64,000 bases of DNA. It comes from Limnomonas spitsbergensis. Taxonomy: Eukaryota > Chlorophyta > Chlorophyceae > Chlamydomonadales. The stretch is taken from the NCBI GenBank assembly GCA_037349105.1, contig JAYJMM010000094.1, positions 806,001 through 870,000 of the forward strand. The letters are read 5' to 3'. This document shows, in pieces, positions 1-64,000 of the stretch; the first letter of the stretch is position 1; each line of letters opens with the position of its first letter. The notes under the pieces are model-generated. The model did not search any database and was not told the DNA's origin. It was given only the letters and a program-made list of their open reading frames with translations. A program made the translations under genes and the position numbers.

Positions 1-1395
1 GCTCAGGCCCTTCTGCTAGACTGCTTCTTGCCCTTCTGCTAGACTGCTTCTTGCCTTTCTGCTAGACTGCTTCTTGCCTTTCTGCTAGACTGCTTCTTGC
101 CTTTCTGCTAGACTGCTTCTTGCCTTTCTGCTAGACTGCTTCTTGCCCTTCTGCTAGACTGCTTCTTGCCCTTCTGTTAGACTGCTTCTTGCTATTCTGC
201 TAGACTGCTTCTTGCCTTTCTGTTAGACTGCTTCTTGCCTTTCTGCTAGACTGCTTCTTGCCTTTCTGTTAGACTGCTTCTTGCCTTTCTGCTAGACTGC
301 TTCTTGCCTTTCTGCTAGACTGCTTCTTGCCCTTCTGTTAGACTGCTTCTTGCCCTTCTGCTAGACTGCTTCTTGCCTTTCTGCTAGACTGCTTCTTCCC
401 CTTCTGTTAGACTGCTTCTTGCTATTCTGCTAGACTGCTTCTTGCCTTTCTGTTAGGCTGCTTCTTGCCTTTCTGTTAGGCTGCTTCTTGCCCTTCTGCT
501 AGACTGTTTCTTGCCCTTCTGCTCGACTGCTTCTTGCCCTTCTGCTAGACTGCTTCTTGCCTATCTGCTAGATTGCTTCTTGCCTTTCTGCTAGACTGCT
601 TCTTGCCTTTCTGCTAGACTGCTTCTTGCCTTTCTGCTAGACTGCTTCTTGCCTTTCTGCTAGACTGCTTCTTGCCTTTCTGCTAGACTGCTTCTTGCCT
701 TTCTGCTAGACTGCTTCTTGCCTTTCTGTTAGACTGCTTCTTGCCTTTCTGCTAGACTGCTTCTTGCCTTTCTGCTAGACTGCTTCTAGCCTTTCTGCTA
801 GACTGCTTCTTGCCTTTCTGCTAGACTGCTTCTTGCCTTTCTGCTAGACTGCTTCTTGCCTTTCTGATAGACTGCTTCTTGCCTTTCTGCTAGACTGCTT
901 CTTGCCTTTCTGCTAGACTGCTTCTTGCCTTTCTGCTAGACTGCTTCTTGCCTTTCTGCTAGACTGCTTCTTGCCTTTCTGCTAGACTGCTTCTTGCCTT
1001 TCTGTTAGACTGCTTCTTGCCTTTCTGCTAGACTGCTTCTTGCCTTTCTGCTAGACTGCTTCTTGCCTTTCTGCTAGACTGCTTCTTGCCTTTCTGCTAG
1101 ACAGCTTCTTGCCTTTCTGTTAGACTGCTTCTTGCCCTTCTGCTAGACTGCTTCTTGCCTTTCTGCTAGACTGCTTCTTGCCTTTCTGTTAGACTGCTTC
1201 TTGCCCTTCTGCTAGACTGCTTCTTGCCTTTCTGCTAGACTGCTTCTTGCCTTTCTGTTAGACTGCTTCTTGCCCTTCTGCTAGACTGCTTCTTGCCTAT
1301 CTGCTAGACTGCTTCTTGCCTTTCTGCCAGACTGCTTCTTGCCCTTCTGCTAGACTGCTTCTTGCCTTTCTGCTTGACTGTTTCATGTATATTCT
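1..1395. repeat. 23-bp minisatellite array
   Basis: About 60 head-to-tail copies of a 23-bp unit (core CTAGACTGCTTCTTGCC plus a variable TTTCTG or CTTCTG part), with few point variants. The array starts at or before the window edge. It ends about 180 bp before the last APRT exon, so it is probably inside an intron of that gene. There is no open frame and no spacer structure. Confidence 0.97.
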
Positions 1396-1574
1396 TTTAA
1401 ACTGAACCCGAACCCTGATGCTGCTTGTGCCCAAGACAAAACACGGTAACCTTCACCCGAAACCCTCTTTCTGCTTATGCCCCATAAAACCGCCAACCCT
1501 AAACCCTCTCTGTTAGGGCCCCACAGGAACCGGTGACCCATGCCCTAACTCCTTTGTCTGCACTGCTTGTGTAG

Positions 1575-1693
1575 AGAAAGTCGGTGGCGTTGTGGTCGAG
1601 GCCGCCTGCGTGATCGAGCTGCCGTTCCTGAATGGCCGCACCAAGATGGCGGGCACTGACCTGTTTGTGCTAGTAGAGAAGGAGGGCGAATGA
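1575..1693 (+). CDS. APRT: Adenine phosphoribosyltransferase, last exon (partial gene)
   Basis: This is the C-terminal exon of an APRT-like enzyme, which salvages adenine to AMP using PRPP in the cytosol. The exon follows an acceptor ending TGTGTAG at 1574. It encodes 38 full codons beginning KVGGVVVEAACVIELP, passes through FLNGRTKMAGTDLFVLVE, and ends at TGA 1691-1693. The pattern E-KVGG-VVE-ACVIELP-LKGR-K and a final hydrophobic strand matches the carboxy-terminal strands of APRT as I know the family. The catalytic PRPP-binding loop and the rest of the protein are not in the window. The upstream intron is occupied by the 23-bp minisatellite, so earlier exons should lie left of coordinate 1. 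The exon starts in phase 1: two bases complete a split codon. Another type I phosphoribosyltransferase is a less likely alternative. Confidence 0.82.
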
Positions 1694-1736
1694 GTGGGGA
1701 ACTGGGCTGCCATCGCGTATTTGAATTATTTGAGTG

Positions 1737-1943
1737 CGCATCAGGTTGCCTGAGGGTTTGGAACGGTGCATCAGGTTGCCTGAGGGTTTGGAACGGTGCA
1801 TCAGGTTGCCTGAGGGTTTGGAACGGTGTATCAGGTTGCCTGCGGGTTTGGAACGGTGCATCAGGTTGCCTGAGGGTTTGGAACGGTGCATCAGGTTGCC
1901 TGAGGGTTTAGAACGGTGCATCAGGTTGCCTGAGGGTAAGGGC
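1737..1943. repeat. 30-bp minisatellite, about 7 copies
   Basis: The unit is CATCAGGTTGCCTGAGGG followed by TTTGGAACGGTG (30 bp). It begins 44 bp after the APRT stop codon. Because 30 is divisible by three, all frames stay open across the array. The apparent proteins on both strands are artefacts of this. Confidence 0.95.
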
Positions 1944-4488
1944 TCGACTGGGCTGATGGCCCATGCGACATGACTTGTTGTACTAGGACTTCTCGGTTGC
2001 AGGCCTTGATGTAGCAGAAATGTTGCGTAAGGGCGTTCAAATTAAACTGGTGGCAAAGCATCTTCCGGCATACGTGGAAATCAATGACGTATCACCTCCG
2101 GGCCTTGGATACGTGGATGTGCTGTGGTGTTCAAGTCGGAGCTGAGGATATGAAGAAGAGCATTTCTCAAATATCACTAACTGGCCAGTGGCATAGGTCA
2201 TGACTGATCAGGGCCTCTGCATGTTCTACAGGGTCTGTCATCGTGTAGTGCAGATGTGCGAAGTTTTTAGTCCAGGGGGAGATCACAGTTGATGCATGGG
2301 ACAGATGCCCGTAAACATAGGAAAAATAAAGTCAGGCAACCAATCAACACACAACCATACACATTCAAGCAGGTCCCAGAGGTGTCACGTCGGAAACCAG
2401 GCACAAACCAGGGCGTGGGGAAACACCAAATACCGGTACCGGTAGTGTGGAAGACGAAGCTGTACGAAAGTAGGGAACTGCATGGGCAGCCAAGCAACAC
2501 GCCATGATTCTCTGCCATGCTTTCGCTCCACTCCAATACAGACAGTGATACCGGCCAGTGTCTTATTAACGCTTCTGGACCCCGTTAGAAAAGTGGGTCA
2601 TGCGGGTGCCAACAATCCGGCTGTCAGGGAAAATCAGGGGGGTGGATGGAGGGAAATTGAAGGGAAAGAGGGGCTGGGGGGCAGCAGGGAAAAGGAATAC
2701 ATGAGACGAGTGGTAAGGCTTTACACCGAAGGAAAGAAAATCCAGCTGCCACCTTGGGGTTGTGAGATAGAGTGAGGGGAACAGAGCACGAGGCCGAATG
2801 AAGCCACATCCGCGCCGTCACCGTCACACAATCCAGCAGTGAGCCAGTGACCGGCATAAGGGAATGGGCAAAGGGATGAAGAACTAACAAATCCGCCTGA
2901 GACGCCGTTCTTAGGCTCACCTTGATGAGCAACAGGTAACCGACAGGATGATTTCGTTGAGGGGCGCCGACAGAGCAACGCAAGGGGCTGAGGGGTAGAT
3001 CACGAGATATTAGGTCAACCACTGCTTTTGATGTTGAGGGACAGGGACACCCGAGGGGGATCGGACGATTGGTTGCTATGCACTACCGGTATCTTATCGA
3101 GGTCGTGGGGGAGGGCACCTACCTTGAAAAGGTTGAACCATTGGTTGACCTACCCGTAACCTTGAGAATGATCGATGTCATGGGGAGGGGGGGCACCAGG
3201 GGAGGGTCGAACTATTGGCTGAACTACCGGCGACCTGCAGAATTGCGTGAGGTCGAGGAGGGGAAGGGGGCGAACTGTTGATTGAAGTACCGGCGGTAAC
3301 GTGCAGAACCAACGTCAGAGCGAGGGGCACCCGCCACCCACCCACCGGCTGCTGAGCGGTGGGCGGGGGCAACCTGTTCGATGCATCGTGCGTTGGCACA
3401 GTCCAGACACAGTACCCTGTTCCATGCATCGTTGGCACAGTCCAGGCACAGCACATATGTACTGCATTGGCCAGTTACGGTCCATGCATCGACGTCCTCT
3501 TCAAGGACCCTTCATGTGCGCTGCGTCAAACGTATAAGATGCCGAACTTTGCTGCGAGCGGAAAGTACGACTTTCCAATTTAAGTGGCTCGTGATGACTG
3601 GGGACTAGTGATATTACTCATGCCCTGCAATTGTGACACGTGTAGGCATATTCTGACGTATTCATTACTGAATGCATGGCATTTCGTGATATATTTCAAA
3701 CCGTACAACATAGGCGGGGAGACCATGCATCCCACAGCTATAAATGTTGGCTTTATCCTATCCATCATCATCACTGGCTACCATCTGTCCTCATCATCGA
3801 CCGGCCGCCCACCTACGAACCCTGAAGCCCTCCCCCGTCTCATTTCTATCCTGTCCGTAGCTGCTCATCGACTACCTCCAGTCAGCGACCAAGGTCAGTT
3901 GAGCACCAGGCCCCAGCTATAAACTGACCGCCTTTAAAACTCGCAAGCCTCGAGTACATACGAGGTTATGAGCGTCTCTGATGACTGTAGCTAGTGATCT
4001 TTGATGGGTTGACTGCTGCCATCAGTCTTAATTTTAGCGTTAATCCTGTGTGAGTCATGCCATGGTCGATCAAAAGAAAGAAGGACAGAAAACGCCTGAG
4101 CGTGGCTTGAGGAATACGGGGGTCGTATCAGCAGCAGGCCGGTGTCCACGTATGAGGCGGGCAGCAGCTGGCGGCCGGTAGAAGTGTAGATCGGAGGGCC
4201 CATTCGACCTGCAATTCCCCGCGTTATAACATGACAGCCATATATCCACGCCTTATTGCGCTGTAAACCCCCCTTGCTTACTAGTTCCTTTTCTTTCAGC
4301 TAGCATTGTGATAACATGCATGTTGCAATCAATGCTGCTGGATGGCTGGTGGGCCAATGAAAACAGTCATTCACACTTGCTGCGATGCCCAACTGGTTTG
4401 TGACTATTCAATGTCCATCCCCTTATCTCCCTCATGCCTTGGGGAAACTGGTGAAGAAAAAGTCCACTCGTGAGTCAGTCTAGCTATC
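1944..4488. other. Intergenic DNA with dispersed and short tandem repeats
   Basis: No gene was recognised here. The stretch contains a copy of dispersed family A near 2079-2110, a copy of family C at about 2240-2500, and an imperfect repeat of about 65-70 bp at 3070-3300 (units with CTACCGG and GAGGTCG). It also has three copies of a GCATCG...TTGGCACAGTCCAG motif at 3380-3490. The open frames here have no conserved motifs or convincing splice structure. Confidence 0.6.
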
Positions 4489-4539
4489 ATGCTGACAGTA
4501 CTGACAGCCATTCCCGTTGCTGCTTCCTCCCGCCTGCAG

Positions 4540-6893
4540 ATGGTATCAAAGCTGCAATGCGCCATGGCGCTGTTCCTCGTGGCCTCGTCCTTCATCGTCA
4601 ACACTGATGCAGCACGCGCGCTGAATGTAGTTCTTTTTATTGACACCGAAGACATTGAGCAGGTCGCCCCGAATGAGGAGGTTATCCCCTACAAGGACAT
4701 TCCAATCTACGCCCCTGAGTCCACCTCCCCCCTCGCTGTCGACCTCGGCTATGCTGAGAAGTTCACGGTTCTTGCCTACGCCACGGTCACCAACGCGGTA
4801 AGGCAACTGATGGTATCTGATGTGAACATTGTCTTGATAACTGCTCTGATAGATACCTTACCGATACCCTAGGTCTTGCTAAAGAACAGTCATTTGCACC
4901 CTGGCTGATTCATAACTGATTAGGGACCGGAGAATTCTTCTGTTTTAACAAGCAGCCATGTTTGTTTCAGCAGTGACTGGTTAGGAGTGATGTCAATCAA
5001 CTGTGCTTCACGGTGTATCACTGAGGCACCTTTGTTGACAATGTAAACCAGCAGCTGCTTTCCAATATGAGTTAAATACATCTGAGTTGGTTAAATAAGT
5101 ACAGTATCGTTGTGCTGTTTTTACTATGCTGTTATTTTTGCTGACAAGCAATGATTTTGTGCCGTCAAATGTGTTAAGGGTGAAACTACGCTCGGCGGAC
5201 TTCTTGGCGTCAGCCCCGGCTCATCCGTGACTGGAGAGAGCAATATCGATTACACCCCGACACCCGAGCCCAACGGCCGCGCAACCACCCAGGAGGCGGC
5301 CAAAGGCAAGCAAGACCTGACCAAGGCATACCTGGACGCCAAGAACCGCGAGGGTGCCACCATCATCACTGAAGTCAACATGGGCAACAAGAGGTTCACC
5401 CCCGGCCTGTACAAGTCCAACGGCGTGCTGGAGGTGTCTTCCGGAACCATGTACCTAGAGTCTGCTGACCCCGAGGGAGTGTGGATCTTCCAGGTTGCAT
5501 CCACGCTACTGGTAAGTGCAATCTATTATCTGGGCAGTGGTGCCTGACAATTTGATAGACAGGCAGATGAATGAAACTTGACAATGAAAATTGTTACATG
5601 TGATGGTGGTTTACTGATACCTAATTGTTATGCAAGGCGATTGGAGCCAACTCATATCTTTTAGCTGGGTAGGAATAAAAAATAGGCATAGTTTTTTTGA
5701 TTCCTACCATGCCCAGCTACTGCCCAGATAGTTTGGGAAATCCTAGGAATCTAAAATGTCACACCAACAGGCTTGGAAATATTACAACTGCCGGTAATTC
5801 CGTGCGCCCTCAGGTTAGCTTATCACCCTGCTAGCTACATTTGTCAAAGATGTGTCATATCTGGGCCTTGACCTAAGCTTGGCCGAGTGGGTGCCCAACT
5901 GTTGAGCTCTGCTAGCTTAAAATGAGATATCTGGTGCCCCTTTTTTGGAATGGTTAAGACATTGTTTGCCTTGTTATGTCTAACTGGTCCTGCGAGCCCC
6001 TCTTTGGAATGGGTCTGACAGTCTCTGCCTCGTTTATGTCAAGCTAGTCCTGTGTGACCCTTTTTGGAATGGTTAAGACATTGTTTGCCTTGTTATGTCA
6101 AGCTGGTCCTGTGTGCCCCTCTTTGGAATGGTTAAGACATTGTTTGCCTTGTTATGTCAAGCTGGTCCTGTGTGCCCCTCTTTGGAATGGTTAAGACATT
6201 GTTTGCCTTGTTATGTCAAGCTGGTCCTGTGTGCCCCTCTTTGGAATGGTTAAGACATTGTTTGCCTTGTTATGTCAAGCTGGTCCTGTGTGCCCCTCTT
6301 TGGAATGGTTAAGACATTGTTTGCCTTGTTATGTCAAGCTGGTCCTGTGTGCCCCTCTTTGGAATGGTTAAGACATTGTTTGCCTTGTTATGTCAAGCTG
6401 GTCCTGTGTGCTCCTCTTTGGAATGGTTAAGACATTGTTTGCCTTGTTATGTCAAGCTGGTCCTGTGTGCCCCTCTTTGGAATGGTTAAGACATTGTTTG
6501 CCTTGTTATGTCAAGCTGGTCCTGTGTGCCCCTCTTTGGAATGGTTAAGACATTGTTTGCCTTGTTATGTCAAGCTGGTCCTGTGTGCCCCTCTTTGGAA
6601 TGGGTCTGACAGTGTCTGCCTCGTTTATGTACAACTTGTAGATGACCACGGGTCTGAAGATGGAGCTGCGCGGCGAGGCCCAGGCCAAGAACGTGTTCTG
6701 GCAACTCGGGTCATCAGCTACGTTCGAGGTCAACACGCACGTAGTGGGAAGTGTTATGGCTGACGCTGCCATCTCGATCAAGACCAGCGCCACCAGCGAG
6801 GGTCGTCTGTTTGCGCTAAATGAGGCCGTGACCATGGATAATAACAAGGTTGTCTACCCTTCACAGGCTGCGCCCCTGCCCTTGGGTCTCTAA
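4540..6893 (+). CDS. Secreted ice-binding protein (DUF3494 family), 3 exons
   Basis: Exons are 4540-4797, 5179-5511 and 6642-6893, all phase 0, giving 280 aa. An in-frame ATG at 4489 would add 17 aa. I chose 4540 because it begins a clean signal peptide: MVSK, a hydrophobic core ALFLVASSFIV, then AARA. The mature start carries the DUF3494 signature: LGYAEKFTVLAYATVTN, then across the first intron GGLLGVSPGSSVTG. This is followed by AKQDL-type helix residues (GKQDLTKAYLDAKNR), FTPGLYKSNG, a GVWIFQV strand, NVFWQLGSSATF and SATSEGRLFALNEAVTM. These match the family's beta-solenoid with its alongside helix. Members bind ice crystals and are usually secreted by polar microbes, often acquired by horizontal transfer. 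Intron 2 holds a 59-bp minisatellite running almost to the acceptor of exon 3. A second, orphan copy of exon 3 lies at 29377. Confidence 0.92.
5930..6625. repeat. 59-bp minisatellite in intron 2 of the ice-binding protein gene
   Basis: About 11-12 units of 59 bp (core GGTTAAGACATTGTTTGCC, TTGTTATGTCAAGCTGG, CCCCTCTTTGGAAT). The outermost units are the most diverged (GGGTCTGACAGTCTCTGCC, CGTTTATG) and the central ones are near identical. The last diverged unit runs into the functional acceptor ACAACTTGTAG at 6631-6641, so the 3' end of the intron looks like the source of the monomer. Confidence 0.95.
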
Positions 6894-7820
6894 ATAACTG
6901 ATCTATTTTAGATTGTGACAAGTGCGTGGTGTTGACCACGGAAGAAAAGTAGGGGGGTGCATAAATAGATGGGATTAATTCATGCGGTATATAAATGTGC
7001 ATACACAGTGGCTGAGAATAATGAATGCAAACAATTATTTGAACAAATATGTTTCCCGTTAATATTCCACATAAAAAACGCTGTTTGACATTCATTGATG
7101 TTGTATGGCAGAAACCAAAAATGATGCTTTGTATGGCAGAAACCGTCGAGTTAGTTTGATTGGTAGGATAATGTTTAAACCATTTATACATTGTAAAGAT
7201 CTGAAGATTTGTGGCATCCAACACCTGCATGTGCACATGCATACAGTTGCATGCAAAAGATGATAATATGAAATAAGAGAAGTGGAATAAAGGACATTTG
7301 CTATAAACTGCGGCTAGAAAAAATGAGCTTTGGGAAGCTTGCTTTGTGAAAGAAAGAACTGAACTTTGCATGGGGAAGGCTGCTTAGAAAGATGTGGACC
7401 ATGGTAGAAAAGGGTAAGTACTACGTGGCACCTGAAAGGTATAACATGCACCGAATCATATCATTTTTAATCGTTGGAATTGGCCAGTCGTGCCTGTAGT
7501 GAAGAGAGATAGTGCTAGGAAAGTCCATGCTCCACGTCAGTTTAGAACGGTGCATTAGTGCATACTCACCGAGCCCTGTTACCACGTATTTGTGGCGCTG
7601 GTAGGTAATGATCAATCTAACTTCCAGGTACCTACCATGCCTAGGTAGGAGGCACATGGCACCCGAATATATGGACAGGAGGCGAGAAAGCCTCCATGCC
7701 AGTGAGCCTGTATGCAAGGGCTAAGGGTATGTAACCACTCAGGCCGTTTAGCCCGAACGATCGCGAGAAGCCCCGGCGCATGTCAAGCAACACCCTCGCC
7801 CGGATAGCTGGTGGCCCTTT

Positions 7821-8045
7821 AACAGTTGACGTTACACCTCTGGATCATGCACAAGAAGGCTCGACCGCATGATCGCCCCTTCCTTAAAAGTGAGGGGCAA
7901 CCAAGCTGGGGCAGGTTGGCAGACCGTGGTAGGTCAATGATGCTACACCTCTGGGCCCTGCTCAAGAAATTTCGGCCGCAAGGTCGCCCAACTGTGCAGA
8001 TGGGAGGAAAGAAGAAACTAAAGGGAAGAGGAAAAAATAAGGAAA
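7821..8045 (+). mobile_element. Dispersed family A, two adjacent plus-orientation copies
   Basis: One copy starts near 7821 (TGACGTTACACCTCTGG, then AAGGCTCGACCGCATG and a CGCCC box). A second starts at 7933 (TCAATGATGCTACACCTCTG, CCCTGCTCAAGAAATTTCGG, CGCCCAACTG) and continues into a purine-rich tail of AGG, GAAG and AAAGGG blocks to about 8045. The order of modules is the same as in other copies. The class of element is unknown. Confidence 0.6.
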
Positions 8046-8350
8046 GGCAAACAAGTCAGATACTTCAGCTCCTCAAGAAACTTTTCCGCGGAGCCATGTA
8101 TATCGTGTCTTCGACACCTGTTCCTTACCAGCCATAGACGACCGCTTTCCTGACAACATTTCTGAACCGATCTCCCCGGCTTATAGCTGTGTGGAGGCTT
8201 TTGACTAGACAATGCTACATCTAGGGGCGGACCCTGCCAGGGCATGCGGCCAAGCAGGGGGCGCCAGTGGGACGTAGCGCAGTGGTGGTAACCAGTAGTC
8301 ATGTACCAGTCTGGTCAGACCGGTTATGCTGGTGGCACTCAGCCTATCCT

Positions 8351-8407
8351 GGCGTCCACGCGGCCGAGCCTTTTTGAGGAGGACCCAGAGGTGCTATGTC
8401 ATTGACT
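8351..8407 (-). mobile_element. Dispersed family A copy, minus orientation
   Basis: Read on the plus strand it shows GGCGTCCACGCGGCCGAGCC, then GACCCAGAGGTGCTATGTC and ATTGACTG. This is the reverse complement of the family A head. Confidence 0.65.
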
Positions 8408-8579
8408 GAGCCTGGCAGCCCCAGCCCGTACCCAGCCGCCCACTCAGTTACACGGGGATGCACCCTCACTCGCATCCCTCAAGGCCATCCGAGGGCGGCA
8501 AGGGATCCCGAGATAGGGTTGACCCTAGTGCGCCTGAGGACAGGTTAGACCGAGGGGCGGGGCAGCCGCCGTCATTTTG

Positions 8580-8752
8580 TCACTCGCGCCATCACTGTCA
8601 CTTTCTTTGCCTTTCCTTTGAAGTATGTTGTCTGCCCCTTCACTTTATTTATTTACCCCTTTTCCTACTTTTTTTTCTGCCCCTATGAGGAAGGCGCCCA
8701 GGCGGCCAAGGCTTTTTGAGCAGGGCCCAGAGATGTAACGTCATTCGATGAT
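8580..8752 (-). mobile_element. Dispersed family A copy with pyrimidine-rich tail, minus orientation
   Basis: The tail (CTTTCC, CCCCTTTTCC and similar) occupies about 8590-8685. It is followed by GGCGCCCAGGCGGCCAAGGC, TTTTTGAGCAGGGCCCAGAG and TGTAACGTCATT. The tail is the complement of the purine-rich stretch that follows plus-orientation copies, which defines a unit of at least 150 bp. Confidence 0.65.
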
Positions 8753-9530
8753 TGACTGTCCCGGCACATTGAGTTTCAGTGCAGGTGGTGGCGGAGGCTA
8801 TCGCTCTGAGTCCAGTTCAAACGAGATAGGGCTGACCCTTGCGCCTGAGGACAGGTTGGACCGAGGGGGCAGCTGCCGTCAGACCCACTTGCGCCATCAT
8901 TGTCCCGGCCCAGCGAGTTTCAGTGGAGGTGGTGGCAAAGGCCAAAGCTGTCCAGTCCAGTTCAAACGAGTCCACCACATAAAGCTCGAGGGGATCGGAG
9001 TACGAGGTGGAGCGTTCGCGCCACGGAAGAACAGCCGCAGGGCAAAGGGTTAAGAATGGTGCACACCCGTCACCCGCTGGGCCCTGCTGAACGGACGGCC
9101 GCGTGGGGTGAGAAGGCTCAATTCCAGCTACCAGGCTGGGCAAAGGGTGACATGAAGACGGAGGTGCTAAGCCATTTGGATGTCCAAGGGGCAAAGGCAA
9201 CCAATAATCCAAGATCCCGCCTATCGCCAGTCCAAAAGTATTGCAAGGCAGCCATGTCGTGGGGGTCCCATACCATACCATACCGTGTTTGATGAGCCAC
9301 TTTTCCAGCGCTGAGGGTGTTGGCCCAAGGTTCCCCCGGGCAAAGAAATACGGTGCGGTGAGAAATGGCACGGATACTATACGGACATTACGGTAGGGTG
9401 AGATTTATCATACCCGAAAAATATGGTGGAGGGTTGTTTTATCCCCAACGGCCGTACCCGGTAACCCGGGCAACACGCTACCAACAAACGCTCAATACCA
9501 TTACCTCCGGTGGAGTGATATAGGCAACCA

Positions 9531-9600
9531 GTCAATGACGTTACACTTCTTGGCACTGCTCAACAAGGCTCGGCCATGTGGGCGCCCAACTGGGCAATTA
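9531..9600 (+). mobile_element. Dispersed family A copy
   Basis: The copy begins GTCAATGACGTTACACTTCT, followed by GGCACTGCTCAACAAGGCTC and GGCCATGTGGGCGCCCAACT. It lies about 450 bp past the SRP72 stop codon. Confidence 0.7.
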
Positions 9601-10053
9601 GTGCGTCAACTGGCTCATAAGCTACTTGCTACTATGTCTAACCGAGTTCATCAACGGCTCAGCGGCCAGTGGCCAAACTTGAGGTGTGATACCGTAGCTG
9701 GACTGGTGCATGCTGATGGACTCAAGCTCCCTTTTTGGTGGTTGGGGTTAGCTGAGGTGGGCGAGTCCGGATGTGGCATGTCAGTTAAAACGTTTTCAAG
9801 GCGGGGCTGAACCGACATTTCATGGTAATAATATAGCTAAGTTGCCATGTTGGGAATGTTTGGGGGCCGGCACCATTTCTTTCCTGTCATCAAGAAAGCT
9901 CAACACGACAACAAAATTGAGCATTCTCGTTATTATGTTGATGTTCAGCAAAGCCACCTGCAAGGTTTGCCATGATAAAACACACAGCATGATCGCCTGC
10001 CTCTCCAAGCGACATCCGACAAACTAGATGCGCGGGGTCGCTGCATACTTCTC

Positions 10054-13000
10054 TCATTTCTTGCCCCTTGCCTTCCTGGTCGGAAGCACTGGCTTGGCCG
10101 AGGGAGCAGCCACAGGCGGCGCCGAGCTCCTGTCCAGGTTCTCGTCCACCTTTCCAGCACCCTGCAGGAGCAGCCAACAACACCAGGCACTCATCAGTGA
10201 ATTCGCTTTTTGTTTGCCGACGTGTCCGGGCTTCATTTCAGCATGGCTCAGAGGTGTATCGTCATTGACTCATATTAGTAAGTTTGCACTGCTTCTCCTT
10301 TTGGGGGTGAGAGAGATCCTTTCCTTCTACTTTGTGTCCCTCTCTTCTTTTTCCTTCCTCTCTTAGCTGAACATACCCTCTGCCAACAAATTGTTGGGCG
10401 CCCACGCGGCCGAGCCTTTTCAGCAGGGCCCAGAGGTGCAACGTCATCCTCTCATAGTAGTCATAGACTCATATCCTGTTATCGCATAGCACCGTCTGAA
10501 TCCTGTCGTTAACAAGGCTTACCAGCGGGCATTGTCTAGGGGCACAACACTGGTGGCAACCATACCCCAAGTTTGAGGGATCGAACCCGGCACACGATCC
10601 TCTCTCCCCCCCTGTCTAGATCGCCGGATCCATGTTCCTGCCTCCTCACATAGGCGGGTGGCATGGCTGCACCATGGCCCAGGCTGTGCATGGTAGCTTG
10701 ACTTGACCTCAGTCATTCCCTACCAGCCCCACACGCCCGAGCGTTTAGCAGGCCCCAGCGGGTATGCACCATAATAATCTTCACAAAGGCTTTAGCCAAC
10801 TCGGGCGACATGTGGCGAGCCAGAGAAGACACGCCCTGCCCAATGGCCCTACACACCCGCGACGCTGATGCTGACCCCAAAATGCCTTCGGGCAGGACCA
10901 GTGCTCCGCCTCAAATTCAAAACAACATGACAGCTAGCCCTGACTTTCAAAACTAAATCTTATGCACACCCACCCCACCTCTGGCGTCGCAACCATCCAA
11001 CCAGCATCCTCTCAGCCTAGCCATCCCACCTAAGTCTAGCAGCCTTTCCCCACCTGCTACCTCCAAGTCTTGCAGATTGTCCCCACAGGCACCTCAAGCA
11101 CACATCAGCCTTCCCCACAGGCACCTCAGGAGCACGACAGCCTTTCCCATACCGTAGATTTGCTGTGCCTTCCCTCACAATTGTAGTTGATTGGGGTTCA
11201 GGGATCCATGAATATACTAAGTATCCATTGCCGACGCAAGTTTTTTTTCTTTTCAGTCAGACATTAACAGAGCTTTCGTCGATAATTTGCCCTGAGGGCA
11301 GCATTGAAACAAATCGTGTTTTCATACACGAGGGAGGGCTTTTCAAATCTATGATATGCGCCTAAGGAGAACACCAGCCTTCCCCAATAGGGGAGCACCT
11401 CACCTGGCTCCCCTTGACCGTCTCGTTCCCTCGTTCCCCTCAATAGGGGGGCACCTCACCTGGCTCCCCTTGACCGTCTCGTTCTTGCGCTGCGCTGACT
11501 TCATTTTCTTCTTCCTGAACTCGACGCGTTGCCACTTGGGCAGCCAACGCTCAGCGTTGGGCGGTGGCAGCCCGCCCCCCGGCAGCTCAGGGTTGTAGCC
11601 CTTGGGGAGCAGAACCTTGTGCTTCCGCTTCTTCGTCTTCTGCATAAGGGATTGGGGGAGCAGTCAGGGCGCTAAACAACTCCAGAAACATGGCACACAA
11701 GTCGCAACCAAGCAACGGTGAAATTACAGGGTTCAGGGTTACAACCCTTTGGGTGCAGCACCTTACGCTTCCGCTTCTTCGTCTTCTGCACGCGGTTTAG
11801 GAGGACGTTCAGGGTATTGGGCAGTCAGGGTGTTCCACAGTTTTATTAAAAAAAAGTTTAAGACCAATCTTAAATTACCCCCCATTTTTGTGGCTCTCAA
11901 AAAGTCCAATTTAATCGCGGTGAAGGCGAGGCGGAGCTGCGGTGGGGGCAGGGTTGCGGTGGGGCGCCCGGGCCCCCCCGCCATGGGGGTCCGCAGGCCA
12001 CCCCCAGGTGGGGGTGCGGGAGAAAAGCCCCCCCCTGAAATAATCTATGCTGCTACATCACTCGCATGATACACAACCAGACACCGGTGGAATAAAATCA
12101 ACCAGGCAAGAGGTCCCTGAAGCATACTGTGAAGTGTGAAATGGAGCTTGTACCCTCAACCCTTACGCTTGAGCCCCCTTAAAATGAAAATGAGTTCAAG
12201 ATGAATGAGCTTAGGGCCCACCGTTTCCCTCCCTATGTACTGTGCGACATTCCTCAGTACACCTCTTTCTGGCGGCTCAGACCTAGCGCCCACGCCTACC
12301 CCCCTCTGCCCCCCCGCCCCCTGTTACCACCCTTCCGCACCTTGTGCTCCACCTCCATATCTGCGACATCCCCCTTCTTGGACTCTTTCTTCTTGAAGCT
12401 GCCCCCGACTTCCTGGGTCTGGTTCTCCAAGTTGTCCACGTCCACACTACGCACCTGCAACGCAGTTAACCCCCATAATTAGCGCCAACACCAAGAAAAG
12501 GTCAAAGGGGGACAATAACGTGTCTGAGAGAGAGACAGCAAACACTCTATTTGTCGGAAAAGTCAGAAGAAAAACAGCAATCACAACAGACATGCAGAAA
12601 ACCAACAGGCTTTAGGGTCTACCTAAATCTAAACCCAAAACATGCAGGAGGCCAACGGGGTTTAGGGTTTAGGGTCTACCTAAACATGAACCCTAAACCC
12701 TAGGCATGCAGGACTCCACTGCGACGCCCAGATGAAAAGGAGCAGAATTTTCTAAGGTCCTGGGGGCCTTTTGACAAAAAATGGATCAAACCGACCCTCT
12801 ATTTTGTTCCGTTGACTTCCGCTGCCCAGGTATTATTTTTCGGTTGATTTTTTTGATGTTAGGATTTCTTGGGACACTGCAAAATGTTTCCTTGACCGGC
12901 AACCCCTTCAAGCGCGCCGCAACATTTATACGATTCTCGATTTTTCCATGGGATTTTGCAAACTAGGGCTTGAAGTCTTGAACCCTGATACATGACTTGG

Positions 13001-16000
13001 TGATCTCTTCCAACGATCTTACAATTTAACATCTCCACTTTTCGCTGAGCCAACGAGTCCGCAAGATGTGTCGGCTAACGCCTACAAGCGGCCTTGCAGG
13101 CGCGCACCGATACCAGGTTTCAATTTGGTGGATTATATTGGCCTTCGCCATTCTGGCATCGAAAACCTGCCGGCGCCCAGGACCTTGTTTAATCCCCAAA
13201 ACCCATAACTAAACCCTAAACCCAAAACCCCAAAGCAGGCCCACTGCAACCTCAAAATAAGAAGGAACATACTTTTCCCACCTTGACAAATCGATTTTGT
13301 CCATTTGTCAAGGTGGGAAGTCAGTTCCTTTAAGTGTGATGAAAAGTGGGCACGCACGGCCTGTCTCGGGATCAAGTGGAGATGCCCCCATAGCTCTGAA
13401 ACAACTGCCGAAGCTTGAGGTTTTGACAATGCCGCATTGGGAACCTGGCGGTAGCTGTCATGAGTGGCATTGTGGAGATATGTGCACCAGCGATATTTTC
13501 AGCGAGCCTGCAACTTAATTGTACCCCCCCCCCCCTGAGAGATCCGGGAACGCAAGCAACAGTACAGAAATCCAAAGGGTAGAATCCTGGGGCTCCCGAG
13601 TTATTTCCATTTTCTTTCTTTCTTTTTTCGCGTCTCCTTCCACCTCCCCTTGGCTTCCCCCTTCAACAACGAATTCCCCCCCTAAGCTATGAAACTGACA
13701 CATAGGCCTCCTGTGTGCGTGTGGGGGGCTTTTCAAATATTCTCCTATCTTTCTTTTCCTTTCCTCCCTTCTCTTACCTCTCACCTTTGCTCCTCCCCCC
13801 AAGACCACGAATTCCTCAAGGGCTACAGAACTGAAGTGTGAATTTACTATCTATAGGCTGAGGCTACTTTAACTAAAAAAACACTGTCAGAAAGCGATTT
13901 GTAATACCGGTATCATGGCTAGCATAAGGGCCATGTGCTGCAATTTTGAACCCTCTGCCCGGCTGGCACCTGGGGCAAGCCCTGGTCTACCCTGGTGTCC
14001 TCTCCACAACTCACTTGCGCAGCGCTGACGGCGGGCAGCTCCTTCACCATTGCAACTGCCTCCTTCGTGTCCGTGATGGCCACAGCTCGGATAAGGCGTC
14101 CAAGCACCTGCACGGTGGGGCGAGAGGGCAGCCATGCAAAATCTTTTCGCAAGATCATGCAGTAGATTCTGCAAGATTTTGCAAAATCATTGCAAGACTA
14201 GCGTAAATCTTCTCTCACTCTTCTGCTTGGGGCCCCCCTGTTCTTGAGGTACCCCCCTCTGCTTGGGGCTTCACAAGTCAGAGGCAATCCTAGGTGCTAG
14301 GTACTTGAGATCAGCGAATCAAGGTGTGAGTCACATCAGCCACCGTAACCCTGCTTAGATGCCGCACAAGCTTCATTCCTTTTTAGGGTGTACAGAGAGG
14401 AGCTGCGGGATATAGACACATTTCCGGGGACGTGTGTGGCAGGATCGAAAAATGTTGGACACGTGAGAGCCTGAAGTACTACTGACCTTGAAGTGTGGAC
14501 AGCACCAGCAGCCACAGCTTCTGAAATGGCTGTGTACACAAGGTGTAGATCATGAAAGGCTATGATTTTTGGCCCTGACAAAAATAGTGCTGTGTAAGAA
14601 AACCATCAAAAAAATTCCAGCGGGGCGCGCGCGCAATCAGGATAGCGGTAGGCGTAACAAAACCAGACGGAAGTTTTACAAACGCTGTCAGTATAGTACC
14701 GGTACCGGTACATGTGTATCTGTACATATCTGCCAATATTTGTGCTCGGGTTTGGCCCAACCCTGATGTGTGATTTACTCTTTTCCCCACAGGCAGCTGC
14801 TGCTGCCTGTGTCTAGCATTGTCCCTACCCGCCACCCCTGCCCTTGGGTATCACCCCTCGTACTGGGCATATCTTGGTCCATCTCGTCGTGATATATCGG
14901 GTTATCTCATGGCACATGTCGCCATACCTCGACTACTCTGTCATGGTTCAGCAACCCTTAGAGACACAGAAATTAAATACCGTAACATGGCTTCATTTCC
15001 CTAGTTTCCATCGGTTTCAAAGCAAAAGGATGTCCGTTTGTAGGGAGCTTAATCTGTGAACCACCAAGTTTAATGGAGGATCGCGTTGCTTACTCCCAGT
15101 ACATAGAAATAAGAATCAACGCGCAACGGCCTGCCGGGGGTGGGCGTGGCCGGAGGGGGGGCAAATATCGACGGAGGGACGGGTCCGGTGGCTGGGAGCC
15201 TTCGGGCGTGGACGAGGCCGTTGGTTTAGGGACCCATTTCGGTGCTGTTTGTTGGGTTGCTTGAGATTGGGCAATGCGTTGCTTGTGATATGCATGCAAC
15301 CTTGCATATTGTTAGGCTGAATCTACGAGACAAGGCCAACATATACACTTGAAAGGATGAGCCCCAGGGTACATACAGCAAGTAACATAACCACTGAGTG
15401 CCGACTGATCCGGAATATACAATAGACAACGTGATCTGAACCACCCAACATAGCTACCCACCTCAAAAACCCTGTCCTCCTGCCCTGCCACCGTACTAAA
15501 TCGCCCAACATCACCATTCATGCCCTCCCCCGCTCCTCCCATTTGAACCAATCTGAACATGCGGGAGTTCGGTCCCCGCCCCTGCCCCCCCGCCCATTTG
15601 AACCAATCTTAACAAAAGCAGGAATTCAATCTCCTCCACTGCCCTCCCACCCCTCTTCCTTCAGCCCCCTCTCACCTCCGACGAAGCTTCCGACTGCTGC
15701 GCCCCCCCGCCGGCAGCAAGCTTATGCATCTGCCGGTAGTAGCGCACCGCATCGTCGACATTGCCAGACTTTAGCTTGAGCCCCACCAGCCCTTGCAAGC
15801 ACCAAGCCTGGGCAGCAGAGGCGCCGCTAACTGGCTGCCGCCCAGCGCGGCCCCCGGAAGGCTGCTGCTGCTTCTGCCAAAAGGCCAACGCGTCGTCCAA
15901 CATCAATTCAGCTCTGGCATTGTCCCCCAGCTAATGGGCAGCAGGCAAGGACGGGGGCAAGATATGAGCGGCAACCATATATGACTGGCACACTTCAGCT

Positions 16001-19000
16001 TTGATTCAAGGGTGTTTAAACCATGACTCTAAACCCTGTTCAGCTTTGATTCAAGGGTGTTTAAACCATGACTCTAAACCCTGTTCAGCTTTGATTCAAG
16101 GGTGTTTAAACCATGACTCTAAACCCTGTTCAGCTTTGATTCAAGGGTGTTTAAACCATGACTCTAAACCCTGTTCAGCTTTGATTCAAGGGTGTTTAAA
16201 CCATGACTCTAAACCCTGTTCAGCTTTGATTCAAGGGTGTTTAAACCATGACTCTAAACCCTGTTCAGCTTTGATTCAAGGGTTTGTTACCCATTTTTCT
16301 TAACCCTGCCCAGCTTTGATGTAAGGGTTTTGATCCATTATTCTAAACCCTGTTTAGCTTTGATTTTTTTTGTTTTTAATATTACTCTGAACCCTGTTCT
16401 TGAAAAGTGTGGGCCGTGGCGTGGACCTTCAGAGCTGACACATTAATGTGGATAAAGTGGGCCCATAATTGGCACAAGTGGTCACACTAGTCATCTAGTA
16501 CAACATCCACACCGACCTGCTGGTACAGCGATCACACTTATATTCTAGTACAACATTCACACCGACCTGCCACCACACTAATCTTCCAGTACAAACATTC
16601 ACACACCCCTGTTAGCACAGCGCTTACAAAAATCCTCCAGAACACCATTTACACTCATCAGTTGGCACAGCGGTCACACTAGTCATCCAGAACACCATTC
16701 ACACTCATCAGTTGGCACAGCGGTCAGACTAGTCATCCAGAACACCATTCACACTCATCAGTTGGCACAGCGGTCACACTAGTCATCCAGAACACCATTC
16801 ACACTCATCAGTTGGCACAGCGGTCACACTAGTCATCCAGAACACCAGTCACACTCATCAGTTGGCACAGCGGTCACACTAGTCATACAGTACACCATTC
16901 ACACTCATCAGTTGGCACAGCGGTCACACTAGTCATACAGTACACCATTCACACTCATCAGTTGGCACAGCGGTCAGACTAGTCATCCAGAACACCATTC
17001 ACACTCATCAGGTGGCACAGCGGTCACACTAGTCATACAGTACACCATTCACACTCATCAGTTGGCACAGCGGTCACACTAGTCATCCAGAACACCATTC
17101 ACACTCATCAGTTGGCACAGCGGTCACACTAGTCATCCAGAACACCATTCACACTCATCAGGTGGCACAGCGGTCACACTAGTTATCCAGAACACCATTC
17201 ACACTCATCAGTTGGCACAGCGGTCACACTAGTCATCCAGTACACCATTCACACTCATCAGTTGGCACAGCGGTCACACTAGTCATCCAGTACACCATTC
17301 ACACTCATCAGTTGGCACAGCGGTCAGACTAGTCATCCAGTACACCATTCACACTCATCAGTTGGCACAAGCAGTCGACCTAGTACAACATTGACACCGA
17401 CCTGCTAGTACAGCGATCACACTACTCATGCAGTACAACATTCACACTCACCTGTTAGCACAGTGGTGACACTAATCTTCCAGTACAACATTCACACTAG
17501 TCACACTAGTACAACATTCACACTGACCTGCTGGTACAGCGCTAGTCTCGATGCCAGCACCGCCCCCGAATAGGCCACATTGGGCTCCTCCCCAGCGCCA
17601 CCTCGGCCACCTGAGGGAAGCTGGGACAGAAGCTCCAGCGCCTTCGCCGCCCCGCCGCCGCCGCCCTCCAGCGCGAGTTGAGCGCGCATCAGCAAGGTCT
17701 GCGTCACCGAGCAACCGGCGGGTGGGGACGCACAAAACGCCTCCAACGCGGCATCGGCATCCTGAGCCTGGCGAGTGGGACAGAGGCAGTGCAAAACGTG
17801 GTTCGTGGGTACGTATATGGTATATTAGCATATATGCTTATACGTGGTACCTGTATATGCCAGTGCCAATTTACGGTATAGACCAGCCCTATAATGGTGG
17901 GAGGGTGAGCACGAGGAGCTTGCGGCCCTGGGCCAATCAGACCCCAACCCCGGCCCTGAATAGTGGGATTCAGGCCTTAGCAAAAAATAGAGTACCAGTA
18001 CATACATTTTTTTTTTTGAACCATTTATCTTTGATTTATCTTTTATTAAAAAAGAATATATAAACCCGATATAAACCGGTACCAGTATATATTTTGCATA
18101 TTTTGTTGAAGGCCTCAGGGGTCAAGAGCCAGCCGACACAATAAGCAGCCAATTCAACATACCGTGAGGGAGCATGCCGCCATACCTTGTAGACCGGTAC
18201 AGACAAGAGCCAACCACTTCAGGCCTTCAAGGGCCACATGGGTCAAGAGCCAGCCGACACAATAAGCAGCCAATCCAACATACCGTGAGGGAGCATGCCG
18301 CCATGCCTTGTAGACCGGTACAGACAAGAGCTTACCACTTCAGGCCTTCAAGGGCCTCTGGGGTCAAGAGCCAGCCGACACAATAAGCAACCAATCCAAC
18401 ATACCGTGAGGGAGCATGCCGCCATACCTTGTAGACCGGTACAGACAAGAGCCAACCACTTCAGGCCTTCAAGGGCCACATGGGTCAAGAGCCAGCCGGC
18501 ACAATAAGCAGCCAATCCAACATACCGTGAGGGAGCATGCCGCCATGCCTTGTAGACCGGTACAGACAAGAGCTTACCACTTCAGGCCTTCAAGGGCCTC
18601 TGGGGTCAAGAGCCAGCCGACACAATAAGCAGCCAATCCAACATACCGTGAGGGAGCATGCCGCCATACCTTGTAGACCGGTACAGACAAGAGCCAACCA
18701 CTTCAGGCCTTGCTTTGTGAGACTTGCAACCGTCACTCGATCCATCCGGTCCTTGCAAAATGCCGGCCCTTGCCTAAAGCCTGAAACATCCCAACATACC
18801 TCCCTCTGGCAGCTGGCATCTGGCATCTGGCATCTGGAAGCTGCCACTCAATAGGCATCTGGCAGCTTCCACCCTCTGGCAGCTTCCAACCTCTGGCATC
18901 TGGCATCTGGCATCTGGAAGCTGCCACTCAAGAGGCATCTGGCATCTGGCAGCTTCCACCCTCTGGCAGCTGGCAGCTGTAAGCTGTCAGCTGCCACTCG

Positions 19001-22000
19001 ATACCGATCATCCCAGAACACCAGCAGCAGACCATGATTCACACCTAGCCCAAACTCGTATTCACACTCATATTCACACATCACCCACACTCGTATTCAC
19101 ACCTTGCCCTCTGCCGAAAGCAGTGATGCCTTGAGCAGCACCAGCAGCGTGGACTCGCCATACTGCCGCCCCACTGCCGCCACCGTGTCACGCGCCATGT
19201 CGTACCGCCCTGACAAGAGGTACAGCAGCGCCCGGTTCAGGTGTAGTGCCAGCTTCTGGGGTCCCGACAGACGCGCCTCCAGATACGAGCTAAGCCTCAG
19301 CATGGCGGGCTGCGGTGGTAGGAGCAAAGGTAGGAATTGCGTCAAGGTCGATTTGTGTTTGCTTGCATTCACAAATTAAATTTGCTTTCAAGGCATCAGT
19401 GTGAGCCGAGCCTCAGAGCATGGCGGGCTGCTGAGGCAAGACAGACACATCAGAAAAAAAACATTTTTTTTACTATTTTGAAATTAGCGATATAAATTGC
19501 CGTCTTGCATGTGCAAGGCAGGAAAGCATTTGCGCGGCGACCAGGATGCTCTCACTCTGACCTCTCACCCTGACCAAGGCTTGTGTGCCGGCACTTGCTT
19601 CGAGCAGCGGAAGACAAATGCACCACACCAGTGGTAGAGCCTGCTTTCCCCTATATCCCTGGCAACCTAGTAGGCTACCACTTGTTCTAGCATGCTTCAG
19701 CTACAATTTAGCTACATCACGACCTACGGCTGTGGAGGCCCCGTGCAGCATGCCCTACTCCCACAGCTCTTGGCCGTAGGCCGATCAATGCTTGGTTCCA
19801 ATCGGCCCAGTAATGGCCAGCGGCGGCCCCCCATAGGTGTAGCATGCCGTACTCCAACGACCATCAGGCCAATCAATGCTTGGTCCCAATGGGCCCCGTT
19901 ATGGCCGGCTGCTGGCGGCCCCTCATAGGTGCTTTGGCATGCACTGAACTAAACACTTCGTCCTACCCAGAGCTCAGGCCGAACAGGTGGCTAGTTTGAC
20001 CCACTTGATTTGTGTCTTGGATGCGCGCTAGTATTAATTCAAAATCGCCACTGCGCGGAGTGCCAGTCAGGCGCCTAGACAATTAGTATGGGGGTGCGCG
20101 CTATGATTTAAATGATTTAAATGGTTTAAATGATTTAAAAATCATTAATATAACAACTTGGCGACCCAGAGCGCGCGACAATTTGTGAAGTCATCCCTGA
20201 AACCCTACCCAGTGATCAGGCCGAACAGGTGGCTTATTTTACCCATGATTTATATATTATTCATGATTTATATATTATTCATGATTTATATATTATTCAT
20301 GATTTATATATTATTCATGATTTATATATTATTCATGATTCATATATTATTCATGATTTATATATAATTCATGATTTATATATTATTCATGACTTATATA
20401 TTATTCATGATTTATATATTATTCATGATTTATATATTATTCATGATTTATATATTATTCATGATTTATATATTATTCATGATTTATATATTATTCATGA
20501 TTTGTATATTATTCATGATTTATATATTATTCATGATTTATATATTATTCATGATTTATATATTATTCATGATTTATATATTATTCATGATTTATATATT
20601 ATTCATGATTGAACAATTCTTCATGATTACGTGTCTATTTATTGACCCCATCCCTCCCTCCTGTCCCTCACACCTTATCCCGGTCCAGCAGACCCTCCAT
20701 TCGTTTTGCAGCGTTGCCAACATACCTGAGGGCCATCAGGGGAGTGAGATTGAGGAGGGGTATCACAGAAATGGAGGAGTAGGGACAGGGGGCAAGTCCA
20801 AGGCCCTGAAAAAATGAGGTATGAGAAATATCAGGAGTGACATTGGGAGGGGCATAACAGAATTAGAGGAGCAGGGACAAAAGGCAAGTCTAAGGCCCTG
20901 AAAAGATGGGGTATGAGAAATATCAGGAGAGAGAACGAGAACGAGCTTCATGAGAGACAGAGTAGCAAGGTCTCAACACAAACAAAGGGCTTAAAGTATA
21001 GCATGCCAAGTAGGTGTCTCTCACCGGCCCCTCCCATCTTCCCGTACTCACTATTTCTGCGCTGCACCTTGCTGTCAAGCAAGCCAAGGTCTCTACCCGC
21101 CCGTCCATCTTCCTATACTCACTTTTTTTGCGCTGCGGCAGAGTCCACCTTCCCCGACTCCGCGATATTGTTGTTGTGAGCGATGGCGCGCACAACGTCC
21201 TCGCTGATGGCGCTGTTGGCCAGCACCTGCCAAAAGGGGGCAGGGAGGGCTTCGGCAAACTGCTGATAGCTCAAGGCCGACCCAGCAGCACAGGAGCACA
21301 GGGGCACAGGGGCACAGGAGCACAGGGCACAAGAGCACAGGAGCATAGGGCTTTGCCAGGGAGGGGGCAAAGCGGCTGGGTTACCTGCTTTATTAGGAGG
21401 GAGGCATGCACCTTGGGCGTTCAGCTTAAGGAGGAGGCAAAGCGGCTGAGAATGCACCTTCGCTTAGGGGGGGGGGGGCAAAGCGGCTTGGGCGTTCAGC
21501 TTCGCTTAAAGAGGAGACAAAGCAGCATGGGTACGGCTCAGGTACTTTGTCAGGAGATGCAATCGTTGCAGCCCCTCAACTAGCCCCCCACTCCACATGC
21601 GCACCTCTCCTGTCACGTGACGCAAGCGGTGGAGCCCCTTTACCAGTCTTTCACTCTACATGCACACCTCTTCTGTCATGTGGAGCCCCTCAACTAGCCC
21701 CCCACTCCACATGCGCACCTCTCCTGTCACGTGACGCAAGCGGTGGAGCCCCTTTACCAGTCTTTCACTCTACATGCACACCTCTTCTATCATGTGGAGC
21801 CCCTCAACTAGCCCCCCACTCCACATGCGCACCTCTCCTGTCACGTGACGCAAGCGGTGGAGCCCCTTTACCAGTCTTTCACTCTACATGCACACATCTT
21901 CTGTCATGTGGAGCCCCTCAACTAGCCCCCCACTCCACATGCGCACCTCTCCTGTCACGTGACGCAAGCGGTGGAGCCCCTTTACCAGTCTTTCACTCCA

Positions 22001-25000
22001 CATGCACACCTCTTCTGTCATGTGGAGCCCCTCAACCAGCCCCCCACTCCACATGCACACCTCTTCTGTCATGTGGAGCCCCTCAACCAGCCCCCCACTC
22101 CACATGCACACCTCTTCTGTCATGTGGAGCCCCTCAACCAGCCCCCCACTCCACATGCACACCTCTTCTGTCATGTGGAGCCCCTCAACCAGCCCCCCAC
22201 TCCACATGCACACCTCTTCTGTCATGTGGAGCCCCTCAACTAGCCCCCCACTCCACATGCGCACCTCTTCTGTCATGTGGAGCCCCTCAACCAGCCCCCC
22301 ACTCCACATGCACACCTCTTCTGTCATGTGGAGCCCCTCAACCAGCCCCCCACTCCACATGCGCACCTCTTCTGTCATGTGGAGCCCCTCAACCAGCCCC
22401 CCACTCCACATGCACACCTCTTCTGTCATGTGGAGCCCCTCAACCAGCCCCCCACTCCACATGCACACCTCTTCTGTCATATGGAGCCCCTCAACCAGCC
22501 CCCCCCTCCACATGCGCACCTCTTCATATCCTTGCAACGCCTCAGCCGCCTGCCCCTGCCGGCCTAACACGTACGCCAGCTGCACCGAGAGCGGGGCCAG
22601 CTCTTCAGCCACTTCTGCCTCGCTGCAATCCACCTCAAACAACGCCTCGCGGCCTGGGCCATAGGGACAGGTGGGAGGAGGGGGGGCACACTTGCAAATG
22701 GTGAACACTTTTACCTCGCTGCAATCCACCTCAAACAGCGCCTCACGGCCTGGGCCATAGGGACAGGGACAGGGAGGGGGGTGCACACTTGCAGGTGGTG
22801 AGCAGCCACACTGATGGCGGTGCACAGCATGTGACTTCAAGAGGTTGCATGTGCAGCATCTCCCGGTCTGGGTTACAGGGGCAGAGGGAAGGGAGGGGGG
22901 GGGGGGGACACACTTGCATCGAGTAAGCAACGCCATCCCTCTGGTCTCCCGCACCATTACCTTTCGGGACGTGCACGCCCTCCCCTGACACACTCACCCA
23001 TTTTCAGGGCCAAGCGCAGCTCTGCCTCTGCTCCTGAGAAGTCGCCCATGTGAAGTAGCGCGCAGGATTTGTTGAATCCAAGCTCAAAGCTCTGATTACT
23101 GCTGACCTACACGAATTGAGACCGACAAGCCAATGAGCCAAGCCAATGAGAGCCAGGCCAAGTCAGGCCAAGCAACTGAGCCAGGCCAAGCAACTGAGCC
23201 AGGCCAAGCCACTGAGAGCCAGGCCAAGTCAGGCCAGGTCAGGCCAAGCCACTGAGAGCATGGCCAAGCCAGGCCAAGCCACTGAGAGCATGGCCAAGTC
23301 AGACCAGGTCAGGCCAAGCCACTGAGAGCATGGCCAAGCCAGGCCAAGCCACTGAGAGCCAGGCCAAGTCAGGCCAGGTCAGGCCAAGCCACTGAGAGCC
23401 AGGCCAAGTCAGGACAAGCCACTGAGAGCCAGGCCAAGTCAGGCAAGGTCAGGCCAAGCCACTGAGAGCCAGGCCAAGTCAGGCCAGGTCAGGCCAAGCC
23501 GCTGAGAGCCAGGCCAAGCCAGGCCAGCCCATGCCCAGCCACTGAGAGCCAGGCCAAGTCAGGCCAGGTCAGGCCAAGCCGCTGAGAGCCAGGCCAAGCC
23601 AGGCCAAGCCATTGAGAGCCAGGCCAAGTCAGGCCAGGTCAGGCCAAGCCACTGAGAGCCAGACCAAGTCAGGCCAAGCCACTGAGAGCCAGGCCAAGTC
23701 AGGCCAGGTCAGGCCAAGCCACTGAGAGCCAGGCCAAGTCAGCCCAAGCCACTGAGAGCATGGCCAAGTCAGCCCAAGCCACTGAGAGCCAGACGAAGTC
23801 AGGCCAAGCCACTCAGCAAGGCCAAGTCAGGCTAAGCCACTGAGCCAGGCCAAGTCAGGCCAGGTCAGGCCAAGCCACTGAGAGCCAGTTCAAACCAGGC
23901 CAAGCCAGTGAGAGCCTGGCCAAGCCACTGAGCCAGGCCAAGTCAGGCCAAGCCACTGAGAGCCAGGCCAGTTCAGGCCAAGCCACTGATCCAGGTCAAG
24001 CCAACCAAGCCACTGAGTGCCAGGTCAAGCCAGGCCAAGCCACTGAGTGCTAGGCCAAGCCAGGCCAAGCCACTGAGAGTCAGGTCAAGCCAGGCCAGGC
24101 CATGCCCAGCCACTGAGAGCCAGGTCAAGCCAGGCCAGGCCATGCCCAGCCACTGAGAGCCAGGTCAAGCCAGGCCAGCCCATGCCCAGCCACTGAGAGC
24201 CAGGTCAAGCCAGGCCAGCCCATGCCCAGCCACTGAGAGCCAGGTCAAGCCAGGCCAGGCCATGCCCAGCCACCGAGAGCCCGGTCAAGTCAGGCCAAGC
24301 CACCGAGGGCCAGGCCAAGCCACTGAAAGCCAGGCCAAGCCACTGAGAGCCAGGTCAAGTCACTGAGTGCCAGGCCAAGCCACGGAGTGCCAGGCCAAGC
24401 CAGGCCATGACACTGAGCCAGGCCAAGGCAGGCCAAGCCACTGAGTGCCAGGCCAAGCCAGGCCATGACACTGAGCCAGGCCAAGGCAGGCCAAGCAACT
24501 GAGAGCCAGGCCAATCCAGGCCATGACACTGAGCCAGGCCAAGACAGGCCAAGCCACTGAGTGCTAGGCCAAGCCAGGCCAGCCCATGCCCAGCCACTGA
24601 GAGTCAGGTCAAGCCAGGCCAGGGCCATGTCCAGCCACTGAGAGCCAGGTCAAGCCAGGCCAGGCCATGCCCAGCCACTGAGAGCCAGGTCAAGCCAGGC
24701 CAAGCCACTGAGCCAGGCCAGCCAAGCCCCTAAGAGCCAGGCCAGGCCAAGCCAAGCCCTTGAGAGCCAGGCTAGGCCAGGCCAAGCCACTGAGCCAGGC
24801 TAGGCCAGGCCAGGCTAGGCCAGGCCAAGCCAAGCCCCTGAGAGCCAGGCCAGGCCAGGCCAAGCCACTGAGCCAGGCATGAGGTATATATCCAGCGCGC
24901 ATTATTCAGGCATGGTACAAGAAAACGTCTCCTTCATTGGGCTAGTCTGTTTGTGCTTTGAAGTGGTTCAGCCTTAATTAGGAATGTGGTGTTTAATTAT

Positions 25001-27883
25001 AGCATAATCAGGGTAGCCTGGTACTTGTTGGCCCAAAGCAATATTTGGAACCATCGGACCATTGGTGGCTGCCAAGCGGCCTGCTGAAGGCGGTAAGGAG
25101 CAACCAAAAAGGAAACAAACAAGGTAGGTGGGAACAAGGTAGGAGGTAGCAAGGTAGGAGGGAGCAAGTGTGTGAAATTAAATCGGCATGGCGCTCAGAG
25201 TGAGCACCTTGCATTTTGAAGGGCTCGTTCGGAAATTCTTGGTTCACAACCATGGATACTAGGGGTTGTCATTATCCTCAGCTTATTCAATGTAGCCCTT
25301 AATTGAACATGCACACACTCTCCATGCAAATGTCTCCATGCAAACAGTCCCCATACAAGAAATCTCCATGCACACAGGCTCATTCAAACAATCCCCATGC
25401 ACACAGTCTCCATGAAAACAGCCTCCAAGCACACATTCCTCATGCAAACAGTCTTGATGCACACAGTTCCCATGTACACAGTCTCCATACAAAATGTCCC
25501 CATACAAACATTCTCCATGCAAGCAGTCCTCACGCAAACAGTCTCCATGCAAGCAGTCTCTCTGCAAACAGTCCTCACGCAAACATTGTCCATGCAAGAA
25601 GTCCTCACGCAAACATTATCCATGCAAGCAGTCCTCACGCAAACATTGTCCATGCAAGCAGTCCTCACGTAAACATTGTCCATGCAAGCAGTCCTCACGC
25701 AAACAGTCTCCATGCAAGCAGTCTCCACGCAAACAGTCCTCACGCAAACAGTCTCCATGCAAGCGATCTCCATGCAAGTAGTCTCCATGCAAGCAGTCCT
25801 CACGCAAACAGTCTCCATGCAAGCAGTCTCCATGCAAACAGTCCTCACGCAAACAGTCTCCATGCAAGCAGTCTCCATGCAAGCAGTCTTCATGCAAGCA
25901 GTCTCCATGCAAACAGTCCTCATGCAAACAGTCTCCATGCAAGTAGTCTCCATGCAAGCAGTCTTAATGCAAGCAGTCTCCATGCAAGCAGTCCTCACGC
26001 AAACAGTCTCCATGCAAGCAGTCTCCATGCAAACAGTCCTCACGCAAACAGTGTCCATGCAAGCAGTCTTCATGCAAGCAGTCTCCATGCAAACAGCCCC
26101 CATGCAAGCAGTCCCCATGCAAACAGTCCCCATGCAAACAGTCACCCACCTGCATGGCTGAGATCAGGCCAGGCACTTCGGAGGACAGCTCCGCCATCAC
26201 GTAGGCCGCCACAACATTTGTTTTAAGCTGCAGAGACTCCTCCTGAAGCCGCATACAGGAGAAAATATGGTCAGATATGTATGATGTATAAATGTATGTT
26301 TCGCACCAGACGAAGGACAGTGCAAGGCGTCATACATTTGAGTTGCAATGCAATACATCCGCATCAGGAACACAAGGGCCGTAATGTACACCCTTCTACA
26401 GCCCCCTGATATTCATCCAAAGCCTGGCAAGGCCAGAAGGCCAGGCATTTAAATGTCCATGCTATCAACCTCACTGTCACCCCAGAACCATTGCTCTTCA
26501 CACCAATATCCTTACTCAGCACCAAACACGCTACAATGCCTAAGTATCACTGTGTTATGCCGCCTGAGGAGTCTCCATGGATATGTCGCCTGCCCAGCCC
26601 TGGATACTGGCACACACCTTCTGCTCCTTGAACAGCTTGTCATACACCTGGATGGCCTGCTTGCTGCGATGCAGTCGGTAATGCAGCTGGGCCTGGAGCT
26701 GCAGGCTAGCAGTAGGGCAGGCATCCTCGCAGGCCTGAGCTAGCACAAAAGCCTGCATGCAGACACAAAATTCCACTTCTCTAAGGGCTTGAGAATGGTG
26801 CACATCATCATTTCTGAAGTGGCTGCCTGGAGCCATGAGGCACGTGCAGTGTTTCGTTTTTCCGCTACAAGGCCACCTTGGAGAGCCCGCCCTGCGGCCG
26901 CCAATGGCCTGATTGGGACCAAACCTGGACCGGCCTATGAGTGGTGGCCAAAGTAGCAAGGCTGGCCACAAACAGGGCCTCCGGCCAGAGGCTAGAGTGG
27001 GGCTGAGATGCAGCTGAGCCACGAGAAGACAAACACTGGGCACATGTAATTTTCTATCTTGCGGGGCCCCAAGCTATATTTCGGCTATATCACGGCCTCC
27101 AGAATGATGGCCTGGTGTAGCTACAGCCCTGCTGCTTGGCCCACTAGCCAAGGTTACATCCCCGTCTGGTCAAGGTTAAATCCCCGTCAAGGTTACATCC
27201 CCCTCTTCCCAGTAATAGCCGTCCAGCGGCCTGTTCAAGGTGGTCTAGTGCGCACTCAAATTAACACTGGCGTGTGTCGGCAGCCTTGACAAGCGCAGAA
27301 CCAAACAGTCCTTGCATGCACCCATGTGGCCAGCAGGTTATCTTATTCACCTAGTAGCTCTGGGTCACCTAATAGCTCCTGCCCCTTTGTGGGGGCATGA
27401 GCGAATTACGATGCCCATCCACATGGACCCTGGTCATCCACTCACCTCCTCAACCTTGCCGGATCGGTACAGGCAGTATGCCTGCAGCATGGACACACCG
27501 ACCGAGGTTACACTAGGCATGGTATCAGGACTCCAAGTCGCAGCCCCTTAACAAACTCCCAGCGTTACCTTCTCAAATTGCAGCTTGCCTGGAATTGCAG
27601 AGCTGTTTTTACTGATGAGGCCTAGAGCCGCTTCATACTGATTGAGCTGTACATTCGCTATGACCTTGCAGAGGAACGCGTCCTCATCCTTGGGCGCAAG
27701 CGCAAGGACTGGGGGGGGCAACGTCGTTATCATTAGTTACTATCATGATGCTACTGCACTAATTTGGAAGCGAGGCTTACTCTCGTCAGCAGCTTTGATC
27801 GCCTTTGCATGATCCTCTTGTTTCACAGCGCTATCCAGCTTTTCGAACAGCATATCCAGCTCCGCAATGCCCTCGGCAGCCAT
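10054..27883 (-). CDS. SRP72: Signal recognition particle subunit SRP72, 15 exons, complete
   Basis: Exons in transcription order: 27883-27781, 27708-27569, 27481-27446, 26752-26618, 26242-26150, 23106-22998, 22653-22520, 21262-21123, 19295-19103, 17767-17528, 15930-15676, 14107-14015, 12454-12341, 11639-11460, 10161-10054. All introns are GT-AG and all phases agree, giving 690 aa, close to animal SRP72. SRP72 pairs with SRP68 on 7SL RNA and helps target nascent secretory proteins to the ER. The N-terminal three-quarters is TPR-type helical repeat, e.g. APKDEDAFLCKVIANVQLN (residues 38-56) and VQLAYVLGRQGQAAEALQGY (about 229-248). Residues 596-655 are the RNA-binding tail: KTKKRKHKVLLPKGYNPE, then PNAERWLPKWQR, then basic residues. 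The protein ends KARGKK. The ATG at 27883 opens MAAEGIAELDMLFEKLDSAV. Large introns 5, 7, 8, 9 and 10 are packed with tandem repeats, several carrying exon-end copies. Confidence 0.95.
10388..10446 (-). mobile_element. Dispersed family A copy in SRP72 intron 14
   Basis: On the plus strand it reads TTGTTGGGCGCCCACGCGGC, then CGAGCCTTTTCAGCAGGGCC and CAGAGGTGCAACGTCAT. A shorter copy (CAGCATGGCTCAGAGGTG, ATCGTCATTGACTC) lies at 10236-10270, with a pyrimidine tract between the two. Both sit upstream, in transcript order, of the last SRP72 exon. Confidence 0.7.
11370..11410 (-). pseudogene. Copy of the 3' end of SRP72 exon 14 with its donor site
   Basis: The last 20 or so bases of exon 14 (encoding NETVKGSQ) and the donor CAG|GTGAGGTGC recur about 60 bp further into the intron. 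I chose the first copy (exon end 11460) as functional because it keeps the phase into exon 15. Confidence 0.7.
11742..11795 (-). pseudogene. Partial copy of the 5' end of SRP72 exon 14
   Basis: On the minus strand a GTGCAG acceptor is followed by AAGACGAAGAAGCGGAAG and a diverged GTGCTGCACCCAAAGGGTT. This copies the exon start (KTKKRKHKVLLPKG) about 150 bp upstream in the transcript. Later codons are degraded. Confidence 0.75.
13262..13330. repeat. Inverted repeat (hairpin) in SRP72 intron 12
   Basis: Arms 13275-13291 (TTCCCACCTTGACAAAT) and 13303-13319 are a perfect 17-bp inverted repeat with an 11-nt loop. A second, outer pair (AAGGAAC at 13262-13268 and GTTCCTT at 13324-13330) extends it. 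It could be a small inverted-repeat element or an RNA hairpin. Confidence 0.8.
16001..16310. repeat. 45-bp minisatellite in SRP72 intron 10
   Basis: About 6.5 nearly identical copies of a 45-bp unit (TTCAAGGGTGTTTAAACCAT, GACTCTAAACCCTG, TTCAGCTTTGA). The unit contains a telomere-like CTAAACCCTG. The period is divisible by three, so the frames stay open; it is not coding. Confidence 0.95.
16450..17525. repeat. 50-bp minisatellite abutting the SRP72 exon 10 donor
   Basis: About 20 units of 50 bp (CACTCATCAGTTGGCACAGC, GGTCACACTAGTCATCCAG, ACACCATT). The array runs directly into the 3' end of exon 10. Its diverged edge units (CACTGACCTGCTGGTACAGC, CACCTGTTAGCACAGTGG) are recognisable copies of the exon 10/intron 10 junction. 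On the minus strand these read CTGTACCAGCAG|GTCAGTG and CTGTGCTAACAG|GTGAGTG. Confidence 0.93.
18110..18715. repeat. 121-bp tandem repeat in SRP72 intron 9
   Basis: About five units of 121 bp contain ACATACCGTGAGGGAGCATG, CTTGTAGACCGGTACAGACA and CTTCAGGCCTTCAAGGGCC. Two subtypes (GCCAACC...CACATGG and GCTTACC...CTCTGGG) alternate, which points to a 242-bp higher-order unit. A second short repeat of GGCATCTGGCAGCTTCC type follows at 18795-18995. Confidence 0.93.
20245..20615. repeat. 18-bp AT-rich minisatellite in SRP72 intron 8
   Basis: About 20 copies of ATGATTTATATATTATTC. It stays open in several frames because 18 is a multiple of three, producing an artefactual His-Asp-Leu-Tyr-Ile-Ile protein. 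It is flanked by TTTAAATGATTTAAAT direct repeats at 20105-20150. Confidence 0.97.
21570..22520. repeat. 51-bp and 114-bp nested minisatellite abutting the SRP72 exon 7 donor
   Basis: Near exon 7 there are about ten units of 51 bp. Further away are about four longer units of 114 bp containing CTCCTGTCACGTGACGCAAG. On the minus strand each unit reads ATGACAGAAGAG|GTGTGCATG or ACAGAAGAG|GTGCGCATG. This copies the real junction at 22520, GGATATGAAGAG|GTGCGCATG. Very long apparent ORFs on both strands (up to 385 codons) are repeat artefacts. Confidence 0.95.
22715..22749 (-). pseudogene. Truncated copy of SRP72 exon 7 in intron 6
   Basis: An acceptor GGCCCAG is followed by 35 nt matching the start of exon 7 (codons for REALFEVDCSE, two mismatches). 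A GAG|GTAAAA donor-like site comes next. It lies about 60 bp upstream, in transcript order, of the true exon 7 start. The surrounding intron sequence (CATAGGGACAG and a G-rich tract) is duplicated too. Confidence 0.85.
23120..24890. repeat. Degenerate GCCAAGCCACTGAGAGCCAG repeat in SRP72 intron 5
   Basis: About 1.75 kb of irregular repeats are built from GCCAGGCCAAGTCAGG, CCAGGTCAGGCCAAGC and CACTGAGAGCC blocks, with periods varying between about 18 and 40 bp. It ends close to the acceptor of exon 6. Confidence 0.93.
25310..26148. repeat. 15/30-bp minisatellite directly after the SRP72 exon 5 donor
   Basis: About 50 units of 15 bp (CTCCATGCAAGCAGT and CTCACGCAAACAGT types alternating) begin within about 10 bp of the donor of exon 5 (GTGGGTGAC at 26149-26141, minus strand). 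All six frames remain open for long stretches; none is coding. Confidence 0.95.
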
Positions 27884-29376
27884 AGGGAGAGGTGTCACTG
27901 CTCTGTTACGCTGTACACCAACGTTCTATTGAAATTGATTAAAGCAGCTCGTGCTGTAGCCTGAAGATTAGCGCAGTTCGATGATCTGGACGATGTCGAC
28001 CAATTTGGGCATGTCCTTTCGATACGTGCGGTACGGGGCATGGGGCAGGATTGCAGGATCGATTGGTCGAAGCTCCCGGTGGAGGGGCTGTACATGGCCA
28101 GTCCACATCCAAATACTGTAAGGACGATTTAGTCCATGTCAGTACCGGAAGTGACTAGATACCTTACAGTGGTTGAGTGGTACCTAGTACCTACCAATTG
28201 CATGACGGGTGCAACATGTCAGGTATGATCATGAGGTCCAGCAAGGTGGGAGGGAGCTTCAGCAGTGTGAGCATGGCCGTACCGGTACCATATACCTATG
28301 AGGGAGAAGAACGAACGAGATGGTGTGTGTGATGAGAGACATGAACATAGGATGAAAATGTGTTTTGGACATGCACATGTGAGACAGTATTATGAAATGC
28401 GTGCACATGGGACTCATGAAGTCATGCGCATGTGACACATGAGCATGAGACTCCAGTCATTCGTAATTGTATGTGTCAGGAACTTGAGATGAGAGAACAC
28501 GAGAGGGAACGTTGTGAGGGCAAGAAGGATGGGAGGCTAGAGCAAGGGAGCATGAGTGTGTGAGGGAAAGACAAAAGTACAAAAGAGGAAGTTGGATGGA
28601 TACATGGGAGACAAGATCACATAACGCTGGAGCATGCGGAGGAGCGTGGGAGACGGAGGTATGGGGTGCATGCACATTGGATGAAGGAAAATAGAAGGCA
28701 TGAGCACGGGAGGCTGGAGCATGCATGAAAGGTGAGAAAATCATGGGACACATGAGCATTTGAGGCAGGTGCATGAGTGGGAGGAGGGAAGAAGCGTGGG
28801 AGGCAAGAGCATGAGTGGGAGGAGGGAAGGAGCGTGGGAGGAAAGAGTATGAGAGGCAAGAGCCTGAATGGGAGGAGGGGAGGAGCGTGGGAGGAAAGAG
28901 CATGAGAGGCAAGAGCATGAGTGGGAGGAGGGAAGGAGCGTGGGAGGAAAGAGCATGAGAGGCAAGAGGATGAGTGGGAGGAGGGAAGGAGCGTGGGAGG
29001 AAAGAGCATGAGCGGCAAGAGCATGAGTGGGAGGAGGGAAGGAGTGTCGGAGAAAAGAGCATGAGCGGCAAGAGCATGAGTGGGAGGAGGGAACTAAGGA
29101 GCGTGGGAGGAAAGAGCATGAGCGGCAAGGGCATGAGTGGGAGGAGGGAACTAAGGAGCGTGGGAGGAAAGAGCATGAGAGGCAAGTCTGGTTGCGATAC
29201 TATACTGCCTTATGATGACGACCTCTGGTTCTTAGCAACCGGCCTGCTTGGAAGCGGTACCACTCATGCGGTACTGCCTCATGACGATTTAGTTACCTCC
29301 CTGTGCCCCGACCTAGTATTTCACCCCGTCCCACCTCATATGGTTCTTATAGCACGTCCTTCCTCCCCACCCTCAG
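27884..29376. other. Intergenic DNA upstream of SRP72 and the orphan ice-binding exon
   Basis: This should contain the SRP72 promoter, at about 27884-28200 on the minus strand; no TATA box or other element is clear. A stretch at 28300-28745 is rich in GAGCATGAGA-type words. 28745-29190 is a tandem array of about 54 bp (GGGAGGAGGGAAGGAGCGTG, GGAGGAAAGAGCATGAG, GGCAAGAGCATGAGT), about eight copies. No upstream ice-binding exon is present. Confidence 0.6.
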
Positions 29377-29622
29377 TTGGCCACTGGCATGAAGATGGTG
29401 CTGCACGGGGAGGCCCAGGCCAAGAATGTGTTCTGGCAAGTGGGCTCATCTGCTACCTTCGAGGTGAACTCCGAGGTGGTTGGCATTGTCATGGCCTATG
29501 CTGCCGTCACCATCAAGACCAGCGCCACCGTCGAGGGACGCCTATTTGCTTTGAACGAGGCTGTGACGATGGAGGCCAACGAGATCCGCTACCCATCGGA
29601 GAAGACTGTGGGAAATGTGTAG
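29377..29622 (+). pseudogene. Orphan last exon of a second DUF3494 ice-binding protein
   Basis: It is preceded by an acceptor CACCCTCAG and opens in phase 0, like exon 3 of the gene at 4540. It encodes 81 residues ending at TAG. Conserved blocks are GMKMVLHGEAQAKNVFWQ, GSSATFEVN, AVTIKTSATVEGRLFALNEA and VTMEANEIRYPSE. It is very similar to the other copy, without frameshift or stop. I looked for exons 1 and 2 (signal peptide, LLGVSPGSSVTG) between the SRP72 start at 27883 and here and found none. It is therefore either a partial gene duplication or the tail of a gene whose 5' exons have been lost or diverged. The intact frame and acceptor suggest a recent copy, or one still used by splicing from an unseen exon. 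Confidence 0.82.
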
Positions 29623-30465
29623 GCTGCTAAATAGCACAGTTTGAGGACGTGGAGGTTGCAGTTTGGGGCGAGGGGGATGCAGTTTGGGGCAAGCAAGGTG
29701 GATGCAGTTTGGCATTCATTTAAGGTGCACAGCACAGTTTTACATTTATTTAAGATGTAGAGCACAGGTTGAGGGCGAGGTGGGTGCAGTTTAAGGGCGT
29801 AGGAGTAGATGCTGTTTGACATTCATTTAAGATGCAGAGCATCGGGTATAGCCCAGGGATACTTACTTAGTATGTCCATTCGGCCATTCATCGTAGATTT
29901 CCCATTCATCGTATATTTATGTCCTTTACCTCTGGATAAGAGTAATAAATTGGGAAATAAATAAATTAAAATGAACGAAACAGTTCCGGCAGTGCGATTC
30001 TTTGAACCCTACCAACAGTGCGAATCAGGTGCAAATGCTATTCATAACACTTCCATTCATGACTAGAAATGAATTCCTTTTAGTTACCAACGAGAGTATG
30101 GGATGCCTTCATTTTTTTGTATTCTGGCCGAGTCTTTTACTAGCTTACTCACCCAGTGAATGTAGAATGAATGTAATCAAACGCAGTTTCCGAAACGAGT
30201 TGAATAATACATCTTGGTCTCAATGGCAGTCGGATGTAACACCTTATCAGTTACCAATACCGGTATCAGCTGGGAAGATAGCAGACCTTGTCACGAAACA
30301 ATGAAGATCCCCATGATTTCCCCAAAAAACACTTTCACTTTTCAGTGTGCACAGCAGGGGGGCAGATAGGTGCACAGCCTATAATTTTCTTGCACAGCAG
30401 TCCTGTGGATCCCTTGGTTAAGTCACTGGGCCACTGGTAACCAGACCTGGTCCGGCCGATATCCA

Positions 30466-30545
30466 GTCAATGACATGACACCTCTGGGCCCTGCTCAAAA
30501 AAGGCTCGACCACATGGGCGCCCAATTGTCCCGTTGGGAGAAAGG
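30466..30545 (+). mobile_element. Dispersed family A copy
   Basis: Reads GTCAATGACATGACACCTCT, then GGGCCCTGCTCAAAAAAGGC, TCGACCACATGGGCGCCCAA and a GGGAGAAAGGAAAGG tail. Confidence 0.7.
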
Positions 30546-30785
30546 AAAGGAACTATCTTCAGTGGGGTATGATCAGCAGGGCTTGCTGCATCAAGTGCTT
30601 TAGTCCACATGCCGGGTTGTAGCTGAAATGTAGCTGATCACCATGACATGAAAACTGGCAGGTGGGATGGGGGGCTTTCATGCTTGCTTGAAAGGAATGG
30701 GGCCCACACGAGGCATCTCCGTGATGCCTCTTGCAGTAATGTGCTGCCTTGAGGGGAAGTTTTCATTTGTTTCGACAAGGTGTCT

Positions 30786-30905
30786 AGACGTTACACCTCT
30801 GAGCCCTGCTGAAAAAGGCTCCGCCGCGATGGCACCTAACTAATAGAGGCAGAAGAAAAAGGAAAAGGGGGGAATTAAGTAAAGGGACAGACAAAAGGTC
30901 GGAAA
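30786..30905 (+). mobile_element. Dispersed family A copy with purine-rich tail
   Basis: Reads GACGTTACACCTCTGAGCCC, TGCTGAAAAAGGCTCCGCCG, a degraded GGCACCTAACTA box, then AGAAGAAAAAGGAAAAGGGG and AAAGGGACAGAC. An inverted head lies at 31934-31958 (GCAGGGCCCAGAGGTGTAAC). The pair brackets the retroelement-like fragment. Confidence 0.65.
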
Positions 30906-30947
30906 AGAATGTTGCAGCATCTGAGAACGTCTGTGCCTGAACGATAT

Positions 30948-31605
30948 CTACCATGTCTTCCACATAAGCCAGGGCATCCCACCCAAGCATTCCCTAGTAC
31001 AACTTAAGAAGTTTCTAGCACCGTTCGGAGGACCTGCCCATTTCCACTCCCTAAGTCGATCCTGCACGCTGGTGCATTGAAAGCATGCATGCAACGCGTC
31101 CTCCACATGCTCGCCATCTCCCCAAGCCCAACATCGCTGGCAGCACTGTCTGACACGCTGCTGACCGCTGCGCCGTCCTCTAGTGTCGGCCGTGTTGACG
31201 GCGCCGAGCCGCAGCCTTATATTATTGCGCACACAAGCACACTTCCTTCGGCTGGTGCGGCCCGTGGCCTGCGCAGTGCCCGCCGTAGGCTGGAGCCAGG
31301 TGCGGTAGGCGGCCGCAGACCTGTGTTCAGTGGCAGGATCTCTGGGGTCCCCTCTGCCAGATGCATCCAGCTGCGCCCGCTCGTATGCTGCATCAACTAA
31401 CGCTAGCACCTGGTGTGAGGCCGGCCGCCCAACCTTAGAAAACCTGAGACGCGAACACAAAAAACAGCCCGGATGCGCATGTGGCCATCGTCAACTGAGT
31501 AAAGGCGAGCAGGAACAGGCATACGGCCAACAAGCACTCACACGGTCGTAATGACTCATGCGTGAAAATTTAGATTGAGGTCTAAAAAAAACTGCTACTC
31601 CGCCA
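30948..31605 (-). mobile_element. Decayed retroelement-like fragment with Cys/His motif
   Basis: A minus-strand frame (31460-30948) encodes about 170 residues with VRQCCQRCWAWGDGEHVEDA followed by LHACFQCTSVQDRL. This C-x2-C...H...C arrangement resembles the zinc-knuckle tail after the reverse transcriptase of some non-LTR elements, but no reverse transcriptase domain is visible. The DNA is repetitive. 31415-31605 matches 45785-45985 (GGATGCGCATGT, AGGCGAGCAGGAACAGG, ACTCATGCGTGAAAA). 31275-31335 matches 49995-50050 (GCCCGCCGTAGGCTG, GCGGCCGCAGACCT). The assignment to a retroelement is an inference. Confidence 0.42.
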
Positions 31606-32431
31606 CATTAATAACCCTCAAGGGTCTAGCTAAAGCACGTTATACCACCAAAGCCCTCCCATATATACGGATGCTGAACGCCTCAACAAATCCACCGCAG
31701 CCGAAAAAGTCGGAAAAACGGCAACCACGCGGGAGAAGGAGACAACCCCCCCGACAGGAGGCCAAAGATGGAGCTGCTTGGACACTAAGAGGTAGAGGGG
31801 CTTGGGAATCGCTTAACGCACCCCCCACCCCTCAAGACACAACTCGCACACCAGCAGCGAGAAGGCCCAAATTCCCCAAAGGCCCCCTCAGCACGAATCT
31901 AGACCGCAAACGGGACAAGCACAGCCTTAGCAGGGCCCAGAGGTGTAACGTCATTAACAAACACAGCCTTAGCAAGGGACTTTGAGTCACAATGGATCGA
32001 AAATAGGCACAGCGACCCAAAGGTTCAAGTTCGAATGCAAAGCATATAGGGATGCCTCCCAGGGGAGCAGCTGGCGCCTAAAGGCAGACGCTGAACTTCC
32101 TCTTGCTCACCAAGTTGGCGACCGCCAGCTTGGCCAGATGGAACTGGGGCGCGAAGCCCTGCTTTGATGCCTCCAAGAAAGTAGGCTTTAAAGTTAGTGG
32201 CATGAGTGCTCCTCGGACCCAAAGAGTCATGGAAGGCCAACTTCGCTTCCTTCAGTTTGCACCGAGCTTGGACAAGGGCCTCTGCCTGCACCAATTTCTC
32301 CACGCCAATGAGGTACCTGCAGGTGGTGTCGGTCGGCAGGATCTTGCCAAGGGGGATGGCTTCAACGACACGGACCTCCTCGGCTGGGCTGAGGCGCACA
32401 CGGATGAGCGTGGCAATGCCGGCAGCAGCCA

Positions 32432-32505
32432 GTCAATGACGTCACACCTCTGGGCCATGCACAAGAAGGCGCTGCCGCGCGGGCGCTCAACTGTCAGCCG
32501 CCGGT
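32432..32505 (+). mobile_element. Dispersed family A copy
   Basis: Reads AGTCAATGACGTCACACCTC, TGGGCCATGCACAAGAAGGC, GCTGCCGCGCGGGCGCTCAA and CTGTCAGCC. This CCATGCACAAG subtype is also seen at 7821 and 48574. Confidence 0.7.
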
Positions 32506-32743
32506 GTGCCACGCTGGCCCACCAGGCCGGGCATTTCCTCGGCACATCCCGCCACCACGAAACAGCAGCGCTGAGCCAAGGCTGTAGTAATGAACGATGA
32601 GGCGGGTCTGGCTGGAGGCCGGGGTACAGATTGATTGTGGGCTGCTGCCTGACACGACGGCAGTGTTTGTCCCCCTCTGGATGGTTTGGGTAACAGCAGG
32701 TGTGTGGGTGCTGCTGGAAAGCTGCGGCAAGGGGATTTAGGCA

Positions 32744-32815
32744 GGCCTCCCATGGTAGCACAATCCGGCTGAATTTGTGCCGCCGTATTGTGCCGTGTCG
32801 TGCTACCATGAGGCC
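32744..32815. repeat. Imperfect palindrome with GGTAGCAC arms
   Basis: Arm 32744-32761 (GGCCTCCCATGGTAGCAC) pairs with 32800-32815 (GTGCTACCATGAGGCC), with a two-base bulge and further weak pairing inside (CACAAT and ATTGTG). It could be a small foldback element. Confidence 0.7.
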
Positions 32816-35200
32816 TCCAAGCGAGCCGCCCCAGGTGGGGCAGGGAGCCATGCATGGTGGGGGGGCGCGAGGCTGTGGGGTGGCCTGTACTGCCAAGATA
32901 TAGGAAAGAGTATGGAACGGCAAGTGCATTTTTAAAATGGAAAGGAAACAGTTGTGTGAACCAGAGTAATATGCAATGGTATGAAAGAGAAGATCAAGTC
33001 AATGACGTTACACCTCTGGGCCCTGCTCAAAGAGAAGATCAAGTGACGTTAGGGTTGGGCGGCCGGCCTCACACCTTGTGAAGTCCAAAGAAAAGAAAAA
33101 ACGACGTTATATTAGTTTTGGGCTATGGGAGCGCCAATCTTTTGAACTTGGCCCAGTGCACATGCACCTGCCGCAATATGAAGGGCTTGAACACAGGCTT
33201 GAACCTAAGCTTGAACCTGGTAGAACTCCCACATGAACTCCCACGTGATTTCCTAGTGCTTTCTTGCGTCATTCAGTTGCGCTGAATCAGCAGAATTAGT
33301 TGTGTGCATAAGACCTAGCAGTTGTCCTCCCCTTCCCACAATCCCAGTTGCTGTTACCGGTAGTTGACATGTCAGACTGTCAGACCAGGTGATCAGCCAG
33401 GTGAGAGCGGGAAGTGCTTGGACGCACTAACCACTGGACGCTCCCTCAGGTCCCTATCTCTGTACCCCGCCGCATTCCCTTTGTAAAGTAAAGCAAAACG
33501 ACCTGAAAATCTGTGTTTTCCATGTTTCCTTCCAGAATGAAGCACCTCGCCGACCGTTCGAGGGGACAAGGAATATTGAGCTGACGACGCAAACTTCGGC
33601 CGGTAGGACTTGGGCGGTACTGTCGCGGCTGGGAGGTGCACCCTAAGGAACGGGTGACCCAAGCAAAACAATACAAGACATAACGTCGTGTTGACATTTT
33701 CAGCGACAAACACACATTACAAACACATACAGGTATATCATCGCCCGCGGCTAATTCGAATCCCACCCACCCTTTTCTCCCTTCCCCGTTGTGTTTGTCG
33801 CTTGTCCCCGACCACTCAGACACAGTCTGCCAGCCGGGACAGCGCTACTAGTCGGCGGCAGCCCAGCCCATCCACAGCCCACCGGCATCTGATCGCCGCA
33901 TCGATTTTAGGTAAGCACAAGAGAGGGCTGGACGTGGGAGGGTTTGAGACACGTCCCCATGCATCGCTGTGCCAACTAGCGCTTCGAGGTCGATCTGCTG
34001 ACCTGTCGGCCCCCCAAGCACGACTAGCGCTGCGGCAGGGCCGTGATCGATTCCCAACTCCAAACCGATAGTTTGAACGTGAAGCATAGAGAGCATCGTC
34101 CCAACTTGTAAGAATGACATGCCATGGGAGTTGGCCTTTTTTTTGAAGGGAGGAGGGCAGTGATGAGAGGCATGCATGGAGAGAAATGTAGCATGGTGAC
34201 CACAGCCAGCGAGTACTAGTTACCATCGCGGCACAGTGATTATTTTAGCATGCTTCAGCTACAATACAGCTACTCCACGGCCTTTGGCCATGGGGGCCTG
34301 GTGCAGCAAGCCCTACTGCTTGGGCCACCCGTCGCAGGTTGGTGAAGGTTTGGTCCCGATCAGCCCAGTGATGGCCGCCTGGCGGTCCCCCAAAGGTGCT
34401 CTGGTACGCACTAAAATAAACACTGTCGCGGCATACCAGGGATGAGATGGCATGCATGCATGGGGAGAAATGCAACTAATTTTACGCCAGCCCATGGAAC
34501 AATTAAATCAACAAGGCCACAGCAAGGCTTCCAGTGCATCCACTGCCACTCATGCAGCCATTACCCATGAGCTGCAGCTCATGCACTCTTCACCGGAATG
34601 CTCACCAGCCGACCAACTCCTCCAGGCTCCTGTGTAGCCACTAGCCACCACTGGCCACTAGCCACCACTGGCACTTGTACTCTGGTGCTTGTTTCTATTT
34701 TGTTTGTGGTTTCCTCCTGGTTCGCTCTGCCTTGCCCTTTCGCAAAAAGCTGTGGGTGGTTCCGACAACTTTGTAATGACAACTGGTAGCTATTCGACTG
34801 GAGGCTGTGTGCCTAAGTCAACCCCCGTTTGCTCTCTCTCTGACCTGGCCTCACGGCATCCCTCATCACCTTGAACCCATGCAGCCTGCTGATTTTCTTG
34901 TGCTTGTTTGACATCAGCCGACCTAACGAGGCTGGGTGCTGAAGGCATCCCCTTTTTTCTCTCTCTTGACCTGGCCTCACGGCATCCCTCACTGCCTTGA
35001 GCCCATGTCATCTGCTGATATTCTTGTGCTTTCGTGGAATTCGCTGACTTATCGAGGCTGGGTGCTTAAAACTGCTGATTTTCTTATCTCAGCATCCCTC
35101 TGTGTCCAGGCCGGAAAACTTACTTACAGCTGCTCGTTTTTCTAATCTCTACCCCTCCGTGGCCAGGCCGGACGGCATCTTTCAACACGGTAGTAGCAAG

Positions 35201-38200
35201 ATGGCTCAGGAGATCCATGTGAGTGATATCCAGAGGGGGATGTATCCAGGATCCAGTGGTATCCACTATCCAGTGGTATCCAGCACCTTTAGCTGGGGGG
35301 CAGCTGCATCATATCCTGAGAGGATGTTGCAGCAGCAGGCCCTAAAGCCGAGGGGCAGCTGCATCACATCCTGTGAGAATGGTGCAGTAGCAGGCCTTTA
35401 GCCGGGGGGTAGCTGCATCATATCCTGTGAGAATGGTGCAGTAGCAGGCCTTTAGCCGGGGGGTGCAGCTGCATCACATCCTGTGAGAATGGTGCAGTAG
35501 CAGGCCTTTAGCCGGGGGGTGCAGCTGCATCACATCCTGTGAGAATGGTGCAGTAGCAGGCCTTTAGCCGGGGGTAGCTGCATCACGTCCTGGGAGGATG
35601 TTGCAGTAGCAGGCCTTTAAACGGGGGCAGCTGCATCATATCCTGTGAGAATGGTGCAGGAGCAGGCCTATAGCCGGGGGGTAGCTGCATCATATCCTGT
35701 GAGAATGGTGCAGTAGCAGGCCTTTAGCCGGGGGGTAGCTGCATCATATCCTGTGAGAATGGTGCAGTAGCAGGCCTTTAGCCGGGGGGTGCAGCTGCAT
35801 CACATCCTGTGAGAATGGTGCAGTAGCAGGCCTTTAGCCGGGGGGTAGCTGCATCATATCCTGTGAGAATGGTGCAGTAGCAGGCCTTTAGCCGGGGGGT
35901 GCAGCTGCATCACATCCTGTGAGAATGGTGCAGTAGCAGGCCTTTAGCCGGGGGGCAGCTGCATCATATCCTGTGAGAATGGTGCAGTAGCAGGCCTTTA
36001 GCCGGGGGGTAGCTGCATCATATCCTGTGAGAATGGTGCAGGAGCAGGCCTATAGCCGGGGGGTAGCTGCATCATATCCTGTGAGAATGGTGCAGTAGCA
36101 GGCCTTTAGCCGGGGGGTGCAGCTGCATCACATCCTGTGAGAATGGTGCAGTAGCAGGCCTTTAGCCGGGGGGTAGCTGCATCATATCCTGTGAGAATGG
36201 TGCAGGAGCAGGCCTTAAGCCGGGAGGTGCAGCTGCATCACGTCCTGGGAGAATGGTGCAGTAGCAGGCCTTTAGCCGGGGGGTAGCTACATCACGTCCT
36301 GGGAGGATGTTGCAGCAGCAGGCCCTATAGCCAGGGGGCAGCTGCATCATATCCTGAGAGGATGTTGCAGCAGCAGGCCCTATAGCCGGGGGGCAGCTGC
36401 ATCATATCCTGTGAGAATGGTGCAGTACCAGGCCTTTAGCCGGGGGGTGCAGCTGCATCACGTCCTGGGAGAATGGTGCAGTAGCAGGCCTTTAGCCGGG
36501 GGGTGCAGCTGCATCACATCCTGTGAGAATGGTGCAGTAGCAGGCCTATAGCCGGGGGGTAGCTGCATCATATCCTGTGAGAATGGTGCAGGAGCAGGCC
36601 TTAAGCCGGGGGGTGCAGCTGCATCACGTCCTGGGAGAATGGTGCAGTAGCAGGCCTTTAGCCGGGGGGTAGCTGCATCACGTCCTGGGAGGATGTTGCA
36701 GTAGCAGGCCTTTAAACGGGGGCAGCTGCATCACATCCTGGGAGAATGGTGCAGTAGCAGGCCTTTGGCTGGGGGGCAGCTGCATCTCGCCCTGAGAGAT
36801 TGGTGCAGGAGCAGTCCTTTAGCCGGGGGGTGCAGCTGCATCACGTCCTGTGAGAATGATACAGTAGCAGGCCTTTAGCCGGGGGGCAGCTGCATCACAT
36901 GTTTAGAGGATGGTGCAGTAGCAGGCCCTCGGCTGGGGGGCAGCTGCAGCACATCCAAGGAGGATGATGCAGCAGATGGCCTTGCTGCTGGGTCCACCGG
37001 CCCATAGGCTGGTTAAGATTTGGTCCCCCTCAGCCCACTGGGCCGAGAGGGACCAAATCTTGACCAGCCTACGCTGGGCCAGCAGTGGCTGCCCAGGGTA
37101 CTGCCAAGTTGGTTTGGCATGCACTTCAAGAAAGTGTGATATCCCGAAGGAGGGTCTAGCATATCGAGAGTGTGGTACTTCCAGGGAGGCCACCGTTGAA
37201 CAGGCAGTGTATGTATTCGAGCGCCGTCTATTTATACATGTCGGCTTCGCTGGTGCCTGCGGCTGGAGCATCCTAGCAAGTTTGCCTTTGACTTCTCACA
37301 AATGTGACTTTGGCCACTTGAGCTTCGCACAAGCGTGGAACCACTCACTATTTTCACACTTTTGAGGCCACTTGAGCTTGGCACATGTGTGGCGCCACAC
37401 ACTATTTTCATAATTGCGATGCCACTTCTTCTTCACACAAATGTGGGGGCACTTGCTCTTTGCAGGGCCGGAGCTGTGGGACACCTGATGTTGCTCTGTC
37501 CCACACAGCCACACTTCAACCGCCTTTGTTTCCCCTCGCTTCGATTTTTTAATGTGAGACTGGTTCACACCCTCAACCTGTAGCCTAGTCCCAACTGTCA
37601 TCCGCTTAAACATCTGAGAGGTCTGACATCACCACGCTCACACTTGTGTTCCACACTCTTGGCTCTCTTATTCAAAATCCGCAGGCCGAGGAGCAGCACC
37701 CACAGCAGCAAAAACAGTTACACCTGCAAGATCAAAAGCAGCAAGAGCAGCAACAACACGATGATGAGCACGAGCAACAACAACAACTGCAACCTCTGAA
37801 GCAGCTCGGATTTGCATACCTAGGCATGGACGGCTTGCTGGGCAAGACGGTGCACCTCTTCAAGCTTCAGGAACATGGCTCCCTCAGCATGGCCGCCGTC
37901 GAGCGCGCGTTTGGTCTGGGGCGAGGGACAGTGCTCGCCCAAGCAGTCTGTGGCGAGGACGAGTACGTGCGTGTGCCGTATGAGGAGGAGAAGGAGGGGA
38001 CGTCGCAGGGCAAGCGCATGTCCTTGTGCAGCTTTGAGGGCAGCACCCATGACAAGCCCCTCCTGATCAGGTGCACAGGGCGGGTCTGTTTTCTTGGCAA
38101 AGAGTCGTCAATTTTTTATTTCTCGTCGTGGACCGATATGTGTGCGTGCCGTACAAGGATTAGGCACATGTCGAGTGCTGGGCAAGACTGGGCAGGCATA

Positions 38201-41200
38201 CTAGGCAGATGTACTGGGCAGTACTGGGCAGGCGTATTGGGCAGTACTGGGCAGGCGTACTGGACAGTACTGGGCAGGCGTACTGGGCAGTACTGGGTAG
38301 GCGTAGTGGGCAGTACTGGGCAGGCGTACTGGGTAGTACTGGGCAGTACTGGGCAGGCGTACTGGGCAGTACTGGGCAGGCGTACTGGGCAGTACTGGGC
38401 AGACTTAGTGGGCAGTACTGGGCAGGCGTACTGAGCAGTACTGGGCAGGCGTACTGGGCAGTACTGGGCAGGCGTACTAGGCAGTACTGGTCAGGCGTAG
38501 TGGACAGTACTGGGCAGGCGTAGTAGACAGTACTGGGCAGGCGTAGTGGGCATTACTGGGCAGGCGTAGTGGGCAGTACTGGGCAGGTGTATTGGGCAGT
38601 ACTGGGCAGGCGCATGTCCTTGTGCAGCTTTGAGGGCAGCACCCATGACAAGCCCCTCCTGATCAGGTGCACAGGGCCGGAGGGTACGGCTGTCACAGGC
38701 CCGATAGGGACCAAAAGACCTGGATCGGACTTCGGCGGACGGGCCATGCAGCATGGCTGGCCACACCTGGGGCCTCTGGCGGGGAGCCGGGTTGTAGCTG
38801 ACATGTAGCTTACTCACGAAAAAAGAAACGCTGGACAAGCCCCTCGTGATCAGGTGCACACAGCGTGTTTGTTTTCTTGGCAGGGAGTCATTATTACCAT
38901 GTAATGGAACAGCGCAGCTCGGGGCCAAAGCCACATCTGCCCCTAAACCATAATCACGAGATGCTGCTCTTTACCCCTACCCTTAGACTCCCAACCCTAA
39001 ACCCTAAAACTTAAGATGCTGCTGTTTACTCTACCCTTGGACTCCCCTACCACTCCGCCGGCAGAAAATCTTGCAGTGACAGTCAGCTTGGTTCGAAACC
39101 CTAATTTTAAAATTGGAACCTCTTAACCAACCCTAGTTTTAAGACCCCAACCTCTTACCAAACCCTACTTTAAAAATCGGATCCTGTCACCGAATTCTGG
39201 TTTACAAGCTCAAACTTTTCACCAAACCCTAGTTTAAAACCCTTGCCTCTCTTACCAAACCCTACTTTTATAACCCTTGCCTCTCACCCAACTCAAGTTG
39301 AAAAACACTAACCTGTTACCGGACCCTAGTGTTAAAACCCTAACCTGTTACCCAACCCTAGTTTTAAACCCTAACCTCTTACCCCTGATCCCTCAACTAC
39401 AGAAGCATCCACGACAAGAGGCTCCGCCCAGCATTCCCATGGCTGCAACTTTCAAAGAACTTCGGGCTGTTCTCCGCCCGGATCTTATTCTACCTGCTCT
39501 TCAGCTCCATGCTGGTGCGCAACACGTGTCGCCCAGCCGGCGGCCCGAGCCTCTGCGTCGCCCCCGAAGCCGCAAGCCCAGCCTGCGCCCGGTTCATGCC
39601 GTTAATCAGCTTCGGCTGCAACGTCTATTCCGCTGCTGCCGTCGCGGCCGCCGCCGCCGCCCCGGCGCTGGCGCTGCTTAGGGCGGTGGGGCGGGCTTAC
39701 GCCCGCCCGTTGAGCCCGCTGACCGGAGGTAGCCTCTCGGGGACGCTCATCGTGACGTCGGTGTTTGCGTTGCTGCTGCTGATACCCATCGGGTTTTTTC
39801 TGGGCTGGGAGGAGCACGGCAGAAACGCGACGGCAGAAAAAGGTGGGAGGGTGCCATGGGTGGGGCATTCAAGGGAGCAGAACCAGAGGTTTTCGTACTG
39901 ATATTTGACCAGGGCAGGGCCAGATGAAAACTAGGAGGCAGAGGGTGGGTGGGCTGGTCGGTTGGGGCTGACTGAGGTGGCTGCACCTGCCTGCACCTAC
40001 CCCTGCACATGCTGCACATGCTGCATGCATCTGGCTGTCAGGCCACACTGAACTTCTTTGGGGGCTGTTCTCGCAGGAAAAGCGGCCTCAGGCTCATCGC
40101 GACCAGAAAAATTTGCCGCGGACTCATCCGGAGCGACCTCACCGCCTGCCTCCACCACATTCGAAACCATTACAAAGAGGCCCGATCTGCCGTCGGGCGT
40201 CCGTCGACGACACGCGTCTGGGAGTGCACAGCCCAGCAGCGAGGGCGGCAGCGGCAGGGAGCTGATGGAGGGAGCGCGGCGTTCCTCAGAGCCAGCAAGG
40301 AGTACTGAGAGGGATGTCTCTTCCTCGTCCTCATCATCCACCGCTGCGGCGGCGGCGGCAGCGGGGGAAGCGGCGGCTGCGGCTGCCCCGGCGAGAGGCG
40401 CTGACACCGACGCCGACGCTGGCGCCGTCAGTAGGTCTGCGCGGGGGGGCTCTCCAGTGGTGGCAGCAGAGGACGATCGGGGTGCGTGCGTCGCTTACTC
40501 GGCAGCGGGGGTCACGGCCCCTGAGAATGCGGGGGGGTCCTTTTCTACAGGCCAGGCAGCTCAAGGTGATGAAGCCCCAGGCCGGGGGCCGGCAGAAGCA
40601 GCGGGGGCGGCGCAGGCGGCACCCCGCCCGAACGTGGCAATGGCAGAGCCGCCAGCGGCGGGGTCCGCGGTTCTCAAGCTGTCGCCTGCTGGCTCTGCGA
40701 AGGTGAGCACTTGGGGAAGTGGTCAGAGTTTAATTTTGCTGGTTACAGCTTAAGCTCAGCTACCTACCTGCTGCATGACGGAGGCCTTGTACATAGCCCG
40801 CCATGTTGCTGGGGCTGCCGGTTGAAGGCCGCCATGCTGCTGGGGCTGCCGATTGAAGGCCGCCATGTTGCTGGGGCTGTCGGTTGAAGGCCGCCATGCT
40901 GCCGGGGCTGCCGGTTGAAGGCCGCCATGCTGCTGGGGCTGCCGGTTGAAGGCCGGTCCAGGCGCTGTCTCAATTAGGTATGTAACAGCCCAGGGACGGC
41001 TTGTCGCTGGTTCTTTGAAATGAGGTCTGGCTTTGGATTCCTTTGTATGCTGTGCTGTTATCGCAGCATCCGTGCATCTTAACTAAAACATTTTTCGAAA
41101 ATTCCAGGCAGTGAGAAACGGGGTGTCTGAGAAAGGTGAAGGAGGATACATCCACTGAAGGAGGATAAATCCAAAAAATGAGGTTACATGAGCACTATCT

Positions 41201-41736
41201 TGCTCCAAGATTATGGACGCAACCAAGTAACAAACTACTCTCCCCCTGGTTCGCTCTGCCTGGCCCTTTTGTAAAAGGCTGTGGGTTGTTGCGTCAACTT
41301 TGTAACATAAACCACTGTTGTTGAGCCTTTGCTTCGAACTTCATTGCACATCCCAGTATGTCCCCACTCCCTTCTTTACTCGTCACAACAGCCGTCTCGA
41401 GGGGAGCCAGCAGCAGCAGAGCCGCCGACACCGACGCCACTGCCTGTTGTGGAGCCTGTCGGTTGCGGTCTCACCTCCAGCATCGGAGGCCAATGGTTTG
41501 GCCCGCTGGGTAGCGGTAGCCTCAGCCCCAGCAAGCAGTCGCCGAGTACACGATCGTCTCCCGAACAGCGGGAGGAGCCGTCAGGGAGACATGAAGGGAA
41601 GCCTACGAGGCCTGCGGGGTCAGCGACGGAGCAGCCTGTAACAAGTGCCGACAAAGGAGATGGTGTTGAACAGCCTATCAAGGAGAAGGACCCTGCTTTG
41701 CTGCTTGAAGGGGCATGGTTTGGAGGATGCGACTGA
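35201..41736 (+). CDS. Unrecognised membrane protein, 5 exons, 604 aa
   Basis: Exons are 35201-35218, 37685-38070, 39403-39842, 40077-40702 and 41392-41736. The junction phases (0, 2, 1, 0) all agree. Exon 1 is only MAQEIH followed by a GTGAGT donor. I inferred it because it is phase-compatible with exon 2, so the start is the least certain part. Exon 2 begins with a Gln/His-rich stretch, then LGFAYLGMDGLLGKTVHLFK and a KRMSLCSFEGSTHDKPLLIR segment. Exon 3 has three hydrophobic helices, at about residues 155-173, 203-227 (very Ala-rich) and 249-269. Exons 4 and 5 are long, low-complexity, Ser/Ala/Pro-rich and probably disordered. The protein ends at TGA 41734-41736. I do not recognise the family. 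Introns 1, 2 and 4 hold minisatellites. The last 56 nt of exon 2 plus its donor are copied at 38611, and a shorter copy lies at 38834. Confidence 0.68.
35280..36950. repeat. About 54-bp minisatellite in intron 1 of the membrane protein gene
   Basis: About 30 units (GTAGCAGGCCTTTAGCCGGG, GGGTAGCTGCATCATATCC, TGTGAGAATGGTGCA), with subtypes that differ in GGGTGCAGC versus GGGTAGC and CATATCC versus CACGTCC. The subtypes are interspersed, as expected from repeated unequal exchange. Confidence 0.95.
36960..37130. repeat. Dispersed family B copy containing a 21-bp inverted repeat
   Basis: The arms at 37007-37027 and 37049-37069 pair at 20 of 21 positions (GGCTGGTTAAGATTTGGTCC type) around a 21-nt loop. 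The flanks (GCAGCATGGCC, GGCCAGCAGTGGCTGCC) match the wider family B. Confidence 0.7.
38185..38610. repeat. 23-bp minisatellite in intron 2 of the membrane protein gene
   Basis: About 18 copies of GTACTGGGCAGGCGTACTGG plus GCA. It is bracketed by the true 3' end of exon 2 (38070) and a copy of that exon end (38611-38666). Confidence 0.95.
38611..38666 (+). pseudogene. Copy of the 3' end of membrane-protein exon 2 with donor
   Basis: This is an exact or near-exact copy of CGCATGTCCTTGTGCAGC...CTCCTGATCAG followed by GTGCACAGGG, i.e. the last 56 nt of exon 2 and the donor. A shorter third copy at 38834-38853 (GACAAGCCCCTCGTGATCAG) keeps the downstream intron words GTTTTCTTGGCA as well. Confidence 0.88.
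38950..39395. repeat. Telomere-like CCCTAA / TTACCAAACCCTAG repeats in intron 2
   Basis: Degenerate units of about 35-40 bp (TTACCAAACCCTAG, TTTTAAAACCCTAACC) run up to the exon 3 acceptor. The words resemble the plant-type telomere repeat (CCCTAAA), but the array is not a clean telomere. Confidence 0.8.
40795..40955. repeat. 31-bp minisatellite in intron 4 of the membrane protein gene
   Basis: About five copies of GCCGCCATGCTGCTGGGGCT followed by GCCGGTTGAAG, starting about 95 bp after the exon 4 donor. Confidence 0.93.
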
Positions 41737-42854
41737 GCCATGGCGCTGAGCCATGGCCATGCCTGAGCCATGCCTGAGCCATGAGCCTTGAGCCATGGCG
41801 CTTCTGATTCGCTTACTTCATTGATTTCCCACTGCTGGATGGGGCTAGGGCTTGGCTGTGGCGATCGAGCCTAGCTGTTGCACTGGGGCATGGTATGGAG
41901 GCTGTTACTGCGCACCACGTCTTGAGGGGGCTAGTGTTTGGCGGATGGGACTAAGCTATTAAGCAGCCTCCATTCTGATCTTCTGGACGGTTTCGGCTTT
42001 GGTGTTGGCTTTTCGCTTTTCATGAGCATTCAGGAGGGGTTCAGGAGGGCTCAGGTGTTCAGGAGGGCTCATGTTGGGCTGCATTCATGGCTTTTGGCTG
42101 TCAGGATGCGGGGCTGGGCGGACCTGCTGCTACTTGCTTTCAGGAATGACTCCTCGTTGTGTCCTGCTAGTACTGTTGTACTAATGTACCGGCATGGCGG
42201 TTGGCCGGTTGCTTGCTCCTGCCTAAAAGGCGCCCTGCCCAAGCCAAGGGCTGCACAAGGCGTTGCGTTGGGATTACTTTGTACATTACTGGGATGGTGC
42301 GGTTTTTGCATATTATCGGTTCCGTTTTTTCCCTTACCGGTACAGTTTTTGAATTATAAATGTTGGTTTTTAAAAGTTGTCATGTTGGAAAGTTACATCA
42401 CCGGCAAGGTGCAGGATCCTGCATGTGGGCTTTACAGATTTTTTTACGACAAGTCCCCTGGTGCTCACGAAGGTATTGATGCGGGCGAAGTATTGCTGTT
42501 CAGAGTTCAGACGGGGAAAACCCCAGGGAACACGCCCCCAAACACAGGTTTGGGGGCGAGCATTTTTTAAAGGGCCGGAGGTGCCATGTCATTGACTGGT
42601 CTGCGACCGGGTAGTCCAAATTGTGGTATACGTCCGGCCCACCCTATTGCGTCCCACATCGCGCACATACCATCGTCACTGGAACAGAGACAAGGCGGTT
42701 TTACGTCCAAGAAAAGGGCAGGCAGAGGCGCACAAAAGTTCACACTCGCCTTATCCTCCGTCATAAACACGCTCGGCAATTGATCCCAGGCAGCTTAGGC
42801 TATTTCATTAAGAAGCATACGTTGGTATATCCATCTTGGTGCAAGCCTTGATAA
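41737..42854. other. Intergenic DNA between the membrane protein and phosphatase genes
   Basis: Starts with short GAGCCATG repeats (41735-41800), probably 3' UTR. A 210-codon open frame at 41938-42570 has no conserved motif and poor coding character, so I do not call it. A minus-orientation family A head (GGCCGGAGGTGCCATGTCAT, TGACTG) lies at 42572-42598. The region before 42855 should contain the phosphatase promoter; no element is obvious. Confidence 0.55.
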
Positions 42855-45800
42855 ATGGTCGATGAGGGGAATGCAACCTCTCAGGACGGCGTGGCACAGG
42901 CAGCAGGTATCGACAACCCAGCCTCTTCCATGGGCACTGTCGAACCTAAGAATGGTAGAACAGAGAGCGACATGCTGGGTGACGAGGAGGGAGAAGAGGA
43001 AGACGATGATGACGAGGTTTTTCAGACCATGGACGATCGTCCCACACAAGTCGTCCCCGGAATTTTCATCGGTTCCTTTCTGGCAGAGCATAATAAGCCA
43101 GCGCTACAGGAGGAGTCCGTCACACACATCCTCCAGGTTTGAAACGCGATGAGCACGCGGGGACAAAGATCGCAACCATGTGTCGGTACTTGACATAACC
43201 GTCTCATCCCGAATGACACCTTGTCATCATGTCACAAAATTCAGAATCGCTTGGCCACATGCGACACTACCAAGATGATGACTCCCAGCCGCATGCATGT
43301 CCTGTTTCATGCCAGACATACAACTGGAGATCTGAGGGCATGGGTGCATGCCACCGCACGCCGCCACACGCTATGGCCGCATGGCGCTGCATGCATGGGC
43401 ACATGTGTGTGAGTCCTTGCATGCCACAGCTAAATTCACAGCTGAAATGCCGCTGGATGCAAAGCCCATTGTACTGCACTGCTAATACATTTTGTCAACA
43501 TTGGGGCCTGCGGCTGAGGCCTCCTGGTGCAGCATGCTGAGTTGCTGGGGCTGACTGTAGGATATTCACGATATGGCCCCAACGCACCCAGATGTGGCCG
43601 GCTAGCTGCCATCCAAATCTGTTCTGGTGTGCACACAAAATACCCCTGGAATCCTGGCTTGGTCGAGGCTGATTCGCTGATCTTCCATGCGTATCTTCAG
43701 CTCACCTGCCATGCACCTACAACGCATCCTTCATTATGTGTACTCACCGTGTCCCCACCATGCACCTGCCATGCACCCACCATGAACCTGCCATGCAAAC
43801 GACATGCAATCGCCATGCATCTGCCATTACGCGCACCCAGCATATGCACCCGCCATGCACTCGCCATGCTCCTGCCATCACATGCACCCAGCATATGCAC
43901 CTGCCCTGCACTCGCCATCATGCGCACCTGCCATGCACTGGCCATGCACCAGCCATGCACTCACCATGCACCAGCCATGCACTCGCCATGCACCCGCCAT
44001 GCACCTGCATTGCAATCACCATACGCAGGCCCTGGAGAACACCTGCCATGCACCCGCTTTGGTTTTCTATCTTTTACTTCTACTTGCTCTGTTCTTCCGG
44101 TTTTTATCGCATGGCCGTTATGAAGGCCAGACAGTTAAGTGTGCAGGTGTCGCTGTCAAGACAGCGTGCATGTCACACACTCAACATCCCCATTTTGGAC
44201 TTCTTCAGAGTTTAAGCACATTGACATTAACATGTGGAACTCTCCTTCATAAATCTTGAACCCTGCTGCATGCTCACCCTCCTTCGGTCCCCATGATACA
44301 TGGCTGCAGGTTGCATCGGGTCTAGAGCCTTCGCACCCTAGTGATTTCAAATACCTCAACATCAATATATCGGACTCGCCTACGGAGGACCTGGTGGCAC
44401 ACTTTGGGAGCTGCTTTGACTTCATCGACGAGGCATTGTCAACAAAAGGTGTGTGGGATATGTGTTTGTGTGTTTTGAGAGAGAGAGAGATGTTTAGCGT
44501 CCTCTGAATACACTTGGTGGCGCACTTATGGAGCTGCTTTGACTTCAACGACGAAGCCTTGTCATCAAAAGGTGTGTGGAGTATGCTAATGACGTTTCAC
44601 CTCTGGGCCATACTGAAATGAAGCACGGCCACGTCGGCAAACAAAAAGCCAGCTAGGAAAGTGTGGGACATGTGTTTTGAGAGAGAGAGAGATGTTTAGC
44701 GTCCTCGGATGACACCTGATGACACTGTTGAGGAGCTGCCTTGAATTTATCCATGAGGCATTGTCAGCATCATATGTGTGTGAGGGTGTTTTAGAGAGAG
44801 AGGGAGATAAGTAGCGTCCTCAGGACAGACCCGGTGTCACTTGTTGTCAACTGTTTAGACAGTTGAGGCGAAGCCTTCGCAATGGAGGGTGTGTCGTGGA
44901 TGGGGGAGGGATGGATGTTCAGCTTTGCATGATGACAAGCATGGATGACTTCATCATCAAGACATAGCTCGACAAAGGTGCGTGTCTGTCTGCCTGCCTA
45001 CCTCCCTGACCTCCTGCCTGCCTGTCTGCCTGCCTGTCTGTCTGTCGCAGCCAATGCATGTCTTAGCTGCATGTTCCTGATGTTACCCCATACCCGATTT
45101 ACCCCATTTTGGAGATCCCAGACCCCAAATCCCTTATTCACCGTTTGTGCCCCTCTGCTGCTCAGGCGGCGTCCTCGTTCAGTGAGTGATGACTCAGCAA
45201 CGGCGCTCCGGTATAGATTAAGGCTAGGCCTCTATCTAGTGAGGTGTGTCAACAATTATTTCTATGCTAAGGTACCGCAATAATATCTTAGGGATTTGAA
45301 TTCAAGGTACCGTATGCTTTTCATGATGTACATGCCGTACCTTAAATTAAAATCCTTGCAAGATACTTGCGGTATCTTAAACAACTTTTTGTGTGGTTGG
45401 GATGTGAATATTGTGAGGGTTTGGGCTGCCGGTAGGGAGTTTAAGGGTTAGCGTCAGGGACTCCGATGGGTTGGGCAAGGGAGTTCGAGGCTCTTGGCCT
45501 TACGGCTCGTATGAGGATCAAGTTGTGCATCGTGGGTTGGCCCATGTGTGGCTTACGTGCTGTGGTTTATTCCAACGTTTGTTTTAACATGCTGAGTTAG
45601 GGTTAAGGGTGTAGGCTAAATTTTACACCCTTAACCCTAAACATTTGTGGGCTGCCACCACCATCTGGGTGAAGGGGACTGAAGTGTGACCGAGCGGTAC
45701 AGCTTGACGCGCCAGGATCCCTCAGCCATGGGTTGGGATGTAGCTGGAGTGATTTACATTGTTTGCTTGGACTGGATAAAGTGGGAGGCAGGCCGCCCCA

Positions 45801-47469
45801 GCCTAGAAACATGAGGTGCTAGAACAAAAACAGCCTGGGTGCGCATGTTGCCCTCTTCGGCAGCTGAGAAAAGGTGGGCAGGAGCAGGAAGGGCATATGA
45901 CCAAAAAACGCTCACTCGGCTGCAACAACTCATTCGTGAAAACTTACCCGTAGGTCACAACAAAAAAGCATTCTACAGATACAGTGTCATAACACAGAAA
46001 TGCGTGATGGCTATGGGGGGCCATTGGTTTGGTACTAGTACGTCCTCCTCTGCTTTCTAAAAATCCTCTACTGCTCCGCCACTGTCATCATTGTTCACCT
46101 CATGTGCGAGCCGTGCACCCCCCTGATACTTATACTCCTTGGTTTGGTACTAGTATCTCCTTCTCTGCTCTTCCCTACAGCTGCGCTGCCAGGATCTCCC
46201 GCTCTGCCACCGTCAACATTGGGTACATGATGCTCTGGTACTAAACATCCTCTTCTGCTCTAGTACTAATAACTCCTCCTCTGCTCTGGTACTAATAACT
46301 GCTCTTCTGCCCTGGTACTAATAACTCCTCCGCTGCTCTGGTACTAATAACTCTCCCTCTGCTCTGGTACTAATAACTCCTATTCTGCTCTGGTACGAAT
46401 TACTATTCCTCTGTTCTAGTACTAATAACTCCTCTTCTGATCTACTACTAATTACTCCTCTACTGCTCTGGTACTAATAACTCCTGCTCCACTCTGGTAC
46501 TAATAACTCCTCATCTGCTCTGGTACTAATACCTCCTCATCTGCTCTGGTACTCATAAGTATTCCTCTGCTCTAGTACTAATAACTCCTCTTCTGCTCTG
46601 GTACGAATTACTCCTCTAATGCTCTGGTACTAATAACTCCTGCTCTACTCTGGTACTAATAACTCCTCCTCTGCTCTGGTACTAACAACTCCTCCTCTGC
46701 TCTGGTACTAATAACTCCTCCTCTACTCTGGTACTAATAACTCCTCATATGATCTGGTAATAATAACTCCTCATATGCTCTGGTACTAATAACTCCTCAT
46801 ATGCTCTGGTACTAATAACTCCTCCTATGCTCTGGTACTAACAACTCCTGCTCTACTCTGGTACTAATAACTCCTCATATGCTCTGGTACTAACAACTCC
46901 TCATATGCTCTGGTACTAACAACTCCTCCTCTGCTCTGGTACTAATAACTCCTCCTATGCTCTGGTACTAACACCTCCTCCTATGCTCTGGTACTAATAA
47001 CTCCTCCTATGCTCTGGTACTAACAACTCCTCCTATGCTCTGGTACTAATAACTCCTCCTATGCTCTGGTACTAACAACTCCTCCTATGCTCTGGTACTA
47101 ATAACTTCTCCTATGCTCTGGTACTAATAACTCCTCCTATGCTCTGGTACTAATAACTCCTCCTATGCTCTGGTACTAATAAATCCTCCTATGCTTTCCT
47201 CCTATGCTTTCCTAAATCCTCCTATGCTTTCCTATAGCTGCGCTGCCGGGATCTCCCGATCCGCCACCGTCATCATCGGGTACATCATGCGACAGCAGCG
47301 CATCGGTTATGATGCGGCCTTCCGGCAGTTGCACGCCGTACGCCCGTGGGTCATGCCCAATCGGGGCTTCCAGCAGCAGCTGCGGGAGTACGAGCGGCTG
47401 GAGTATGATCTTTCGAAGTGGATCCCCGGCCGGCATACAGCTGAGGAGGAGCCCTGGGTCTTCAACTAG
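42855..47469 (+). CDS. Dual-specificity protein phosphatase, 4 exons, 222 aa
   Basis: Exons are 42855-43136, 44310-44448, 45166-45181 (a 16-nt microexon) and 47238-47469; phases 0, 1 and 2 fit exactly. It is a cysteine-dependent phosphatase of the DUSP type, which removes phosphate from Ser/Thr/Tyr residues of proteins, often MAP kinases; the substrate here is unknown. The signature HCAAGISRSAT spans the exon 3/exon 4 junction, with catalytic Cys147 and Arg153. The likely general acid is Asp116 in NISDSPTEDL. The domain opens PTQVVPGIFIGSF and closes with an RGFQQQLREYERLE helix, as in small DUSPs. The first 55 residues are disordered and very acidic (GEEEDDDDEVF). No MAP-kinase-binding rhodanese domain is present. 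Copies of the exon 2 end and of exon 4 pieces lie in and after the introns. Confidence 0.94.
43500..43640. repeat. Dispersed family B copy in phosphatase intron 1
   Basis: Words GGGGCCTGCGGCTGAGGCCT, GGTGCAGCATGCTG, GGCCGGCTAGCTGCC and CTGGTGTGCACACAAAATA follow the order seen in other family B copies. A CCATGCACCTG short tandem repeat follows at 43700-44060. Confidence 0.6.
44516..44979 (+). pseudogene. Four decayed copies of the phosphatase exon 2 end with donor
   Basis: Copies lie at about 44516-44571, 44719-44777, 44845-44891 and 44945-44979. Each resembles GAGCTGCTTTGACTTCATC, GACGAGGCATTGTC, AAAAGGTGTGTG, i.e. the last 45-55 nt of exon 2 plus donor. The intron start (GAGAGAGAGATG, TTAGCGTCCTC) is copied with it. 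The first copy has a family A element (ATGACGTTTCACCTCTGGGC, from 44588) just downstream. Divergence rises with distance from the true exon. Confidence 0.85.
46181..46232 (+). pseudogene. Partial copy of phosphatase exon 4 start
   Basis: An acceptor CTTCCCTACAG is followed by CTGCGCTGCCAGGATCTCCC, GCTCTGCCACCGTCAACATT, GGGTACATGATG. This copies the exon encoding CAAGISRSATVIIGYIM with a few changes (R for G, N for I). It then breaks directly into the 26-bp repeat, about 1.05 kb before the true exon. Confidence 0.9.
46233..47200. repeat. 26-bp minisatellite in phosphatase intron 3
   Basis: About 36 copies of CTCTGGTACTAATAACTCCT plus CCTATG. It lies between the partial exon 4 copy and the real exon 4, and its last units (TCCTCCTATGCTTTCCTA) form the pyrimidine tract of the functional acceptor CTTTCCTATAG at 47237. 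Confidence 0.95.
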
Positions 47470-47499
47470 CATGCATGCCGTAAGTGTGGACATTCACAA

Positions 47500-47606
47500 A
47501 TGCTGTACGCCCTTGGGTCATGCCCCCAACCGGGGCTTTCAGCAGCAGTTGCGGGAGTAGAGCGGCTGGAGTAAGAATTATCAAAGTGGGCCCCCGGCTG
47601 GCATGC
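47500..47606 (+). pseudogene. Partial copy of phosphatase exon 4 end, downstream of the gene
   Basis: GCTGTACGCCCTTGGGTCAT, GGGGCTTTCAGCAGCAGTTG and CGGGAGTAGAGCGGCTGGAG copy the codons for AVRPWVMPNRGFQQQLREYE. A stop and frameshifts follow. It starts 30 bp after the true stop codon. Confidence 0.9.
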
Positions 47607-49566
47607 GGAGATAATATATGTGGAAAGGGTACAGGGTTGGGCAATTGAGGTTGAGACGGACGGCCTCATTACGATGTCGCAAGAATTTAACGTCTAACGT
47701 TACGCCGTAATGAGTCAAGTCCCTTTTACGGTGTCGGAGCCCAACACTGGCAGGGTAGGGTTTAAGCGACGCCCCTGCTTTGTCCAGCAGGGGTTGAGCG
47801 CAAGTAGTCTTGGCGTGACGCATACCGCATGCATGCTTTTACGCGGGGGGCAGTGAGGGGGGGGGTGGAAGGGGGTGGAAGCGATTGTGATGCTCACATT
47901 TATCGAATCCTGCCCTCTTATTCCTTTTGGTGTCGTGATTTCTGTGATCGTCGCGTCTAGCTCCGCCACGAGCTGTGTAGATCCGCCGTTGGATCCGTGG
48001 TGGGCTGTGTAGATCTGTGATGAGATCCGCCTTGAGCTGTGTAGGTCTGTGGTGAGATCCGCTGCGCCCTGTGTGGATCCGTGTGAGATCTGTGGTGAGC
48101 TGTGTAGATCTGTCCACGTGGCCTGGTGAATTCAAGGCCTGTAGTTGTACAGCAGCGTTTTGCGGCAGGTTGATGGGCCAAGCCTAGGGAGGGGGGGGGG
48201 AGGGGCAAAGACTGTGGCAGAGCTGTGCCTTGGAAGGTACATGGCCTTTTCAGGCTTCCATGACGGTGATACTTTTTTTTCATTGAAGGTATGCCATTCA
48301 ATTCAAATGGCCATATAATACAAGACTTTTTGCTAGCATTGAACACATGTCATTTAATGCAAATCGCCTTTTGATGCAAGATCTCTTGCTGGCATGAACG
48401 TATGCCATTCCATGCAAATCGTTTTCTGACGCAAAGACCTTTCACTAGCTTCGACCTCGGGTCTCCTTTGGGTTGTTGTTTTTTCGAATTGTCAGCAGGT
48501 CATCAACGATATTAGCAGGGCAGTTCAGCTGCATTTAAGGCCTTAGTTTCAGCGGCGTAGGGATCCCGGTGCAGTCAATAACGTCACACCTCTGGGCCAT
48601 GCACTGCCTGATCCTGATGCAGTGCGAGACTCTGTTGATAGGGATCCCGGCTGCCAATAAGGCCTGAGCTGGCTCCAATTTGGCCCGATGGTGGCTGTCA
48701 CCAAGTCGTAGTATGTTACGCACTGCACACAGCACTGCAGTCTATACCGAGCCATTTCAGCATGGCCCAGAGGTGTCAATGACGTTTGAAGATGCAATGT
48801 CATTCACATATTCCTGGCAAATTCGAAGCTTCTTTCGTGCTAGCGGAACCTGATGTTTTCTGCCATGGAGGGTCTGGAATGACTTTTTGAAGGCTGAAAT
48901 GCAGTACCTTCAGTGAGTTCGCGACACAGCAGAGACCCTAAAGGCACATGAGGTACACCATTCGTAAGCATGGCTTTGCAATGTAGGATAACAGGGCTGG
49001 CCTGTGTCCATAATGTGTACGACATAACAATACAGTGGGTCATCGGAAGCGTTATCTTTCAGCTGCACTGCCAGCATTATACTGGCCTGCAGCTGGAGGA
49101 ATCCAGATGCAGCATGCACACTACTCCATGGTGACGGCGCCTACGCAGCTGCGCCTCTTTGAGCAGGGCCCAGAGGTGTCATGTCATTGACATGGTGAAG
49201 GTGTGAAGTTTTTACACCCTAGCGACACAACACATATGACACATGGGAGATCTGCCCGTAAATTGGCACAGGTACTTAATACGCTAAGACAGCGAGCGAA
49301 AACCAGTGAGCCCCATGGGCAAGCAACCAACAAGCAAGCACAGAGCAGTAGCGTAGGAATGAACCCCATACTGCAGAAGAGCCCCATTAAGGTGTCCTTA
49401 CAGGGAATTACAACTTTGCCTCAAATCCCCCCCCCCGCCCCCCATCGCTCCCCCTTCAAGTCTCTCCCAGCTTGTTTTTGTCCCAACGTCTGCCCCCCCC
49501 CCCCGCCTCTTATCGCTCCCCCTTCCTGTCGCCCTTGTCTTCCGCTACTCTTTTGCTGACCGTTAC
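47607..49566. other. Repeat-rich intergenic DNA between two convergent genes
   Basis: Contains a GATCCGTGGTGAGCTGTGTAG short repeat (47955-48115), three diverged units of about 70 bp at 48285-48450 (TATGCCATTCAATTCAAAT, GCAAGATCTCTTGCTGGCAT), an inverted pair of family A heads (48574 and 48783) and a minus family A copy at 49148-49190. A family C copy lies at 49195-49380. Two open minus-strand stretches near 48910-49119 could be a distal exon of the neighbouring gene; I cannot support that. Confidence 0.5.
48574..48783. mobile_element. Pair of inverted family A heads, about 210 bp
   Basis: Left end AGTCAATAACGTCACACCTC, TGGGCCATGCACTG. Right end, as read on the plus strand, CCATTTCAGCATGGCCCAGA, GGTGTCAATGACG. 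The two ends are inverted relative to each other, giving a MITE-like arrangement. A near-identical GGATCCCGG...TGCAGT segment at both 48560 and 48640 may be a duplication. Confidence 0.55.
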
Positions 49567-49930
49567 GCCGTAACTCCAGACAGAGCCGCACACCTCGGAC
49601 AGCACCTGCAAATAGAGTTCACCAGGGTTAAGATTTGGTTCAAAAACCCTTGATCTGTGTTGGGCGACATGCGATCGTGGCGGTTGGCCTTTTGACAGTG
49701 CCACAAACATTCCACGGTTCTTCAGTCAACATTCTCCCCTTTTACATTGAAGCTTGTGAAGTTTTACAGTCCAATGGGGCATCAGATTTGATGCATGGGA
49801 CTTGTGCCCGTAAACCGGTACAGGCACTTAACATGCTAGGACAGCGAGCGGAAACCAGTGACTCCCCTGGGCAAGCAACCAACACAAAACCGCCGAGCAG
49901 TAGCGTGGGAACGAACCCCGTAGGTGGTTT
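49195..49930. repeat. Dispersed family C, two copies
   Basis: 49195-49380 and 49745-49925 share GGGACTTGTGCCCGTAAACC-type, GACAGCGAGCGGAAACCAGT-type, GGGCAAGCAACCAACA and GAGCAGTAGCGTGGGAACGA-type words in the same order. A more diverged third copy is at about 2240-2500. They overlap the first introns read from the minus-strand gene end. Confidence 0.7.
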
Positions 49931-52900
49931 AGAAGCCATATGTGGTACCAGACGGTGTACCACACCGTCTTACGTTGTGTGGCTCCTTGTCTATGCCACC
50001 AAAGCGCCCGCCGTAGGCTGAAAACAGGCGTGGAAGGCGGGCGCAGACCTATGCTCGATGGCTGCATTCCCCCTCCTTTTTTCCTTCCCTAGTTCCTTTT
50101 TTCTTCCTTAGTTTATTTTTCTTTTACTAGTTCCATTTACGGTGTCAACACCCAACCCTGCTCTAGATGCATTAACCCCCAAATATAACTCCAGATCCAT
50201 ATGCAAGACTCTTCTCGTACCTTCACATGTCTTCCTCCCCCACACCACCATGCCTCCTGTACCCCGGACCGCTTTACCCCCCCCACCCTCCTGCCCTACC
50301 CCACCCTCCTTACTGCTTTACACCCCCCACCCCCCGCCCTACCCCACCCCCCTTACTGCCATGCCACCGACCTGAGGCACGCGCCCTGCTGCTGCAGTGA
50401 CCAGCCCTGCGTTGCGCGTGCCTGCCAGCCAAAGCTTGTCTTTCACCTGGCCCACAGTCTCCATTGAAGGGAGCTGCATGGCGTCTGCACCCACCAGGGC
50501 AGCCTTCATCATACCCAAGTTATGATGCGCCTGCAACAGGGTTAGGGGGGGAAGACGGGCAACAGGGTGGCAGGGTTAGGTGGGGTAGACGGGCAACAGG
50601 ATTAGGTGGGGCAGACAGGCGACAGGTTTAGGTGGGGCAGACAGGCGACAGGTTTAAGGATAACTTGGGGCAGCATGGCACTGTAGGTGAAGGATAACTT
50701 GGGGCAGCATGGCACTGTAGGTTCAGGATAACTTGGGGCAGCATGGCACTGTAGGTTCAGGAAAACATGGGGCAGCATGGCACTGAAGGTTCAGGATAAC
50801 TTGGTGCAGCATGGCACTGTAGGTTCAGGATAAGTTGGGGCAGCATGGCACTGTAGGTTCAGGATAACTTGGTGCAGCATGGCACTGTAGGTTCAGGATA
50901 ACTTGGTGCAGCATGGCACTGTAGGTTCAGGATAACTTGGTGCAGCATGGCACTGTAGGTTCAGAATAACTTGGTGCAGCATGGCACTGTAGGTTCAGGA
51001 TAACTTGGGGCAGCATGGCACTGTAGGTTCAGGATAACTTGGGGCAGCATGGCACTGTAGGTTCAGGATAACTTGGGGCAGCATGGCACTGTAGGTTCAG
51101 GATAACTTGGGGCAGCATGGCACTGTAGGTTCAGGATAACTTGGGGCAGCATGGCACTGTAGTTTAAGGGCTAGGTGGGGCAGCATGGTACGAGTTGAAG
51201 GGCTAAACCCTCAGCCCCTCAGAGACCCTAAACCCTCAACCCCTCAGAGACCCTGAACCCCTTATAGACCCTAAACGCTCAGCCCCTTAGAGACCCTGAA
51301 CTCTCAACACCTCAGAGACCCTAAAACATCAACCCCTCAGAGACCCTGAACCCTGCACCAAAGCGATGGTGCCTACCTAGGCCATAAACCCTAAAACCTT
51401 TACCTAAACCCTACCTAGGCCATAAACCCTAAAACATTTACCTAAACCCTACCTAGACCATAAACCCTAAAACCTTTACCTAAACCCTACCTTGGCCATA
51501 AAGCGGCCACTGAAGGTAGTGGGGGGCGCGTCTTGAGATGCATCGCCCGGCACCGCTCCGTTCGGAGACCTCCCTACAAACAAATCCAAGGAAGCAGTGC
51601 GGGGCGAGGGGCGTATCTGACATTTGACTGACGTGTAACTGCAGGTTTTGAGACACAGACTTGTCTTAGGGTTCATACTGCCGAACAGTTCAGGGTTTAG
51701 GGTCAAGGGTTTACATTGCCGCATGATACAGGGTTTAGGGTTTGGAGTTAATGCTGTTGCACGGTTCAGGGTCTAGGGTTAAAGATATCACAGTGTTACA
51801 TTTGAGACACAGACTTGGCGCCGTCACTGCCTCTGCTCCCTGCGCCCCAAGCTCCCCCTGAAGCCCCCTGCGCCCCCAACTCCTGAAGGGACCCGCCTTC
51901 CAACACCCACCTCCCTCCTGCTTCCCACTAATGGAAAGTGTAGCCCTTGCTGACTGGGCGCCGCCACTGCCTCTGCTCTATGTGCCTAAAACTCCCCATG
52001 CCCTCTCCGCCCCAACTCTTGTATAAACCCACCTCCCTCCTGTCTTCCGCTGATGGAAGGCGCAGCACCCACGGCCTGGGCACCGTTGCTCCCCTCGCCC
52101 CCGGGCAAGCCTTGGCCTAAGCTCCCTGCGCCCTCGCGGTCTCCCATCCGGGATGAAGCCCCGGCAGGTTGCCCGAGCACCTCGGTCGTTGTTGTAGTGG
52201 TGACTTCCTCGAAGCTCACAAGCTGCAAAGCGTGGATATTGTCTTCATTAACTACAGATTTTTTTAGTATTATTGAACAAGGATGTATTGGAGTGACCTC
52301 GGCTGCTGAATTCTATTGAAAAGGACTGCATTTTAATATATAATTAATTTAAGATTATTGAATTTAATTATTGAAAAAGTAGGTACTCGTGTGACCACGG
52401 CAGCTTGCCTGAGCACCTCGGTGGTTGTGGTGACCTCAATTAAGCTTACTGAGACAATGACGATCCTTCCTCACACACTGTGAGATAGGATCGACATTGT
52501 CTCAGTAAGCTTAATATTTTTTTTGTATAATCCCCTGGTATTATTTGGAAAACACAGATATTGGAAAACACAGATATTGGACAGACACTGGCAGCTTGAC
52601 CGAGCACCTGAGTGGTTGTGGTAATGGTGACCTCCTCAAAACACTGTCTCAGTAAGTTTTTAAAAATATTCTTATTGCAAAATCATAGATTCTGGACAGA
52701 TCCCGACAGCTTGCCCGTGCGCCTCGTTTGCAGCGGATACCTCCTCGAAGCTACCAAGTTGCGGAAGGATGGACGTTATTTCAAAATCATAGATTCTGGA
52801 CAGTCCCCAGACCCCAGACTTGGCAGCGGATACCTCCTCAAAGGTACCAAGTTGCGGAAGGATGGACGTTATTTCAGTCAAGTTAATGATTTAATACCGG

Positions 52901-53903
52901 TAATAAGGTACTATTGAATCCCTTAGGTAAACTCCGCTACCCTTCAGCTACAACTCAGCAACAAGCTTCAAACTCTGCAGGTACGGCAAGCCCTGGAGTG
53001 TTTCATACTTGCTTCGGCCACCGGCCATACGCCTGTCATGTTTGGGACCCAAATGGTAGCAGACCGGCAGTAACAAGCGCTGATTTTGTATGAATAAAAA
53101 CCAACTCTCTGCATTCATACGTTTCACAAAGTGACTCTGATCTGGACACTCTGGAGAAAATGTGGAACCATCATCCACACTTACCAGGATCTTCAACCCT
53201 TCCTGACCCCTGACCCCTGGACCCTAGACCTAAAATCCCAGAACCCAGGATCGATCATCCCAGGACCCAGGATCTCAAATCTCAGGATCAAGTACCCCAG
53301 GATACTAAATCCAAACAGACTGCGTGTTGCACCCCTCAGGTTCTTTTAACCGTCACAAACATAACCTTGCATCCTTCAAGCTGTTGGATCCTTACATGCA
53401 GGTTAAAACTAACCCTAACTCTTACCCCTAAACCCTCACAAAACACAACATTGGATCCTTCAGGCTGATGAACCCTGACATACAGGTTCAAACTAACTTA
53501 AACCTAGACCCTGACCCACCTCAATACTCTCATGCAAAGCAAGGCCATGATCAATACCCTTACCCTCACCCTTGACCCTTCCTCTAAACCCGGCCCTGAA
53601 CACTCTCAAAGAAGAGAAGTCCATAATCACTTTCAAAGTGTTGAATCCCGTGATTCCTGAATCTTAACGCAATTCAAACTGCTACCCCAACCTCTACTCA
53701 CCCCCCCCCCACACACCCAAACCATCACCCCAACCCACCTCAACACCCTCGCAGTAGGGAAGCTTATCCTCCCGTGAGCCGTCACCCTTCCGATAGGGGT
53801 GGGAAGAGTAACCGATGCAAGTAAACTGCAGGGTAGCAAGACACGGGGCAAAAACAGCCTCAGGTACACTTACACCAGGGGACTCATACAATGTCGCATA
53901 AGC
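49567..53903 (-). CDS. Unrecognised protein gene, at least five exons (partial model)
   Basis: Exons in transcription order: 53903-53739 (opens AYATLYESPGVSVPEAVFAP, includes CIGYSSHPYRKGDGSREDKL and PYCEGVE); possibly an 18-nt exon 53202-53185 (EGLKIL); 52222-52033 (LVSFEEVTTTTTTEVLGQ, then Gly/Ser-rich); 51627-51491 (SLDLFVGRSPNG, TTFSGRFMAK); 50530-50372 (AHHNLGMMKAALVGADAMQL, VKDKLWLAGTRNAGLVTAA); and 49605-49567 (VLSEVCGSVWSYG). Phases are consistent if exon 51627 uses the acceptor ACGTCAG. Neither end of the gene is established. The 5' exons should lie in the repeat-filled stretch right of 53903, and a distal exon probably lies left of 49567. I do not recognise the family. Introns contain a CA-rich array, exon-border copies and a 34-bp minisatellite. 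Confidence that coding exons exist here is fair; for the assembled order it is lower. Confidence 0.5.
50540..51175. repeat. 34-bp minisatellite in the unrecognised minus-strand gene
   Basis: About 16 units of TTGGGGCAGCATGGCACTGT plus AGGTTCAGGATAAC, starting close to the acceptor side of exon 50530-50372. A telomere-like AACCCTAAACC stretch follows to 51490. Confidence 0.95.
52400..52865 (-). pseudogene. Copies of the 5' end of exon 52222-52033
   Basis: Four copies at about 52400-52445, 52586-52640, 52706-52770 and 52815-52865 read on the minus strand as variants of AGCTTCGAGGAGGTCACCAC, ACCGAGGTGCTCGGGCAA or LGSFEEVSAA. The two outermost also share CAAAATCATAGATTCTGGAC flanks. They lie upstream, in transcript order, of the exon they copy. 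Confidence 0.75.
52439..52515. repeat. 28-bp inverted repeat forming a 77-nt hairpin
   Basis: Arms 52439-52466 (begins ATTAAGCTTACTGAGACAAT) and 52488-52515 pair at 27 of 28 positions. The loop itself can pair CTCACA with TGTGAG. It lies inside an intron of the minus-strand gene, between two exon-border copies. Confidence 0.9.
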
Positions 53904-53904
53904 C

Positions 53905-54570
53905 TCACACACTCACTCACACACACTCGCATGCACACACACTCACACACACACTTACATACTCACACTTAAACACAGTCACGGAAACTCTCTCACACAC
54001 ACTCACACACACACAAACTCCCACACACTCACACACACACTTACATACTCACACTTAAACACAGTCACGGAAACTCTCTCACACACACTCACACACACAC
54101 AAACTCCCACACACTCACACACACACTTACATACTCACACTTAAACACAGTCACGGAAACTCTCTCACACACACTCACCCACACACAAACTCCCACACAC
54201 TCACACACACACTTACATACTCACACTTAAACACAGTCACGGAAACTCTCTCACACACACTCACACACACACACAAACTCCCACACACTCACACACACAC
54301 TTACATACTCACACTTAAACACAGTCACGGAAACTCTCTCACACACACTCACACACACACTCACACACAAACTCTCTCACACACAATCTCACACGAACTC
54401 TCTCAAACACACTCAAACACAAACTCTCTCTCACACATACACACACTCATTCACACACTCATTCACACACTCATTCACACACGCATGCACACACGCATGC
54501 ACACACTCATTCACACACTCATTCACACACGCATGCACACACGCATGCACACACGCACTCTCAAACACGG
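53905..54570. repeat. CA-rich repeat with a higher-order unit of about 84 bp
   Basis: The higher-order unit (ACTTACATACTCACACTTAA, ACACAGTCACGGAAACTCTC, then CACACACTC runs) recurs about five times, followed by CATTCACACACGCATGCAC repeats. On the minus strand it ends GTGTGTGAG, used as the acceptor of exon 53903-53739. Confidence 0.93.
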
Positions 54571-54699
54571 CCTTGCGCACACTCAGACACACAGTTCCCC
54601 CTTCTGATTATCCCCCCAACGATGTAAACCCTTAAGTGGTAAGCCTCACTCATGGCCTCACGCACAAACAAAACCAACAGTGATGTACATCCTCACGTG

Positions 54700-57200
54700 G
54701 TAAGCCTGTGCCTCCGGAGATAGCTGCTGGGAGTCATCTGCATGCATATCGCCTGACTTGACTTGGCGAATACCCAGGCAGAACTGGAGGGAGGGGGGGG
54801 TACAAAGGGTTTAGGGTTAAGGGTGTAGGGTTTGGCAGAAATACGTTTTGTTCATTTTAGTGATGTGTGTGTGTGTGTGTTTGGGGGCATGAGGAGACAA
54901 GGAGTCACCAGTATGTATCTCGCCGGACTTGATTTGGCAAAACCTAGACAAAACTGGGGGGGGGGCACGTAGGGTTTAGGGTTTAAGGCTAAGGGTTTAA
55001 GGGAATGCCTATGTGTTCATTCCTTTAGTGATGCGTGTGTGTGTGTGTGTGTTTGGGGGCATGACAAAATAAGGAGTCATTAGTATGTATCTTGCCCAAC
55101 TTGACTTAGCAATACCTAGGCAAATTGGGAGAGGGGGACGTTGAGGTAAATCATAATCACATTTGTATTGTGTTCCATTTAAATGATGTGCTCGGGGGCA
55201 GGACGAGATTAGGAGCCATCAGTATGCATCTTGCCTGCCTTGACTAGGTATATCCGCAGAAAAGAAATCCTGGGGAAGGGATGGTAAAGGAAAACATATT
55301 TCATATCCGCTTTTAGCGAGACAGGTGTGGGCACTTGACCAGGCGCAATCCCATGCAGAATCGGGGATGGGGGGAACAGGCAATTACAGGCAGGAAACTA
55401 AGTTGTTTTTGCTGATTTTAGCCAGAGAGTTGTGGGCAGTTGTGCGTGCAGCAGGATGAGACGAGGAGTCGTCAACATGCATCTCGCCCGCCTCAGCTGG
55501 ATGCCTGCCTAGGGAAGACTGGAGGGGCAATAGAGCTCAAAGAGACCCTAAACGCTGAACCCGAAACTGGAGGGGCAATGGAGCTCAATTGAATCCTTAC
55601 CCCTAAACCCGAAACTTGAGGGGTAATGGAGCTCAAAGACAAAATAGGCCACTTCATTTATTTTCTGCAGAGAACTGCGCGTATGGATTGCGTATGGGGC
55701 TATGGGCAGGATGACAGAAGAAGGCACCAGCATGCATCTCGCGCGCCTAGACCTGGCACATGCACATGCAGAACTTGACAATCGAAAGACATTTAGTAAA
55801 GAAACAACCGTTGGCAAACGATTTTTTCCATGCCCAGTCACATGTGTGTGCATGCGGGGCAGAGGGTGAGATGAGGAGGAATTAGCATGCACCTTGCCTG
55901 CCCATAAGCTGGCGAATGCAGAATGTTTGAGGCGCAGAAAAAATAAACTATCAGTAGGAGACCCAATGTTTCAATGTTAAGTGGAAGGCGTAAGTATACG
56001 AGGTAGGGTGAGATGAGGAGACGTCAGCGTGCACCTTGCCTGCCTGAACCTGGCGAATGTAGAACATGCGGGGCGCAGAAAAAATAAGACACGTTCAATG
56101 TTCAGTGGAAGACGGGTGTATACGGGGCAGAGGGAGAGATGATGAGACGTCAGCGTGCACCTTGCTGGCTTTGAATCGGCACACGCCTGGGCACAACTGG
56201 AGAAGCGGAAAGAGGAAAGAATAAAATAAATCCCTCTCCCCTTCTTTGTAATGAGAGGTGTGCATTGGCAAGAAAGAAAAAAAAGCTACGCCCCGTGGGA
56301 GGCGTGAGAGTTAAGGAAACAGCGCAGCCTGGGCCGAGGCCACATCCGTGCCATGAACTGACATAGAACAAGGAATCTTCAGCATGCACCTTGCCCACCC
56401 TGACATGGCCAATGCCCTTGCAGACCTGGAGGGGTCGTCCAGTACACATAAATTCAAGCTGTTTCCTTTATTTTCCGCCCGGGAGGTGGGTGTTAAAAAG
56501 GAGGACATAAAGGGTTGTCGGCATGCATCTTGCCCGCCCTGACCTGGCCAATGCTCAAGCTGAGCTGCTGGGGCACACATTTCACTAGCTGACATGGTAG
56601 CTGGAATCAAGCTCGTTCATCCCCCCCCACACACGCAGCCAAGCGTTCAGCAGGGCACAGCCAGTATGCACGATCATAAACATTGTATTACATTTCAAAT
56701 TTGCGAGAGATACGTGTCAGGGGCAAGATGGGAAGTGAATCGTTTACATGCATCAGCATGCAAGACATGGCGCAGGCCAGTGCAGAACAGGAGGGCGGCA
56801 CACAGAACACTACCGCTGAGCAGTCTGAACCACATCACTGTTTGTTTTAATTTCAGTGAGATTTTCAGGGAGGATCCACATCCCAGTCATGTTAGGGGCT
56901 TCAGCTACACTTAAGCTACACTTTAGCTTCAATTCAGCTACAATTTAGCTACAATTTAGCTTCAATTCAGCTGTAATTCAGCTACAATCCTGGTAAATGT
57001 AGGCCTACGGCCAGGGAGGTCTGCTGCATGGGCCAACAGTGGGTCAAGGTTGGGTCCCCAACAACACATTGGTGGCCTGCCAAAGACATTAGTCTGCTGC
57101 ACAATCAATAAGCAATGATGCGTGCGGCAGGATGGGGTGAGGAGCGCGGAGCCTGGAGCCAGGCGTTTATGAGGCTGAGGAGTCGCTCACTGGCTCCTGC
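54700..57200. repeat. Long-period diverged repeat (about 130-250 bp, 11 or more units)
   Basis: A conserved core recurs near 54750, 54920, 55090, 55225, 55480, 55730, 55890, 56030, 56155, 56390 and 56530. Minus-strand consensus is about GCATTCGCCAGGTCAAGGCG, GGCAAGATGCATGCTGATGA, CTCCTCATCTCATCCTGCCC. The core contains a CCAG|GTCAAG donor-like site, and several copies keep an open LGIRQV-GKMHAD-type frame. I read it as tandem copies of an exon end plus donor from the 5' part of the minus-strand gene. Which copy, if any, is the true exon is not clear. A family B copy (GCTTCAGCTACACTTAAGC, repeated TTCAGCTACAATT) lies at 56890-57095. Confidence 0.7.
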
Positions 57201-58286
57201 TCGGGAAGGTGGCCTAGCGTGCTTAAGAAATGGGAGAAAACGGAGGAAAATAAACCTTGCGGCATACAGTGTTGGGTGTGGAAATGCGGCATAGGATATG
57301 AGGCAAGGTCGCATGGGGAACATGGAGCATGCGGCATGGGGCAAGGGATGCATGGAGCACGGGGCATTGGGCATGGGCTGCAATGAGCAGCATGGGGTGC
57401 ATGGGGCATGGTCAAGGTGGCGTGCGACATGGGGCATGAAAGCCTTATGCGTTCCTCCCCTGACATGTCTCATGCTTTGTAATGAAGGATGGACACTCTG
57501 GTAGATGATGGATGTTAGGTACAGAAAAGGGCGTGCACGGACTGTTTTGAAGCAGCCGGGCAGCCGGGCACTGGGCGCTCGGTTCGAACATCATATAACG
57601 CTCAGGCATGCGCAGTCCCATCCCGCGCAAGCCTGTTTGCCGGTCCCACTGCTGCCCTTCCGGAGGAGAACGTCTCGCAAGATCCGCCCCGTGACGAACC
57701 CATCTCCATCGGGGCACACGAGGTTTCTGGTCTCGACAGACTTCTTTATTTACACGCACCAATCCGATTTCGCATATTCATCCAACACGTAGGGTTTCCA
57801 GACGTGTCCCTACCCCCACGCCCCCGTCGGCAGCCAGCAGCCACTCGTATTTATGAAAGGCACGATCGCATGGAGTCACTGACTGGTCCTCACCGGCACT
57901 TGTCCTTTATCTTGCATTTTCTTATTGAAATAGGCGAGCCCCGCGCAGCAAGAATGCTTCCGTCCTTCCGGCTCCGTCGCCCGTTCGTTGTTTGACATCT
58001 TGAAGTAGAGAAATAAACCAATGGATCAGTGTGATGATATAATATGAAGGAACTTTGGGTATGCGCACACAGCAGATGAGCAGCAGTCTAACCGTGCGGA
58101 CCACAACAGCATAAACTGATTTGTACTGCACGTCCCAGTCAATCCTTCGAAGAAACAAGTCCTGTTTATCGGACGCATTTTGGGGCAACGCTAATCAGGA
58201 TCGTCCCCAAATATCCCTGTCTAAAATTAAGCTAGTCGCATTTACCACTCTGCCCCCAAGGCTCTTTGCAAAGAAAACACTTCCTC
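57201..58286. other. Likely divergent promoter region
   Basis: Contains short GGGGCATGGAGCATG repeats at 57300-57440 and then non-repetitive DNA up to the CCDC40 start at 58287. The gene to the left is transcribed away from it, so the promoters of both genes probably lie here. Open frames on both strands at 57445-57792 have no motif I recognise. No TATA box is evident. Confidence 0.45.
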
Positions 58287-61200
58287 ATGGCTGAGCCGGA
58301 TGAGGATCCCATCCTCGGCGGGGGTCTGGACCCCGACCACCCGCTGTTGGCGCGGGCGCAGGATGCCCTGAAGAAGCAGCTTATGGCCAACAAAAAGCGC
58401 CTCGAAGACGAGGTTCGAGAGAAGCAGAACGCGTTGAAGGTGCACATTTCAGAACTGGCGCGTAGCATATTAAATAAAACATATCGGGAAATGCAGCATT
58501 GGACGTGCTACATGCGCTGCCCGCTGCTCGTCTGCACCACGAACCCCTGACAGTGGCAGATGCTTTCCATCCTGGCAGCACAGACCGTGCGGTGCCTGTT
58601 CAGCACAGGACAGGGATAGCAAGACGCTGCCTTACTCGCGGAACCGTGTGACCTCTTGCCAAAGGCCTCATGCTTCATGTACACACAGCACAGCGCAACG
58701 CGCCCCGGAAGAAAAGCTCCCAGAGCAAGCGTGCTCGCGTGACACGGCTTGTGTTTTACATTTCCACCCTCACCTCGTCCTTCTCCCAGATGGCCAAGGC
58801 GAAGCGCGAGAGCATCGGTGTGGAGCTCTACGGCTTCCAGCAAGGCCTGGCGAAACTCCAGATGCAGCTGGAGACAACGCATCAAAACTTCCAAGCCATC
58901 GCCAGTATACGAACCCAGGTATGCACTGGTGTCCTGAGACTGAGGCCCCCCCTGCATGGGACATACGCATGGGGCAATTATTTGCACCCATCTCAAAACT
59001 GTGCCATGTTGCATGGCATGAGGCACATGGATTGCCCTCAGCCATGCCGTGGTGCACCTCAGGCTGACATCGTGTCCCCCACGCAGCGGGCTGCATGCAT
59101 GCATCCCCCATTACCCATGTGCATGGCGCGCTGGGCAACGTACGCCTAAAGCATGTAGCGCCATGCAGGGGCAGGGCGGCCGCGCCCTCCTTCTGGTCGC
59201 ATGGAGACGACGCCATGCGGTGCATGGAGGCGGCTTGTCTCCATGCGATGCCATGTGGTGTCCGCATTCTGATGGCATGGGTGCACCTCCGTTCCGGTTG
59301 CATGGACGCAGCTGAACTCCCATGTGGCGCATGGAGGTGCCCCGTCCCCATCTGGCACATGAGGGATGCTTGTCCTGTACGTCTCCTAATGACACGCAGG
59401 CAGACAGGACAGGGCGCTGCGCTTTCTAGCATCGCCAACAAACTGCCCGTTGCATCTTGGGTTGCTGCTGTTGCCATGCCTCAGTACAGTATGTAACGGG
59501 GTTCTCGAATCTGAATAAGCATCAAAACGGCGCCCTACTGTCTAACAATTCGCCCTATGAAAATACCGGTGTCCACACCCTATCGCACTTACATACCCGG
59601 TCTCTCTCCTCAATGCCCTATGAAAAGACCAATGTCCACACCCTAACGCACTTACATACTGTCATACCCTGTCTGTCTCCTGAATGCAGGCGGAGGAACA
59701 GCTGGCGGCGCTTAAGGCCGGTTTCACCGGCGACGACACGGACACAAAGCGGGAACGGACACGGGTGTGTTGCTTGCATTTTGATTGGGGGCATGAATAC
59801 ATGAGGATAAGGGATTAAGGGTGGTGGGGGTATGAGGGTTAAAGGTCGAGGGTAAGGCAATGAGGGTTAAGGCGGTTGGGGGCATGAGGGTTGAGGGTTA
59901 GGGTTAAGGCAATGAGGGTTAAGGGGGTTGGGGGCATGAGGGTTAAGGGATAGGCGTAGGGCAATGAGGGTTAAGGGTTAGGCGTAGGGCAATGAGGGTT
60001 AAGGGATAGGCGTAGGGCAATGTGGGTTAAGGGGTTTGGGGGCATGAGGGTTAAGGGTAAGGCAATGAGGTTTAAGGGTTGGGGGTAAGGCAATGAGGGT
60101 TCAGGGTTGGGGGTAAGGCAACGAGGCTTCAGGGTTGGGGGTTAGGCAATGAGGCTTCAGGGTTGGGGGTAAGGCAATGAGGGTTCAGGGTTGGGGGTAA
60201 GGCAATGCGAGTTCAGGGTTGGGGGTTAGGCAATGCGGGTTCAGGGTTGGGGTAAGGCAATGAGGGTTCAGGGTTGGGGGAAGGCAATGCGGGTTCAGGG
60301 TTGGGGGCACTGGGCCGTTTGGGGGCATGAATACATGATGCAATGAACCCTCAGAGGCTCAGGCTCGGGGTTACTTCTTTAGGATCGCTTCAGGATGGAG
60401 ACTGAAGGATCAGCAAGCCTGCAGTTGAACCCCGATGAGATGGTCAGGTATGCTATGTCGTTTGCAGGTTATGACTGTTGTTACGGGGTTGCTGCGGTCA
60501 CAGGATTATGTCATATATCTGCCGTCAGCTCCCGGCATCCGTCCCTCCCTAATGGCGTGCATTCCTCAGGTACTGTTACACTCACAGGATTAGCCCCCAA
60601 CCTTCCTTGAAAAACCCTGAACCCTGAACCCTGACCCCTGAATCCTGAACCCTGAACCCTGAACCTTGGACCTTGGACCCTGGACATTGAAACCTAAACT
60701 CCAAACCCTGCGTTATGTTTCCATGCTACAGGTGGAGAAGCACCAAATGGAGCTGGACCGTCTGGGGGCCACACTGAAGCAGATTGAGACATACAACGAG
60801 GAGATGAAGGGCGAGATTGCCGTCACTCGGCGGGCAGCTTATGCGGCGGAGGGCGCTGTGCAGGTTCTGGAAAAGGACAAGCTGCAGCAGGATCTGAGGT
60901 GAATTGAGAGGAGCGGGTAACGGGGGGGGGATGGGGCTGTACGGTGGAGGGCGCTGTGCAGGGTCTGGAGAGGGACAAGCTGCAGCAGGATCTGAAGTGG
61001 GGTGAGAGGAGAGGAAGCTGGAGACAAGGGGTGGGGGAGTAAGGAAGTGGGGGATGAGGAAAGGGGGGCTGTGCATTGGAGGGGGCTGTGCAGGGCCTGG
61101 AGAAGGACAAACTGCAGCAGGATCTGAGGTGGGGTGAGAGGAGAGGAAGCTGGAGACGAGGGGTGGGGGTGTAATGGAGTGGGGGATGAGGAAAGGGGGG

Positions 61201-64000
61201 CTATGCGGTGGAGGGGGCTGTGCAGGGCCTGGAGAAGGACAAACTGCCGCAGGATCTGAGGTGGGGTGAGAGGAGAGGAAGCTGGAGACAAGGGGTGGGG
61301 GAGTAAGCAAGTGGGGGATGAGGAAAGGGGGGTTGTGCGGTGGAGGGGGCTGTGCAGGGCCTGGAAAAGGATAAGCTACAGCAGGACCTGAGGTGGGGTG
61401 AGAGGAGCAGGAGCTGGAGACGAGGGGTGGGGGTGTAATGGAGTGGGGGATGAGGAAAGGGGGGCTATGCGGTGGAGGGGGCTGTGCAGGACCTGGAGAA
61501 GGACAAACTGCCGCAGGATCTGAGGTGGGGTGAGAGGAGAGGAAGCTGGAGACGAGGGGTGGGGGAGTAAGCAAGTGGGGGATGAGGAAAGGGGGGTTGT
61601 GCGGTGGAGGGGGCTGTGCAGGGCCTGGAAAAGGATAAGCTACAGCAGGACCTGAGGTGGGGTGAGAGGAGCAGGAGCTGGAGACCAAGGGGGTTGAAAG
61701 GAGTGGGGGACGAAAGGGGGCGGTTACGGATCGGGAAGAGTGACAACAGTGAGTGTGAAAGGAGTGGAGGAGGAGGAAAGGGGGACTATGCGGAAGAAGA
61801 CGCTGTGCTGGGTTTGGAGAAGGACAAGCTGCGGCAGGATCTCAGGTGGAGTGAGAGATGCGGGAGCGGGGTACGAAGGAGGGGGGTAATGGGAGTAACG
61901 GGGCTGGCAGCTACCTGCTGTGAAGCTGCTCTGCGCCTACCGGCCCTACAATTTAGTTATCCTTATGATATTGCTGCCGCGAAGCTGCTACCGGGCATCT
62001 GCTCTGTCACTGCCTCCTTCCCCAGGCCCGTCACTGGATGTACGGGTCTAAATGACCTAAATTCTTTTGTTTTATTCATGGGTCTAGATGACCTAAATTC
62101 TTTTATTTTATTCATGGGTCTAGATGACGTAAATTCTTTCATTTTTTTCATGGGTCTAGATGACCTAAATTCTTTTTATTGATTTACCTTTATTCATTTG
62201 TTTTATTTCGGTCTAGATAATATTCCTTTTTCAAACCCAAACCCCGAACTTCTGTACCGCTTCGACACGATGCAGGCCTGCAGCTGTCACTCCACACTGC
62301 ACTGTCCAAGGCGCAGCAGCCGGGTGACATCAACCCTGAACCCTGAACCATACACCCTGAACCATACACCCTGAACCCTCAACCCTGAACCCTGACCCCC
62401 AACCCTGAACCCTCAACCCTCAACCCCCATACAGGATTGACACCATGCAAGACAACATGAAGGGATTGCAGCAGCAGCTGTCCCTGCACACGGCACAGTA
62501 CGAGGCGCAGAAGCGGGAGACGAGGGCCGCGATGGAGACGTTGGCCGAGGCGGAGGCGGAGATGGAGACGGTCCATTTTGAGAAGAAACAGCTGCTTGCG
62601 CAGTGGAAGAGCAGCTTGATGGCCATTCAAAAGTGAGGCTCGGTTGGGACTTGAGGTGGGGTGGGGGAGGCGGAGATGGAGTCAATCCATTTTGAGAAGA
62701 AACAGCTGCTTGCGCAGTGGAAGAGCAGCTTGATGGCCATTCAAAAGTGAGGCTCTGTTGGGACTTGAGGTGGGGTGGGGGAGGCGGAGATGGAGTTCAT
62801 CCATTTTGAGAAGAAACAGCTTGCTGTGCATTGGAAGAGCAGCTTGATGGCCATTCAGAAGTGAGGTTCGGTTGGGACTGGAGGTGGGGTGGGGGAGGCG
62901 GAGACGGAGAAGGTTCGTTTTGAGCTGTCTTACATGCAAGTGGCCTTGACCCGTGGCCCTAAACCTAGCCCTAACCCGGGTGTATCAAGCAGGGCAGATG
63001 AGGGGATGCCTGTCATGCAAGTGGACTTGACCCTAAACCCAATCCCGGCTGCCCCATGCAGGCGTGATGAGGCGCTGTCCGCCATGCAAGTGGCGATGCG
63101 AGAGCAGCAGCAGCAGGAGCTTTCGATGGACAGCGAGATGCAGGGATACAAGAGGGACATTCTGAAACAGCAGATACAGAACGAGCAGGTGTGAGACTGC
63201 GAGGGAGTGTCACACTAGTGTGGATGCAAGTGTGAGATGTTGGGATGGACAGCGAGATGCAGGGATACAAGAAGGATATTGTGAAGCAGCAGATACAGAA
63301 CGAGCTGGTGTGAAGGGAGGCACACAAGTGTGAACATCAGAGTGAGAGGATGGGATGAAGGGCAAGATAAAGGAATATGAGAGCAGGGGTATTCTGATGC
63401 AGGAGGTTCAGAACGAGCAGATTTGAGGAGGCATGAGGAGGTGTGAGGAGGTATGAGATGATAGGTTGGCGGTTTTGAGATGCAGGGCTGCAAGTTGGTG
63501 TGGAGTGTGCGTGAACAAGAGCCGTCCAGGACGCATGTCTAGGCAATTGCAAATTTCTGGACGATGACCCCCTCAAGGCTTAACCAGTACTATCGCCATA
63601 AACCCTAAACCCGCCCCGCTCTCCTGCAGCTGACCAGTGTCCTGAGGATGGGCGAGGGCGAGAGCATGTCTAATCTTGAGTCTAGGGTTAAGGAGAACTA
63701 TCAGTCTAACACTACAGCTCTCAAGCCGCCCCCCTCCCCGCTCCCCCCCTGCAGCTGACCAGCATCCTGAGGAAGGTCGAGGGAGAGAGCATGTTATTGG
63801 GTTCAGGTTTACTATCATCCTAAAACCTTTATCCTAATCCCTCCCCTCTCCCCCCACTCCCCCGCCGCTGACCAGTATCCTGTAAAAGGTTGGGCACGTT
63901 CTTGAGTTGAATAACTATCATCCTATTACCTAACCCTAAACCCGCCCCACTCCCTCCGCCCCCCTCTGCAGCTGACCAGCATCTTGAGGAAGGGCGAGAG
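58287..64000 (+). CDS. CCDC40: CCDC40/FAP172-like axonemal coiled-coil protein, 5' part
   Basis: Exons are 58287-58439, 58790-58918, 59690-59764, 60383-about 60442, 60732-60898, 62435-62632 and 63062-63188, then one of four copies of the next exon start (63630, 63755, 63868 or 63972). The gene runs off the window. CCDC40 and CCDC39 form the molecular ruler that sets the 96-nm repeat on ciliary doublet microtubules. Diagnostic stretches are LDPDHPLLARAQDALKKQL, IGVELYGFQQGLAKLQMQLE, AEEQLAALKAGF, VEKHQMELDRL and, across exons 6-7, LAQWKSSLMAIQKRDEAL. The order and spacing match CCDC40 as I remember it. The whole product is heptad-rich coiled coil. The exon 4 end is uncertain: GTCAGG at 60443 keeps frame, while the stronger donor GTATGC at 60448 would need an extra small exon. 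Introns 5, 6 and 7 are filled with copies of the preceding exon's end. Confidence 0.9.
59810..60330. repeat. 28-bp GGGTT-rich minisatellite in CCDC40 intron 3
   Basis: Units of GGCAATGAGGGTTCAGGG plus TTGGGGGTAA, degenerating leftwards into GGGTTAAGGG words. They are telomere-like but not a true telomere. Confidence 0.92.
60945..61850 (+). pseudogene. Seven tandem copies of the CCDC40 exon 5 end plus donor
   Basis: Each unit of about 130 bp carries GAGGGGGCTGTGCAGGGCCT, GGAGAAGGACAAACTGC and GCAGGATCTGAG|GTGGGGTGA, matching the exon 5 end (codons GAVQVLEKDKLQQDLR). The copies lie near 60945, 61078, 61212, 61340, 61474, 61605 and 61790. A 320-codon minus-strand open frame across the array is an artefact. 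Confidence 0.93.
62671..62940 (+). pseudogene. Copies of the CCDC40 exon 6 end plus donor
   Basis: Two nearly full copies (62671-62746 and 62781-62860) and a fragment (62901-62940) repeat GGCGGAGATGGAG, CATTTTGAGAAGAAACAGCT, GAAGAGCAGCTTGATGGCCA and the donor AA|GTGAGG, about 115 bp apart. Confidence 0.95.
63242..63425 (+). pseudogene. Two copies of the CCDC40 exon 7 end plus donor
   Basis: 63242-63309 (GATGGACAGCGAGATGCAGG, ATACAGAACGAGCTG|GTGTGA) is close to exon 7. 63353-63421 is more diverged (GTTCAGAACGAGCAG, donor lost). Confidence 0.9.
63620..64000 (+). repeat. Four copies of an acceptor plus the start of CCDC40 exon 8
   Basis: Copies start at 63630, 63755, 63868 and 63972, with spacing of 125, 113 and 104 bp. 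Each has a pyrimidine tract, CTGCAG and CTGACCAGCATCCTGAGGA. The third has lost the AG and gained a stop. The last one runs off the window and may be the true exon (codons LTSILRKGE). Confidence 0.88.

Follow-up and report, generated by a model that had tools for sequence, protein, structure and literature searches.

Copies of exon borders in the introns of the snow alga Limnomonas spitsbergensis and their probable origin by local tandem duplication

Introns of Limnomonas spitsbergensis contain copies of the end of the adjacent exon together with its splice site, which raises the question of whether such copies are seeded by a process directed to exon borders or are left by duplication that takes no account of gene structure. 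The annotation of this Arctic snow alga lists 18,277 genes, with introns of 788 bp on average, and IsoSeq data exist for the species (PMC11228838). The window, meaning the whole stretch of 64,000 nucleotides that was analysed (C94:806001-870000), belongs to an assembly whose 124 contigs total 260,226,709 bases. A preliminary description of it proposed that local duplication with a breakpoint inside the exon leaves a redundant splice site and is followed by array growth, and that arrays seeded at exon borders genome-wide would be a distinct phenomenon.

The window junctions considered belong to four genes. SRP72 (10054..27883, minus strand, 16 exons) has a continuous 700-aa frame and GT-AG introns, and its 24 homologues are 33-63% identical, the best being that of Chlamydomonas eustigma (63%); the 700-aa product aligns over its length with four green-algal SRP72 proteins. 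CCDC40 matches C. reinhardtii FAP172 over the junctions that have arrays, with E 1.5e-147 for E1-E9 and E 2.3e-124 from E10 to the exon following E14. Its exon E4 (60383-60442) has no counterpart in FAP172 and may be spurious, and hence two of the 54 window junctions, both without a copy, are doubtful. The border of CCDC40 E11 was corrected by 7 nt from the first-called start, and the copy found there spans the corrected border too, while for E14 the FAP172 alignment puts the end about 18 nt before the called border, with the exon called E15/E16 following directly. The E14 donor and the acceptor of the next exon entered the early inverted and decoy tests and the comparison of array identities, and are excluded from the pooled count of 71 among 233 junctions given below. 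The phosphatase is a DSPc protein (Pfam, E 2.6e-31); for the membrane protein, whose predicted model starts at 37685, no Pfam match was obtained with the 293 residues searched.

In the window, a junction-spanning copy in a junction's own intron was required to outscore every one of 30 null draws taken from other introns. Spanning copies above all 30 null draws were found at 13 of the 54 junctions (27 introns of SRP72, CCDC40/FAP172, the phosphatase and the membrane protein), with scores of 37-145 against null maxima of 20-26 at these junctions and 17-29 over all 54; at a fixed score of 35, 8/25 donors and 5/25 acceptors pass. In SRP72, where all features lie on the minus strand, the E7 acceptor with the start of its exon is copied at 22706..22767 (58/62 identical, AG kept), and the E7 donor has given an array of a ~51-bp unit at 21582..22493, with GT in each of its 16 copies. 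Donor copies of E8 (21027..21065; 33/38, GT kept) and acceptor copies of E10 (19403..19431; 25/27, AG kept) are single, whereas the 50-bp minisatellite from the E11 donor at 16495..17463 holds 18 copies, reading GT in 4, AT in 13 and GG in 1. E15 is copied at both of its ends, the acceptor with exon start at 11733..11790 (exon part 45/53, AG kept) and the donor at 11382..11428 (45/47, GT kept).

On the plus strand, the membrane-protein exon end with its donor is present in two further copies (38607-38680 and 38834-38878, together 38607..38878), GT being kept in both, and the first of them is preceded by a 23-bp tandem array at 38195-38612. The end of phosphatase E2 with its donor has three copies at 44512..44984, all with GT, and the E4 acceptor is copied at 46158..46233, a 26-bp array (46231-47195) lying between copy and exon. 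In CCDC40, the end and donor of E5 recur seven times (60942..61864, GT in all seven), those of E6 twice (62687..62885, GT in both) and those of E7 twice (63248..63427, GT in one of the two), and an acceptor copy of E7 lies at 62969..63024 (41/56, AG kept). The E8 acceptor-copy array, with nine copies and AG in 8/9, occupies 63611..64000 and continues outside the window as far as the real E8 at 64663-64872 (window-plus-extension coordinates); beyond the window CCDC40 has further copies, including 20 before the exon following E14. Array sizes thus range from single copies, as at SRP72 E15, to these 20, and the junction arrays seen span at most about 2 kb.

The preliminary description had listed donor-side copies at SRP72 exons 7, 10 and 14, CCDC40 exons 5, 6 and 7, phosphatase exon 2 and the membrane protein, and acceptor-side copies at SRP72 exons 7, 9 and 14, CCDC40 exon 8 and phosphatase exon 4 (its SRP72 exons 9, 10 and 14 are E10, E11 and E15 here, and its exon 2 of the membrane protein is the first modelled exon here). 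All of these are present, and the copies at SRP72 E8 and the CCDC40 E7 acceptor are additions to its list. For its exon at 52222 the outcome is mixed: the predicted exon 52033-52222 (minus strand, copies within 51905..52762) has one donor copy at 51905-51963 and three acceptor-side copies, of which one (52702-52762) crosses the acceptor of this predicted exon, by 4 nt, and two stop short of it.

Tandem repeats with a period of at least 10 cover 28.6% of the window, a mean of 32% in 16 loci on other contigs, and 41% of sequence in 52 introns. SRP72 intron 15 contains a dispersed MITE-like element of ~200 bp (window 11150-11358) with copies in the sampled loci L002-L008; inverted ends, TACCGTAGATTTG ... 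CAAATCTACGGTA, occur in several copies, and there are at least 41 other matches (40 of 1,394 candidates were scored). A 23-bp unit is repeated about 60 times with 94% match at window 7-1384, outside the modelled genes, and on the minus strand of locus L011 (4495-7455) long repeat frames that stay open and read GLGEY... are probably a minisatellite that is open by chance. Interstitial runs similar to AAACCCT, the plant-type telomere repeat, occur in introns and between genes in many places of the window, for example at 12610-12700, 39090-39390 and 51200-51500. Pieces of an ice-binding-like domain (PF11999, E 1e-16 to 1e-20) lie at window 5155-5544, 6642-6890 and 29386-29622, which fits a snow alga.

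Beyond the window, 17 loci were taken, 16 of them hand-placed (non-random) at round positions on other contigs and one a neighbour. Many copies were taken for exons by a dynamic-programming gene finder, and a greedy exon finder was used instead, whose 80 candidate exons were reduced to 57 by leaving out 10 in L009/L010 and 13 that consisted of tandem repeat to at least 60%. In this predicted set (57 predicted exons in 16 of the 17 loci), copies were found at 14/54 donors and 11/56 acceptors (25/110), while searching in the mirror direction gave 0/54 donors and 1/56 acceptors (1/110). A firmer set rests on PF08393, the profile of the dynein heavy chain, which has 83 exon matches genome-wide, and from these seven stretches (38 matches) were chosen for clustering; their 31 gaps between neighbouring matches yielded 28 introns, two gaps having no consistent splice pair and one no exon, with splice pairs within one residue of the profile and a splice choice that rewarded profile agreement. 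Copies stand at 23/56 dynein junctions, with no mirror copy among the junctions whose mirror flank reaches 100 bp or more. Inverted copies were found at 1/179 junctions, and at 0/56 in the dynein set. With CCDC40 followed past the window, 15/52 and 7/12 junctions pass, and pooled over the sets a direct unit with exon end, splice site and adjoining intron is present at 71/233 junctions (~30%), which places the pattern among splice-site-bearing border tandem repeats. The distance between junction and nearest copy is 46-159 bp in 56 of these 71 cases.

The counted copies are direct-orientation DNA in which exon and intron are contiguous, contiguity being a condition of counting, and they are therefore of DNA origin and do not come from spliced RNA; an origin by retroposed or mRNA-derived insertion is ruled out, since the counted copies carry contiguous intron under that same condition. 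Identity between copy and exon at codon positions 1, 2 and 3 is 0.874, 0.871 and 0.793 (60 junctions; positions 1-2 against 3, p 1.4e-4), and the higher identity at positions 1-2 indicates that selection has held the exon and left the copies to drift. The CCDC40 array before the exon after E14 is the largest, and 13 near-full-length copies of its 20 have a mutual identity of 0.982 as compared to 0.874 to the exon; six of the seven E5 copies have 0.920 as compared to 0.860, so that both arrays grew from a copy that was already derived. However, copies do not clearly resemble each other more than the exon in the CCDC40 E8 array (0.953 mutual, 0.960 to exon) or the SRP72 E11 array (0.852 and 0.840), and no shared deletion was counted in the largest CCDC40 array, where a single motif was searched. 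Growth of arrays after seeding, as put forward in the preliminary description, is thus seen in the largest CCDC40 array and at E5 and is unclear in the other two.

Probable recent lengthening of an intron is seen between two dynein paralogues, whose exons 2-5 are 95-99% identical while intron 3 measures 265 bp in one and 948 bp in the other. By BLAST and TRF, the long form has 12.5 copies of a 63-bp unit that starts about six bases into the intron, as compared to ~1.5 copies in the short form. A third paralogue has 261 bp at the intron 3 position, which favours growth over loss. The same pair differs by 531 and 345 bp in two other large intron differences that are non-tandem, and duplication is therefore not the sole source of intron length.

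The probable explanation of the copies is position-blind local tandem duplication, tolerated since the mRNA made with the outermost splice site is unchanged. Local tandem duplications of ~50-150 bp would arise across noncoding DNA regardless of gene structure, presumably by replication slippage, template switching or unequal exchange, and those that happen to straddle a border would copy the exon end, the splice site and the adjoining intron into the intron. Such a duplication would be tolerated because the outermost site, which is the first donor or the last acceptor and presumably the one used, yields the same mRNA, and duplications wholly within exons would mostly be purged by selection. 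The copies would then decay neutrally or, in some cases, amplify into minisatellites, giving longer introns full of decoy sites. In the window, exon interiors have a copy in the adjacent intron at 8/36 points 25-40 nt from the border and at 0/127 points lying more than 100 nt away, and in introns of at least 400 bp the inward-copy rate drops to 0.135 at 41-60 nt into the exon.

The alternative that borders themselves seed arrays, with duplication occurring preferentially at intron ends or exon borders, for instance through breakage linked to transcription, R-loops or splicing or through microhomology of the splice consensus, appears unlikely, although several observations speak for it. Noncoding control rates in the four sets are 0.175, 0.292, 0.120 and 0.179, counting points without an upstream copy, and give an expectation of 36.2 junctions with copies against 71 observed, a ratio of 1.96 (CI 1.53-2.47), where control points search the rest of the intron, junctions search the whole intron and the predicted-set controls include intergenic DNA. 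Slower decay of the exon partner was considered as a cause of this twofold excess and dropped, since in simulation it predicts a ratio of 1.18 alone. The first-copy rate is also highest near borders, at ~0.42-0.45 within 60 nt of the junction and 0.08-0.17 from 150 nt, with the upstream-copy check applying only beyond 40 nt. Crowding of tandem repeats near intron ends is moreover reported for green algae, especially C. reinhardtii and V. carteri (PMC3887541).

However, the junction ratio is 1.42 for copies at least 90% identical (95% CI 0.88-2.17), an excess that is not significant, and 1.5 for those at least 95% identical, with an interval that includes 1. In the 43 introns of 400 bp or longer, inward copies of any kind occur at a rate of 0.42 for the junction, 0.44-0.45 for points 10-60 nt in and 0.35-0.45 deeper, without a peak at the splice site itself. 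Repeat coverage, taken by decile in 52 introns, has its minimum of 0.22 in the first decile and is elsewhere flat at 0.33-0.41, with no pile-up at the ends. A simulation without border preference gives junction rates of 0.60, 0.45 and 0.21 from starting introns of 80, 250 and 500 bp, of which one, that from 250 bp, matches the observed 0.42; at all three lengths it overpredicts the intron interior (0.65-0.88 as compared to 0.45 observed), which counts against position-blind duplication. Seeding at splice sites is thus not demonstrated, and a preference for borders may exist but is not required by these results. A wider form of the seeding idea, in which intron ends are mutational hot spots in this algal lineage, with transcription or splicing favouring border duplication, seeding arrays and setting intron length, is doubtful; if true, it would also explain the tandem-repeat crowding reported near green-algal intron ends.

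Measured against these results, the preliminary description holds in its mechanism, a local direct duplication that breaks once within the exon and leaves a redundant splice site behind, and in the occurrence of such copies outside the window; the outcome that it named as refuting, a lack of excess, did not arise in this sample, where junctions exceed noncoding controls. A process seeded at exon borders, which it said would be a distinct phenomenon, is not borne out by the young copies, the profile along introns or the simulation, which at one starting length needs no seeds.

Retention of the decoy copies for a function, either as alternative sites or as splicing backup, is quite improbable, although many decoys are well preserved: 51/83 donor and 38/56 acceptor decoys have an intact dinucleotide and a score in the range of real sites, many of them sharing an array and hence non-independent. 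The splice dinucleotide is intact in 0.903 of cases in the curated set as compared to 0.773-0.796 for control dinucleotides (p 0.02-0.04), and less clearly above controls in the predicted set (0.885 and 0.764-0.768, p 0.03-0.20), while the alignment bias found in a control for this retention is small (0.790 and 0.778). Against such a function, the dynein set has no excess (0.694 as compared to 0.724-0.750), all sets pooled give 0.833 and 0.763-0.764 (p 0.015-0.10), and the copies follow a pattern of neutral decay. Selection on decoy sites, hinted at by the first 44 junctions and absent in the dynein set, was accordingly rejected, there being no consistent sign of it. That the copies are artefacts of assembly or polishing is extremely improbable: tandem arrays are hard to assemble and the reference combines PacBio long reads with Illumina polishing, but the copies differ from each other and from the exon, the differences from the exon follow codon position, and the read L50 of ~33 kb far exceeds the junction arrays (PMC11228838).

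Related phenomena are already in print. Tandem repeats at exon-intron boundaries in human segmental-duplication genes, with 27 transcript-backed intron modifications, were read as novel-intron formation (PMC2812944); as in the alga, tandem units span the border and modify intron structure, but the human genes are recently duplicated, whereas the algal copies lie at the borders of introns already present in genes unrelated to one another. Gain of introns through tandem genomic duplication that involves splice-site sequence has been reviewed (PMC3443670) and described for Drosophila (PMC2891723). Such AGGT duplication resembles the algal case in that a splice site is tandemly duplicated and coding sequence is kept, but it creates a new intron between duplicated AGGT sites, while existing introns are lengthened here; it was ruled out as the origin of the algal copies, as no period equals the intron length in the known-intron sets and copies lie 46-159 bp away in 56/71 cases. 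Introners provide bulk gain of intron sequence as well, but they are dispersed, some with insertion signatures, in contrast to the local units of the alga (PMC9860276). In the window there is no sign of introner-like dispersed units, as the 13 positive junctions are unmatched in pieces of its other introns, where null maxima stay at 20-26. In the human 6-16 gene (IFI6/G1P3), a minisatellite is said to provide multiple splice donor sites, reportedly in Nucleic Acids Res 1995, 23:1854; like the array of SRP72 E7 it is reportedly built from a splice-donor region, but it concerns one gene in which several donors are said to be provided, whereas in the alga the outermost site is presumably the one used.

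Enrichment of tandem repeats near intron ends has been reported for 31 plants and algae, most of all for two green algae, and roles in splicing were suggested (PMC3887541). These are green-algal introns with repeats near junctions as here, but derivation of the units from exon borders is absent from the accessible part of that text, and the L. spitsbergensis introns sampled here differ in having no end pile-up. The literature searched held no report of the junction-copy pattern in L. spitsbergensis, the accessible part of the genome paper included (PMC11228838). Border repeats and splice-site duplication are known, and in the literature searched neither a prevalence such as the one given here nor a neutrality test anchored in the exon was found.

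A prevalence of ~30% of junctions makes the general idea countable, and the exon provides a slowly changing reference by which copies can be dated. Gene predictors may call copies as exons in this genome, as the dynamic-programming finder did here, and the annotation together with the IsoSeq data could reveal directly how, out of many sites that are nearly identical, the outermost is chosen in splicing. For the alga, local duplication across exon borders is an apparently neutral route to long introns that leaves the protein unchanged and naturally furnishes decoy splice sites.
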